A stretch of DNA of 64,000 bases, from assembly GCA_015680905.1 (NCBI GenBank), contig CM027380.1, forward strand, positions 32,728,001 through 32,792,000. Direction: 5' to 3'. Shown here one piece after another: positions 1 to 64,000 of this stretch. The translations under genes were made by a program, and so were the position numbers. The notes beneath the pieces are model-generated. The model did no database searches. It had not been told where the DNA came from and saw nothing but the letters and a program-made list of their open reading frames with translations. Origin of the DNA: Coptis chinensis (taxonomy: Eukaryota; Streptophyta; Magnoliopsida; Ranunculales; Ranunculaceae). How positions within the stretch are numbered: position 1 is the first letter of the stretch; every line of letters begins with the position of its first letter.

Positions 1-1036
1 TCATGACTAGTAGATTTATGCCAAACTTGAAAATTGTTTTTCCTAACATGACAATGATACTCAATATGACCTACACCACCACAATAATAACAAATAATAG
101 GTTGTCTAGGGAGGTTAACATAAGAGGTGGAAGGGACATTAATTGGTATACACCCTGGTTCTAAAGAAGATGAAACTGACTTAGAACACATAACCAGATT
201 AGCACAACAAGCACTTGGACACTCCTCAACATTCAGATTTATATGACCACTACAAAGACTAGGACGTGTCATGTTGGGGTCCAAATTCTTCTTTAAAAGA
301 TCAAACATAGTTTCCTTATGAGTTTCCTTAATTACGCTAAACTCATGTATCAGAGAATCATTCTTATACCTAAGAGATTCATTCTATGCCTGTAACTGAT
401 TAGCAACACACATATTTAATTTTCATTAACTTTGGAACTTAAAACAGTGTTTTCACTTTCAAGAGATATTACCCTCTCAGCCAACCTCTCATTATCATTA
501 AGCAATTCATGATTTTTATTTTAAAAAAACAACATACAACTCATGAAAATTTTCATTTGAATCACTCAACAAACTATCATGGCTAATACTTAGACAATGA
601 TTAGAAATAAGACATGAAGAATTATCATTAAGAGGATTACAAAAATATAATAATAGTCCTGAGATATAGGATTCACTACCTCTCTTGGTTCCTTATCATC
701 ATTATCACTAAAGTGGTTTGGATGAACATTTAAATACACAGCAGAATCAGACCAAAAACCATCATCAGCGGCACCAGTATTACCTAAAAGTTGATCATTA
801 GTCTCAACCAAATTAAGCTCATGTATATTGTCCGACTCCCCAAGTTGGTTGTTTATATTCAAAACATTGGGCTCTACCTGGTTTTGGAGTTCTCTCTCAT
901 TATTTTCCTTAACATGATTGACTAATTGACTAACACGAGTTTCACATAGTAGGGTTGCCCCATAGGTGTCTAGTGCTTCTCTCCTGATCTCTTGCATGTT
1001 CAATGTATTTTTCATGGTCAAAGTATTTTGCTCCAT
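1..1036 (-). pseudogene. Decayed ORF ('ORFx') with coiled coil and CCHC zinc knuckle
   Basis: Reading right to left, an open frame of 148 codons starts at 1036 and shifts frame near 680. It continues as a hydrophilic stretch with heptad-like Leu/Glu spacing (about 400-540) and then a CCHC knuckle (about 50-95) reading CYYC-GGVG-H-IEYH-C. Several breaks (TAA near 430 and 515, TAG near 390) interrupt it. Coiled coil followed by a CCHC knuckle suggests a Gag-like nucleic-acid-binding protein, closer in feel to Copia-type gag than to the Athila gag seen elsewhere here; that is inference. It lies about 1.25 kb downstream of the PBS of element A, where gag would be expected. Its continuation lies left of the window. 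The same reading frame appears again at the right end of the window. Confidence 0.55.
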
Positions 1037-2284
1037 TTTAGCAAGAGTGTGTGCTATAGAAGATGAAAGTGTAGAAGGATTGTATGTGTTATAACTCTAC
1101 ATTTTTTTAATTAATGAAAGTAAATACGACAATCCACACAAACAATATCAAACAAATATATCAATTCCAATTTAAAAATAATATGTTTAATATTGATGCT
1201 CCTAAACCCAAATAACATGATTCCCAGTTCTTATGTAAAAGCACCGTCACTCGATCCATGTGTCGAAAAGGCTTTCCTAATGAGCGGGCTTAACATGTCT
1301 TAATACAAAATGCCTAGGGCTGGTCAAGGTGAATTATCTTTCTTAAATATAAGAAAAACAAAATGAAAACCAACACACACGATGCAAACTAATTAAATCC
1401 TCACAAGTCCAAAATGTAATTATTTTTTTTTTCACTGTGTCCTGTAGCACTGGAACACTGTATGAGCAAAGTTCTGGATCCTACACAGCAACTGGAAGTA
1501 GCCTATAAAAAAAAATCAAATGCCTCAGTATAGAAGTCAAGGCGCAGGCACGCTCAGAAAACACTGGAATAGAGGGGGAATGTCAAGAACGAACTCATGC
1601 AAAGTAATACCTTGTATGTGAATGGATGTTATGTACACATACAAAAATAATCTAAGCACGTGATTTGAAATTATGCAAACATCCAAATATATTCAAATCA
1701 TATTAATCGTATTACCGTGAATATATAATGATGAACCACATTTACTTAGGAAAAATTCTAGACATGCAAGGAGTTCTCATGCCAACACACAAATATGCGA
1801 AGTAAAACAGGTTATAGCAATCAACCAAATAATATCCTCGACAAAGTTTGAGGAGTTTAAGAATGAGAAAAACATGGCATCCCGTGATTCCTCGTATAAC
1901 TATCGAATTAACTCCTGAGCTCGTGCTGGATGGTGGATAAACAAGACTAGAGAGTCTAAAATAGTACTAAAAAGGAAAGTGGCCTGTACCTGAAAACCAG
2001 AGTGTTGATACTCCAGGTTAGTCCCGCGCGCTACTAATATAGTCTCGTCCGAGACTCTTTTATTAGTTCAGTACTTCAACTTCATACGGAATACTTAGAC
2101 TGTGCTAATAAAAATAAACAAGATCTGGTTCACGGATATCTGTTAGTAGAAAAAGAAAAATTGGGGCAACAGGTACGTAACACGTTAGTATCGCAAAAGA
2201 AATGGAAATAAAAAAGATGAGGGGGTAGGAGAGGGGATTTTTACACGATGTATTCCAGTTATTATGTTAAATGTCAAGAGTCCT
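1037..2284 (-). other. Leader of element A, no gene seen
   Basis: AT-rich sequence between the primer binding site of A and ORFx. Its length (about 1.25 kb) fits the long leaders of the other Athila-like elements here (about 1.2 kb in D). I see no convincing coding frame. A rearrangement junction could be hidden in this stretch, because ORFx is not the expected gag. Confidence 0.5.
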
Positions 2285-2302
2285 TCCCCGGCAGTGGCTC
2301 CA
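2285..2302 (-). other. Primer binding site of element A (tRNA-Asp type)
   Basis: Reads TGGAGCCACTGCCGGGGA on the minus strand, two bases after the LTR end. It resembles the TGGCGCCGTTGCCGGGGA type known for Athila-like elements, with a few changes. It marks the adjacent LTR as a 5' LTR and sets the element's direction. Confidence 0.85.
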
Positions 2303-2304
2303 TT

Positions 2305-4077
2305 TGATAAAACGTTGATTTCATGTTTTGGTTTTATATTTAAGTCCAAGGTCCACAGTCTAAAGACCAAAGTCCAAAGTCCAAAGTCCGTATAGTCATC
2401 CGTTTAGTCAAGTTACCTTACTCACGTGGGTTTGGTAGGATAGGTCGAGTAAAGGATCGTCCAAACCTTAGGGCTCGGCAAGGTTTACAACTGGATTTAC
2501 AACTTTTGGTGAGTAGGATTTTAGGTTATTTAGTTGGTTTAAGTAAATTAATGGTAATGCAAGTAACGTAAATTAATAACGATGATTTCTACATAAATAA
2601 ACAAAGATAGAAAAGCAGGGAGAGGGTTAATCGTACTCATGCAAGAATCATTTTCAACAGTTTATACTACCACATCGCTACAGCTCTAATCCGTCTCGAG
2701 TTCATAGACAAACCCAAAACGACATCGAGTATTGATCCCTAGCGAAATACACGCATCTCTGAGTGCATCTTACTAGCATAAAGAGTTGAACTAATATTTC
2801 ATCTCTGGAATATCATTTCAGCACCTGGTTCGATTCTATATCAGCTGGACAAATTGGAGAGCTGTCTGACACCATAGAGTCGCGCGCGAGACATTTTGAG
2901 TCTCTCGCGAGACTGTTCTGGAGCATCATCACTCTAAACTTGTACAGTCTCAATCATTTTGGGACCGGATGTATAATCTACACCTAATTCCTAAGTAGTG
3001 ATTCTAGAACATTAAAGTGTCAATCCGGATTCTCACACGAGCAGCATAACCCTCCCCCTGAGGGGGGGGGGATTAACTCATGGTCATTGGAGGAATAATT
3101 AAACTTGTTGTATACAATAAATAAGTAAATGTAGAACAAGAATTAAACTTGAAAAGAAATAACTTTTATTAAGAAGAAAGACTTACAGTACTGAAACTGC
3201 TAGAAGGGAAAATGACGAAATGTAAACTACCTCCTGGAATGAAGCTACAGACGATAAACTAAAACTGACTAACTAATGAGCAAATGCTTGAGCATAAAAG
3301 GTGAAGAAGAAATATTGAAGACCCCCTTCACATATATGTAGGCAGGTCTCCCCTCGTGAATCATTTTAATTCATTTCGCCATTTTCTTAATTTGAATCCT
3401 TCAAAACTTTGAAATACAAAGTTTTGTCTTGACATGGTTTACTTTGGTTTTTTGTCTTTTCCTCATTTGTATTCCTTCCAAAGTTTTGTTTACGAAACAA
3501 AACTTGCAATTAATGTTTTGTCTTTTTGCCCAATTCAATTCAAAACATTGAATTGGTACGTGTCTTTTCTTTTTGCAAGGTGGCACAAAATTGTGACCAT
3601 CACTTGCCACCTGCCTATGTTGACTCGTCATGTCTTTTGGGCCCGCAGAGTGGGTCCACGCGGTGTGTCCAGTGGCGGCGCCGATTTTGGCATTTTTACA
3701 ACTTTCTGTCTTTGCGTAGAGTTCGTCGCCCTGGTTGCTCTGGCAGTTCACTAGCCGAAGTCTGCATCCAAGTTTGAAAGATGTGAGCTTTGGAAGTTTG
3801 CTGCTTCTTTACATGTGGACCTGTTTTGCACTGGTATTGTTCCTTTGGAAACTTCGGCTCTAGTCAAGCTTTGTTGGGATTCACTGGGGCTTAGTGGGAA
3901 GACTTCAAGAATTCCAGTATTCTCGTACTCCGATGCATGTTTTATTATCATATTCACGTTAACTATGGAAACCTACAAAAGTACAAAAATATAATTATTA
4001 CATGATTATTAAACACATAATTGACCAAAATGCTATGTCTCTCGGGGTTTAATATTACAGTTTTTGGTGCTTATCAC
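2305..4077 (-). repeat. 5' LTR of element A
   Basis: A 1773-bp LTR on the minus strand with termini TGATAAGC and TTATCA. It matches the plus-strand LTR at 28529-30305 along its length; over the first 250 bases I count about 17 differences by eye (about 7%). A TATA-like stretch lies near 3335. The primer binding site lies on its left, and just outside its start are the bases CCATG (minus strand), identical to those outside the partner LTR. Two sense-strand open frames inside (3751-3957 and 3401-3751) recur in the partner LTR, one with a stop; I do not call them genes. Confidence 0.93.
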
Positions 4078-4617
4078 ATGGGTATCTTGAAATAGGATCG
4101 GCCAATAAAAAACACATTAAAGAACTTTGGCGGCAGTTTTCTTTCCACTAAAATGACTCCCTCATGATTTTTCATGGCAGAAGGATAAGACTTCATTATG
4201 CTCCCATTGGGGAATGCAACAACGAATTATCTAATCCGCACAATATTTAAAAAGGTAGGGTTCATCCCAGTAGTAAAACTTAACTTTGGCTAAAAATCTC
4301 TTGCGTTCATTCCTAGTCCATATATCAGGAATGATTTCAGACACTAAAAAGTTAATAATGTCTGCATACCAAGGTGTAGAAAAAATTGAATAAAGATGCT
4401 CATCCAGAAAAGAGTCAGATATCGATTCAGAATCACTGTACTCCTCATTAGTTAACCTAGATAAGTGATCTGCAAATAAATTTTCAGCTCTTTTTTATCC
4501 TTAATTTCTAAGGTAAATTCAGTTAAGAGAAGAATCCAATGGATCAATCTCTGCTTAGAATCCTTCTTCGCGAGAAGGTACCTAAGCACGGCATGGTCTG
4601 TATAGACGATGATCGTG
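4078..4617 (-). pseudogene. pol: Element F pol fragment: end of RNase H to integrase zinc finger
   Basis: On the minus strand this encodes [15 protein letters not shown] (RNase H end), the linker with WYADIINF, and the first half of the integrase HHCC zinc finger up to WPILFQDTH. It has one frameshift near 4490 and stops at 'CAD*II', 'EKS*GS' and 'VL*CVF'. The reading continues exactly, in frame, in the plus-strand segment at 30306, once one CCATG is removed. So this is the 5' side of F's integrase, now in inverted orientation and 26 kb away. Its other end is cut by the LTR of element B at 4618. Confidence 0.92.
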
Positions 4618-6113
4618 TGATAAGCACATAAATGCTACACATGTATACCCATATTTATGTTATATTGTCTAGTTAATTAATATAAGTTCCTGTGATTAGT
4701 CTATTTCCTTGGTTTTACATAAATCAACGCAAATACGAATAAACGGGTTGAGACTGAGGACTTTACGGAGTTGTGAGATTCTCACGTCTTGATTATAGAG
4801 AGACTACACAAAACGAGATATGAAATAACATGTGTATGACATTATAAAGCTACTACAAAAAGTTGAGGTACTGTTGTCAAGAGGTCAGAGCACGCCCGCG
4901 CTCCAAGAAGCCTAAGTCAGAGCGCGACCCGCGCCCACTTCTAAAATTGCAGAATTACAATTTTTTTCTAGACCCATTGCAGCGTGCAACTCACCGCTCA
5001 GAACTCGATTTAGACAATTCTAATTGGGATCAAACATGGAAGGAAAGATTTCCAAAGTGGATTCTAACTCTTGCACGCCCTAATCAATCCCTATATATAT
5101 ACGAAGCAAAACCAAGAGGTGGGAGCTCTCCAGAACACCGAAACAAAGAACAGAAAGAATGAAAGAGAGAAGAACAGGAGAGAGCTTTAGAGAGAAGCTG
5201 AAAGAGAACAGGAGAAGAGTCTCACCAAGCCAAAACAGGTTACATCTTTTGAGGCCAAGACTTGGAGCTAGGTGCACAACTGTTAGAACTTTGGGATAGG
5301 AGAGTTGGAGAAGAAGACACCACAGCAACCTCACGATTTTGTTAAGGGAGTCTTTTTCATCTATTTTTAATGTTCTAGTTAATATGTCTTGCTAAATAAT
5401 AAGCTAGGGCTTAGATGAAGCCCTAGACTTGCGTAGGTTTTACTGTTTAATGAGTTTATTGTTCTCCAACTTAATGAATAACTGATTGATTTCTCTAATA
5501 TTAGTGGTATACTTTCATTAATTATATCTTGCATGTTAAAAGTTCATTACTTGACTAGTTAATTGTTAGATAAATATTCCATTCTTATTAAAGCATTATT
5601 TTTATCGTTTACGTAAGCTTATGAGAAGTCGTGCTGTAAGAAGACGATTTTTGCTAGGAGTTTATATTCTCGTTTGCTGAAATTCAATCAAACCAATATA
5701 TAGATTTATATAAGAGCTCAATGTTAACATCTTCGAGCAAGCTAGGGTTACCTTTCCCTCGTGCTACACGTAATTAAAAGATATTTTAAAATTAGTTGAA
5801 CTAAGATAATCTACAACAGGTTAAGGTGGATTCGAATGCCTTAGTATTCTATCTATTAATAGTTTTAATATAAGTTTTATTATTTCCATAGTTTAACTAG
5901 TTTTAGTTAATAATTACTATTCCTACAAACCAATATTGTTCGGATTAGGTTAAGTAGTATTTTAATATTCAATTGTACCCAACACGTATTCTCTATGGGA
6001 TCGACCTCGTATTTGCACACCTACTACAATAGACTTCGTGCGCTTGCGAGTATTATTATAAGTAAAATAGGATTTAATTAGCATGTTAATTTAGGTCGGT
6101 TAAATTGTTATCA
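4618..6113 (+). repeat. 5' LTR of element B
   Basis: 1496 bp, termini TGATAAGCAC and TTGTTATCA, followed by the primer binding site. A shorter, diverged copy of this LTR family lies at 60414-61635 on the minus strand. It holds the GC-rich motif AGCGCGACCCGCGCCC (4921-4936) and a related AGCACGCCCGCGCTCC (4889-4904). A TATA-like ATATATATAC run near 5092 precedes an A/G-rich region that could be the start of R. Confidence 0.93.
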
Positions 6114-6119
6114 AGTTTT

Positions 6120-6137
6120 TGGTGCCGTTGCCGGGGA
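6120..6137 (+). other. Primer binding site of element B
   Basis: TGGTGCCGTTGCCGGGGA, seven bases downstream of the LTR end, one base from the usual tRNA-Asp-type site of Athila elements. Confidence 0.9.
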
Positions 6138-7012
6138 TTGCAATGGTACAATTGAGTTTTAGAGTCTTACTTTACGTAATTTGTTATTTTTCATTTTTGG
6201 TTTAGCCATAGTTTTTGTTAATTTATAGTTTAAGTTTTTATTTAGATTTTTCTGCATACGACCACATTAATAAGTTGCTGACATCTGTAGGAACCTCTCT
6301 GAAAAATTGCAGGTCTACCTGTGAGAAACTCAAAGCGTTCCCTAGTTTACCTTGCAGAAAGCGCGCCCGCGCTTTTACCTTGTTTCCCAGCAAATTATGC
6401 ATGTGTAAAACTAGCTTGTGTTAATTATATGTTTAGTTTTCTATTTTGGCATCTATCATTTTTAATTGCATGTTTCGTAATCACGTCTCCATAATACATT
6501 AATTACGTAAACTAAAAAAAATTAAAAAAAATTAAAAAAAAATCCTAATAATTAAAATTTCATCATAATAATCTTAATAATACCCCGCATAATACACCAT
6601 CATAAATCATCATCATATTCCATTAGTGTTTAGGAAACTCGAAAGATTGAGGTTGCCTAATTAAGGAACGTTCTAGCACGAACAACCTCCCTCAATTCTC
6701 TCAGGTGAGCTAGCTGCTGGAATATTCACACGTTATCCTAGCTTACCAACTCGAGTTAGTAACAGCTTAGGAAGACGTGCTTCACCTCCCTCCTTCCTTA
6801 ATTCTAAATCTTCCGGTCATAAGTTGTTCCTTATGAGCTTAGAATTAAAACTCGTGTTGGTTTGAGACTACGGTCTGGTACTAATAAGGAATTATAACTT
6901 ACATATCGTCGTTGGAAATACAATAAACAACTGCTTAAGTTATCTCCTAGACAGTTCCTCCTCCATAACCCAACCTCGACAAGTATCTCTGTTTCCATTA
7001 TCTCCCTTAGTT
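6138..7012 (+). other. Leader of element B
   Basis: About 0.9 kb between PBS and gag. It carries another GC-rich motif, AGCGCGCCCGCGC, at 6360-6372 and an AAATTAAAAAAA-type run near 6518. No gene seen. Confidence 0.6.
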
Positions 7013-8198
7013 ATGGCTTAGGAAAATCCCACAGTCTAGAAACCCCTTTCGGATTTCTATATTGCCTTACAAGAAGGACCTGCTTCTTGTATTAAACTCG
7101 ATGAGATTGTAGGAGATTTTCGCATTCCGCCAAACATTTTTAGTTTGTTACCTGTTTACCATGGTCTAGACCATGAAAAACTGTACAATCACCTTCGTCG
7201 AATGCAACAAGTAGTCACCATTTTCCGCCATCCGACCGTTACCAACGAACAAGTCTTGCTTAGGTTGTTTCCCTTCACCTTAGCTGATAAAGCTTCAGTT
7301 TGGCTCGCAGGCGAAGTACCACAATCCATTGACACATGGGCCAAACTCGTGCAAGCATTCATGATAAAGTTCTATACTCAGAAGAAAACTACATAAATGC
7401 TTCAAAAGATTCAATTATTTTGCCACCACCCCCATGAATCCTTTTTGGAAGCATGGAGCAGATTTAGTGATCTGCTTCTCAAATGTCCCCATCATCAACT
7501 CGACACCCCTGTCTTAGTCCGTTCATTCTTTAATGGTCTCTCTGACCATCAAAAGGAAACATTAGATATCATGAACGGTGGTTGTTTCATGGACAAAGGC
7601 GCTACTGAAGCATACATTTTTCTTGAGAAACAGGCTTCACGAAGCACCCATTGGGGTAGCACTGATTCTTCCAGATCTTCTAAAGACACTCCTACCAAAG
7701 TTACATCTATGTTCGAGGTCAAACCCGATCCAGAATTAAAAATTCTAATCGAGTCCCTAAACAAAAAGGTCGATGCTCTTTCGGTTCAAGTAAATGATCA
7801 AAAACTCAAAGAAGTCATGGCTGCCAATGCTTCCCCATGTCCTCTTTGCTTAAGTCCTGAGCACACCGATTCTTATTATCCTTTGGTATACGAGTGCCCT
7901 CCCCAACTATCTGAAGAGGCTGGTGCTTTCAACATTCCTAATGCACCTTGGCGACAACATACGAATTTGGCTTGGGGCCCCACCTGCCCAACAACAAGCT
8001 CTTCCGGGTGTCAACAACGCTCCTGTACGACCACCCGCGAACTACAATTCCTACCATCAAGGAAATCCTCCGCAACTCCAGCAAGGACAAAGTCATTTTC
8101 CAAACAACATGAATATAGGGTACCAAAACAACCGCAGCCTTGTTCCTGCTACTGCACTGGTACAATCCACTGCTGATAAAACAGCTGAAACTTTTTAA
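7013..8198 (+). pseudogene. gag: Element B gag (Athila-type), broken
   Basis: Gag builds the virus-like particle. The start at 7013 (MA...) is supported by element D, whose gag begins in the same way. Conserved stretches are FRIPPNIFSLLPVYHGLDHEKLYNHL, LFPFTLADKASVWL and the FYTQKK block, followed by a C-rich CPLC-LSPE-H segment near 7840 in which the last Cys of the knuckle is replaced by Tyr. Two TAG stops lie in the first nine codons and a TAA at 7394-7396; a frameshift near 7960 moves the glutamine-rich tail to another frame. Most of the stops are one transition from CAG or CAA. Confidence 0.85.
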
Positions 8199-10201
8199 CT
8201 TACATGAATCAACAGAATCAAATACTAGCATCTATCCAACAGTCTCTTCAACTATTAGCACAGGATAAAAGTCAAAAGGGCGTGTTCCCTGGCCAAGCAG
8301 TTCCAAACCCTAAGCCTACAAACACTGCCTTTGAACTCAACAATGCACCAGGATCTAGTAATCCAAGCCAGGGTGAGGTAAATGTCATTACCACTTTTTG
8401 TTCTAGCCAAACCATCGACAATCATATACGTATGCCAGACGTCGAATCGACGGAAGCCGCAGCTGACGTCCTTCCAACTCCTACCTCGCAACCTATAGCG
8501 GATGAAGTTGTTCCTTCCAAATCTACATCCACGTCCCTAGGAAAAGACACCTCTGATCCATATGTGTGATTCGGCCCAAAAGCTCCATTCCCTACCCGTT
8601 TGGCAAAGAACAAACCGGATGAACATTTCGATGAGATCCGTGAAACCTTTAAAAATTTGACCATAAACCTACCTTTTCTAGATGCGCTTAAGCATTTGCC
8701 CAAGCATGCCAAGTTTTTGAAGGACATGTGCACCACCAAATGACGTATGAATGTTCCTCAACAAGCGTTCCTCACTGAGCAGTTTCTCTCGATTACTACT
8801 ACCAATAGTGTGGTTAAATACAAAGACCCAGGTCGACCAACTATACCATGCACGTTGGGAGACAAGTATACCGCTACCGCACTTTTAGACCTAGGCGCCA
8901 GTGTTAACCTACTTCCCTACTACTTATTTAAGCAGTTAGGTCTTCATGAATTAAAACCTACCTATATGACCCTGCAACTCGCGGATAGCTCCATCAAATA
9001 CCCAAAGGGCATAGTAGAAAACGTCATAGTCAAGGTCCAAGATTTTTACTACCTAGTTGATTTTATCATTTTAGATACCGAAGTAGTTTGTGACTCCATT
9101 CCTATCATTTTGGGATGTCCATTTCTTGCAACTGCTAACGCTCTCATCAATTGTCTGGATGGTTCAATGACATTGTCTTTCAGGAACCTTTCTGTCGAAG
9201 TCAACGTGTTCAAGTTAATGAAACAATTTCTCGATCCTATAATAGAGGGTGAGATTAGCTTGGTTGATAGTCTGGCACAGGATTATTTCACAAACTCTTT
9301 TCCCGAAGACGAGGTACACCAATTCCTTTCTTTTGATAATCTTGAGTTTGACGATGACTTATATGTTAAGGATGTTCAAGCATTATTAGAATCAATACCA
9401 TTATTTGACCCTACTGCTGCAATACCAACTGATTCAGAAGAACCGAACTCACTCTTTTCCATTGAAGAAACGGCCCCTCACGAATCCTTGATCTCCACTC
9501 CTCCAACTCCGAATTTAAAACCTCTACCCTCTGATTTGAAGCACGTGCATCTCGACCCCGATGGTAGTCACCCTATAATAATTTCTTCTCACTTGACTAC
9601 CGACGTAGAAGCACATTTGATTCGTGTCATTCGTGAATACCGCTCCGCTATTGGATGGTCCTTAGATGATATCAAGGAAATATACCCTAGCGTATGCACG
9701 CATCGCATACATCTTGATGATGGCACAAAGACATCATGGGAACCGCAACATTATCTTTACCTTGCCATGAAAGAGGTGGTGAGGGAAGAAGTTTTATGTT
9801 TACTTGATGCAGGTATCATATACCCTATCTCTGATAGTGACTGGGTTAGTCCTGTCCACGTTGTTCCCAAAAAGTCTGGCATTCAAGTTATACAAAATGA
9901 AAATGGTGAATGCATCTCCACTCGTATTCCATTAAAATAGAGAATTTGCATTGACTATCGCAAACTTAATGCCAGAACACGTAAAGATCACTTCCCTCTC
10001 CCATTCATTGACCAGATGCTAGAATGTTTACCCGGTCATGCTTACTACCATTTTCTTGATGGCTATTCTGGCTACTTCCAAATTGTCATTGATCCCGCTG
10101 ATCAAGAAAAGACAACTTTCACATGTCCCTTTAGAACCTTTGTATACAAACGAATGCCTTTTGGTCTTTGCAATGCCCTAGGCACCTTCCAACGATGCAT
10201 G
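8199..10201 (+). pseudogene. pol: Element B protease and first half of reverse transcriptase
   Basis: One reading frame from 8204 to 10201 with a few stops. The gag-protease linker ends near 8700. The aspartic protease core is LLDLGASVNLLP (about 8883-8918) with ILGCPFLATANALI as the flap-side helix. RT begins near 9640 and shows VSPVHVVPKKSG, ICIDYRKLNARTRKDHFPLP, motif A FLDGYSGYFQI and motif B MPFGLCNA. A TAG at 9938-9940 replaces the Trp normally found before RxCIDYR; TGA stops lie at 8567-8569 and near 8741. The reading is cut at 10201 by element C and resumes at 18827. Confidence 0.9.
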
Positions 10202-11809
10202 TGATAAGTGCTCAAAAAGTGCATTTTAACCCTCGATTATACCTCTTGTTTAGCCATCTTAGTGGACTAATAGTGTTTGTAAGTTATGTTTTATGATTCT
10301 ACAGGTGAAAAAGAGAGTTTTGTGGAATATTAGAGAAAAAGGGGTAAAACGGAGCAATTCAGAGCATTAAGGATCACATGGGAAACCCGTGGACAATCAT
10401 GGAGAAGGCCAAGGAATTGAAGCTATTAAAGATGCGACTTGGACCTATTTTAAATTCTATTTTGAAGCCCAAGGCAAAAGGATTCGTTGCTCGGACCAAA
10501 GCCTGCAAATGATGATAGAAGGATAGAGCAAAAGAAGGAAAATAGACTTCCGCGTTTGGGACGCATGGATCGTGAGTCTAGACGCATTTCTCGCATCTAA
10601 GACGCATGGATCGTGTGTCCAGATGTATGGCACGACACTGTAGCCACTTCCTTCTCAGTTTTGGAGATGAAGTTGGACTATGAAAGAAGTTGATTTGTAT
10701 TAGGAAACAAATTGCGGTTTGGAATGCTTCTAGAACTCATTGTAACCCTTATAAATAGAGGACCTAAGTGCCTCATGTAATTTGCCAATTCACTTATACT
10801 CTTATCTCCAGAACTTGAGGCAGAGAGAGATTAATAATAAAATATTCAGTTTTAACTAGCCGAGACTTAATAAGTTAGTCTTTCTAGTCTTATGTTCTTC
10901 GACTCTTCTTCTTCTCGTTCTTTGTGTTCTTCCTTCTTTATGGAAGACTAATCTTCTCCTTCAAGGGAGGAGATGAAGTCGGTGCTTAAGATTTAATGAT
11001 TTTTTTGGTTCATGGTGTTATTCAATCTGGTTAGTTCTTTATGTTTTTAGTTGTTAGTTCCACTGCTCAGACCAGGGGATGGAAGTATAGATTAAGGTTT
11101 TTATTTATTGCAATCGAATATCATGCTAGTTTAGGGTTTTATTTATTGCAATTGAATATTTGCTAGTGACATGCTTTTATTTATTGCAATTGAATATAAT
11201 GCTATAATAGGGTTTTATTTATTGTAATTGAATATTATACTATTATTCTCTACTTTTCTTCTAGTTGTGTAGTGTTTTAGAGTGTGGGAAGTATTCCTTG
11301 TGTTTGCCTTAGATGGTGATTCTTTGAATAGCTGCCCAAGCTCACATAAAAGGAAAGAAGATATTAATATCATAAACTTAGAAACAACCTTAAGTAGAGT
11401 TATTCGTTAACGATATTTTGTCCAAGAGGGCGTCGGCACTTACTCGATTGCCTAATTATAGTCAACTTGTGAGAACAACCATGAAGCATAAGGTCACAGA
11501 TAAAAAGTATCGATGGATTCTAATCTCTTGAATTCTCTTTCCTATAAATTCTCAGTAGTTTAATTAGTTTAGTTTAGTTTAGCATTAGAATCTAAAATCT
11601 ATAATAATATTTTTTAATCCCTCAAACCCCCTTTCCAGTCATGTCCTTTATATAAACATACACTTAAAAGTGGAACGATATCCTACTCATCCTTTACTTA
11701 TTGAGGGATAATTAGGTTTTGATACGCTTCTATTTGTTCAATGACCATCATATATCTACATCATCCATATACCATCCAATCATCTCACACACAAAATGGA
11801 GAAAGGTCA
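10202..11809 (+). repeat. 5' LTR of element C
   Basis: Starts TGATAAGTGC and ends GGTCA. It contains several copies of a 'TTTATTTATTGCAATTGAATAT' -like unit, written here only in part as TTTATTGCAATTGAATA, near 11101-11235, which gives it an internally repetitive U5-side section. A CTATAAATAGAGG TATA box lies at about 10749, ahead of the likely transcription start. Confidence 0.95.
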
Positions 11810-11811
11810 AA

Positions 11812-11825
11812 TGGCGCCGCTACCG
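11812..11825 (+). other. Primer binding site of element C
   Basis: TGGCGCCGCTACCG begins two bases after the LTR end; the 5' half matches the tRNA-Asp-type site, the 3' half has drifted. Confidence 0.85.
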
Positions 11826-12372
11826 TTTTCTTTCAAGATTAGAACTTTGGATCTTAAGGTAATTTTAGCCACATCATCCATCCTTTTGAGAAAGAGAGAA
11901 GCTTGAAGGACATCTCGAAGACAAGATCTACCATCCAAGTTAGTCGAATCTTCATTCTTTTTATTTCATTCTTAGTATAGTTGCATCGTAGTTTAGTTTT
12001 ATTGCTTTCTTAGTATAGTTGCATCATAGTTTAGTTTGATTGCTTTCTAGTATAATTACATTTAGGACCTTTTCACCAATTGAAGTTGTAAGGCAACACA
12101 GTGAAATATCAAACTCTAGTGTTTCTTGTCTGAATCTTGACAAATGGACTATCGTCTGTGGGCCGTGGTACTTAAGCAATCCAAGTGATTCACCATAACC
12201 CTAGAAGAGATAGCTTTAGACAACGGGTGAGATACTAGCTGCAAAACCTAACCCAATTGAAGGAAGTAGTTTTGCATATTAGAATAATTTAGAATTGTTG
12301 CATATTAGTTTAATTGCATTCAAGCATTGTAGGATAGTTTTTCGTCATTTTTTGCATAACATTTTCTAGTGT
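11826..12372 (+). other. Leader of element C
   Basis: About 550 bp with no open frame of note. It contains an imperfect repeat of a TTTCTTAGTATAGTTGCATC unit at about 11967 and 12008. Confidence 0.55.
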
Positions 12373-13797
12373 ATGCCCCGTCGTCCATATCATCGTCCGG
12401 TAAGAACACAACAATGGACAAGGTTTAACAACCGACTCACAAAAATACTAGACGAGTTTGATACAATAGCTGCACGCAATGATGAAGGTGTTTTGGACAC
12501 CAATAATCCTGTAGCTATCCCACCCATGTAAGCACAACAGAGGAAGAAGCTGAGCGATTTCTATTTACCAATCATTGGAGACCCACCCAGCAGTATTGTT
12601 TTTCCAGAGACAGAATCTAACCAGTTTGAAGTTAGAGCATCAGTAATCTCTATGCTTCCAAAGTTCAATGGTTCAGACAATGTTCAGCCATATATTCACA
12701 TGAACAAATTTCTATCAGTCCTCAGAACTTTCACGAACCAGAATATCAAAGATGAGAGTATCAAGTTGATTCTTTTTCCGCTCTCACTCTAAGGTAAAGC
12801 CTCTGAATGGTTAACTGCACAGCCGATCATTTCAATAGACAACTGGGAGAAGTTGAGAATGAAGTTTATGAACAAGTTTTACCCACCCCAGAAGACTGAT
12901 GCCATGCAGCAAGCTATCAACAATTTCAAAGGAAAAGCGACTGAAGAATATCATTATAGTTGGGAGCAATTTAACAATCTACTAGTCTCGTGTCCACATC
13001 ATGGATATGACAAGAGCACACTGGCTCATTTTTTCTATTGAGGACTCTCGATGATGAACAAGCAGATGATACAGTCAATTCACAAAGGCAAGTTTACATC
13101 AATGGATGGAGAGGAAGTTTACAACTTTCACGAGAATTTAGCTGAAGAAACACAACAATGGACTACTAGCAACGAGGAGTCGCTAGTGTGGAGGGGAAGC
13201 CAAAGCAATTTGGTTACCAAGCACATGAACAATCAGATCAAGAACTGAAGTTTACATTGGCTAGACTGGCCACCAGCATTGAAACTTTGAGTAAGAAATT
13301 CAACCAGTTCTCCATGAATCCCTCTAAGATCAACAAGTCTCAAGCTAAATCTCTCCCAGTCATGCAAGCTAGCGAATATTGCGAAGTCTGTTCGGACACT
13401 TCTCATGCAACTCTAGAATGTCCTGGTTACTATCAACATGTATCAGTTGGAGAGTACAATATAAACTCATTTCAGAGGCCCAACCAAAGTGGTAATAACT
13501 TTCAAGGCAATTATTAGAGATAGAATGCTGGACCCCCAGGTTCTCAAGATCAAAGTTATATTCCACAGACAAGTCAAGCATCACAGTTGGTTCCTCAACA
13601 ACAGCTATACTCTCAGCAGAATTCCAATACAAGTGGAAAGTTAGTGCCTGATCCTAGGAGAAATTATGCTGCACCCGCCAACCTGGAGAATGCTATTACT
13701 TTGCTATCACAGAAAAATCAGAAGTTTGAAAGTGTTCTAGAGCTTCTTGCACAGTCTCAGTTCAATCTCCAGCAATCTCAGGGAAGTTAATATTCTA
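12373..13797 (+). pseudogene. gag: Element C gag, broken
   Basis: Starts MPRRPYHRP and shows the Athila gag signature: SMLPKFNGSDNVQPYIHMNKFL, SLxGKASEWL, KFMNKFYPPQKTDAM and SWEQFNNLLVSCPHHGYD. After a frameshift near 13200 a classical CCHC knuckle follows at about 13379 (CEVC-SDTS-H-ATLE-C), then a Gln/Asn-rich tail. In-frame stops: TAA near 12529, TAA near 12793, TGA at 13039-13041, TAG near 13515; several sit where CAA or CGA is expected. Confidence 0.88.
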
Positions 13798-15325
13798 GAA
13801 TGGAGTATTTAGAGGCTAAGGTTGTGGCCAACTCACTACTGATTTTTCTGTAAAGACACAAACCACTCAACCTAGCTTATTGGAACCAATATTGAGGAGT
13901 GAAGATCTATGCCACATTGGGACAACTTCTAGTACTGATCAAGTCCATGATCATGTCAACTCAGTTACTACTCTCATATCAGGATTGAAGATAGACAACA
14001 AGGTTGACTTACCTTCTCATGATGACATTACTATAGAGCAATCGGTCAAGATTTCAAATGAAGTTCGAAAAGAAGTGGGAGAAATCCTTTTAACTCCCAT
14101 TTGTCAAGATAACCAAGACAAGATATGCAAGAATGCCAAAGAGAAAGAAGAGCAGACACATGCTGATGTGTTTGTACCAAAGGCACCTTTTCCTATGTTT
14201 TTTGCTCAAAGCAAAAAGGACAAGCAATTTTTAGAGATGAAGGAGGCATTTGAGAAAGATAAAATCAATATCCCCTTTCTCACAGCCATCAAGCAGTTGC
14301 CATCATATGCCAAATTCTTGAAGGATGCATGCAACATAAAAAGAAGTACTTATGTTCCAAAGCGAGCATTTCTAGCTAGACAAACAACATCTGTTCTCCA
14401 TCAGCAAGCTCCAGTCAAGCTCAAAGATCCAAGAAGTCCTATAATATCATGCAACATAGGAGAAAAATTCACGGATAATGCTTTTTTAGACCTTGGTGCT
14501 AGTGTTAATCTCTTGCCATATCATGTGTACCAAGCGTTGGGCCTGGAAAACCTAAAGCCTATAAAAGTCAAATTGAAGTTAGTTGACCATTTTACCAAGA
14601 TTCCTAGAGGCATAGTTGAGGATGTTCTTGTTAAAGTAGCCGATTTCTACTATCCAGTGGATTTTATTGTGATAGACACCAAGGAGGCCTTTGATAAAAT
14701 TCCAACTATTCTAGGCCGACCTTTCCTTGCTACCGCATATGTTTTGATAAATTGTCACAATGGTGAAATGAAGATTAACTTTGGTAAGATGTCCATGGAC
14801 ATAAATATCTTTCACCTGTTGCATAAGGATTGTGATGACACCGAAGGTGAAGAGGTGTACTTCCTTGATAGTATGATACAAGAATCCTTCCCATTCGAAG
14901 ATACAATTGAGAGTGCTCAATCTACAGAAAACTGTGATGAACCTGAGAACCCCACCACAGAGGCGTTGCTAGCCATGTTCTTGGAATCTCTGCAGAAAAT
15001 TCAGGATTTAAGTGAGCAGAATGGAAAATTGACAAAGAGAGTATCATATCTTGAGAAGATGAACTCTACATTTCAGGATGAACAACAGACTTCTGCCCAG
15101 AAAAATCAATTGCTAGATAATCAACTTAAAAAAGTTTTGAAAAAACAACAGAATCTAAAAACTGAAATGATGTACAAAACCAACTTCACCAGCAATCTTT
15201 CTAGCATATTAAGGAGTATTTTTGACAACGCACAAGGTGAGACCGCCTCGTCCTCCAAACATTCGTCAGATTTGGGTAAGAAAATCTTATCTCCTCACTC
15301 CAAATTGATAATGCATAATATATAG
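13798..15325 (+). pseudogene. Element C protease joined to a coiled-coil tail
   Basis: A 481-codon open frame from 13880. Residues 1-130 are linker; the aspartic protease follows with AFLDLGASVNLLPYHVYQ and ILGRPFLATAYVLI. Where RT should begin, the chain instead continues into about 100 residues rich in Gln, Lys, Leu and Glu (LESLQKIQDLSEQNGKL, VSYLEKMNSTFQDEQQ) that read as a coiled coil, and ends at 15325. I infer that RT, RNase H and integrase were deleted and the protease fused in frame to the tail of a downstream ORF. The first 80 bases are frameshifted against the gag tail. This is the longest undisturbed frame in the window. Confidence 0.85.
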
Positions 15326-17220
15326 TCTTAGGGATCGTACTTAAAAAGACTTAAAAAAAAATCCTGGTAAAAAGAAATGTTCTTATTTTTGGAAGTAATT
15401 TTGATATTCGACATCAATGGTAACATCTTCCCTTTTTCTCATTAATTTCATTTACTTAATTTCTATACATTGAGTACACTGCATATGTTAAGTTGGGGGA
15501 GGGTGTACTTGAGAAAGGAATTTCAAAAATTAGTTTTCAAAAACTAAAATACTTTTGTTTCTATATCAGTATCATGAAAAAAATAAATTTTAATGATGAG
15601 TCTGAGATATAGATTCTATACTGCTTAGTGTTGAGTTTGGTAAATAGTTGATATTATTAATTTCATTACCACTTAGACTATTTATTATGCTCGAACATAG
15701 TTCTTGTTGATAGAATTCTTTATCAAGGCACCACTATAGGGTGTACTTTTGCTAGAAGAGAGATTTAAACCCCTAGTAAATTGGAAGTAGATTTTTTTAG
15801 ACTTAGCCCATGAGACTTGAGCTTTATACCCATTCTTTGGAGAGTTCTTACGAAAAATCCGAGTATGTGTGACTCAACCTCTTTCAATTCTTTATTTCGT
15901 TGTAATATTGTCTCATTATTTGTTGATTTGGTTAATCACGAAGTGACATCAACTGGGGAGATAGCCATTAGGTCTTGTAGTCTATTCGAAAAAGAGTCAT
16001 ACTGATAAGTCAAGTAGTGAACCTATTCAGCATTTATCCCACCTAGTATAACCATTATGTTAAACCCTTTCGAAACTTACAATAAGCCATTTTCTTTCAT
16101 AAAACCCTTTACCCTTTACCCAACTCCAGACAAGGAGTATAGGCAAAAACCTTTATCAACCATACCTATATGTTTATGAGAATATGAGGGGAACAAGTAG
16201 GAAGAAAGAGCACAAAAGGAAGATTACAAGGAAATATTAGAGAGATACAATGAAGACCATCCATTCTGTTCTAAGTGAAAGAAGCTAGTGGAAAACAAGT
16301 ATATCCAGTACTAATCAAGGATATACCACTAAGCTTAAAAAAAAAAAAAAATTGAAACGAATGGATTGAAATGCTAAGACAATTGAAGAATTTTCTCTGC
16401 AATACAGAATTTGAAGAAATCTTCCAAAGAAAGAAGCAAAACCCTTAGTGTTTTCAGAAACAACCTTAGAATCCTTTTTACCTTTTCTTCATAAACCGAT
16501 ACCCATGACTTATCACTACAGTATGGTACAAAGTCTAGAATAGGTGAGAGGATGCTAAAGTAAAGGACCCGACACTTCATATGTGATTGACATTCTTTCC
16601 ATGAGACTACCGTTATCTAGAAGTCTATTTTTCAAGGTAGTATGTGGGATGTTCGTATTTATTATTCTTTTTCCCACATACATGAGGTAAAATTGTAGAC
16701 CATCTTCTAAGAGATTCTTTTCTGAGAGTATGACCAATGAGGATTGAAAGTCGAGATGATCTGCTTATGATAAACTAGGGATTTCGTTTCTTGGATAGGA
16801 GAGTATAGGAGATTGACTAAGTACAAACATAAGCCTTGATTGAGAATTTTGTCAATTTTTACTATCTCCCATACTAATATATGAGTCTTTGCAGCAATGT
16901 AGTTAGCAATGGAGATCGTTTGTTGGAGTAAGCACTAAGTGGGTAAGGAATTTCTCTCTCTAAAAAATACTATCATTCTTGAACATTCTATTGATTGATT
17001 TTATGGGTATATCACCTGAAAACCTTCACGAGACTATAACTCGTCCTTTTTGGGGAACTTAAAGGTTTAAAGCCTTGTTGCATATGGTAAATGCAATCAC
17101 AATGCCTGCGAAAGTGAGTTAGGATTTTATTTTTGTTATTAGGATGTGATTTTGATCAATTATCTCTTTTTTTTTTTATCTTATTTGCTAAGAGAATAGC
17201 AAAAGGCTAGTTGGGAGTTG
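15326..17220 (+). other. 3' untranslated region of element C
   Basis: About 1.9 kb without a gene. It has a purine-rich GTTGGGGGAGGGTG tract at 15491, an A-run at 16340-16354, the conserved CACGAG...CTCGTCC hairpin region near 17029, a TTTGCTA/TAGCAAA hairpin at 17184-17203 and the polypurine tract AGTTGGGAGTTG just before the LTR. Confidence 0.75.
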
Positions 17221-18826
17221 TGATAAATGCTCAAAAAGTATATTTTAACCCTCGATTATACCTCTTGTTTAGCCATCTTAGTGGACTAATAGTGTTTGTA
17301 AGTTATGTTTTATGATTCTACAGGTGAAAAAGAGAGTTTTGTGGAAAATTAGAGAAAAAGGGATAAAACGGAGTAATTCAGAGCATTAAGGATCACATGG
17401 GAAGCCCGTGGACAATCCTGGAGAAGGCCAAAGAATTGAAGCTATTAAAGATCCGACTTGGACCTATTTAAAGCCTATTTGGATGCCCAAGGCAAAAGAA
17501 TTCATTGCTTGGACCAAAGCCCGCAAAAAAGGATAGAAGGATAGAGCAAAAGAGGGAAAATAGACTTCCGCGTCTGGGAAGCATGGATCATGAGTCCAGA
17601 CGCATTTCTTACGTCTGAGATGCATGGATCATATGTCCAGATGCATGAAACGACACTGTAGCCACTTCCTTCTCAGTTTTGGAGACAAAGTTGGACAATG
17701 AAATAAGTTAATTTGTATTAGGAAACAAATGGCGGTTTGGAATGCTTCTAGAACTCATTGTAACCCCTATAAATAGAAGACCTAAGTGCCTCATGTAATT
17801 TGCTAATTTACTTATACTTTTGTCTCCAGATCTTGAAGCAGAAAAAGATTAATAATAAAAGATTCGGTTTTAACTAGTCGAGTCTTAATAAGTTAGTATT
17901 TCTAGTCTTATGTTCTTCGACTATTCTTCTTCTCGTTCTTCATGTTCTTCCTTCTTTATGGAAGGCTAATCTTCTCCTTCAAGTGAGGAGATGAAGCCGG
18001 TGCTTAAGATTTAATGATTCTTCTGGTTCATGGTGTTCTTCAATCAGGTTAGTTCTTTATGTTTTTAGTTATTAGTTCCATTGCCCAGACCAGGGGATGG
18101 AAGTATAGATTAAGGTTTTTATTTATTGCAATCGAATATCATGCTAGTTTAGGGTTTTATTTATTGCAATTGAATATTTGCTAGTGATATGCTTTTATTT
18201 ATTGCAATTGAATATAATGCTAGAATAGGGTTTTATTTATTATAATTGAATATTATACTATTATTCTCTACTTTTCTTCTAGTTGTGTAGTGTTTTAGAG
18301 TAAGGGAAGTATTCCTTGTGTTTGCCTTATATGGTGATTCATTGAATAGCTGCCCAAGCTTACATAAAAGGAAAGAAGATATTAATATCATAAACTTATA
18401 AACAACTTTAAGTAGAGTTATTCGTTAACGATATTTTGTCCAAGAGGGGATCGACACTCACTCGATTGCCTAATTGTAGTATACTTGTGAGAACAACCAT
18501 GAAGCATAAGGTCACAGATAAAAAGTATCGATAGATTCTAATCTCTTGAATTCTCTCTCCTATAAATTCTCAGTAGTTTAATTAGTTTAGTTTAGTTTAG
18601 CATTAGAATATAAAATCTATAATAATAGTTTTTAATCCCTCAAACCCCCTTTCTAGTCCTGTTCTTCATATAAACATACACTTAAAAGTTGAACGATACC
18701 CTTCTCATCCTTTACTTATTGAGGGATAATTAGGTTTTGATACGCTTCTATTTGTTCAATGACCATCATCTTTCTACATCATCCATATACTGTCCAATCT
18801 CATACACATAAAAGGAGCGCGTGTCA
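17221..18826 (+). repeat. 3' LTR of element C
   Basis: 1606 bp, starts TGATAAATGC and ends GTGTCA. Aligns to 10202-11809 throughout, including the repetitive section (18121-18250). Immediately followed by the ACATG target-site copy and B's reverse transcriptase. Confidence 0.95.
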
Positions 18827-20995
18827 ACATGCTTCACATTTTCAGTGATATGGTGGAACGTTATATGGAAGTCTTCATGGACGACTTTTCCATTTATGGA
18901 AATTCCTTTGACGACTGCCTATCCAACCTTTCTAAAGTGTTAATACGTTGCGAAGAGAAAAATCTGGTACTTAATTGGGAGAAGTGTCATTTCATGGTTA
19001 CCAAAGGACTTGTTCTAGGTTATATTGTTTCGAAAGACTGGATAGAGGTTGATAAAGCTAAAATTGTTAAAATTGCTTCGCTAGCTTTCCCACGTACAGT
19101 TCATGATATCCATGCCTTTTTAGGCCACGCTGGGTTTTATAGGCGATTCATTCAGGATTTTTCTAAAGTTGCTCGACCATTAACCAATCTCCTGCTTAAG
19201 GATGCGGTATTCGACTTCAATTTCAATTTCAAACAAGCTTTTGATACTCTAAAAACCGCCTTGGCTACTGCTCCTATCATTCAACCCCCTGATTGGTCTC
19301 AACCATTCGAACTGATGTGCGACGCTGGCGACTTTGCCATTGGCGCTGTACTAGGCCAACAACGTGATGACAAACAACCTATTGTCATTTACTATGCTAG
19401 TAAAACTCTTAATGACATTCAACGTAATAACACAACAACTGAGAAAGAGTTCCTAGCTGTTATCTATGCTTTGGATAAGTTTCGCCTTACCTAGTTGGAT
19501 CATCCACCATCGTATATACTGACCATGCCGCACTTCGATACTTACTCGCGAAAAAGGACGCGAAATAACGATTATTCCGCTGGATCCTTCTCTTGCAAGA
19601 ATTCACCCTGGAAATCAAAGACGAGAAAGAAACCGAAAATGTTGTGGCTGACCATTTATGAAGGCTGGTTGGTGACATTGATAGTGATTCTGAATCCATC
19701 TGTGATTCCTTCCTAGATGAATATTTGTACTCCATTTTCTCCTCTCCATGGTATGCGGATATCGTTAACTACCTAGTTACTGAGGAAGTTCCTTCCTCTT
19801 GGTCACATCCTGATCGTAAAAAGTTCTTATCCACTATAAAATTTTAATTTTGGGATGACTCCTACCTCTTTAAGTATTGTTCCGACCAACTCATTCATCG
19901 CTACATTCCCGACTGGGAGCACACCGACGTATTATCTTTTTGCCATGAACAATCTTGCGGTAGTCATTTCAGTAGGAAGAAAACTGTAGCCAAGGTGTTA
20001 CAATGTGGTTTTTACTAGCCTACCCTTTTTTGCGATACACTTGAACATTGCATAGCTTGCATTCCTTGTCAGCACCTAGGTCGAATTACCAAACGCAATA
20101 TGATGCCCCTAAATCCGATCTTAATTGTGGAAATTTTTGATGTTTGGGCATTGATTTTATGGGACCCTTCCCTATTTCTCAAGGTTTTCTCTACATTCTA
20201 GTCGTTGTAGACTATGTGTCCAAATGGATTGAGGCACTCGCATGTCACTTAAATGACCATAAGACTGTCGTGAAATTTATAAAAGAAAACATTTTCTCTC
20301 ATTTTGGTGTCCCCAAAGCTATCATCAGTGATGGGAGTACACATTTTTGTAATAAAATTTTTAGGTTTTTAATGAAGAAATATGGAGTTACTCACAAAGT
20401 TGCTACTCCATATCACCCACAAACGAGTGGCCAAGTGAAAGTCTCCAACAGATAGATAAAGTCCATTATGGAGAAAACTATCAATCCATCAAGAAAAGAC
20501 TAGTCTCTCCGCTTATCGGATGCCTTGTGGGCTTACCGAACAACATTTAAGACACTTATAGGGATGTCTCCTTACCGCATTGTTTTTGGAAAACCTTGTC
20601 ATCTGTCAGTTGAACTTGAGCATCGTGCCCTTTGGGCTATCAAAAGTCTCAATTACAATATCAATGCGATAGGCGAGAAGCAAAAACTGTAATTAAATGA
20701 GCTTGAGGAGATTCAGAGTGATGCTTATGATCTCTCAAAATCCTACAAAGCTAATATGAAAAGAGTGCACGACAAGCACATTTTGCGTAAAGATTTCAAA
20801 ATTGGTCAAAAAGTTTTACTGTACAACTCCAGATTACACATTTTTCCTGGTAAATTGAAAACATGATGGTCTGGTCCTTTCATTGTGTCAGCTGTGACCC
20901 ATTATGGGGCAATCTCTTTGCTTAATCCACAAGATAACAGTGAATTTCAAGTAAATGGACAACGCCTCAAACATTACCACGAATTACGCTCCTAA
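18827..20995 (+). pseudogene. pol: Element B pol, second part: RT end, RNase H, integrase
   Basis: RT resumes at LHIFSDMVE and keeps the catalytic FMDD box (MEVFMDDFSIYG). RNase H reads FELMCDAGDFAIGAVLGQ...YYASKTL...TEKEFLAVIYALDKFR; a frameshift at about 19490 precedes [15 protein letters not shown]. Integrase has the HHCC finger (H..H, C-IAC-IPC), the first two catalytic Asp ([19 protein letters not shown]) and the conserved TSGQV block, but the catalytic Glu is Lys (QVKVSNR). The C-terminal part with HDKHILRKDFKIGQKVLLYNS ends at 20995. Stops include TAG at 20016-20018 in place of Trp, TGA near 20863, TAA near 20691 and TAG near 20453; a one-base loss lies near 20150. Not functional. Confidence 0.92.
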
Positions 20996-22489
20996 ATATT
21001 GAATAGACTCTTCTTCAGGATCCGGTCTACATAGACTAGATGTTTCGTTTGGCGTACTCAATCTTGTTTCTGTAGAGGGTACGCCATTTTGGTAGCCAGG
21101 CCATCTTCCATTTTATGATCTCAAAAGTTCTTTGAAGTGTGTGGTTGCAAGCACCGAAACCGTAGTCCACAAAAACTCTATTTCAAAATTGAGTATAAAT
21201 GTCTTCTGCAACACGAGCAAACGTTCCTGCTGATAAACGATGGGTACCAAAAATTTCACCTCCTTCCTTCTCTTCCCTTTTCTACTCTCTGCCTCGTGAA
21301 CTTCAGCTAAGCATTTGGTGTAAGTCTTACCCATCACAAATAGGTAATAGTCGTAATACTTTTGCTCATAAACGACGTGCACGAAGGATGGGGTATGCAT
21401 TGTCAAACACCTTTCTGTCCAGATCTTGACTTCCTATCCGATACTAGCTGGTATAAGGTATACTTTTGTCTGACACCAGCTGCACAGGATAATCTTCGAC
21501 GTCGCGCTGTTTCTCCCACGGGTTGGGAATCGTCTTGAGAATCTGATGTTAAAAGACTCGCAAACGTCTTGAGAATCTGACATTAAAAGACTCGATTCAT
21601 CTTGAGGATCTGACGTTAAAAGACTCACCTTGTAGATATGTATATATTGTTGCCTTTTAAAAATTCCCCGTGCATTAAGTTGTGCAGATAGGGATTCGTG
21701 TTCAACCTCAGATGTTGCATACTTGGAACACGTACGGGCAATGGATTCCACCAGACAACCCCTAGAATTGGTTACTTTGAGCTCCCTTTGGGGCGGTTTG
21801 AGGATAGTCGTATGTAATAAGGGCAATATTATTAGACCGTAGCGCACACGGTCCAGGATGGTACCGTCCTGCCCCTAACCCCATAATACATAAAGGTAAA
21901 GCCACAGTCTGGCTGGATTAGGTTCGCTCCAGAGCCGACATGACAGTTGCCTATGAATTTAGATGGTGACTCTTCTGGACATCCATTGTTCTTCACGTAA
22001 ATCTTCCTTGTATATAAATAAAAACTCTGTTTATAAATAAAAACCCCTACTTCTTTTCAAAAACACTTGTGACCTTTGAGAATGACTAATATAATTGGAT
22101 GGCATTTTTTGTTCCAATCATTTTGATATCTCATTCATCCAATTCGGAGTCCGAACGAGTCGTGGGTGAGCGTTGAGAATTTTTTAGGCTTTAAATTGGG
22201 ATTTAGGCTTGATTTGGGCTTGGGAAAATTTTTGGGCCCAACCAAATCTCGTTATTCTCGGCCCATTTAAACCCAAGACACCCAACCACACACTTCACAC
22301 TTACAACCTTCGTCTCCTACAAAAATTGGATCTAGTTCCCCCCGCTTAAGTCTCGCATGAGACAGGCCCAAGTTATATCCAGGTCTCGCGCACGACCACC
22401 ACAGCTCCGAATCCAATTCCCTTATGTCAGCCAATTCCAATTCTTCCCCTCATCTCAAATCTATACCTATCCTCTTCTTACGACCCCCA
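20996..22489 (+). other. Element B spacer between integrase and aORF I
   Basis: About 1.5 kb. It shares a TGTGGTTGCAAGCACCG... segment (about 21139) with F (about 31394), so it belongs to the element. Inside is the tandem repeat listed separately. I see no gene; open frames at 21199 and 22357 lack relatives among the other copies. Confidence 0.65.
21534..21633 (+). repeat. Three tandem copies of a 33-34 bp unit
   Basis: Units starting CTTGAGAATCTGA at 21534 and 21568 and CTTGAGGATCTGA at 21601, each continuing into TTAAAAGACTC. A single related motif, GAATCTGACTTTAAAAGACC, lies at 37281-37300 in D, and TATCTGACTTTAAAGGACC at 31601-31619 in F, in the same place downstream of gag-pol. Confidence 0.85.
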
Positions 22490-23640
22490 ATGGCCGGAAA
22501 CAGGCGAATTTCGGTGGAAAATTTTTTTGGATCACTATTTGAAAGTGGAATGTTTGCGCCATTTTTTGATACGGAAATACAATCTAGAAGATGGGAGTAT
22601 TTGTTGTATGCAAATGGCGGAGTATATTCAAAGGATTTGGTGTTGAAGTTTTACGACAATGGTAGCTTTAATAGCGACCATTTTTGGGTCACCGTCGGCG
22701 GTGTGCGCCGCGAAGTCACACCCGCTTTGATCTCCGGGATCACGGGCATACCTCTGGTCGACCACGTGCTGACTCAGCAGCAATCCGTGTATCCATGGAC
22801 TTATGACCTAATGCTCGACACGCTAATCGAGGGCGAGTACAATATAGATGGGAAATGCGCGTAATGTGCATATCAGCGCTCGGTGCGACGAAACCAGCTG
22901 GCCGTGACTCAATAGCTGGGACAAAATGTCATTGGCACCTCAAAGCCATCGGACATCAACAAGACATTCCTCCACCTACTCTGGATCCTCCAAGAGCGCA
23001 AGGGTAACTTCTGCATAGTTACCTTTCTTTTTGATATCATTACTTATGCCACTCTCAGGTCAGCCCCTCTTGCCGTTCTTGTACGCAAGTTATGATTAAT
23101 TTGGGTTTCCTGTCTGCCACCCCGTTACTCCCTATGCTACCATATGAGAATATGCTTATCTTCAAGAAATGCATACTGGCCCCATGGGAACCCACAGCAC
23201 CAATGGCAGCTGAGCACGCTAACGTAGGTCTATCTCACCCACCCTTCTTTGATGAGACTGCTATGAGTAAGATGAGCCATCCTATGGATGCCTTACGTGC
23301 TATGAACAGTGGCATGAGAAACATGTACACTCGCCAAGTATCGATGAAACATACCATGGGCGAGTTAAGGACGGATATGACCACTCGCCACGAGTCGCTG
23401 ACAGACAACATGGGCAAATTTTAGCAAGAAATGCGAGCTTCCATGAATGCATTTCAGGACCATATGACTACTCGCCAGAACCACTTCCAACGAATGCTAA
23501 TGGCAAACCAGCACCAGTTTTAAGCCCAGGTGATGGATACTCTAGGTGATATCCAGGAGCAGTTAGCCTCAACGGGAGCTCGTACTGCACGCCGTCACAG
23601 GACTTTTGGTTCTTCTTCTGTAGCCCCCGAGGATTCTTAG
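22490..23640 (+). pseudogene. Element B accessory ORF I (aORF I)
   Basis: Start at 22490 (MAGNRRIS) chosen because copies in F and A begin MA at the matching place; an ATG at 22424 would add 22 residues. The N-terminal half has a conserved pattern: FFGSLFE, FF..EIQSRRWEYLL, VYSKDLVLKFYDNGSF, FWVTVGGVRREVTPALISGITGIP, LMLDTLIEGEYN. This resembles the 'putative plant transposon protein' domain often met beside Athila/Tat elements; I recall this family but cannot verify it here. The C-terminal third (23090-23640) is Met/Gln-rich and helical, with TTRHESLTDNM-type repeats. A TAA at 22862 and at least one frameshift (22865-23150) break it. Function unknown. Confidence 0.7.
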
Positions 23641-24571
23641 TAGACAGTTTATTTTCCTGGTCTTGTATATTATTTATGTCAGATATTTTATTTACGTGTT
23701 TGCAGTTTAATTTTCCAACCTAGGATGTCGGTTATTTCCTACATTTTCCAAAGTTTCTGCCTTATCAAATAGTATATTAGTTATCTCCAATATTATATTA
23801 TATAGGTAGAATCATATATAATAATATTAGTAATAATAATATATATAGATACATATAAAAATATATACATATATATTTTTAACATCACACTTAACGACAA
23901 ATTTTACCGTCAACTAACGTTTTGCAAAACGGTCATGAAAACGCACTAGAAAACGGTCATGAACTCACATCCAAAAACGGTCAGAAAACGGCTAAATTTT
24001 CTTTCTATAAATAAGTTTAACACATCCTTCACATTCACTCCTTTTATCTTCTTCCCTCTACACTTCTTATTCTAAATATCGTTTTTTAGTTTGCTACAAA
24101 TTTCAAGCTTCATGGATGCACTAGAAAAGTTTAAGCAGCAGCAGATTGAATATGCTACTCAAGTCTTCATGCTCGATTGTTTTATTATAGTAATGTTGTT
24201 AATGTGGCATATAGTCCTATCTAATATTTAAGTTTGTATTTTATTTCCCGTGTCATTATGGTGTGTTTTCACATCTATGTACATTGTTACATCTTATGGT
24301 GATATTATATCTACATCTTCCTTGTCCTTCTACTTACGCTATTTATGTTAAAAAGTGGGGCACTCTTTGTAGTCACATACCCCATTCTTCCCATCCACAC
24401 TACATCCACTTTTGCACCATGTTTCAGAAGATACACGTGATCTAACTATCCTGTGACACCTCGATTCGTATTTTCTGCATCTTCGGATTGGTGCCTATTT
24501 AAAGCAAGGATAGACACCTCTAAAATTCAACTTCCCCTTTCCACTAAATTTTCTTCACCACTCCATCTTTA
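23641..24571 (+). other. Junction region between element B and element A
   Basis: About 930 bp, very AT-rich, between two successive aORF I copies. No element in the window has two aORF I copies in a row by design, so the B-to-A boundary should lie here. It also contains an AT microsatellite-like block (23800-23880), four AACGG motifs, a TATA box and a short ORF, listed separately. No LTR end or target-site duplication is visible. Confidence 0.55.
23928..24232 (+). other. Promoter-like fragment with four AACGG motifs and a short ORF
   Basis: AACGG occurs at 23928, 23952, 23976 and 23987, three of them within AAACGGTCA. TATAAATA follows at 24006. An ORF of about 40 codons starts at 24112 (MDALEKFKQQQIEYATQ). 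The layout resembles the 5' end of a small gene or DNA transposon fragment. I do not recognise the protein; a PIF/Harbinger-like remnant is only a guess. Confidence 0.35.
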
Positions 24572-25662
24572 ATGGCCCTCACTTGAATTTTCGTGCCCGA
24601 GCAAAATTTTATGAAAAATTTCCAAAACGGTCTTTTTCATCCATTTTTTGGCAAAGAAATTTTACGTCAAGGATGGTTCCATCTATTACATCATAAGAAG
24701 GCATTTTATTCCAGAGAATTGGTCATGCTATTCTATAAACACGGTTATTTCCAAAACGGGCAATTCTTTGTCCGTGCAAATGGATGCGAGCGTGAATTGA
24801 CTATGGAAATCATCTCCGAGGTACTTCAAATTCCCATTACGAACTAGGGGGTACACCTTCAGGATTCACCATTCGACAATATCAGGCATCTGATGTTTGC
24901 AACTATCCTTCACGGCAAATACAACCAGGAAAACCGTATTGTTTATCAGCGATCCTTGCAAAGAAACCAATTATCTGTGATCCAATGGCTAGCTCATAAT
25001 GTGCTCGGCACATCTAAGACTTCCGAAATAACAAAACCCCTCCTCCATCTACTCTGGGTCTTGCAGATTAACTATAAAGATTTTTGCATTATTAAATTTC
25101 TCAAGAACGCGATCGCACGTGCCAAGAAAAAGGCAACTCCTTTGCCAACCATTGTGACACTTATCATAATGCGTTGGGTTTTCCTATTGCTCATAATACA
25201 CCTCTTAGAACAGCTAACATTCTCATCATTCACTCAGTTTGTATGAACAGTTTCTAGAATCCCGACGTTGCAAATAACCATGCCGGTGCAGAAATCGGCG
25301 AAGCTCGTTCCATTTACAACATCTTCACTGAAAATGCAATACGCAACGTATTTAATCCTATGGAAGGTCTTCGTTTAATTCACCAAGGACTTATGACATT
25401 ATACAAACGTCAAAATATTATCATCACTAGTTTTCTTGAATTTCACGACCTGCGGGCATTACAAGAAGAAGAACAAGCACAATTCTTGCATAGCCACAAC
25501 CAATTCTTGGCAAATCACACTCTCATAATGGAGAACCACACCGAGATTTAACAAACACAGAGCGAAATGTTACAACGGGCTGTTGCACGGATTGACGGCA
25601 TCGAGAATCCTATAAATAGAATTCTCTCACAAAAGGATCCTCATCGTTACTTGGGCCCATGA
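24572..25662 (+). pseudogene. Element A accessory ORF I (aORF I)
   Basis: Homologous to the aORF I copies in B and F: FMKNFQNGLFHPFFGKEILRQGWFHLL, YSRELVMLFYKHGYF, FFVRANGCERELTMEIISEVLQIP, then LMFATILHGKYNQENR, RSLQRNQLSVIQWL and LLHLLWVLQ. Stops at codon 5 (TGA) and after LQIPITN (TAG), and a frameshift near 25220, disable it. The C-terminal part (25360-25662) has EGLRLIHQGLMTLYKRQ and a Gln/His-rich tail, paralleling LHSGMHTLYDHQR in F. The plus orientation and the following 3' region tie it to the LTR at 28529. Confidence 0.7.
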
Positions 25663-25829
25663 CACAATTTAGATTTTGTAATTTTATGTTCTTTGTCATT
25701 TTCTTTTTAGTTTTTAAATATAGTGCAAATTTCCTATGGTAATTTGTTTTTACTTAGTCATTCCCATCGTATTCTAATATTTGTTTATCTTTGTCTACAG
25801 GTGGTATCTTTCTTCACACGTCTTCTACA

Positions 25830-26801
25830 ATGGCCTCTCCAAAGATTATTCCAGAACAATCTTTCCATTCGCTCCTGAATTCTCCTGTATATGGACATCT
25901 TTTCAAAGACTTCATCACCCGAGTTGGTTGGAACTCCTTGATACTACACCCTGAGCAGACATACTCTCCAGGTTTGGCAACTTATTTTTACAATCATATG
26001 GAGGATCTACTTGCTGATGGTTTCGTGTCGAACGGATTTGCAATCCGTATTGGTAACAACCGCCACCCTTTCTACGAGCCAACAGTTGCTATGGCTTTGG
26101 ACCTTCCTCCTATTCAGCCAGACATTCCCATTCAATACATGATAGAAAACAACATTAATGACTATTCTTGGGAAGATTTCGCCGCCCGTTATGGCGATGG
26201 CCTTGCCTAAGTCATTGAACATGCAAAAGCTGGCCGATGGCCAGACAACACTATTCTACTAGCCAGTATGACCATAAATGTTGGAATTGCCATGTTATTT
26301 ATTCTTCTAAACATCATGGGGGATTGGCATTTTTCCACTGCCTCAAAATCAGCTAGTAAGACGTTCCATGCCCTGGCCTAGCAACATACCACCTTCGACA
26401 TCACAGATCTAGTAATTGAGAACATTAAGAGGGCTCGATCTTTTCAGCAGCACTATATCACTTTGCCAGTTACAGCATGCAGGATAATGAGGACGTACTA
26501 CCCACAGTTTGCGACCACTTTTCATGACTGGGTAAAGGTAAACTCTATGTGTCCAACAAACAAGATAATTCGTTCTTTGCCATTTCAGGTATGGCGGCGC
26601 CCTACAAGGTTTCTAAAGAAAGTTCGTTGCTTCGCTGATGACGATAAAATGATAGCTCATCTGGACACTTCAAGAAAGAGGAAGTGGAGCGAAGTCTGGA
26701 AGGCTAAAATAGATTGGCGTGGAGCAAAGGAATGTCATTTCTACAAAGACGAAGCAAGGATGGACCATCCCCCAGTTCGTAATTGGGGCAATGTGAGTTG
26801 A
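25830..26801 (+). pseudogene. Element A accessory ORF II (aORF II)
   Basis: Start at 25830 (MASPKIIPEQSF) is supported by the same opening in D (MTSPTIIPEQSF) and F. The 324-codon frame is uninterrupted by indels; it has only two main stops, TAA at 26208 and TAG near 26380. Conserved parts: YGHLFKDFITRVGWNSL, TYSPGLATYFYNH, LAL-type helix, SMTINVGIAMLFILLNIMGDWHF, ITLPVTACRIMRTYYP, FHDWVKVNSMCPTNKIIRS. The N-terminal GW..L...YS..L..YFY.N pattern is shared with aORF I, so the two look like paralogues. Just upstream, TTTGTCTACAG|GTGG resembles a 3' splice site. Function unknown; Athila elements often carry an extra ORF here. Confidence 0.72.
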
Positions 26802-28348
26802 TGTCCATATTTGTTTTACATTTTGATATGAAAAATAAATAACCTAACAGTGTGCTTTCACTTTTATGATTATAATATATAGTGTGTTACAATAAATTTC
26901 TGTGGAAGATGTCAGCTATATTTTTGCTCAAAGCCTCTCAAGTATATTCTTTCTTCCTCTTAACACTTTGAGGACACAGCATCCGACTGTTTGGGGGTGG
27001 CAAGAACCTTTCGCAAAAATTAAGCATTCATAGTTGTATTTAGTTTTATTTTATGTCTAAATAAACGTATTTAGTAACAAATTCTAGTTTCCTTTTCTGT
27101 GATGAAAAATATTTAGAAATCTCACCCTAGCATCAGAATTAGGACTTGTTCTTAGAAACTTAATTTAATACGTATGCGATAGTTTTTACATCTTTTTATG
27201 AGCATTCATGCACTGACTATCATTAAATGTACACATCAGTAAGTTTATGGGACCCACAGTTAGACAACTTAGTTTTCATATCCTGTAAGAATCTAACCAA
27301 AAAGCCTCAAAATGTGTGATATATAATTAATGACACAGAAGAGTACTTTTTCCGAATAAAAAAGTTCACACGTCTACTTACTTTATCACTATCCAAATCC
27401 TAGGCGAGAATTTAGGCCTTCTTTGGATCAATATAGCCAAAAATTCACACCTGTAAAAAAAATTTACTGCTAGTCGCCCCATTGAATCTTTCATTAACCC
27501 TTTCTATTTCACCAAAAATTCATTACCCACCTATTAACCACAAATAAATAAGCCTACCTAGATGATGAGTATGAGAAATAGGATGAAGTGCGGAAAAATG
27601 AAGAGAAAAACTTGTCACAAATCAAAATCAGTTACCTACTTTAAAAGAAAATAAAAAGAAAAATAGAAATTTGTTTCCAAAAATCAAAAGAAATATCAAA
27701 GTTAGAATTTCCCCCAAAATCAAATCAAAAGGGAATACAAAAGCTTAAAAAAGCCAAGTATGGAAACCCATGTTAGAAGAAGGAAAGAAAATTAGGATTT
27801 CTCAACTATAAATATGTCGAAGACCTTATTCTCTCATACTTATTATTTTTGAATTTTCCATTCTAATTTCTTCTACACTACCACCTAAGCCCCATAAAAC
27901 CTAATAAAGACATCTAGCTCAATTAGGAGTAGGATAGTGGGATAATAAGTAGTAGATGTGAATTCTCGACCTCGGCTCCTTTGAATATCATTGAGTATGT
28001 GAGGAAACGTGTGCCCACTACACACTAGAGTTATCAAAACTTGAGTGGAAAAATAAGAGAGAAATTGTGTTCCGACACATACCTGTGCGAACCTACTTAA
28101 GGACGTTATCCAAAAGATCCATAAACGGCCATGCTCGTACATTTCATTATAAAGATCACTGCATGCATGCTCATATGTAGATGTTTTGATTATTGTATGT
28201 ATATTAACTTAAATTTCAAAAGAATTTATTCTTCTTTCCCCCACTAGTGAGATGTATAGATATATGAGATTAATTAAGGAAACAGGCTTTTGTTACTGAG
28301 TTGTTGTTGTATAAAGGAAGTTTGTGAGTATCTTCTCTAAAAAACTTT

Positions 28349-28387
28349 CACGAGGCTATAACTCGTCCACTAGGGAATTCCTAGTGG
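28349..28387 (+). other. Two adjacent stem-loops in the 3' region of A
   Basis: ACGAG and CTCGT pair around GCTATAA; immediately downstream CCACTAGG and CCTAGTGG pair around GAATT. Counterparts are at about 40686-40723 (D), 46073-46109 (F), 17029-17060 (C) and inverted at about 61767-61800. Confidence 0.65.
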
Positions 28388-28488
28388 TTCAAGGCCTTGT
28401 TGCGTACGGTCAATGCAATCGCACTTTGCGAAATGTGACTTAGCATAGGACAACACATTTTTGGCCACTTATCATTTTAATGTCTCTT

Positions 28489-28528
28489 CTTTGCTTGAGG
28501 ACAAGCAAAGTGCTATTTGGGGGTGGTG
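28489..28528 (+). other. Hairpin plus polypurine tract of element A
   Basis: A perfect 9-bp stem (CTTTGCTTG with CAAGCAAAG) closes an AGGA loop at 28489-28510. The polypurine tract ATTTGGGGGTGGTG (28515-28528) follows and directly abuts the LTR, marking it as a 3' LTR. Confidence 0.85.
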
Positions 28529-30305
28529 TGATAAGCACCCAAAACTGTAATACTAAACCCCGAGAGACATAACATTTTGGTCAATTATGTGTTTAATAAT
28601 CTTGTAATAATTATATTTTCGTATTTTTGCAGGTTTCTGCAGTTAACGTGAATATGATAATAAAACATGCATCGAAGTATGGGAATACTAGAATTCTTGA
28701 AGTCTTCCCACTAAGCCCCAGTGAAGCCCAACAAATCCTGACTAGAGCCAAAGTTTTCAAAGGAACAAAACCAGTGCAAAACGTGTCCACATGTAAAAAA
28801 GCAGCAAACTTCCAAAGCTCACATCTTTCAAACCTGGACGCCGACTTCGGCTAGTGAACTGCCAGAGCAACCAGGGCGATGAACTCTACGCAACGACAGA
28901 AAGTTGTAAAAATGCCAAAATTGGCACCGCCACTGGACACAATGCGTAGACCCACTTTGTGAGCCCAAAAGACATGATGAGTCAGCGTAGGCAGGTGGCA
29001 AGTGATGGTCACAATTTTGTGCCACCTTGCAAAAGGAAAAGACACGTACTAATTCAATGTTTTGAAATGAATTGGGCAAAAAGACAAAACATTAATTGCA
29101 AGTTTTGTTTCGTAAACAAAACTTTGGAAGGAATACAAATGAGGAAAAGACAAAAAACCAAAGTAAACCATGTCAAGACAAAACTTTGTATTTCAAAGTT
29201 TTGAAGGATTCAAATTAAGAAAAGGACAAAATGAATTAAAAGGCTTCACGAGGGGAAACCAGCCTATATATATGTGAGGGGGGTCTCCAATATTTCTTCT
29301 TCAGCTTTTACGCTCAAGCCTTTGCTCATTAGTTAGTTAGTTTTAATTTATCGTCTGTAGCTTCATTCTAGTAGGTAGTTTACATTCCGTCATTTTCCCT
29401 TCCAGCAGCTTCAGTAATATAAGTCTTTCTTCTTAATAAAAGTCATTTCTTTTCAAGTTTAATTCCTGACCTGCATTTACTTATTTATTGTATACAACAA
29501 TTTAATTATTCCTCCAATAACCATGACCTAATCCCCTCTCCCCTCAGGGGGAGGGTTATGCTGCTCGTGTGAGAATCCGGATTGACACTTTAATGTTCTA
29601 GAATCACTACTTAGGAATTAGGTGTAGATTATACATCCGGTCCTAAAATGATTGAGACTGTACAAGTTTGGAGGGCTGATGCTCCAGAACAGTCTCGCGA
29701 GAGACCCAAAATGTCTCGCACGCAACTCTATGGTGTCAGATAGCTCTCCAATTTGTCCAGCTGATGTAGAATCGAACCAGGAGCTGAAATGATATTCCAA
29801 AGATGAAATATTAGTTTAACTCCTTATGCTAGTAATGCCATCAGAGATGCGTGTATTTCGCTAGGGATCAATACTCGACGTCGTTTCGAGTTTGTCTATG
29901 AACTGAAGACGGATTAGAGCTGTAGTGATGTGGTAGTATAAACTGTTTAAAATGACTCTTGCATGAGTACGATTAACCCTCTCCCTGTTTCTCTATCTTT
30001 GTTTATTTACGTAGAAATCATCGTTATTAATTTACGTTACTTGCATTACCGTTAATTTACTTAAACCAACTAAATAACCTAAAATCTTACTCACCAAAAG
30101 TTGTAAATCTAGTTGTAAACCTTGCCAAGCCCTAAGGTTTGGACGATCCCTTACTCGACCTATCCTACCAAACCCACGTGAGTAAGGTAACTTGACTAAA
30201 CGGACGACTATACAGACTTTGGACTTTGAACTTTGGTCTTCGGACTTCGGATTTCGGACCTCGGACTTAAGTATAAAGCAAAAACGTGAAATCAACGTTT
30301 TATCA
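28529..30305 (+). repeat. 3' LTR of element A
   Basis: 1777 bp, TGATAAGCACCC ... TTTTATCA. Partner of the inverted LTR at 2305-4077. A polypurine tract precedes it and CCATG follows (30306-30310). CTATATATATG at about 29262 is a likely TATA box. TTTTTGCAG|G at 28624-28633 looks like a 3' splice site. Confidence 0.95.
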
Positions 30306-31311
30306 CCATGCATACTGCAAAACATGTATTAGATGTCAACAACTTGGGCGTATTACTCAACATAATATGATGGCCTCAAATCCCATTCTTATAGTGGAGA
30401 CTTTTGATGTATGGGGTATTGACTTCATGGGCCCATTTCCTATTTTGCATGGTTTCATTTATATTTTTGTAGATGTAGACTACATTTCTAAATGGATTGA
30501 AGCCATGGCTTGTCGTAATAATGATCATAAAACTGTAGTACTGTTTATGAAGGAGTATATCTTCTCATGTTTCGGCATACCTAAGGCCATCATTAGTGAT
30601 AAAGGAAAACATTTTTGTAATAGAGTTATTGAAACTTTAATCAAGAAATATGGAGTTACCCATAAGGTGGCCATTCCGTATCATCCACAAACTAGTGGTC
30701 AAGTAGAGATGTCCAATAGAGAAATTAAAAAGATATTAAAAATGACAGTTAATCCTGATAGGAAAGACTGGTCTAGACACCTAACATATGCTTTATGGGC
30801 ATATAAAATGGCTTTTAAAACACCTATTGGTATGTCCCCTTATCGCTTAGTTTTTGGTAAACCTTGTCACTTGCCTATTGATTTGGAATACCGTGCCCTG
30901 TAGCCCATTAAAAGTTAAAATTTCAACATTAACGTTGCTGGTGTCAAACGCAAATTGCAATTAAATGAGCTTGAAGAAATCCATAGCGATTCTTACGATT
31001 TAGCGAAGGATTATAAATAAGCTAACATGAAACGTATTCATGATAAACATATTTTACGTAAAGAGTTTGACCTTGGTCAAAAAGTTTTGCTATATAATTC
31101 ACGTTTGCATATTTTTCCTGGTAAATTAAAAACACATTGGTCCAGACCTTTTCTGGTTAATGATAATACTCCTCAAGGGGTGATCACTTTGGTAAATCCT
31201 AATGACAGCAGTACCTTTCAAGTAAATGGCCAACGCTTAAAACATTTCTGCGAATTACGTTTTCCCGCTGTAGAAGAAACCCTTATACAATACCCTGTTT
31301 ATGAGGACTGA
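30306..31311 (+). pseudogene. pol: Element F integrase, second part
   Basis: Starts in the middle of the HHCC finger ([14 protein letters not shown]) and continues with the catalytic core: [13 protein letters not shown] (Asp 1), [12 protein letters not shown] (Asp 2), [14 protein letters not shown] (Glu kept), then [17 protein letters not shown] and the C-terminal HDKHILRKEFDLGQKVLLYNS. The core (to 30903) is free of stops; TAG at 30901-30903 and TAA near 31018 follow. Its 5' half lies inverted at 4078-4617. The catalytic triad is intact here, unlike in B. Confidence 0.93.
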
Positions 31312-32274
31312 CCTCTATGCTTGGTGTACTTCCTATCCATATTCTATATTTTGGGAGTACTCCATGAAGGTAATCGGACCCTCATTTCGGAGTGTGGTTG
31401 TAAGTGCCGGATCCTTAGTCCACATTCATATAATTCACGCATTCCTTTCTTGCACTTTTTCTCGTTTCTTTTTAGTAGTGTTTCTCTATGGAGTGATTTA
31501 CATTTGTACTTGCTTTATTATTGTATTTTTCAAAAATCCTTTTCATAAAAATTAGAAAATATAAAACTTATAAATATTAGATAGATTAGAAAGTCTAGGG
31601 TATCTGACTTTAAAGGACCTACATTTTAACCACAACAAAAAAATTTCATCCTATTCTAAAATTTTATTTGGGGTTAGGTAATCACCCCACCTTGTTCTCT
31701 CAACTTCCTATCTTTGTTTATGCTGCTTTAAGTCGTATAGATTCGTGTGACACAATCTAGTCTTCTAGATTTTCCTTCGCCCTCCTAACTTATGTTATTT
31801 ACGTATTTTGTGGCGTTCTTCCACCATTTCATACGTCACCCACGGTTAGATATAAGTTTTTTTTTAGACCATTAGATAGCATTTTTCATGCTGATCATTT
31901 TCATAGCTCATTCACAAAAATCGAACCACTAACAAATCGGGAATCTTAGTTTTAAATTTACGAGGCAGCAAGACAAGATGGGTATTATTGAAAAGATTTG
32001 GGCTTGGGTCAAAATTCATTTTTCCACCCAACCCACGATATTTACACCCACCAACCATCCCATTTAAACTCGCGCACCGGCCTATTCACTTCATCTTCTC
32101 AAACAAAATTCAATCTAACCTAAATCGATCCTAGCACGCACTGTGCCTATCATAAACTAAATCCAAGCGCGCCATGTGCCCTCAACCAAATAGACCTTCT
32201 CCAAATTTTTACAGCACCTTCCCACCATCATTCCCTACTTAAACCCCTACCCATATTCAAGTTTCAACTATACA
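31312..32274 (+). other. Element F spacer between integrase and aORF I
   Basis: About 1 kb. Holds the single GGTATCTGACTTTAAAGGACC motif (about 31600) and a T-run near 31858. Overlapping frames at 31301-31555 are hydrophobic but have no counterpart in B or D, so I do not call a gene. Confidence 0.6.
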
Positions 32275-32810
32275 ATGGCCCAACCAGTAAAAATCATACT
32301 AGAATTCACATTTAACACGGAGATATTCTAACCATTCTATGGTACAAAGATGCGTCCTAGAGGGTGGGATAGAATGTGGTACCCTACTGAGGAGTACTAC
32401 CATAAGGATTTGGTGTTGCGTTTTTATCGTAATAAGAAGATACTTCCTTCAGGGAGAATGTTTGTGGATTTGGACGGAGTTCACATGGATGTGACTCATG
32501 ATTTGCTCACTACCATCATTGGGATACCCGCTGAACAAGTTACCTTGACCTTACAGAGATCCCAGTTTGATGGAGTGCATCAGTTGATGCTAGAGACGCT
32601 GCTTGAGGGTCATTACAATGATCGTTCTCACTGTGCCAGGCAGCAATTGCTGAGGATTAACCAGTTAGCTATGACACAGTAGCTAAGAAAGAACCTCTGT
32701 ATCACTTCAAAGCCGAGTGGCATTAGCTTGTCATTCCTGCACATTCTTTGGGTTTTGCAGAACAGGAGGTATGGTTTTTGCCTCATTGATTTTATGTGTG
32801 AAGAGCTTAT
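32275..32810 (+). pseudogene. Element F aORF I, first part
   Basis: Starts MAQPVKII at 32275, in frame with the long 32350-32682 stretch: MRPRGWDRMW, YYHKDLVLRFYRN, MFVDLDGVHMDVTHDLLTTIIGIP, LMLETLLEGHYNDRSHCARQQLLRINQLAMTQ. A TAA near codon 19 and a TAG after AMTQ break it. The insertion of D at 32811 splits it; the reading resumes at 41986 after a one-base frame change. Confidence 0.75.
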
Positions 32811-33963
32811 TGATAAGAGCCCAAAACTGTAGTTTTAACCCCTTAACAATCGTACTTTTAGACCAATTATGTGAATAATAAGTAAGAGTTAATACTGATT
32901 ACGTGTTTTTATGCATTTCAGGCTTCAAAGTCCATTATGTGCAGAAATGTGCCACTTTAGCGAGATAAAGGAGCAAAGGTCGGTTGCTAAGGAGTTCTAT
33001 GATTAAAGGCCAATTTCCAAGAAGACAAAGCCTCTGTAAAGCCCGGTCAAAAGATGAAAAGTCAAAGTCCACGCGGGCAGAAACAGTGCACAAAGTCAAT
33101 AGAACTTCCGAAGACCATATCTTTGGACTCAGACCTCGGAATTGGGCCTACCTTACGTCAAAACGACCGGCTCGGAAAGAGCTTTCCAATGGTCGAAGCT
33201 TTGGCCCAATCAGAGGACCAGAAGTGGACAAAAAGTCTGTCGAAGTCAACTGCAGCTGAAGAGGCCTTTTTGGACTGAAAGTATTAGGTTTTGGGCCTGA
33301 TTCTCTGGCCAAAAACGTGGCTCTAAGCCCATGCACAATTTTTGGATCTGAACATATAAAAACAAAAACTTAGCTCTTTGTTAATGGTAGATAGTTAGGT
33401 TAGAAAATAAGTTAGGTTAGGAAGCTAATGTTAATGGAGTTTAGGGTTAGAATAATTTTTAGATCTAGAATTAAATCTCCATTTTAATTAGTTTTCATTT
33501 CCCGTGTTTTAATTTAAAGTATTAAAATATTGTTATTGCTTCATTAGATAAATTAAGTAGTTTATTATTGATCAAATTCGATTTTGTCATTTATCTATTG
33601 CTTAGATCTAATTTCATTTCTTGGTTGTTAGTCATTTCGTAGTTATTGATGTTGGGTTGGATTATTGTTTAGTTAAATTTCATAAAGTTAGAATCTTTAG
33701 ATTATGTTGTATTCAATTTCATATAGAAATGATAATATAATGATATTAGAAATTTCACATCACCCATTACTCTCACCATTGTTTCTTGTGTCGAGTAGTT
33801 GAATTCTAATTAAGTCTTGAGGGTTTAAGAGTGGAACGAATCCTGACTCTAATATATTACTTCGTTATTGAGAGTAGGAATATTGATATAAACACGTATT
33901 TATGTATTATGATTATCAGTGTTTACGCATAGATAGTTAGAATACGTAAAATCACTTTTATCA
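32811..33963 (+). repeat. 5' LTR of element D
   Basis: TGATAAGAGCCC ... TTTTATCA, followed by the PBS. TTTCAG|G (32915-32921) is a splice-acceptor-like site about 111 bases in; CATATAAAAAC at 33353 is a likely TATA box. Confidence 0.95.
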
Positions 33964-33965
33964 AA

Positions 33966-33980
33966 TGGCGCCGCTGCCAT
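33966..33980 (+). other. Primer binding site of element D
   Basis: TGGCGCCGCTGCCAT, two bases after the LTR; matches the tRNA-Asp-type site in its first 13 bases. Confidence 0.85.
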
Positions 33981-35153
33981 CTTAATCTCATTCAAGACAA
34001 GAATTCAATTGCTTGAATCCAAGGGGCAATCCCCCATTCTCTACCCACCCGCCCTTTTAATTTTTCATTCTTATTTCTTGATTTTTGGAACTGTTCACTG
34101 TTTTAGGCATTGGGGCTGCGGATTCACAGAGAAAAACACTGCGGTGAAGGTATTTCTAAATTTTTGAAAATTCTGAAAATTTTCATACATAATATTTAAT
34201 GTGTTGTTGATTTAATGGAATATTTTCAGATTTTTCAAAGTTGGTTTACCTTGTGAAAAAAATACGATCTTTACGGTGCTGCATTTCAGTTTTCACACCG
34301 TATGTTCTTGAAAAACAGACGAGTAAGGTTACTTAGGGAGTTCTAAAAATTCTATAATTTTTACAGGAGTATCTATCCTAAGTCAGGAGTTTGTAGTAAA
34401 ACTTTGATGAGTTTTTTATTTGTTTTGACCTCCTAAATAGTAGAGTGTTTCCAGTGTGTTTCTGCAGTGTTGCAAACACTTAATATCTGGAACACCAGCC
34501 AATAATGAGAGGTTGTAGAACTCCAATTGCTCTAAAATTTTTACAAGAATAAATAGGATCTGTCAGGAATCTCCAGTAAAAATTTGGAAATTTTTGGCTT
34601 TGTTTTGATTGGTTAACCATTCGGTTGTTTGTATTGTGTCCGAAAACTGTTTCGCAAACTTTGCAGGGCAGTAGAGGGACTTTCATAGCTCTGATTGATC
34701 TGAAATTTTACAGGCTACTTGATAGGCGTCTTAGCAAACTACTGTAAAAATTTCAAAATTTTTGGAGTACGATAAAAGGCCTAAAACTTGAAAACCCTGG
34801 AGCGCGACCTGCGCCCAAACCGAGCGCGACCGCCCCCAAAACACTGGACATTCGACAAAACAGAGGGCACCCGCGCCCTCGAAGGAAAATTCAACATGAA
34901 CAGCCCAATTTTCATAGGTAAATGCAAATTTTTATTTTTTCAAGTTATTCAGTGTTTCTAACTTGTTAAATACACTGAGATTGCATATACAAGACGCTAT
35001 TCAAACGCGTAGCAAGGAGGCATTCAGGTACTCCTTCTTCCACTCATCGCCTCTTCTGTCAGAGGAGTTTTAATTCTAGTATAATCAGGCTTGTTTTTCG
35101 TAGAAATAAATACAACACGCCTATCTAGAATTTCACACACTACACTTGCATCA
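33981..35153 (+). other. Leader of element D
   Basis: 1.2 kb, no gene. Near its end it holds two GC-rich motifs, AGCGCGACCTGCGCCC (34801-34816) and GAGCGCGACCGCCCCC (about 34821), then GGGCACCCGCGCCCTC near 34864. The middle has repeated phrases such as TAAAAATTTGGAAATTTTTG. Confidence 0.6.
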
Positions 35154-36660
35154 ATGGCTAAAGAACAAGAGACTCCTCTCTCTGATTTTTATAAAGCCCT
35201 AAACGATGGCCCTAAGTCGTGCATCGTTCTTGCAGACCTAGTGGGGGATTTCCGAATCCCCCCAAATATTTTTAATTTGTTACCCGTTTTTCATGGTTTA
35301 GACCATGAAAAACCTTATCAGCACATGCGTAGGATTGAACAAGTCATAACAACATTACATCATCCTACGGTTGGTGCGGAACAAATTAAACTAAGGGTGT
35401 TTTCTTTCACCCTAGCCGACAAGGCGGCGTCTTGGTTAACTGCCCAAACGCCAAACTTTGTGGACTCATGGGCTCAACTTGTTCAATTGTTCATGGAACA
35501 ATTTTACCCACCACTAAAGACAGATGAAATGCTTCACAAGATTCATTTCTTCACCGGAAATCCTCATGAATCCTTTTGAGGCACGGAATCGTTCAATCGA
35601 TCTCCTCATTGAATGCTCGCATCATAATCTTGCGAAAGACACGCTTGTTCGTGCTTTCTTCAAGGGGCTTTCACATTATCATAAGGAGGTTCTAGATATC
35701 ATGACTGGGGGTAGTTTTCTTAGTAAAGGAGCCTTGGAGGCTTATAAATTCTTAGAAGATCAATCTAAGAAGAATAAGAATTGGGGAGGAAACGATTCCT
35801 CCCTCTCCTCTCCTTCTTCTCTTGAGGTTAAACATGATCCCAAGCTTAAAACTTTTATCGATGCCCTCACTAAAAAGGTAGATGCCATCTCTGTTCAATA
35901 ACAACCCACTCCAGTCATGAACATTAACTCTACTCGTTGTAATGTCTGTTGTAGTCTTGAGCATTCCGACTTCTATTCTCCTCTTGTCTATGCACAAACA
36001 CCACCACAACCATCACACTTCAACCAATTAACTCAACATCAAGGACAAGGGAACTTAGGTGACCAGAATAGAGGTTTAGTACCCATAACCCAGAACTATC
36101 AACATCAAGACATGAACGCTCAACAAGCTTTAATTCCAATACAACCATCTACAGACAAAGTAGTAGTGACCTTGTTGGAGAAACAAAATCAAATTATGCA
36201 ACAAAACTCCAACTTGATGAAAGATCAGCATGATCAAAACTCTAATATGATGAAACAAACGATGCAAATGATGCAGTCTTTGTGCCAAAAGGTTATTGAC
36301 ATGTCTTCTAACCAAAATAATAACCAAACCGGCGTGTTTCCAAGTCAAGCGATTACCTAATCCTAAGTTAACAAACACCGCTTCCGAAATAGAAAGTATT
36401 CAAATGTAATGGTAATATAAACCAAGGGGACCTACAGGCAGTCACTACCTTTTCGTTCGGGGGAGAGTAGTTGATAACCAAGTGACTATGCCTAAAGATC
36501 ACCCATGAACTATAAAATGATACCATACCAAATCTTGTCATAGAAATTGAAGACCCTACACCTGTAGAGGTTCCAATATGGAAACCTAGTTGGAAAGTGA
36601 TAAAAGATAAAAAGCAACGGTTAACAAATATGTTCCCCTCATATTAGGTATAGGGATAAA
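35154..36660 (+). pseudogene. gag: Element D gag, broken
   Basis: MAKEQETPLSDFYKAL at 35154, then DFRIPPNIFNLLPVFHGLDHEKPYQHMRR, VFSFTLADKAASWL, LFMEQFYPPLKTDEMLHKI. A frameshift near 35577 moves the chain to a second frame (SIDLLIECSHHNLAKDTLVRAFFKGLSHYHKEVLDIM). A TAA at 35899-35901 and the Cys segment CNVC-CSLE-H with the last Cys missing follow, then a Met/Gln/Asn-rich tail (36180-36330). Beyond 36360 only scraps of the gag-protease linker remain (VVDNQVTMP near 36466). Structural role only; no enzyme. Confidence 0.88.
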
Positions 36661-38253
36661 ACACCGCATGAACAACTAGATTTTCTGTAGAAGGTGAAGT
36701 TAAGTCTATTGAGAGTTTTGTATATCATATTAGTGCTTCCGGCGATGTCGTCCCCTACCTAGTACATATCCCTTTGAACATAAGCTGAACTAGAGAAAAA
36801 TTTTCAACCCTACCTTCCTCACCATAGAAGAGATGGACTAAACCTCACAATAGGCGAGATAGATGAATTCCTCTAAGATGGAGATGAATACCATAATTAT
36901 ATGGATCACGAACAACCTAGATGAGGAATTGACGAAGTTTCTAAGAGCTGTGATGATCCACCTTCTCAAGCACTACCTAGAGCACCACCCTACCACCATC
37001 CACCTGAGTTAATCCCTCATAAAATCCAATCATTCTTCCCACCCTTTTCTTTTAACACTTATCCACATTCCAAGTATTTTCCAAAACCATTCATTTACTC
37101 ACAATCATTCACTTGGACACCTTCTTATTCAACTAAGTTTCATTCCGTAGAAAGTTTTGGAGCTGATTCGTTTTGGTGGTGCATTCCATGTTAACTATTT
37201 ATGGAAACATCCACAATTGTTTAGATTATTGATATATTGGAAACTGCATGTAAATACATATATATCACTTTAAGTCTAGGGAATCTGACTTTAAAAGACC
37301 CACGTTTTAAAACAAATTTTTACAAACCTGTTTTCAAAAATTTGTTTGGGGGTAGGGTGTTTGGTTTTTCCATGCTTGATCACTAAACTTCCTATTCTTA
37401 TCCCCACCTCACTCCCTTTAAGAGTAGCTAGATTTCTCCTTGTTTGTTGTTTTGATTTTTTTTTTATTATTATTTTTAGTAGATAGGATGTTACGTTGTT
37501 AAATTTCGTAGTTAACTTTGAATTTGGTAGTTAAATGTTGTTCTTTTCAAATTGTGCATGGATTTTATTGTTAATCCCACCTTCTCGAATTGTTTGGGGG
37601 TGGTATTATTTATTCTATCATGATTTGTAGAAGATCCTCCATTTTAGAGTTTGTTTTGGAGTGAAGGTTGAGAATATTGTCGTAATTGGCATACCTATGA
37701 TTAGATGTGGTGGTAGGATGAAATCTAAGAGAGTTTAGAAGTTACTATTCTAAATCCAGTATAAAAGATACCAGGGTTGTTATAAAATAAAAAATATGAG
37801 TTGTTTCCGTTTTTGGGTTCGGAAATTTTATTGTTTCCGAAAATTGCCTTAAAGCTTTTTGGCAACCTACCGATTCGTTTTAACAATTCAAAACCTATAA
37901 AAACTTCATTCATTCTACACTCACAACCCACACTACACCTAACTTCCATCTCTCATCTTTCACTCCCACGTTTTCCGTTGTTCTTCACCATTTTCACAAA
38001 TCAGCACCTCGGGCGCTGCCGCTTTCGCAGGAGCGCCTTTCAGCGCCTACACATTTATCAGAATTTTTGTACAGGCGCTTTTCGCACCTAAGTTGAGCGA
38101 CTTCGCCAAACACTGTAACTCCAAAAACCTCAGAGCGCGACCCGCGCCCAAGTGGAGCGCACCCGCGCCCTGCCTTCTGTGAACACGGAAAATTCCAGTT
38201 TTCTGCGGGTTGTTCCCAGGTGATTTGCAGCTGTTCCAAAGCGTAGTGTTGAG
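36661..38253 (+). other. Element D region where pol is missing
   Basis: 1.6 kb between gag and aORF II. A degraded frame around 36830-37195 includes LNLTIGEIDEFL and a Pro/Phe/Ser-rich tail ending in TGA/TAA at 37193-37195. Post-pol landmarks follow: GAATCTGACTTTAAAAGACC (37281), TTTGTTTGGGGGTAGGG (about 37338) and TTGTTTGGGGGTGG (about 37594). GC-rich motifs AGCGCGACCCGCGCCC (38133-38148) and AGCGCACCCGCGCCC (38156-38170) lie just before aORF II. No RT, RNase H or integrase motif is present on either strand. Confidence 0.7.
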
Positions 38254-39040
38254 ATGACATCTCCTACAATAATACCGGAACAGTCTTTCAAAGATTTGTT
38301 TCAAAGCACTACTTATGGTGCTTGGGTTCGCGAGGTGATCACACACGTAGGCTGGGAACCGCTTATGGTTCTTGCTAGCATTTTTTCTTGGACTTGCCAT
38401 GCCCGCTGAAATACAAGACCCATGATGCTATTGGGTAGATAATATGCATGTCTACACTTATGACCTTTTGCATGAGGCTTATGGGGCAGGCATTTTCCGT
38501 ATCGAGGACCAAGGCGAATATAACGTCGCCCTTGGTAGCTGTCCATGAACATAGGAACTGTTATGTTTTGGATCATGCTAAACATTTTAAGGGAATGGCG
38601 TTTTTTGTTCTGTGAATGATGCCACTTGCAGCGTATTCCTTGCTTTAGCCATGGGACGTATGTGCCATGACCTTCCCAGAACCTTGATGTCTAGTTTAGC
38701 ACGAGTCTATAGCATGAGGCATAAGTATCTTCTTATGCCTGTTTTAGTTTGCCGTATTATGCTATGTTTCTTCCCTATTTTTTGTGCCCGTTTCACGGAT
38801 TGGGTTGGGGTCGAAATTGTGAGACCCACCAATTGTATTATCCGATCTTTCCGTGCAATGACTTGGCAAGGGTGGAGGATACAACCTTATCAGGTTGCAC
38901 CTTACACCCCATCCGACCAAGTGGCGCTTAACAGGTTAGCATCCGTAGATGATAAATAGCGGCAAGCTTGGCAAATTATAATGGCATGGCAGGATGCGAA
39001 GGAACCTCACTTCTTTATAGAAGAGGAGGATGACGAGTAA
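38254..39040 (+). pseudogene. Element D aORF II, broken
   Basis: Opens MTSPTIIPEQSFKDLFQS, YGAWVREVITHVGWEPL, then loses the conserved middle through an internal deletion and frameshifts (38390-38540). The C-terminal part from 38600 is well kept: CSVFLALAMGRMCHDLPRTLMSSLARVYSMRHKYLLMPVLVCRIML, FTDWVGVEIVRPTNCIIRSFRAMTWQGWR, PSDQVALNRLASVDD, AWQDAKEPHFF, ending EEEDDE at 39038. Same family as in A and F. Confidence 0.75.
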
Positions 39041-40858
39041 ACGCTGGAGTGGAGGTAAGTTTTTAGTTTCAGTTAGTGTCTGCTTATGTCCCAAGCAATT
39101 TAATTCTGTTACCCCATAATGGGTGGAACTCTTATAGAGTTGCGTCAGTTTTTTTATTTCCTATATTAGTATGTTCTAACCTTGTTTTACAGATGTTCCA
39201 GAATTTCACGCGTTTCCATGGTGTTTTTCTACCCTCTTTATTTAAATGCTTTGAGGACAAAGCATGCTTCTTGTTTGGGGGGGGCATAGAAACACGTGTA
39301 ATTAAGGCATCTGTTAGGATATAGATATGTATAATATGCATTTGTTTTCAAGTTAAAAATTTTAAAAATATAAATAAATAAGTTTATGCTATACACTTAG
39401 GAATATCGGTATTGTTTTCTTTCTCTATGCTCTTAACAATCTAGAAGTCTCAATGTAGCTTTTGCATCGTAATAATTGTTAGAAACTTAGGTTAATATAT
39501 AGGTAATAATCTTTGCATCTATCTATAAATATATTACATGAGTATCTATGATTGTTAGCGATAAGTTTCTCAAATCTAGGCTAGAGTACTTATTCTACAA
39601 ATCTGTGAGAATATAGCCTAAAGCCTTATATATGAAATGAAACATTTGAGAAATGACACAAGGGAGAAGTAAAATCGATAGAGAAATCACACGTCCACTT
39701 GCTTGATCACTATGCCATATCCTAAGTGAGAATTTAGGCCCTCTTTGGATCGATATAGCCAGAAAATTCAAACCTATGAATTATTTTCCGCTAGTTAAGC
39801 CCCTCTGAGCCTTTTCTTTAGCCTTCCATAAACCACAATTCCTTTACCCTATTACAAAAACAAAACAAAATAAAAAATTCTACTTACCCAATCTAGAATA
39901 AGTCCGAATAGAATGAGTGAAGAAAGAAGAAGAGAAAAACCTGTGTAAACAAAAATTAGTTAGTTGCTTCAGAAAAAGAAAAGAAGTTTCCATCCAAGGA
40001 AAAGAAAAAAATATATATAGAAATAAATAAAAACTTCAAAAATAGAATAAAAGGGAGACAAAAGCCAAAGAAAAGAAAAACAAAAATATGGCTAAGGATG
40101 GAAACAAAGTATAGAAGCAAAAGAAAATAACAAGGTTTTCTCTAAGTTACATAATATGAAGACTCTATTATCTCAGACTTGTCCTTTTGAATATCCATTT
40201 CCTTCCTTCTTAAACCATCTCCTAATCCCCGCAACACCTAATAAAGACCTCTAACTTAATTAGGAATAGGTTAGTGAGATAGTAAGTGGCAGATGTGTTT
40301 GATCGACTCCGGCTTCCTTGTTTGTCATTGAGATTGTAAGGTAAAGTGTGCACACTGCACACTAGAGTAGTGAAACTTGAGCGGAAAAATTAGAGTGGTT
40401 TTTGTCTTGACATTTATGTGAGGACCTACTTAAGGACGCTATTCCGAGTTTTCAGAAACGAACCTGCTAGGCATTTCATAGTATTACTCATAGTATATAT
40501 ATTTGTATCATAGATGATTGATTATTATGCATATATTAGTTTAGGTTTTTGACTTGGTTATTCTTATTCAATTGCTAGTGAGATGTATAGATAGTTGAGA
40601 CATGAATGAGGAAACAATAGTTTTATTTCTTAGTCGTTGTAGTATAGATGAAGTTTGTGAGTACCTTCATTTGGAAAACTCTCCGCGAGGCTATAACTTC
40701 GTCCACTAGGGAATTCCTAGTGGTTTAAGGCCTTGTTGCATATGGTCAATGCGATCGCTCGCTGTGAAACGAGAGTAGTTAGAACTCCATTTTTGGTCAC
40801 TTATTCTAATTTCTCATATTTGCTTGAGGACAAGCAAAATGCTGTTTTTGGGGTGGTT
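39041..40858 (+). other. 3' untranslated region and polypurine tract of element D
   Basis: No gene. A hairpin ATGCTTTG/CAAAGCAT with AGGA loop (39246-39265) precedes TTGTTTGGGGGGGG. A purine-rich block spans about 39850-40110. The paired stem-loops lie near 40686-40723, and the terminal hairpin TTTGCTTG/CAAGCAAA (40819-40838) precedes the tract TTTTTGGGGTGGTT next to the LTR. Confidence 0.8.
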
Positions 40859-41980
40859 TGATAAGAGCCTAAAACTGTAGTTTTAACCCTTAACAATCGT
40901 GACTTTTAGACCAATTATGTGAATAATAAGTAAGAGTTAATACTGATTACGTGTTTTTATGCATTTCAGGCTTCAAAGTCCATTATGTGTAGAAATGTGC
41001 CACTTTAGCGAGATAAAGGAGCAAAGGTCGGTTGCTAAGGAGTTCTATGATTAAAGGCCAATTTCCAAGAAGACAAAGCCTCTGTAAAGCCCGGTCCAAA
41101 AGATGAAAAGTCAAAGTCCACGCGGGCGTAAATGCACAAAGTCAACAGAACTTCCGAAGACCATATCTTTGGACTCAGACCTCGGAATTGGGCCTACCTT
41201 ACGTCAAAACGACCGGCTCGGAAAGAGCTTTCCAATGGTCCAAGCCTTGGCCCAAAAGTGGACAAAAAGTCTGTCGAAGTCAACTGCAGCTGAAGAGGCC
41301 TTTCTGGACTGAAAGTATTGGGTTTTGGGCCTGATTCTCTGGCCCAAAACGTGGCTCCAAGCCCATGCACGATTTTTGGATCTGAACATATAAAAACAAA
41401 AACTTAGCTCTTTGTTAATGGTAGATAGTTAGGTTAGGAAGCTAATGTTAATGGAGTTTAGGGTTAGAATAATTTTTAGATCTAGAATTAAATCTCCATT
41501 TTAATTAGTTTTCATTTCCCTTGTTTTAATTTAAAGTATTAAAATATTGTTATTGCTTCATTAGATAAATTAAGTAGTTTATTATTGATCAAATTCGATT
41601 TTGTCATTTATCTATTGCTTAGATCTAATTTTATTTCTTGGTTGTTAGTCATTTCGTAGTTATTGATGTTGGGTTGGATTATTGTTTAGTTAAATTTCAT
41701 AAAGTTAGAATCTTTAGATTATGTTGTATTCAATTTCATATAGAAATGATAGTATAATGATATTAGAAATTTCACATCACCCATTACTCTCACCATTGTT
41801 CCTTGTGTCGAGTAGTTGAATTCTAATTAAGTCTTGAGGGTTTAAGAGTGGAACGAATCCTGACTCTAATATAATACTTCGTTATTGAGAGTAGGAATAT
41901 TGATATAAACACGTATTTACGTATTATGATTATTTGTGTTTACGCATAGATAGTTAGAATACGTAAAATCACTTTTATCA
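40859..41980 (+). repeat. 3' LTR of element D
   Basis: 1122 bp, near-identical to 32811-33963 apart from two short deletions. Followed by the target-site copy CTTAT. Confidence 0.95.
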
Positions 41981-41985
41981 CTTAT

Positions 41986-42480
41986 GTTATAGGCCTGAGC
42001 ACTGCACCCTTACCTATTTTAGTTACTAATATTATGTTATCTTGGGGTTGCGTGCCTGAGTCACCTAGGACACATATTACGCTTCACTCAAATGCAAAGG
42101 CGTATAGTGACTACGTCCAAAGGCATTGGACATTGCCTGAAGAGAGAGCTGATGGTATAGATTAAGATAAGGATGAAGATGAATATCCTGTTTGTTTTGC
42201 CGAGAATGCTATGGATCGTGCTAATTCTGATTTCGCCCATTTTTCACTGCTCCATAGTGGGATGCATACGCTTTATGATCATCAGCGAACCCTATCTATG
42301 CTTTGTGAATAGATACAGAGGCGTCAGGTTTCCATTCAGCGTGATCACTGCAGCTTAGAGCATAACATTCGAACCATATCCAATAACCACGCCAACATGC
42401 TTAATTCTATAGAGAATATGGAAGAAGCGGCGCAGCTTTTCGGTAGAGGTCTTGAGGCGTCGATTGGCCGAGGAGGTTAA
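41986..42480 (+). pseudogene. Element F aORF I, second part
   Basis: Continues the frame cut by D: STAPLPILVTNIMLSWGC, PESPRTHITLHSNAKAYSDYV, an acidic DKDEDEYP stretch, LLHSGMHTLYDHQR, then a helical tail (SIQRDHCSLEHNI, MLNSIENMEEAAQLF) ending at TAA 42478-42480. Two internal stops (TAA near 42164, TAG near 42310). The tail parallels B 23250-23640 and A 25360-25662. Confidence 0.7.
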
Positions 42481-43512
42481 GCTTTCTTCTTCGACTCTAG
42501 ACGGCGTGGCGGCGTCGTCCTTCTGATGGTTCTGGACCTTCTTCTTCTCAGGGATAGCTTTTTTCTTTTATATTTGTTGTGATGGATTTGATTTAGAATT
42601 ATTTCTATTTTGTAATAACTATTTAATTTCCATACTTGTTTTAATTTCCGTACTTAAGTTTAATTAATTGTTAATTTCATTTCTAGTTAAGTAGTTAGTA
42701 TTTATTTGTTTATGTGATTATTCATCTATGCATGTATTGTTAAATTTAATACATGATTAATCGCATATTTTTATCTTACCATATAGTTTTTCTGTTGATA
42801 TTTAGCATGCTTAGGTAATTTAATTGATCAATGTCATGAACCCCCCTTCCCAAATTGTTTGGGGGTGGTATATTTTAAATTAGCACAATGTATGTAAATG
42901 TATGAAATTGCATGCCTTAAATCACATTTATATAAGTTTTGGGCCAAAATATAAGAACCTTTGGGCCTTGTTTAATTTAATTGGGATCCACAATGTAATT
43001 AGGTACCTGATATTTCGAAGAATTTAAAAGTTTTACGAAATTTCATAAGCTAATCTAATAGAGAAAACCCATTATATGCAACCCATGAGCTTTGTTTTAT
43101 TCAATTGGGATCCATAATGTAATTAAGAACCTAAAATTTCATGGAATGTCAAAATTTCAGGGGATTTCGGAGGCTAATCATATATAGAAATTCCAAAAAC
43201 TGAAATAGAATTCATGTGTAGGAAACTATTATAAAAGTATGTTTTTTCACATCTTTTATTTTAGCAACCATCCGCCCTTAGACTTAGCAACCAAACACTA
43301 TAAAAATAATATCTAAGCATGTAGTTTCATAACTGAAAACCCTAAACACATCGCTGCATCTCAGAGCGCGCACACGCCATATACAAGCACAAACTTAGTG
43401 TGCACCGCTCTCCGAAGGGTTATTCCAAGCGCCCTCACTACAAGCCTCCAGGCTCAGACTTCTAGGTTATACTTTTCTAACATCCAGCACTTTAATTCAT
43501 TACTCGGTTGTT
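42481..43512 (+). other. Element F spacer between aORF I and aORF II
   Basis: About 1 kb, AT-rich. TTGTTTGGGGGTGG at 42856 repeats the polypurine tract sequence. Two imperfect copies of a GGGATCCAcaATGTAATTA...TTTC segment lie near 42983 and 43108. A GC-rich motif AGAGCGCGCACACGCC (43364-43379) lies before aORF II, as in D. No gene seen. Confidence 0.65.
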
Positions 43513-44433
43513 ATGACTAGTACAAAAAATATACCGGAATAGTCTTTTTATGACTTGCTTGATAGTGACACTTATGGCTTTTATTTCGACGACATGATTA
43601 ACCAATTAGGTTGGAACCCTCTCTTGGTATATCCATGTGATACTTATTCACATCAACTTATTGTTTATTTCTATGATAATTGTAAATTTTCTAATAACCA
43701 AGATGGAGAACAAGTGTTCTCTGTCACCATAAACAATGAAATAATGGATTTAAGCAAATTTTTGTTAGCATTTGTGCTAGGACTTTCTATGCCTCCTGCC
43801 CAAGACACATGGGATTACATGTCAGATAATGCCTTCTATTACAATTATTCATACTTCCACAAGACTTATGGGGTGAGCGTTTTCCGTTTAGAAGACCAAG
43901 GCCAACATAACATAGCCCTTAAAAGCATGTCCCTTAACATAGGCTCTACTATGTTTTTCATTATGCTCAATATATTAGGGGAATGACGTTTTTCAACTGT
44001 GAATAGTGCCACATGTAACATCTTCCTTGCTTTAGCTGAGGGATGTATGCATTTTGATATTCCCAAGACCATAGTGTCTAGTTTAGCACGAGCCCATACA
44101 ATGAGGCACGCGTACCTTCTTATGCCTTTTATGGTTTGCCGCATAATGCGATTCTTTTTCCTGGAATTATGTACACATTTAACTGATTGGGTCAAGGTTG
44201 ATACAATGCGCACGACCAATGCTATAGTCCATTCTTTACATGTTATGGTTTGGCCTGGCTAACGCCTACAACCTCACCTAGTAGCCTCATGCACCCCGTC
44301 CGACCAAATTGCACTAAATAGGTTGGCTAGGGTAGATGAAAACATAATGAAGGCATGGAAAGTAGTCATAGATATGCAAGACTTAAAAGAGCTTCATTTC
44401 ACAAGTGAGGAGCAAACGGAGGAAAATGCATGA
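43513..44433 (+). pseudogene. Element F accessory ORF II (aORF II)
   Basis: A 307-codon frame without a single indel, from MTSTKNIPE to the final TGA. Only three premature stops: TAG at 43540 (where A and D have Gln), TGA at 43984 (Trp in the other copies) and TAA at 44260. Parts: YGFYFDDMINQLGWNPLLVYP, TYSHQLIVYFYDN, VFSVTINNE, LSKFLLAFVLGLSMPP, FRLEDQGQHNIALKSMSLNIGSTMFFIMLNILGE, SLARAHTMRHAYLLMPFMVCRIMRFFF, THLTDWVKVDTMRTTNAIVHS. The middle SLNIGSTMFFIMLNIL stretch is hydrophobic. The best-preserved aORF II here and the best query for its family. Function unknown. Confidence 0.78.
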
Positions 44434-46247
44434 TTAGAAACAACTATATATGGTAATATTTATAATTTTCTTGTTAGAGTCCACTTATGTCCCAAGCGAC
44501 TTTTAATTCATGTTATCTCCATAACAGATGGAACTCATATAGGAGTTGCGTCTGCAGTTTATTTCATTCTACTTGTATCCTTTAACATTCTTTTTCAGGT
44601 GTTACCATTTACAAACACGTTTCTATGGTACTCTCTATCTTTTATTTTTATTCCATACTTTGGGGACAAAGCATGATTCTATTTGGGGGTGGTATAGAAA
44701 CACACTATAAATGTTTAAGCACATATTAGGTTGTATATTACGTATTAATTGTCATATAAAAAAAAAACATAAAAATAGTTTATACTATGCACTTAGGATA
44801 ATGGTATTATTTCCTTTTCCATGATGATATTAGTCTAGAAATCTCAAGTAGAAATAGAATTAAGCGTAGTTCTTAGAAACTTAGGTTAATACGTAGGTAA
44901 TAGTCATTGCATCTTTTCATTAAAATCTTGCATGAGCATGTATGAGTGTACTTGGCAGTATTTTTCTGAGACCTAAGTTAGACTACTTAATTTTACATAT
45001 CCTGAGAGATTCTAGCCTAAAAGCCTCATATGAGTGAATATCTAAGTGATGACACAAAGGAGGCATATAATATGAGTAGAGAAATCACACATCCACTTGC
45101 TTGATCACCATACCATATCCTAAGTGAGAATTTAGGGCCTCTTTAGATCGATATAGCTAAAATTCATACCTATATGTAATTATCTGCTAGTCACCCCTCT
45201 AAGCCTTTCAATTAACCTTTTCGCAACTACAAATCCTTTACCCATCTTTTAAACCAATAAAAATAAAATTAAGTCTACCCATTTTGAATGAGTCTGAGAA
45301 TAGGATGAGTAAAGAGAATAAAGAGAAAAATCGACCTGTGGAAAACCAAAATTAGTTAGTTGCTTAAGAAAAGAAAAAAATAAAAGAAGTTTCCATCCAA
45401 AGAAAAAAAAATAAATAAATAAAAAATAGAAATAAAACAAAAAATCCAAAAATAGAATAAAAGGAGCAAAAAAGCCAAAATAAAAAGGCTAAGGATGGAA
45501 ACTAATTGTAAAAGCAAAGTAAAGACAAAGTTTTCTCTAGTTACATGTAATTGAAGACCCTATTATCTCAGACTTGTTTGTTTGAATATCTATTCCGTTT
45601 TTTCTTAAACCATCACCTTAGCCCCGTATCACCTAATAAAGACCTCTGGCTCAATTAGGATTAATTTGGTATGATAGTAAGTGGTAGATGTGATTGATCG
45701 ACCTCGGCTCCTTTGGACATCATTGAGATTGTGAGAAAATATATGCCCACTGCACACTGGAGTGAGCTAACTTGAGTGGAAAAATCAGAGTATTTTTGTC
45801 TTGACAAATTGTGAGCACCTACTTAAAGATGCTATTCCAAAAGTTTCAGAAACGGACCTGTCATTGCATTTCATAACAAAGTTCATAGCATGCATGTGTA
45901 TCTTTAGATGATTTGATTATTATGCGTGTATTAGCTTAGGTTTCCAAAATATTGTTCTTATTATAATGTTATTGGGATGTATAGATATCTGAGATGAATT
46001 AGAAAATTTTATTTTTATCTCTTAGTCATTGTAGTATAAATGAAGTTTGTGAGTACCTATGGAAAAGTCTCACGAGGCTATAACTCGTCCACTAGGGAAT
46101 TCCTAGTAGTTTAAGGCATTATTGCATATGGTCAATGCAATCACACTCCGCGAAACGAGATTAGTTAGGACCACACTTTTGGCCACGTATATGTTTTTAT
46201 TTCTCATCTTTGCTTGAGGACAAGCAAAATGTTGTTTAGGGGTGGTG
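44434..46247 (+). other. 3' untranslated region and polypurine tract of element F
   Basis: No gene. CTTTG/CAAAG hairpin with GGGA loop (44658-44671) before ATTTGGGGGTGG; A-rich block 45360-45490; paired stem-loops 46073-46109; terminal hairpin TTTGCTTG/CAAGCAAA (46209-46228) and tract TTTAGGGGTGGTG up to the LTR. Confidence 0.8.
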
Positions 46248-47555
46248 TGATAAGCACCCAAAAGTGTAGTTTAAACCTCTTAATAGTACGATACTTAGGC
46301 CAATTATATTTATAATAAATAAGAGTTATTACTATTTACGTGTTTTTGTGCATTTCAGGACTTTAAGTTGATTAGGTGACTAAAGGCACCATTTTTGCAT
46401 GGAAAATGAGACAAGATGATTGCCAAGGAAGTTCTAAATTTAAAGCCCAAGAATCATGGAGAAAAGCCTTTTTCAAGCCCAGTCAAAGCTGGGAAGTCAA
46501 AGTTAATCTGGGTAGAAAAAGGACAGAAAAGTGAATAGAACTTTAACAGGCCATATCTTTGGACTTGGGCCTCGGAATTGGGCCAACTTTATGTCAACAT
46601 GATCGGCTCGGAATAAGCTTTCCAATGGACCTAGCCTTGCCCCAATCAGAGCTATAAAAGTGGACGAAAAAGGCAAAAAAAGTAATTTCCAATAGCTGTG
46701 GCCTCTTTAGACTAAACCTAATGGACTTTGGGCTCACTTTAGAGGCCCAAACTCCCCCTTTTTGGCCCATGCACGAAAATGTAACCTAACCCTCTCCTAT
46801 ATAAAGAGGATTAAGGCTAAAAACTTACACTCCTTCCCCTCCTTAATTAATATAATTAGTTTAGTTTAGTTTTAATTAGTTTTACCTTTTTTAGGGTTAG
46901 AATAATTTAGCTTGTAGCCACCATTAATTCCCATCAATCAAAAGATTTAGTTAATTTTCAATTCAATTGTCTTTTCAATTATGTCTCATTATTATAGCTT
47001 TAGTATAATGATTCCAATGACACTAGGCTAAACCTCTATTAGAGGATGTTTATAAAGCCATGTGAGGATGATTAACTATTAGTATTATTGTTTTGCAAAT
47101 AAGAACTTCAAGTTCTTCGTTATGAGTAACTAGAGATAGAACTCATAACGGAGAACTAGAGTATAGAGGCACCACCAAAGATATTTGTGGTGGAGCTACA
47201 CTCTCATGCTAGTGAAATCTCTATCCGAGAGGACTTGGTCTTCACTAGGGATCAATACAAGTGATTCGATACTAACTAATAGTCAATCGAATCACGTGGT
47301 GGATTAAACCCCTTCTAATATCATTATTCATTATTTAAATTCACTATTTTTACCTCATATCTACTGTTTTGACTCTCATTAGTGAAGCATACTTCTAATA
47401 TAAACTCGCATCCAAGTAGTGTACAACTAAAGTTTGGTGAACACGACTACTCCTCCCTATCTCACATGATTTAGAGAGTCTCCTATCTTGATAAATTACT
47501 ATTTCTCCATCTCCATATCTATTGTTCACTAATTCATTTCAATTATATGTTATCA
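46248..47555 (+). repeat. 3' LTR of element F
   Basis: 1308 bp, TGATAAGCACCCAAAAGTG ... ATGTTATCA. Clearly related to the LTR of D in its first 120 bases. CTATATAAAGAGG at about 46797 is a likely TATA box. Next to its end the Copia RT/RNase H reading of H begins with CCTGA. Confidence 0.9.
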
Positions 47556-48090
47556 CCTGACATAGCATACTCTGTGAGCTAGCTAAGTCGATATACGAGT
47601 AATCCTGGCATAGATCATTGGATTGCCATACTTAGAGTTTTGGGATACTTAAAGTATACTCAGAATTTTGGTCTGCACTATACAAGATATCAAGTCGTTC
47701 CAGAAGGGTACTGCGATGCTAATTGGATATTTGACACTAAAGACTCAAAATCCACAAGTGGATATTTCTTTACACTTGGAGGTGTAGCTATTTCTTGGAA
47801 ATCCTCAAAACAAACGTGCATTGCGAGGTCCACTATAGAATTAGAATTCATAGCATTGGACAAGGTTGGAGAAGAAGCATAGTGGCTTCAAAATTTCTTA
47901 GAGGATATTCCAAACTGGGCTAAACCTGTGCCAACAGTGTGTATATATTGTGGCAGCCAATCTGCTATTGGTAGAGCACAGAGTAGCATATAAGGTCAAA
48001 AGATAACATTGCAGATTCGCTTACAAAAGGTTTAACAAAAGAGAAGGTAGAAAGATTATCAAGGGGAATGGACTTAAAGCCTTTGAGATA
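47556..48090 (+). pseudogene. pol: Element H (Copia) RT end and RNase H
   Basis: PDIAYSVS (with a TAG after it), then [96 protein letters not shown] short deletion near 47990 removes the usual RHI segment; it continues SKDNIADSLTKGLTKEKVERLSRGMDLKP to about 48090. Typical Copia RNase H. The upstream part is cut off by F. Confidence 0.9.
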
Positions 48091-48657
48091 ATCAACCAAG
48101 AGTCCTCATAATGGAAAAACCAACCTAGTTAACTAGAGATCCCAAGATCTAGGTTCAATGGGCCAACTAAATTATGTTTGTGACTCAGTGAGCACTAAAG
48201 AGTAATAATATACTCTAGCTCATTCCTATATAAGACAGTGCATATATACTCAGTGAGCACTTTTAATGATTTACTATATCTTGGATACTCTTTATAGAAA
48301 TCACCTATGTTAGTGCGAAGTGAGGCCGCTTCTATGAGAATTTAAAAAAGGCAAATGTCTCAAAAGCACTATCTGAAACCAAGAAGTGTTCAAGGACAAA
48401 ATGAACACAAACATGAAAACCAATAGTATTCGAGAAGGTACTGTGTGAAAATGATTGTCTAGGTTTATACAAAGGACTGACATTCAAGGACATTAATAGA
48501 AGTCTACTAATCGTCCAATTAAATCCAATCATCTTTCACTAAGGCAAGTTCAAGGCCTCCCATGCTACTTGACCTGATGTGGTAACTTTTCATTGAAATC
48601 GAACATAAATCCAATGTTTGAGATAGATGCAGCCAAATCTTCAATAATGTGGGGGAT
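48091..48657 (+). other. 3' end of element H before its LTR
   Basis: Non-coding. CTCAGTGAGCAC occurs twice (48185 and 48251), giving an imperfect 66-bp tandem repeat. A polypurine tract TGTGGGGGAT lies at 48648-48657. Confidence 0.7.
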
Positions 48658-49347
48658 TCTTAGAAAAATGGATGTGTAATTGAAATTTCAAAACATGGAA
48701 CTTGGATTCGCACAAATCCATTGAGAAATGAATGAGTAATTTTTTGCCAAGTTACCCCACTTGAGATGAAATGGGTTTTACTTGAAATAGTACGTAAAGA
48801 GAGAAAGACCTTTCCAAAATAGTGCAACAGTTCAAAACGTTGCATTATGCCAAAAAGGTGCGACTTTTTGAAATAAGCACTGGTTCAAAACAGTGTTTTA
48901 TGCCAAAATGGTGCGTCATTTCGAAACATGTGATTTTTCAAAGAAGTGCATATATTTTTCAAAAAGTCACTGTGCTGTTTTGAAAAGGCACTACTCACCT
49001 ATAAATAGTGGATGAATTTGGAGAAAAAGACACACCAGATCACACATTTCTGATCTTTCTCTTCTCCCTCTGTTCTTAGTTAAATACTATGTTGTGTTTG
49101 TTGATTCTGTAAAATTGAAGTGCTAGCTTTCTATAGAAGGAAATTCATTCTATCTTGGGAGACAGTTTCCCATCAACCTTCAAGAACTTTGAAGGGGAAA
49201 ATTTGTCTTAAGGACATATTGTGTTTCAACACTAGGCTCGGATTTAACAAAGAAGGACAAGACGTACACTTACAAGACAAAAGGTTTGTACTAGTTTGTT
49301 TGGTGACTGGTAAAGAGTAAGTATATTTAAGTTATATATTCCTAACA
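48658..49347 (+). repeat. 3' LTR of element H (Copia)
   Basis: 690 bp; ends TCTTAG and CTAACA, an inverted repeat if the second base was G. TATA box CCTATAAATAG at 49000. U3 has a 63-bp repeat: TTCAAAAC...ATGCCAAAAxGGTGCG at 48831 and 48894. Preceded by a polypurine tract and RNase H, so it is the 3' LTR. Confidence 0.85.
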
Positions 49348-49397
49348 CAAACTTTATGAGCAGTAGTCAGTTAAATATCCAAGAAAAATGCAATTTA

Positions 49398-50096
49398 TGC
49401 TGGGGAAAACAATACCAATCGATCGCCACTAAGATAACTTGTACTTGGACAATCTACTACTCCAATCAAAATTCTAAACTTTAACTACAATCAACAACCA
49501 TAAACTAAATTATGAATATAACTATCACAAACAGGCAATAGCAATGTGGAGTAAATTACCACAATGAAAAACACAAGATGTAACGTGGTTCAGCCAATGA
49601 TGCCTACTTCCAAAAAAGCAAATCCTTTTATAAGTGTGGGAATGAAGATTACAATCACTCCTCTCAAGTCTTTCCAAACTTACTAGATCACTCTTCTCTC
49701 CTTACAAGTTTTTCTCTTTGCAAGGGTTTTCTCTCAATTTTGGTTGCTCTCAAAATTAGGTTTCTCTCTTAGACTTGTTTCACATAAAAACCTAACTTGG
49801 TTTTATAGTGTTTTGAAAATTTGGCACGTCTGTGAAATTTTAGTTCCAAACTACGTGGTGGCATCAAGATATCAGCTCCCAAACTACGCAGTGGCATCGG
49901 GCTGATACCTTACCATTCTATGTGGCCACATCGTTCGAGGGCTAAAATTCAAGAAGCAAAAGTTCAACCGATGTGAGCAGATCGTTTGAACCTCCTAAAT
50001 TCTAGAGTTGAATATTCAACCAATGTGAGCAGATCATTTGAACTCCTTCCACCCGATCTCATGAGGTCATTCCAGCTATGGTAAGGGACCCCAACG
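49398..50096 (-). repeat. 3' LTR of element G
   Basis: 699 bp, matches 55467-56162. Ends TG...CAACG on the plus strand, where the partner has CAACA. U3 holds pairs of repeats: CAACCxATGTGAGCAGATC twice (period about 52) and CCAAACTACG..GTGGCATC twice. A TTATAGTG/ATAAAACC-type TATA region lies near 49800 on the minus strand. Confidence 0.92.
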
Positions 50097-50112
50097 ATCT
50101 CCCCCTCTCGAA
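50097..50112 (-). other. Polypurine tract of element G
   Basis: Minus strand reads TTCGAGAGGGGGAGAT and abuts the LTR. Confidence 0.85.
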
Positions 50113-50134
50113 ACCATGAGGGGGTACTCCACAC

Positions 50135-51771
50135 ATTCCCGAATCAACAGGAGGAACAACAAACATCAAACTTGCCTTTCGGCAAAACTTTGGTCATCAT
50201 ATCCGACCCGTTCTTGTCGGTATGGATCTTCTTAATGCAAAATTGCTTCTCTTTGAGAACTTCTCTAATCCAATGATAACGCACATGTATGTGCTTGGAT
50301 ATAGAATAAAAACTCGGATTCTTGCTCAAATTGATGGCACTCTGACTGGCACACAAAACTACAAATTAGTTCTGGTTTATCCCAAGTTCATTGAAGAACC
50401 TCTTCATCCATAGCATCTCTTTGCAACACTCTGTGGTTGTAATATACTCTTCTTCTGTAGTGGAGAGGGCAACATACTTTTGCAACTTAGATTGCCAAGA
50501 AACTGCTCCCCCTACAAAAGTAAACAGATAATCGAAAGTGGACTTCATCGAGTCAACATCACCTGCCATGTTTGCATCTATGTAGCTTTCAAGTAAGGTC
50601 TTACTCCCACCAAAATACAAACACACCTTGGAAGTGCCCTTGAGATATCTCAATATCCAATTAACACCTTCTCAATGCTCTTTACCCAGATTTGACAGAA
50701 ATCATCTTACAACACTAACTGCAAAAGCAATATCATGTCTTGTACATACCATTGCATACATCAAGCTGCCCACTATGGATGCATAAGCAATATCATTTCT
50801 TTCTGCTCATGCTCACTCTTTGGACACATATCTTTGGTCATGCGGAATTGGCCACCAAGCGGACAACTGACTGGCTTGCTCGGTCCATGTTGAATCTCTT
50901 CAACACTTTCTCAATGTAGCTTTCTTAGGAAAGCCACAATTTCCCACTCTTTCTGTCATGAGTGATCCGCATACTAAGTCTTTCTTCAGCTTGGATATCT
51001 TATTGATGTTTTGACCAACTATCAACATATTATCCACATATAACAAGAGCACTATGAAATCCCCATCTAGAAATTTCTGAACAAACACATAATGATCAGA
51101 GGTGGACTTCTTGTAGCCATGCTTCACTATAAAGGACTCAAACTTTATGTACCACTGTCTTGGTGCCTGCTTCAACCCATACAAGCCTTTTTTCAGCTTG
51201 CATTCCAAGTGCTCCTTGCTTTTGACCTCAAACCCCTCTGGTTCGTCCATGTAGACATCTTCCTCAAGATCTCCATGAAGAAAAGTTGTCTTGACATCTA
51301 GTTGCTCAACCTCTAGGTTCATAGTTGCTGCCAAACCCAATACCACCCTGATAGAAGTCATCTTAACTACGAGAGAGAAAATTTCATCAAAGTCAATACC
51401 TTTCCTTTGACTGAATCCTTTTACAACAAGGTGAGGTTTGTGCCTTAGAAGTGGATTATTCTCCTCATGCTTGACTTTGAAGATCCACTTATTCTTGAGA
51501 ACTTTTCTTCCTTTTGGTTTTTCAACAAGATCATAAGTGTGATTATTATGCAAAAAACCCATCTCATCTTGCATGACCTTCAAGCATTTCTCCTTGTCTG
51601 TACCTTCAAGAGCCTCTTGATAGTACATAAGTTCTCCACCATCAGATAGTAAAACATACGTATGTGGTGGATACCTAGTTGAAGTTTGCATTTCTCTCTC
51701 GGATCTCCTACCCCATCTTCTTGTGGCTCAGGAGGATGCACTTCTTCTTGCTCAGGTGATAGTTCATGCAC
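50135..51771 (-). pseudogene. pol: Element G reverse transcriptase and RNase H
   Basis: RT (51691-50900): KWIFKVKHEE, HLVVKGFSQRKGIDFDEIFSLVVKMTSIR, QLDVKTTFLHGDLEEDVYM, LKKGLYGLKQAPRQWY, and YVDNMLIVG, where Asn replaces the second catalytic Asp of the YVDD box. After frameshifts around 50660-50900, RNase H follows: MRYLKGTSKVCLYFGG, YIDANMAGDVDSMKSTFDYLFTFVGGAVSWQSKLQKYVALSTTEEEY, then (50356-50144) SQSAINLSKNPSFYSISKHIHVRYHWIREVL and NGSDMMTKVLPKGKF. Tnt1-like Copia. Not functional because of the RT change and frameshifts. Confidence 0.92.
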
Positions 51772-52863
51772 TTCATATGCATCTTTTATCTCAATAGGTT
51801 ATATCCCATCATGAGTAATAGGATCATTATCATAAGCTTCAAACCCATGGTTCTCTGCATTCTCAATGCCTTTTGCACTTTCCACAGTAGGAACTTCTGG
51901 TTCTAAATCAACAAGATCATCAATGAAAGCTTCTAGCTTCTCACCATTCTCAAAGTATGCTATTGTTTGGTCTTCCAAGAACATAACATCTCGACTTCGG
52001 ATTACTTTCTTGTTGATCAGATCATAAAGTTTGTAGCTTCTCATTCTCATAACCCAGAAAAATGCACTGCTTAGCTTTGTCATCAAGCTTGGATCTCTCA
52101 TCTTTGGGAATATGAACAAATGCTCTGCACCCAAATACCCTCAAGTATCGATAATCAACATCTCTGCCTGACCAAACTCTCTTTGGATAATCACTATTCA
52201 GAGGCTTTGAAGGCAATAGGTTGATTACATGTACAACTGTGCACATTGCTTCTACCTAGTAACTTCTTGATAACTTAGAGTGAGACAACATGCATCTCAT
52301 CCTTTCTACAATGATACGGTTCATCCTCTCGGCTTTACCATTGTGTTGCGGTGTCTTGGGAACTGTCTGCTCATGACGAATCCCATGATTCTTGCAATAC
52401 TCTTCAAACGGCCGAATATACTCTCCCCATTATCTGAGCGAATACAATTCAAAGGTTTTCTTGTCTCTCTTTCCACCATGCTATAGAAAGTCTTGAACAC
52501 GCCAAGTACTTCATCCTTGGTCTTCAGACTATATGCTCATATCTTTCTTAACGCATCATCAATGAAGGTCAAGAAGTACAAAGCTCCCTCGTAGGACTTC
52601 ACTTTCATAGGACCACATAAATCTGTGTGTACTAGCTCAAGGACATTCTCCTTTTTGTGAGAAGGGAATCTTTGGAAAAACACCCTGTGTTGCTTTCCAA
52701 CCAAACAATAAGTACATCTATTTAAATGTGCACCTTTAATGTTTAGCAAGGCCTTTTGCTTGGCAAGAACTTCCATGTCTTTTTCTCCCATATGACACAG
52801 TCTCTTCAGCCATAGTTTGGAGGAAGCTTCTTCTTGTGCCGTATTCAACTCTATTTTACACAA
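51772..52863 (-). pseudogene. pol: Element G integrase
   Basis: HHCC finger end (HLNRC-TYC), then HTDLCGPMKVKSYEGALYFLTFIDD (Asp 1). The second Asp (SDNG near 52428) and the catalytic Glu (GKAERMNR near 52335) are present but separated by frameshifts. The C-terminal part (52246-51799) has INLLPSKPLNSDYP, RVFGCRAFVHIPKDERSKLDDKAKQCIFLGY and a downstream acidic linker to RT. Confidence 0.9.
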
Positions 52864-53515
52864 ACTAGCTTGTGTTTTGTAAAGAGAGCAACTCTTCTTC
52901 CCTTTGGCTACTATAATGGAACCTCTGCTCAGTTTTCATAACCCATTACCAAATGAGTTTTGAAAGCCATCATCATCTAACTTCCCAACGGAAATTAGGT
53001 TTAGACAAATGTCAGGGACATGTCTTATATCCTTGAGTATCAAGGTGTAGCCGACATTGGTTTCTACATGAACATCCCAAATGCCTACAATCTTCGAGAC
53101 TCCATTGTTACTCATCTTTACCTCACCAAATTCACCACAACTGTAAGTAGTGAAGAAACTCCTGTGCGGTGTGACGTGATAGGACGCTCTTGTATCTATC
53201 ACCCACTCTGTATCCTGACATGAGGTACTAACACAGCACTTACCATAATCTGACACAATTCCCATTAGACCATCGCCTGTGCGTTCGTTCCTCTTTACCA
53301 TGTCTTCATGTACACAGTTATTCTTCTCTTCCCACTTCAGTGTTCTACACTCATACCTGAAGTGACTTTTGGTGGCACAATAGTAACATTGTCTCTCTGC
53401 CTTAGGAGTTCTAGCTTCACCCCTAGATTTGCTTCTTTCATCACCTCTAATGAGATGGCTTTCTACTCTTACCTCTCCCCCGCTTCTCTGTGACAAGGAT
53501 CTCTGAGTGAGAGAA
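52864..53515 (-). pseudogene. gag: Element G gag end with zinc knuckle, and protease
   Basis: After the solo-LTR insertion the chain resumes with SLTQRSLSQRSGGEVRVESHLIRGDERSKSR, a CCHC knuckle CYYC-ATKS-H-FRYE-C, and the protease segment WVIDTRASYHVTPHRSFF. The protease active site D-S/T-G reads DTR, so the catalytic motif is lost. The following GICLNLISVGKLDDDGF-type stretch is the normal protease to integrase linker. Confidence 0.88.
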
Positions 53516-53520
53516 GCTGC

Positions 53521-54772
53521 TGTAGGAACCCTTATGGTTGCATTGAATGATTTACAAACCGTGAAAACCCATGCACAGCGGAATAAAGGGTGTTCAGGAT
53601 TTTGGTTAGAATCATACCTTTGATCTGCTGTGATAACTCTGAGAATCCAAGCTCTACGAATTAGCAACCTCTTGATCTTCTGTTGTATTCCTATCTTTGG
53701 AATGGACGTTGTGTGGGCAACGATCTACCAACCCTTTCTTTCTTCCTTGGCCTCTCTCACTCACAAAGTTGGAACCGAATTTTGGAACTCACTTTTCTTG
53801 AGTAATCAAATCAGTATTTCAGCCAGAAAGAAGGGTTTCTTTTTATAGGCTACAACAGGGACCATGAGGAGAAATTAGGGTTAGGTCTCCTGACGGGCTT
53901 GGGCTTCCCATGTTTGCCCAGAACACACTGCCCAAATCCGTCAACAAATAGCTTATTCCACTAAAGGCCATTGTTGCACTACCGCCCTAATCCCAAATTA
54001 CGTGTTTGGGCTCCATATTATATGCTCGTTGATCTCCCCGTGTTTAAGATATCGAATGCCCGTTGATTAAGTCAAGTTACTGACAACTACATTAATCAAC
54101 TTCTTATGTCCTTGAGTAGTACCACTTAACCTCATTGTCATGTCGGATTAAATCCACCTGCAGGGTTTACATGACAATCCTTATGAGCTCCTTAAGGGGA
54201 CATCATCAACCCGACTTCTTGCAGGTCACGGATTCCTTCTATAATCAACAGCACACCTTACATACAATGTCATTACCCAATCCATCGAGTTTGTTGATTC
54301 ACAAATGAATCTCACTCATTGATGATTTAAAGCAATGTACAATGCACGTAAGTGCCCGTTATTATATCCGGATTAAGAGGACAAGCATCCATAATAACAG
54401 AGGTGTTTGTTCTCTTATATAGTCAGTATAAAGATAAACAATCTCACTTGGTCTTGTTCAATACACACAAAATGTACTAGTGTAATCCTGTAGTTAAGAT
54501 AGACTAATACCATATTATAATACAACCATACCAATGGTTTGTCCAAATCCATCTAGGTTGTGAACGCTTACTTATACTTTATAAGGTACTGGTGATATGA
54601 TCTTCTGTTGGTCACCACAACAACCATATTATCTACAACATAAAGTATTAGACGCATACATATAACTAATAACACATATAATATGCATAACATTTGCCCA
54701 TATGATTCTCATTCAAAATATAAAGAATTAGAGTTAATACAAAAGTAATGATTTTAGTATATAACCCTATCA
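53521..54772 (-). repeat. Probable solo LTR inserted in gag of G
   Basis: 1252 bp with TG...CA ends (TGTAGGAACC and ACCCTATCA on the plus strand), flanked by GCTGC (53516-53520) and GTTGC (54773-54777), a target-site duplication with one change. The gag reading is continuous across it. No coding region. CCTATAAAAAG on the minus strand at about 53844-53854 suggests a minus-strand U3-R-U5 order. Its family has no other copy in the window. Confidence 0.7.
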
Positions 54773-55440
54773 GTTGCTTTGTGAACCCCTTCTTGTGTCG
54801 ATCATTCAACAGTGCCCCGATATCCATCTCCATGGAAATGATTCCATCCTTAGCGGCTCTGCCAAGAGAAACTGCTAAAGTTTCCCAACTGTCGGGTAGA
54901 GAGTCTAATAGTAACAAAGTCTCAACTTTATCACCCATATCAATATTCATCAAATGCGACTGATTGATGGTATTCTGTATTTTATTAAGATGCTCAGACA
55001 TTGAGGAACCTTCTTTGTACCTCGTGTTAGAAAATTTCTTAATGAGTAGTGCCTTGTTTCTGGCCGATTTCCTCTCGTAGAGGTCTTCGAGTTTCTTCCA
55101 CAAGCCAAAAGTGGTAGTCTCTTGGGATACATGGTGGAAGACACTGTCATCAATCCACTGTCGAATGTACCTAATTGCTTTTCTGTCAAGCTTGCTCTAC
55201 TCAGCCGCCGCTATTGCGTCTGGGTTTTACTCCTCCATTCTCAATGGGTTATGCCAAGCCCTTGCAATAGAGCAAGTCTTCCATCTTGGCTTTCCAAATA
55301 GTGTAGTTACCTCTATTCAGACTAGTCATGTGAGTGTTTATAGAATGGTCTATCTCAATAAGCTATTTCAACTCAAACCTCCTCTCAGAAATTTTATCAA
55401 ACACCTTCTGGGCAAGATTTGGATAACTATCTTCTGTGAT
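54773..55440 (-). pseudogene. gag: Element G gag, N-terminal part
   Basis: NYTIWKAKMEDLLYCKGLA, RYIRQWIDDSVFHHVS, FGLWKKLEDLYERKSARNKALLIKKFSNTRYKEGSSMSEHLNKIQNTINQ, KVETLLLLDSLPDSWETLAVSL, ending in HKKGFTKQ at the insertion. Standard Copia gag (UBN2-type) layout. Stops near 55237 and frameshifts near 55200 break the first part. Confidence 0.9.
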
Positions 55441-55448
55441 TAATCTAA

Positions 55449-55464
55449 CCTGGCTTTGATACCA
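55449..55464 (-). other. Primer binding site of element G
   Basis: Minus strand TGGTATCAAAGCCAGG, two bases after the LTR; one base from the initiator-Met-tRNA type TGGTATCAGAGCC usual in Copia. Confidence 0.9.
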
Positions 55465-55466
55465 CT

Positions 55467-56162
55467 TGCTGGGGAAAACAATATCAATCGATCCCCACTA
55501 AGATAGCCTGTACTTGGACAATCTACTACTCCAATCAAAATTCTAAACTTTAACTACAATCAACAACCACAACCTAAACTATGGATATAACTATCACAAA
55601 CAGGCAATAGTAATGTAGAGTAACTTACCACAATGAAAGACACAAGATGTAACGTGGTTCGGCCATTGATGCCTACTTTCACAAAAGCAAATCCTTTTAT
55701 AAGTGTGGGAATGAAGATTACAATCACTCCTCTCAAGTCTCTCCAAACTTACTAGATCACTCATCTTTCCTTACAAGCTTTTCTCTTTGCAAAAGTTTTC
55801 TCTCAATTTTGGTTGCTCTCAAAATTGGGTTTCTCTCTAAGACTTGTTTCACACAAAAACCTAACTTGGCTTTATAGTGTTTTGAAATTTTGGCGCGTCT
55901 GCAAAATTTTGGTTCCAAACTATGCAGTGGCATCAAGATCAGCTCCCAAACTACGCGGTGGCATCGGGCTGATACCATGCCATTCTATGTGGCCACATCG
56001 TTCGAGGGCTGAAATTCGAGGAGCAAAAATTCAACTGATGTGAGCATATCGTTTGAACCCCCCGAATTCCAGAGTCAAATATTCAACCGATGGGAGCAGA
56101 TTGTTTGAACTCCTTCCACCCGATCTCATGAGGTCGTTCCAGCTATGGTAAGGGACCCAACA
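55467..56162 (-). repeat. 5' LTR of element G
   Basis: 696 bp, minus strand TGTTGGG ... CCCCAGCA. Partner at 49398-50096, with an estimated few percent divergence by eye. Confidence 0.93.
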
Positions 56163-56534
56163 ATTTACCCTCCGCGGCCTCTAGAACTGTCCCAATTTGT
56201 TACGTAGTTATAATGCTAGTATTTGGAATCAGGATCAGCCAATCTGGGCTCCGACCAGAATGATGTTGGTTAGGCAACGGATTATTCCGTGACGATAATG
56301 TAATTGTAAAAATGATTGCATTCAACAGCTTATCCCTATTTGTTAAAGGACTTATAAGGTACATTTCTGACGGACACACCTTGCCAAGCTGATCTCAACT
56401 CTTAATATACCAGTACGCAATATAATCTGTTAAATAAACCATATTTGCTATCATCTCAACTCTGAAGCTAGTGTCTACACTATCAAAGAAATGATCCTAA
56501 TGAAATGAACCTGAAACATGTTTCACACGACATT
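56163..56534. other. Flanking DNA right of element G
   Basis: Continuation of the sequence into which G inserted. I see no gene, repeat or RNA in it. Confidence 0.5.
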
Positions 56535-56736
56535 AATCAAAAAGAGGTACGTGCCGTGGCGCCGTTGTCTGCATTCTGCCCATTCACTTCATCTGATTCA
56601 AGCAAGTCCACTGCAGCCTCCACATCAAAGACTTTGTTCTGATCCATCACGTACTGCTTTTGCACCACTAAACTTTCTACAACTTCCAAAGGTCCCAACA
56701 AGTTCTTTACAGAAGCGAAAGCATCAAAATCATTTT
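56535..56736 (-). pseudogene. Possible terminal exon of an unidentified host gene
   Basis: Minus strand: 66 codons without a stop, ending in TGA at 56535-56537. The predicted peptide is mixed and soluble-looking (DFDAFASVKNLLGPLEVVESL, YVMDQNKVFDVEAAVDLLESDE), unlike the transposon proteins around it. A GTAG boundary at 56737 could be a 3' splice site; upstream the frame meets TAG at once. No TATA, start codon or second exon is evident between here and the LINE fragment, so it may be a gene remnant. I do not recognise the family. Confidence 0.4.
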
Positions 56737-57189
56737 CTACAATGGAATTAATCTAGACGTCCAAATTGTTGGAAGATTGTAGCCAATACAGCCCAGTAAG
56801 AACAGTTTTGGATCCTTCGGCCTACTGCATTTAGCAGTATTGCATGTGGGCTTCACTAACACCAAAAGATGGGCAAATACCAGTTGGCTGTCGCGCTGAA
56901 GAGAATGGCTGGTAATGGGCAGGTAACATGGTTGTCTAATAGATAATCAGGACACTGGGTGGCCTCATTACCATCTTAAATGTGCTTTTAAGGTGGATCT
57001 AAGAGCTTTTTGTCTGAGCTCTTTTCCCAAAATAAAGCTTGATTTATTTTATTTGTTGGAAAATCATTTCTGAACCAGATTTGTTCTGGGTTAAACTTTT
57101 AAAAGATAAATATTTTAAAAACATTCCTTGTCTAAAAGCTCATATCAGGCTAAAAAATCTGCATCTAAGTGGAAAAATGTTATTAAAGT
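56737..57189. other. Unassigned sequence before the LINE fragment
   Basis: If 56535-56736 is an exon, this would be intron or captured sequence. From about 57000 it grades into LINE-like sequence. No gene seen. Confidence 0.4.
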
Positions 57190-57720
57190 AAAAAAATAAT
57201 ATTTCTACTGGTAATAATGTTGATATCTGGGAAGATAACTGGATCTCATCCTTACCATATAAAAAACCTTTTGGTTCAAAACCTAATGATAATACTTATT
57301 CCTATGTATCGATTTGACTTGATTGATCAAAATACTTTTTATTAGAAAATCGATGTTATTAGTATGATTTTCCCTCCTAGTATTCAAATTGAGATTTTGA
57401 AAACTAAGATTCATACCTCAAATACATCTCAAAATTTGTTTTGGTTTGCAGAAAAGAATGGTGTCTTCTTAGTTAAGTCTGCTTATAATTGGGTCATTAT
57501 TACTCGGTCTTCTCCAAATGAGTTTGGTGATAGTCATGGTTTTCTAAGAATATCCTAGAATCTTATATGGAAATTGCATTCAATTCTCCCTTAAGAGTTA
57601 AAACTTTTGTGTAGAAAGTTATGAGATCTATTCTGCCTATTAGGAAAATTTTATTTGATAGACATAGTTGTGATAACAAGAAATTGGGTTAGGGAGCCTA
57701 TTTTAGAGAAGTTTACACTT
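57190..57720 (+). pseudogene. LINE (non-LTR retrotransposon) RT C-terminal fragment
   Basis: A broken frame reads NNVDIWEDNWISSLPYKKPF, then after stops YSYVSDLIDQNTF-like, MIFPPSIQIEILKTKIHTSNTSQNLFWFAEKNGVFLVKSAYNW, and LIWKLHSIL..LRVKTFVWKVMRSILPIRKILFDRH. This is the region after the RT of plant L1-type LINEs (zf-RVT). Several stops and frame changes; neither a poly-A tail nor a target-site duplication is clear. Confidence 0.75.
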
Positions 57721-58137
57721 AATGAGAAATATTATTTTATAGATTTACTACTACTTACCTTTTTATATAGTGAAAACTAATGTACAGGGTAAAAAAAACA
57801 AGCTTCAAAGGTGTTATCTATAACTACCCACGTTTTTAGGAAGTGGACAATTTAGTTATTGAGATTTGTAACTATTTTATTCTCTTTTTTATCTTTATAT
57901 AACTACCAAATTAAATATTTTCACTAAAAACAATATAATTCAATTATAACCACTTGTTTTGCATTTTTAAATGCATATGCACAAATATAAACCACCAACG
58001 TAGTAAACTTATTTTAAAATACAAATGCATTTTAAAATGTATATGCATAACGATATGCATTTTAAAATGCATACACAAAATGTATTTTATTATTTAGTAG
58101 TTCTGACCAACTACTATAAAATGCAATAAGTTGGTTT
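57721..58137. other. AT-rich sequence without features
   Basis: Contains repeated TGCATTTTAAAATG palindromic phrases (about 58010-58080). No gene seen. Confidence 0.45.
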
Positions 58138-58355
58138 AGGGTTTAGTGTCCAGAGGTTTAAGGTTTAAGCTTAGGGTCTAGTTTATAGGGGTTTAGGATT
58201 CGGTGTCTTGAGGTTTAGGGTTTACACACTTAGGGTTTAGTATCTAGAGGTTTTTAGGGTTTAGGGTTAGGGTCTAGTCTAATGGGGTTTAAAGTTTATT
58301 AGGGTCTAGTTTAGACGGATTTAGGGTTAAGTGTGTAAAGGTTTAGGATTTAGGC
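58138..58355 (+). repeat. Degenerate interstitial telomere-like repeats
   Basis: About 220 bp built from GGTTTAGGGTTTAG-type units, with many copies of TTTAGGG or one-base variants (TTTAGGA, TTAAGGT, TTAGGGT) spaced by short GTCTAG/GTGTC phrases. TTTAGGG is the standard plant telomere unit. The spacers make it different from a clean telomere array. Confidence 0.75.
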
Positions 58356-59460
58356 TGGGGGATAATCCTAATTGCAACTACTGTGTGTGTGAGTGTGTAT
58401 GTGTGACCCTAAAAATTATTTCTGAACCCATTTGAATGATTTCAATATTATCATAATCAAGGGGATGGCATGTGGGTGTCAGGTCCAGGAAGCTCTCAAG
58501 AAGGCTGAGAGCGGAGCAGGTATGTGTAATAAATTCCAAAGCATGCCTAAGCTGAAATAGCATGCACATACAAATATCGTTTTCCAAAAGCTCATCCATT
58601 ACTGTGAAATTTGAAGCTCCATTACTGTGAAATAGGGCCTCCTCCGCTTTAATTTGAACTCTCCATTACTGTGAAAAGTGAAAGCACAGACCAGTTTTAA
58701 ACTCTAGAAACAAAAGAATGAAAAACTTTTATGTAGTAGCAAACAGTAGTATAGGAAGAGAGAGGCACTTAGCAAAACCAACCTTACTTTCCAATTCAAA
58801 TATAGACGGTGAAGAGGAAAAATGTTGTTTCTGCTAATTATTAGTTGCGACTTGCGAAAGTTGGAACTCTCAAAATATTTAACCTAGAAAAAACTACACC
58901 TAGGCGCTAGGGTCTCTCTCACACAAAGCTAGTCCACGTGATCTTTACCCTTACTAGCAAGAAATTGATTAAGAGGACCAATTCCGGGCCAAAATCACTC
59001 ACAAACCCAATTTAATTTCGAGTGAAAATAACCCAAAAAAACAAATAATAGTCCTGATTTGAAATTAATATCTCCTGATTTTACCCTTTCGTTTTGGTAT
59101 GAACACCTCCTCATATATGAACAGTGTTTGTTCATACTCCAAATAAGTGAATATACCTTATACATTATGTTGAGGTATGAACAAAAATTGTTCATAGTTT
59201 ATGTTGAGTGTAAAGATGTGTTTTCGCCACGACCTTACAATTAAGAGTCAATAATGTTGACAACTGGGTCATACGTTACTAGCTGTTATGGTATTGTGTT
59301 GTGCGAGCCATTTGGAGATCGCTGCTTGATTAAACTGGTAGATGATCGACCTCGCTTGGTGATCGTCTATCCAGTTCAAGTTTTGGTAGCGCGACCTAGG
59401 TAGAGCTTGATTGGAGATTACATTGTGTCAAACTCGTGCATAATATTCACTGGATGTGTA
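58356..59460. other. Intergenic sequence with short repeats
   Basis: A TGTGTGTGAGTGTGTATGTGTG microsatellite-like run begins at 58382 and TCCATTACTGTGAAA occurs three times (58595, 58618, 58662). Around 59094-59200 are several GTATGAAC/GTTCATAC phrases. No gene or RNA seen. Confidence 0.5.
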
Positions 59461-59468
59461 TAATAATA

Positions 59469-60345
59469 GTGCTGTCAAAACAGCCCTCAAGCCCTCTGCC
59501 CGACCCGGCCCATGGGCTGAAAAAGCCCTCAAAACAAGGCCCGCATTGATTTGAGGGTAGGGCCGGCCCGACCCTCAAACATATGAGGGGAGGGTAAGGG
59601 CCTAGAGTTCAAACCTTAAGCCTGGCCCACAACCCGTCCCTAATTAGGCCCTCATTCAGGCCCGCAGTAAGCCCTCATCTATAATTACCTTATTACCATA
59701 TCAAAGTTTTGTTTTACTTAAAATACCCTTAAGGTTATAGTATCTACCCTTTAAGAAATTGGGTAAAGTTCACAACCATATTTTCATTTCACTTTAATTA
59801 TATAGATTCGTTCATTTTCCTGATCTTATCAGAAAAAGAATGTCTCAATTTTCATAAGATATATAACAAGTTTATATTGTCTTAGGTCGATCTATAGGTG
59901 GTTCAGGTTCTTCGTTATTGATAGAATGGGTTCCCACTGGCCAGTCATGACAGTGGATGGGCCATAAACCACTTGAGACTTATAATTATGTATTTGTTCC
60001 TCATTTTGTATGGTTGGATCCCAAACATTAAACATGTATTTGTAACAAGAAATCAATACTCTATTTTGGGTCTAAGTGTTTGTATTGTAGTATGGGATAA
60101 AATCAGTATTTCAATATTGAATGAAGACTGCTAGTCTGCTCCAAAGATTACAATGAGGAAAAAAAGATCTCTAACCCAACCCTCAGCCCGACTCTCTAAC
60201 CCGGCCCTCAGCCCTCTATAATGGGCTAAAGGGCGGGCAAGGGCTTAATACATTTTCTATTAGCCCGTTTTGGCCCGGCCCTCAATTCATGAGGGTTGTA
60301 AGTTTTGAGGGCCGAGCTGGCCTGGCCCGACCCATTTGACAGCAC
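59469..60345. mobile_element. Non-autonomous hAT-like DNA transposon
   Basis: 877 bp with 11-bp terminal inverted repeats GTGCTGTCAAA / TTTGACAGCAC and a perfect 8-bp target-site duplication TAATAATA (59461-59468 and 60346-60353), the hallmark length for hAT. The ends are rich in GGCCCGGCCC and GCCCTCA motifs in both directions, as in hAT subterminal regions where transposase binds. No transposase; the centre (59700-60140) is AT-rich. Confidence 0.88.
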
Positions 60346-60413
60346 TAATAATAGTCCCTCACATTGAGGTATAAGCAATAATTGTGAATACCCCAAATAT
60401 GTATGAACATACT

Positions 60414-61635
60414 TGATAGAGATTTAACCGGCCTAAATAAACAGGCTAATTAACTCCTATTATACTATTATTACTTGCAAGCGCACAAGGTTTATTATAG
60501 TAGGTGTGCGAGAACAAGGTCGAACCCACAGAGATTTCTATCTAAGAATAATTGAAATCTAAAATACTACTTAACCTAATATGAATATGATGTTTGTTGA
60601 TTTGAAAGATGTTTAATTACTAACTAATTTAATTATACTATGATAATAATGAAACTTGAATTACTATAGAAGGAAAGCAGTCTAGGACTGTTGAATCCAC
60701 CTTAAACCGTTATTTATATTCTTATTATCAATTCCAATAAATGTTCCATAATTTATACGAGTAGCATGAGGGAAAGATAGCCCTAGCTTTCTCGATAATG
60801 TGAACGTGATAAATCTTAATTAACATGTATCTTCTAGAAATTCAACACTAATGATCAAACTCAAAAGATTACTCTTTTTTTTTACGACACGAGTAATATC
60901 CAACTTTACTATTAGACGTGAACTTAGAAGATATGTTTGAACATAAGCGTATTGGAAATCATTGAAACTAATCATAGAACACGAAACAGTAGTCTAAGGC
61001 TTCATCCATCCCTAGATAAGATTTAGTTACACATAATAATAAAGGTAAAACAAGGTTTAGAAGAACTCATGTCGACGATGGTGATCTGCGGCTTGACTTC
61101 TTCTTCTTCTTCTCCAGCAAGCTCTCGAATGGTGTGTTGTGATTTTGTGTGATGAGGGAGAGAGAGCCAACTCTATACTTCTTTTGTTTATATAGAGATG
61201 GATTAGGGCGTACAAGCCTTTCAATAGCTATTGGCAACTTCCTTTCCATGTTTCCACCCCTTTTGGAACTATCCAAATCGAGTTCAAGCGATGGAGGGGA
61301 GCTGCGAAGTGTTTTGTGAAAACACTGGAATTCTGCGTTTTTAGAAGTGGGCGCGGGTTGCGCTCTGACCTCTTGACAGCAGTACTTCAACTTTTCACAG
61401 TAGCATTATTTTATTTCATTCATGCTATTCCCCACCTTGTTTCATGTATTCTTTATAGAGTCAAGTCATGAGGATCTTACAACCCCGCAAAGTCCTTAGT
61501 CTCAGCCCTTTTCGTCGTATTCACGTCAATTCCTGTAAAATCAATGAAACAGACTAATCAAAGGAACTTATACTAATTAACTAGACAATATAATATAAAT
61601 ATGGGCATAAATGTGTAGCAATTATGCGCTTATGA
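60414..61635 (-). repeat. 3' LTR of the right-end Athila-like element (B family)
   Basis: 1222 bp on the minus strand, related to the LTR at 4618-6113 (shared start TxATAAGC.CATAA.TGCTACACAT, the 'GTCAGAGCGC' GC-rich motif at 61350-61369, and the CGACCTTGTTCTCGCACACC end region). Its first bases are TCATAAGC, one change from TGATAAGC. A polypurine tract on its right (61636-61650, read on minus as AAGTTTGGGGGTATT) shows it is a 3' LTR. Confidence 0.88.
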
Positions 61636-62612
61636 AATACCCCCAAACTTACATTTTTCTAGTCCTCGAGCGAAACTAAAACTAAACTAATAACAAAAAC
61701 AAAAATTGTAACTCACTTTCGTAGGAATCATGATTACACTTAGCATGTGTAACAAGCCTTTTAAACCCCTAGGTTTACCCTAGTGGATGATTTTAGTCTC
61801 GTGAGAGTTTTCAGAGAAGATACTTACAAATTTCATATATATTATAGTGACAAAGAAATAACAACAATGTTTCCTTAATTTATCTCAGGTGTCTATACAT
61901 CTCACTAGCAAGGAATAAAGAATACTCATTTTAAAACCTAATTTAATACATGCATAATAATCAAATTATCTAAAAATAAATAAATATGCAATGAACTATA
62001 CTATGAAATGCAATGTCAGGTCCATTTCTGAAATTTTGGAATAGCGTCCCTAAGTAGGTCCTCACAAATGTGTCATGACAAAAATACTCTGATTTGTCCA
62101 CTTAGGTTTCGCTCACTCTAGTGTGTAGTGGGCACACTTTTACTCTCAATCTCAATGACATCTAAGGGAGCCGAGGTCGATCAAACACATCTGCCACTTA
62201 CTATCACACCAACATATTCCTAATTGAGCTAAAGGTCTTTATTAGGTGTTCTGTATGGCTTAGGTGATGGTGTAAGAATGAAGGAAATGGAATTCAAAAT
62301 AGACACTAAGAAAATAAGGTCTTCAAAATATGTAACTAGAGAAAGCCTTGTTCTTATTTTGCTTCTATACTTTGTTTCCATCCTTAGCCCTTTTTTTGGC
62401 TTTTGATTCCTTTGATTCTATTTTTAGAGTTCTAACTTTTTATTTTATTTCTATTTATTTTTATTTTTCTTTGGATCGAAACTTTCTTTTCTTTTTCTTA
62501 TTTTTCTTTTGAAGCAACTAACAAATTCTTGGTTTTCCACAGGTCTTTCTCTTTTCTTTTCTTCATTTCATCCTATTTCTCAGACTTATTCAAGATAGGT
62601 AAACAAATTCTT

Positions 62613-62652
<40 letters not shown>

Positions 62653-63679
62653 GTAAGGAATTTGTGGTTTATGAAAAGGCTAATAAAAGGCTCAGTAGGG
62701 CGACTAGCGGAAAAAATTATTCTTTAGGTTGGAATTTATGGCTATATCGATCCAAAGACGACCTAAATTCTCGCTTAGGATATGGCATGGTGATCAAACA
62801 AGTGGACGTGTGATTTCTCTACTCGGTGTTTACTACTCCATTGTGTCATTACTCAGATATCAACTTATATGAGGCTTTTAGGCTAGATTCTCACAGGATA
62901 TGTAAAATTAAGCATTTTAACCTAGGTCTCAGAAAAATACTGCCAAGTACAATCATGATATTCATGCAAGACATTTATGAAAAGATGCAATGATTATTAC
63001 CTATATATTAACCTAAGTTTCTAATAACTACTCTTAATTCTAATGCTAAATGAGACTTCTAGACTATAATCATCATAGAGAAGGAAACAATACCATTATC
63101 ACTAAGTGCATAATATAAATAATTTTTATTTTTCACTAAACAAAATATTTTGTTCCCACCCCCAAACTTATTTTAGACATTGTCCTCAATGTTGACATAT
63201 ATGTGCAAATGAAAAAGATAACAACATGGACAAGTAAAGATAAAAGAAAGAGGTTACCAATAGCTCCATGAACGAAAAATAAAGCTCGAGTCACCTATAG
63301 AAATTAGTACCTTACCAAAGATATAACAATGATAATATATATAAAGAACCAAATTAATACAACGACTAACATGTGTCACATATCTCATTCCATAGAGTTA
63401 CACGTCTCCAAAAAGACGGAGAAAAGGTGCTACATTGGAATGCATGAGATATGTGCACATAAAACTCAACAAAAATAAAAACATGGGTTGTCTCCCACAA
63501 GCGCTTCAGTTAACGTCTCTAGCGGACGAATGCATGCAATGACATGCAGATAATAAAATATTCCAATTGCAAACAAAAGATCATGTGATGCTCAATATAA
63601 ACACTTCCACCCCCAAACTTATGCAAAACAATACTTAAACATATCATGTATCATCTAATAAGATATGCAAATGCAATGC
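61636..63679 (-). other. 3' region of the right-end element
   Basis: No gene. From right to left it has AAGTTTGGGGGTGGAAG (63607-63623), the AAGCGCTTGTGGGAGACAAC motif (63487-63506) commonly seen downstream of Athila pol genes, an ACATTG/CAATGT hairpin with AGGA loop (63177-63192) before AAGTTTGGGGGTGGG, the block shared with A, D and F around 62690-62830, and the remnant of the paired stem-loops near 61767-61800. Confidence 0.75.
62616..62649. repeat. Poly-T run
   Basis: About 34 consecutive T. The related elements have A-rich (here T-rich) blocks at the same place, so this is an expanded part of the 3' region; its length may be unreliable in an assembly. Confidence 0.85.
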
Positions 63680-64000
63680 ATTATAGGCTAACATGAGACA
63701 ATGCTTTCAACAAATAGTAATAATGCCATAAGATTTTCGCAAATCAGGTAACACTTTCAAATCATTATTTCTTACCCAAACAGCATGGACCTTAGCTAAA
63801 TGGTATATATGTTATGTATGTTTATATTTCACTCCCATTTTCTTACCATGATTCCTATTCAAATTATAATCACATCTCATAGGTCTATTAGATAAACTAG
63901 ATATAACAACATTATTAGCATGGTTATGAGATGGAGCACATGATTTTGGAACCTGGTTTAAGAATGATACCGGGTGGTCATGACTAGTAGATTTATGTCA
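63680..64000 (-). pseudogene. C-terminal part of ORFx, right-end copy
   Basis: Starting from the window edge the minus strand reads HKSTSHDHPVSFLNQVP, then SCAPSHNHANNVVISSLSNRP, a TAA near 63815, and AKVHAVWVRNNDLKVLP. The first six residues overlap the last six visible at the left edge of the window (HKSTSH), so this is the continuation of the same protein family in a second copy. It follows the zinc knuckle in the left copy. Confidence 0.55.

Follow-up and report, generated by a model that had tools for sequence, protein, structure and literature searches.

A piece of about 4.8 kb that carries the front ends of two retrotransposons, A and B, both lodged inside a third, F, appears from comparison with related copies to have been inverted by a single event (probability about 0.93). 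The locus lies in Coptis chinensis (GCA_015680905.1, CM027380.1, positions 32,728,001–32,792,000; this 64-kb stretch is the window), is known from the assembled contig alone, and was examined together with fetched flank over 184 kb in all; negative coordinates lie left of the window. The flipped piece comprises part of the A leader, the A 5′ LTR, 541 bp of F, the B 5′ LTR and part of the B leader. Its inverted state, its contents and both joins, the latter placed to within tens of bases, are secure. Two mutually reciprocal joins, A|B at ~1,570 and B|A at ~6,400, bound it, and uncut copies of A and B serve as controls. F was in place first, the insertions of A and B followed, and the inversion came last. 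The features are as follows, with the basis of each assignment in brackets.

-39955 to -39464, plus: F1, start of F's RNase H (fetched left flank)
-39456 to -38278 and -12824 to -12514, minus: the two parts of B's 3′ LTR (fetched left flank)
1 to 1562, continuing left to -81, minus: B interior just past the leader (uncut B-family copies)
1563 to 1575: left join, B interior (minus) against A leader (minus) (A and B copies)
1575 to 2304, minus, inside the flipped piece: A PBS and 730 bp of 5′ leader (L052)
2305 to 4076, minus, flipped: A 5′ LTR (LTR alignment, direct reading, L052)
4077 to 4081, minus: A target-site duplication CCATG, copy 1 (direct comparison)
4077 to 4617, minus, flipped: F2, RNase H to N-terminal part of integrase (seven other F copies)
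4613 to 4617, minus: B target-site duplication CACGA (direct reading)
4618 to 6113, plus, flipped: B 5′ LTR (match to B's 3′ LTR)
6114 to 6360, plus, flipped: B PBS (from ~6120) and leader (B2, L057)
6361 to 6402: right join, B leader against A interior (other copies listed, L052, L054)
6402 to 28528, plus, original orientation: A interior (collinear in other copies)
10202 to 18826, plus: element G, inserted within the RT gene of A (LTR identity 93.3%; flanks GCATG/ACATG)
28529 to 30305, plus, not flipped: A 3′ LTR (LTR alignment, direct reading, L051)
30306 to 30310, plus: CCATG, copy 2 (direct comparison)
30306 to 31300, plus: F3 (comparison with other F copies)
30306 to 47555, plus: F3 onward, with integrase rve, accessory ORFs, 3′ UTR and 3′ LTR (46248–47555), interrupted by C
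32811 to 41980, plus: element C in F (flanks CTTAT/CTTAT; LTR K2P 0.026)

The two LTRs of A (2305–4078 against 28527–30305) align in inverted orientation at 92.9% over 1,782 columns (K2P = 0.069). By direct reading, the LTR start TGATAAGCACC occurs at 4076 (minus) and 28529 (plus) and the LTR end TTTTATCA at 2305 and 30305, giving a similar pair with TG..CA ends (TGATAAG..TTATCA), and PBS-like and polypurine stretches are present at the LTR edges, as the sequence-only reading had stated. Outside both LTRs stands CCATG, flanked by halves of F, and the A site is empty in six of seven F copies; a 5/5 match of the duplication alone has a chance of 1 in 1,024. That both LTRs are ends of one insertion in F, as had been proposed, is confirmed. 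Separate LTR mates were sought with L052, and no other A LTR occurs in the 184 kb, where L052 has only one 72-bp match (75%) beyond A's two LTRs. What separates the two LTRs by 24 kb is A's interior, including the nested 8.6-kb element G. The LTRs now face opposite ways instead of sharing one orientation; this inverted state is secondary, and other A copies are uncut across the break.

The interior of A holds gag, PR, RT, RNase H, IN, the accessory ORFs X1a, X1b and X2, a 3′ UTR and a polypurine tract. Pfam matches cover PR and RT/RNase H, with gag below its curated cut-off, and the domains follow the Ty3/gypsy order (PR 8744–9937, RT/RNase H 18763–19491, then IN). IN is homologous to the rve domain of F (Pfam, E=2.6e-16), and the accessory ORFs X1 and X2, searched in pieces, have no credible Pfam match. 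The PBS may resemble tRNA-Asp, as in the Athila/Tat lineage. A tRNA scan of the 64-kb window returned no tRNA.

The three pieces of F identify the part that was turned. In six of the seven other F copies fetched, F1, F2 and F3 follow one another in this order on a single strand, so F2 (4077–4617), which is 89–92% identical to the seven, is the flipped one. The earlier claim of an inversion after A's insertion in F is right. One F copy (L005) contains only F2, and in another (L004) ~100 bp between F1 and F2 are unaligned. At the A site, the halves of F overlap by exactly the 5-bp duplication in 6/6 of the ordered copies. Additionally, 4082–4611 (minus) matches 19508–20038 at 69% and 30316–31259 (plus) matches 20049–20988 at 70%, which marks the two F matches as adjoining parts of one pol gene. 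Joined across the A site, the F flanks (84 bp + 90 bp) give a translated stretch equal in length to that of the other copy, FCDTLEHCIACIPCQHLGRIT; the sequence-only reading had called the rejoined finger complete, and its length agrees, but a stop in F's frame even within this short stretch makes "complete" true only locally. At its outer ends, F has a 3′ LTR that is 90.2% identical to its 5′ LTR at -95093..-93790, and CCTGA on both sides forms a matching target-site duplication. F-related 3′ pieces (~80%) also occur elsewhere in the region, at 66928–69835.

An inverted duplication of the F::A block followed by deletions would likewise yield inverted LTRs with matching duplications, and the ~80% F-related 3′ pieces at 66928–69835 speak for it. 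Against this, F1, F2 and F3 make up one F stretch that overlaps only at the duplications, the unit of A LTR plus leader occurs just once in the 184 kb examined, and several deletions would be needed that end exactly where the F, A and B pieces meet. Its probability is negligible.

The left join is placed by copies of both elements. Alignment of the A copies L052 and L054 reaches 1575, that of the B copies 1544 (B2) and 1562 (L056); the B interior beyond matches B2 (-66647..-68256, 84.5%) and L056 (84%), both uncut. L052, an ordinary A copy, matches at 86.5% through LTR, PBS and leader. Both A copies run through LTR and leader to 1575, continue through 102–104 bp missing from the window, and resume at 6400 (L052) or 6402 (L054). 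The stretch across the A break is essentially whole in 40/40 listed copies, L052 included (40 of 1,346 candidates scored). For the B break, 44 listed rows were grouped by hand into 39 B-family copies, the window's among them. Both sides lie on one strand in 34 of these 39 copies among the matches listed, only one side is present in three, and the sides lie on opposite strands in the window's copy and likewise in one other, on C6 (L057, C6:48.62 Mb). A fragile spot in B's variable leader, just behind the PBS, at which 5′ ends were flipped repeatedly (2 of the 39 listed copies) is an unlikely reading of this pair.

On the right, the B leader is 91% identical to B2 up to 6330 and 85% to L057 up to 6360. 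Query 6100–7300 gave 41 rows, 39 of them other copies (40 of 3,509 candidates scored); all 39 other copies listed begin at query 299–333, and none extends into the B part.

The sequence-only reading had placed this join at 23.6–24.6 kb, which would make the inversion ~24 kb or more. Two consecutive X1-type ORFs resemble a fusion there at first sight, but the region is ordinary A sequence: 28 of the 29 other copies examined span 23640–24548 in one alignment (85.7–91.0%), and L022 with its continuation L051, from the same C1 copy, connects 23640–24548 with A's LTR, interrupted by a single ~0.4-kb insertion at ~25.67 kb. L051 holds 25668–30305 in one piece (89%). The larger inversion is refuted and retains next to no probability. 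To the right of 6402, the interior of A is collinear elsewhere, with 6402–8600 (2.20 kb) measuring 2,240 bp in a copy on C1 and 2,246 and 2,265 bp in two on C8, and 8600–23600 measuring 6,453 bp on C7 against 6,370 expected without G. With joins at ~1,570 and ~6,400, the flip involves no more than ~4.8 kb and leaves A's gag-pol in its proper order to the right; the earlier reading had misjudged both where the inversion lies and how large it is. The gag-pol region had apparently been given to B; it belongs to A, the pol with which F had been compared as "B" is likewise A's own, and assignment of the pol at 7–21 kb to B is rejected by the collinear interior of other A copies.

The left flank had been predicted unseen to hold the start of F's RNase H on the plus strand, then CACGA, then a minus-strand B-family LTR. 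The RNase H start and the LTR are both there on the predicted strands, and the duplication between them reads TACGA, with one base changed. The B 5′ LTR matches the two parts of the 3′ LTR at 95.5% and 92.6% (K2P 0.071 over both parts). A spurious flip of this part of the contig during assembly would be conceivable in a repeat-rich region with inverted 1.77-kb A LTRs, at a locus known from the assembly alone. However, the joins lie outside long inverted repeats and are accompanied by a loss of ~100 bp in A, unlike a flip at long repeats, and the nested elements carry duplications that agree at 5/5 bases for A, C, F and the block in B's 3′ LTR and at 4/5 for B and G; a G-family block in B is without a clear duplication. 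Such a fault is very unlikely.

In the reading proposed here, F, a plant Ty3/gypsy-type element, took in two elements at sites 541 bp apart. B entered the RNase H region in reverse direction and A the integrase region in F's own direction, so that A and B came to stand head to head, 5′ LTR facing 5′ LTR. Later, one break in A's leader and one in B's would have allowed the ~4.8 kb between them to be put back in inverted orientation, at the cost of ~100 bp of A. With no long repeats at the joins and ~100 bp missing from A, these sequence features point to end joining at two breaks as the likeliest mode, and we infer one event of this kind. Homologous recombination of inverted repeats (A with B) is rejected: long homology is absent at the joins, and no match between the A arm and the B arm falls below E=0.16. 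The longest string shared within 150 bp of the joins has 12 bases, TAAAAAAAAATC, one base longer than the best of 60 shuffles, and lies ~50 and 130 bp from the joins; a 10-base string, AAATTATGCA, at the right join is repeated ~95 bp from the left join. Because B's leader is variable there, the joins are uncertain by ~13 bp on the left and ~40 bp on the right, and microhomology is only coarsely measurable.

One-LTR circles and solo LTRs are known, and a route through them would lead to an equal final sequence. The A LTRs would recombine to leave a solo LTR in F, the one-LTR circle would open in its leader and be captured in B's leader, and the two A LTRs, by then inverted repeats, would recombine and flip the intervening DNA. 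When 4077–28528 is flipped on paper between the present inverted LTRs, F carries a solo LTR bordered by CCATG at either end (F::solo LTR::F), and B's leader contains a circularly permuted A. This takes three events against one, no observation requires it, and we consider it highly improbable.

Nested LTR retrotransposon blocks in plant genomes generally combine short duplications of the target site with LTR divergence in keeping with the nesting. Those of maize are an example (SanMiguel 1996, cited in PMC2773423). The single inversion described here sits in such a block, with elements within elements, short duplications and divergence consistent with nesting, but differs in that a small piece with parts of three elements is flipped. 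Maize centromere 10 has inversions as well as retrotransposons that are rearranged or chimeric. In the parts of that report consulted, the inversions and chimeric elements are put down to double-strand break repair, which resembles this locus, although those inversions are large and centromere-linked and this one is 4.8 kb between two head-to-head leaders (PMC4806543). At the maize p1 locus, LTRs parted by a large block were likewise paired through an identical 5-bp duplication, and breakage and end joining were invoked for the split retrotransposon; unlike here, the portions consulted describe no flipped host fragment together with a pair of inverted LTRs (PMC2686159). Among the titles and abstract openings surveyed, none was recognised for exactly such an arrangement, which is no proof of absence. 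The rearrangement at this locus is well resolved.

Together, nested elements, target-site duplications and many uncut sister copies place a small inversion to within tens of bases, and the nesting also orders it in time, where a first look would mispair the pieces. The blind reading of raw sequence predicted unseen flanking DNA correctly and misplaced the joins. The biology is that of ordinary genome decay: a fairly ordinary kind of chromosome scar, but a real one.

The piece of F between the LTRs of A and B is inverted relative to the rest of its host. Three separate probes from F, the older Ty3/gypsy-type element in which both LTR retrotransposons A and B inserted, were compared with seven other F copies, cut from 40 listed rows of which one is the window: F1 (-39955..-39464, plus; positions below 1 lie left of the window), F2 (reverse of 4077-4618) and F3 (30306-31300, plus). 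Six of the seven carry F1-F2-F3 in order on one strand, the F2/F3 overlap always being precisely the 5-bp duplication and the F1/F2 junction falling within about 10 bp in five; about 100 bp between F1 and F2 lacks alignment in L004, and the seventh copy (L005) has F2 only. Because these copies are collinear on one strand while the window's F2 lies opposite to F1 and F3, F2 is the flipped piece.

The sequence-only reading had described one A insertion in F, cut by an inversion. Both the LTR pair and the inversion are confirmed, and the size, joins and element assignment then proposed are all corrected here. The two inverted A LTRs, 24 kb apart, are a real pair (92.9% identity over 1,782 columns) with CCATG outside each, and their ends, PBS-like and polypurine stretches sit where that reading placed them. 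The F integrase-region halves outside the LTRs correspond to neighbouring parts of a single pol gene; the short flank join stays in frame as claimed, but F's frame carries stops.

The join had been suggested at 23.6-24.6 kb. The query 23600-24600 returned 40 listed rows of 83-100%, the window among them, plus a single row of 85 bases at 75%; 30 loci were cut, including the window itself. A single alignment spans 23640-24548 in 28 of the 29 others (85.7-91.0%), and in the remaining locus (L050) it begins at 23670. One C1 copy (L022 and its continuation L051) carries on across the A LTR as far as 30305, broken once by a ~0.4-kb insertion at ~25.67 kb. Given this coverage and its reach into the LTR, 23.6-24.6 kb is native A sequence.

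Copies of A instead place the joins at ~1,570 and ~6,400. Of the 41 rows listed for the query 6100-7300, one is the window and one a further piece of a copy already counted; the remaining 39 are other copies, and all of them start at query 299-333, near window 6402. An ordinary A copy (L052) can be followed from its LTR across the PBS and leader up to window 1575, continues for 102 bp missing from the window and resumes at 6400; L054 repeats this pattern (1575, 104 bp, 6402). The stretch L052:2600-3200 is essentially whole in all 40 copies listed, L052 included, the shortest covering 3-590 of 601. Right of the join A is whole: window 6402 to 8600 measures 2.20 kb, and the equivalents lie 2,240 bp apart at C1:81.35 Mb, 2,246 bp at C8:16.46 Mb and 2,265 bp at C8:55.22 Mb. 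Near C7:84.47 Mb the 8600-to-23600 equivalents are 6,453 bp apart versus 6,370 expected without G, the element nested in A, and in L032 the integrase end (20691-20924, 97%) adjoins the X1 region. Summed from the map, A minus G would be ~17.9 kb.

Related accessory ORFs lie behind integrase in several of the window's retrotransposon families, and Pfam gave no credible match on the pieces of them scanned. Element C, nested in F (32811-41980), carries gag and an X2 ORF; it is probably non-autonomous, since the ~1.9 kb between them is too little for pol.

Accessory ORFs X1a, X1b, X2 and relatives
22448-23083
24548-25156
25797-26753
32233-32802
38245-39016
43480-44412

The B family gives the same break from the other side. 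In B2, a second copy within the same 184 kb, the leader (window 6100-6330, 91.3%) is followed by 82 bp and then by the sequence of the window minus strand from 1544 to -81 (84.5%); L056 repeats this order with 66 bp between the parts. A 601-bp B2 query listed 44 rows, which we grouped into 39 copies: 31 span the break in one alignment, three in two same-strand pieces, three show only one side, and two have the sides on opposite strands. One of these two belongs to the window; in the other, at C6:48.62 Mb (L057, C6:48620900-48623300), a B-family leader (plus) abuts B interior (minus) at ~1060-1350, the matches overlapping by ~10 bp.

The searched genome comprises 935.6 Mb in 116 contigs, with the window at G000:C4:32728001-32792000; 100 kb of left and 20 kb of right flank were examined. 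An inversion had been predicted to leave F RNase H (plus), CACGA and a B-family LTR (minus) on the left, and this arrangement is present with one base changed.

Features of the left flank
-95093..-93790: F 5' LTR, 90.2% to the F 3' LTR at 46248-47555
-41580..-40061, plus: F-like protease-RT, from self-comparison
-39955..-39473, plus: F RT-RNase H, from self-comparison
-39456..-38278, minus: B-family LTR, part one, 92.6% to the LTR at 4618
-12824..-12514, minus: B-family LTR, part two, 95.5% to the LTR at 4618

The duplication of B reads TACGA at the end of the left-flank F sequence versus CACGA at 4613-4617, and the nested block that splits the B-family LTR is flanked by GTCGC on both sides. 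As its LTRs pair and CCTGA lies at both outer edges, F (-95093..47555) is a single element, now stretched over 142.6 kb by nested insertions.

Also left of the window, B contains a G-family block (-10276..-82; L010:9724 to L009:9918) ordered as a full LTR (plus), an inverted LTR part with 3' interior (minus), and PBS with interior (plus), the last stopping ~66 bp before the 3' LTR. Comparison with an uncut copy at 63894/63896 gave no clear 5-bp duplication; the block could be an aberrant product of reverse transcription that was captured. On the right flank, 76304-79392 (L019) is a satellite-like tandem array with many diverged self-matches.

K2P distances between LTRs are 0.098 for F, 0.069 for A, 0.071 for B (its two parts 0.047 and 0.078), 0.071 for G, 0.067 for K, the block nested in B's 3' LTR, and 0.026 for C, with errors of about 0.005-0.012. 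F is the oldest of these elements, and the values do not rank A, B, G and K by age. At a substitution rate of 1.3e-8 per site per year, the ages would be ~3.8 My for F and ~2.7 My for A and B. The inversion postdates both A and B.

Before the inversion, A and B were oriented head to head, separated by 541 bp of F. Two breaks, ~730 bp behind A's LTR and ~250-290 bp behind B's, followed by rejoining of the cut piece in inverted orientation, account for the sequence in one step; ~100 bp of A is lost. An identical final sequence would arise if A had been excised by its LTRs as a circle, opened and captured in B's leader, and then flipped between LTRs; this less simple route needs three steps, and no observation specifically favours it. 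For the single inversion, no long homology was found at the joins: the longest string shared within 150 bp of them is an A-rich run of 12 bases, at distances of about 50 and 130 bp from the joins and one base above the best of 60 shuffles. The right join also carries a 10-base string that appears again ~95 bp from the left one, a repeat that may be chance or filler copied in repair. End joining is the pathway we infer. Passages on rearrangements at a maize centromere (PMC4806543) and at the maize p1 locus (PMC2686159) invoke break repair, and the window inversion fits repair of that kind. The inversion is an ordinary decay event of nested retrotransposons, resolved unusually well.
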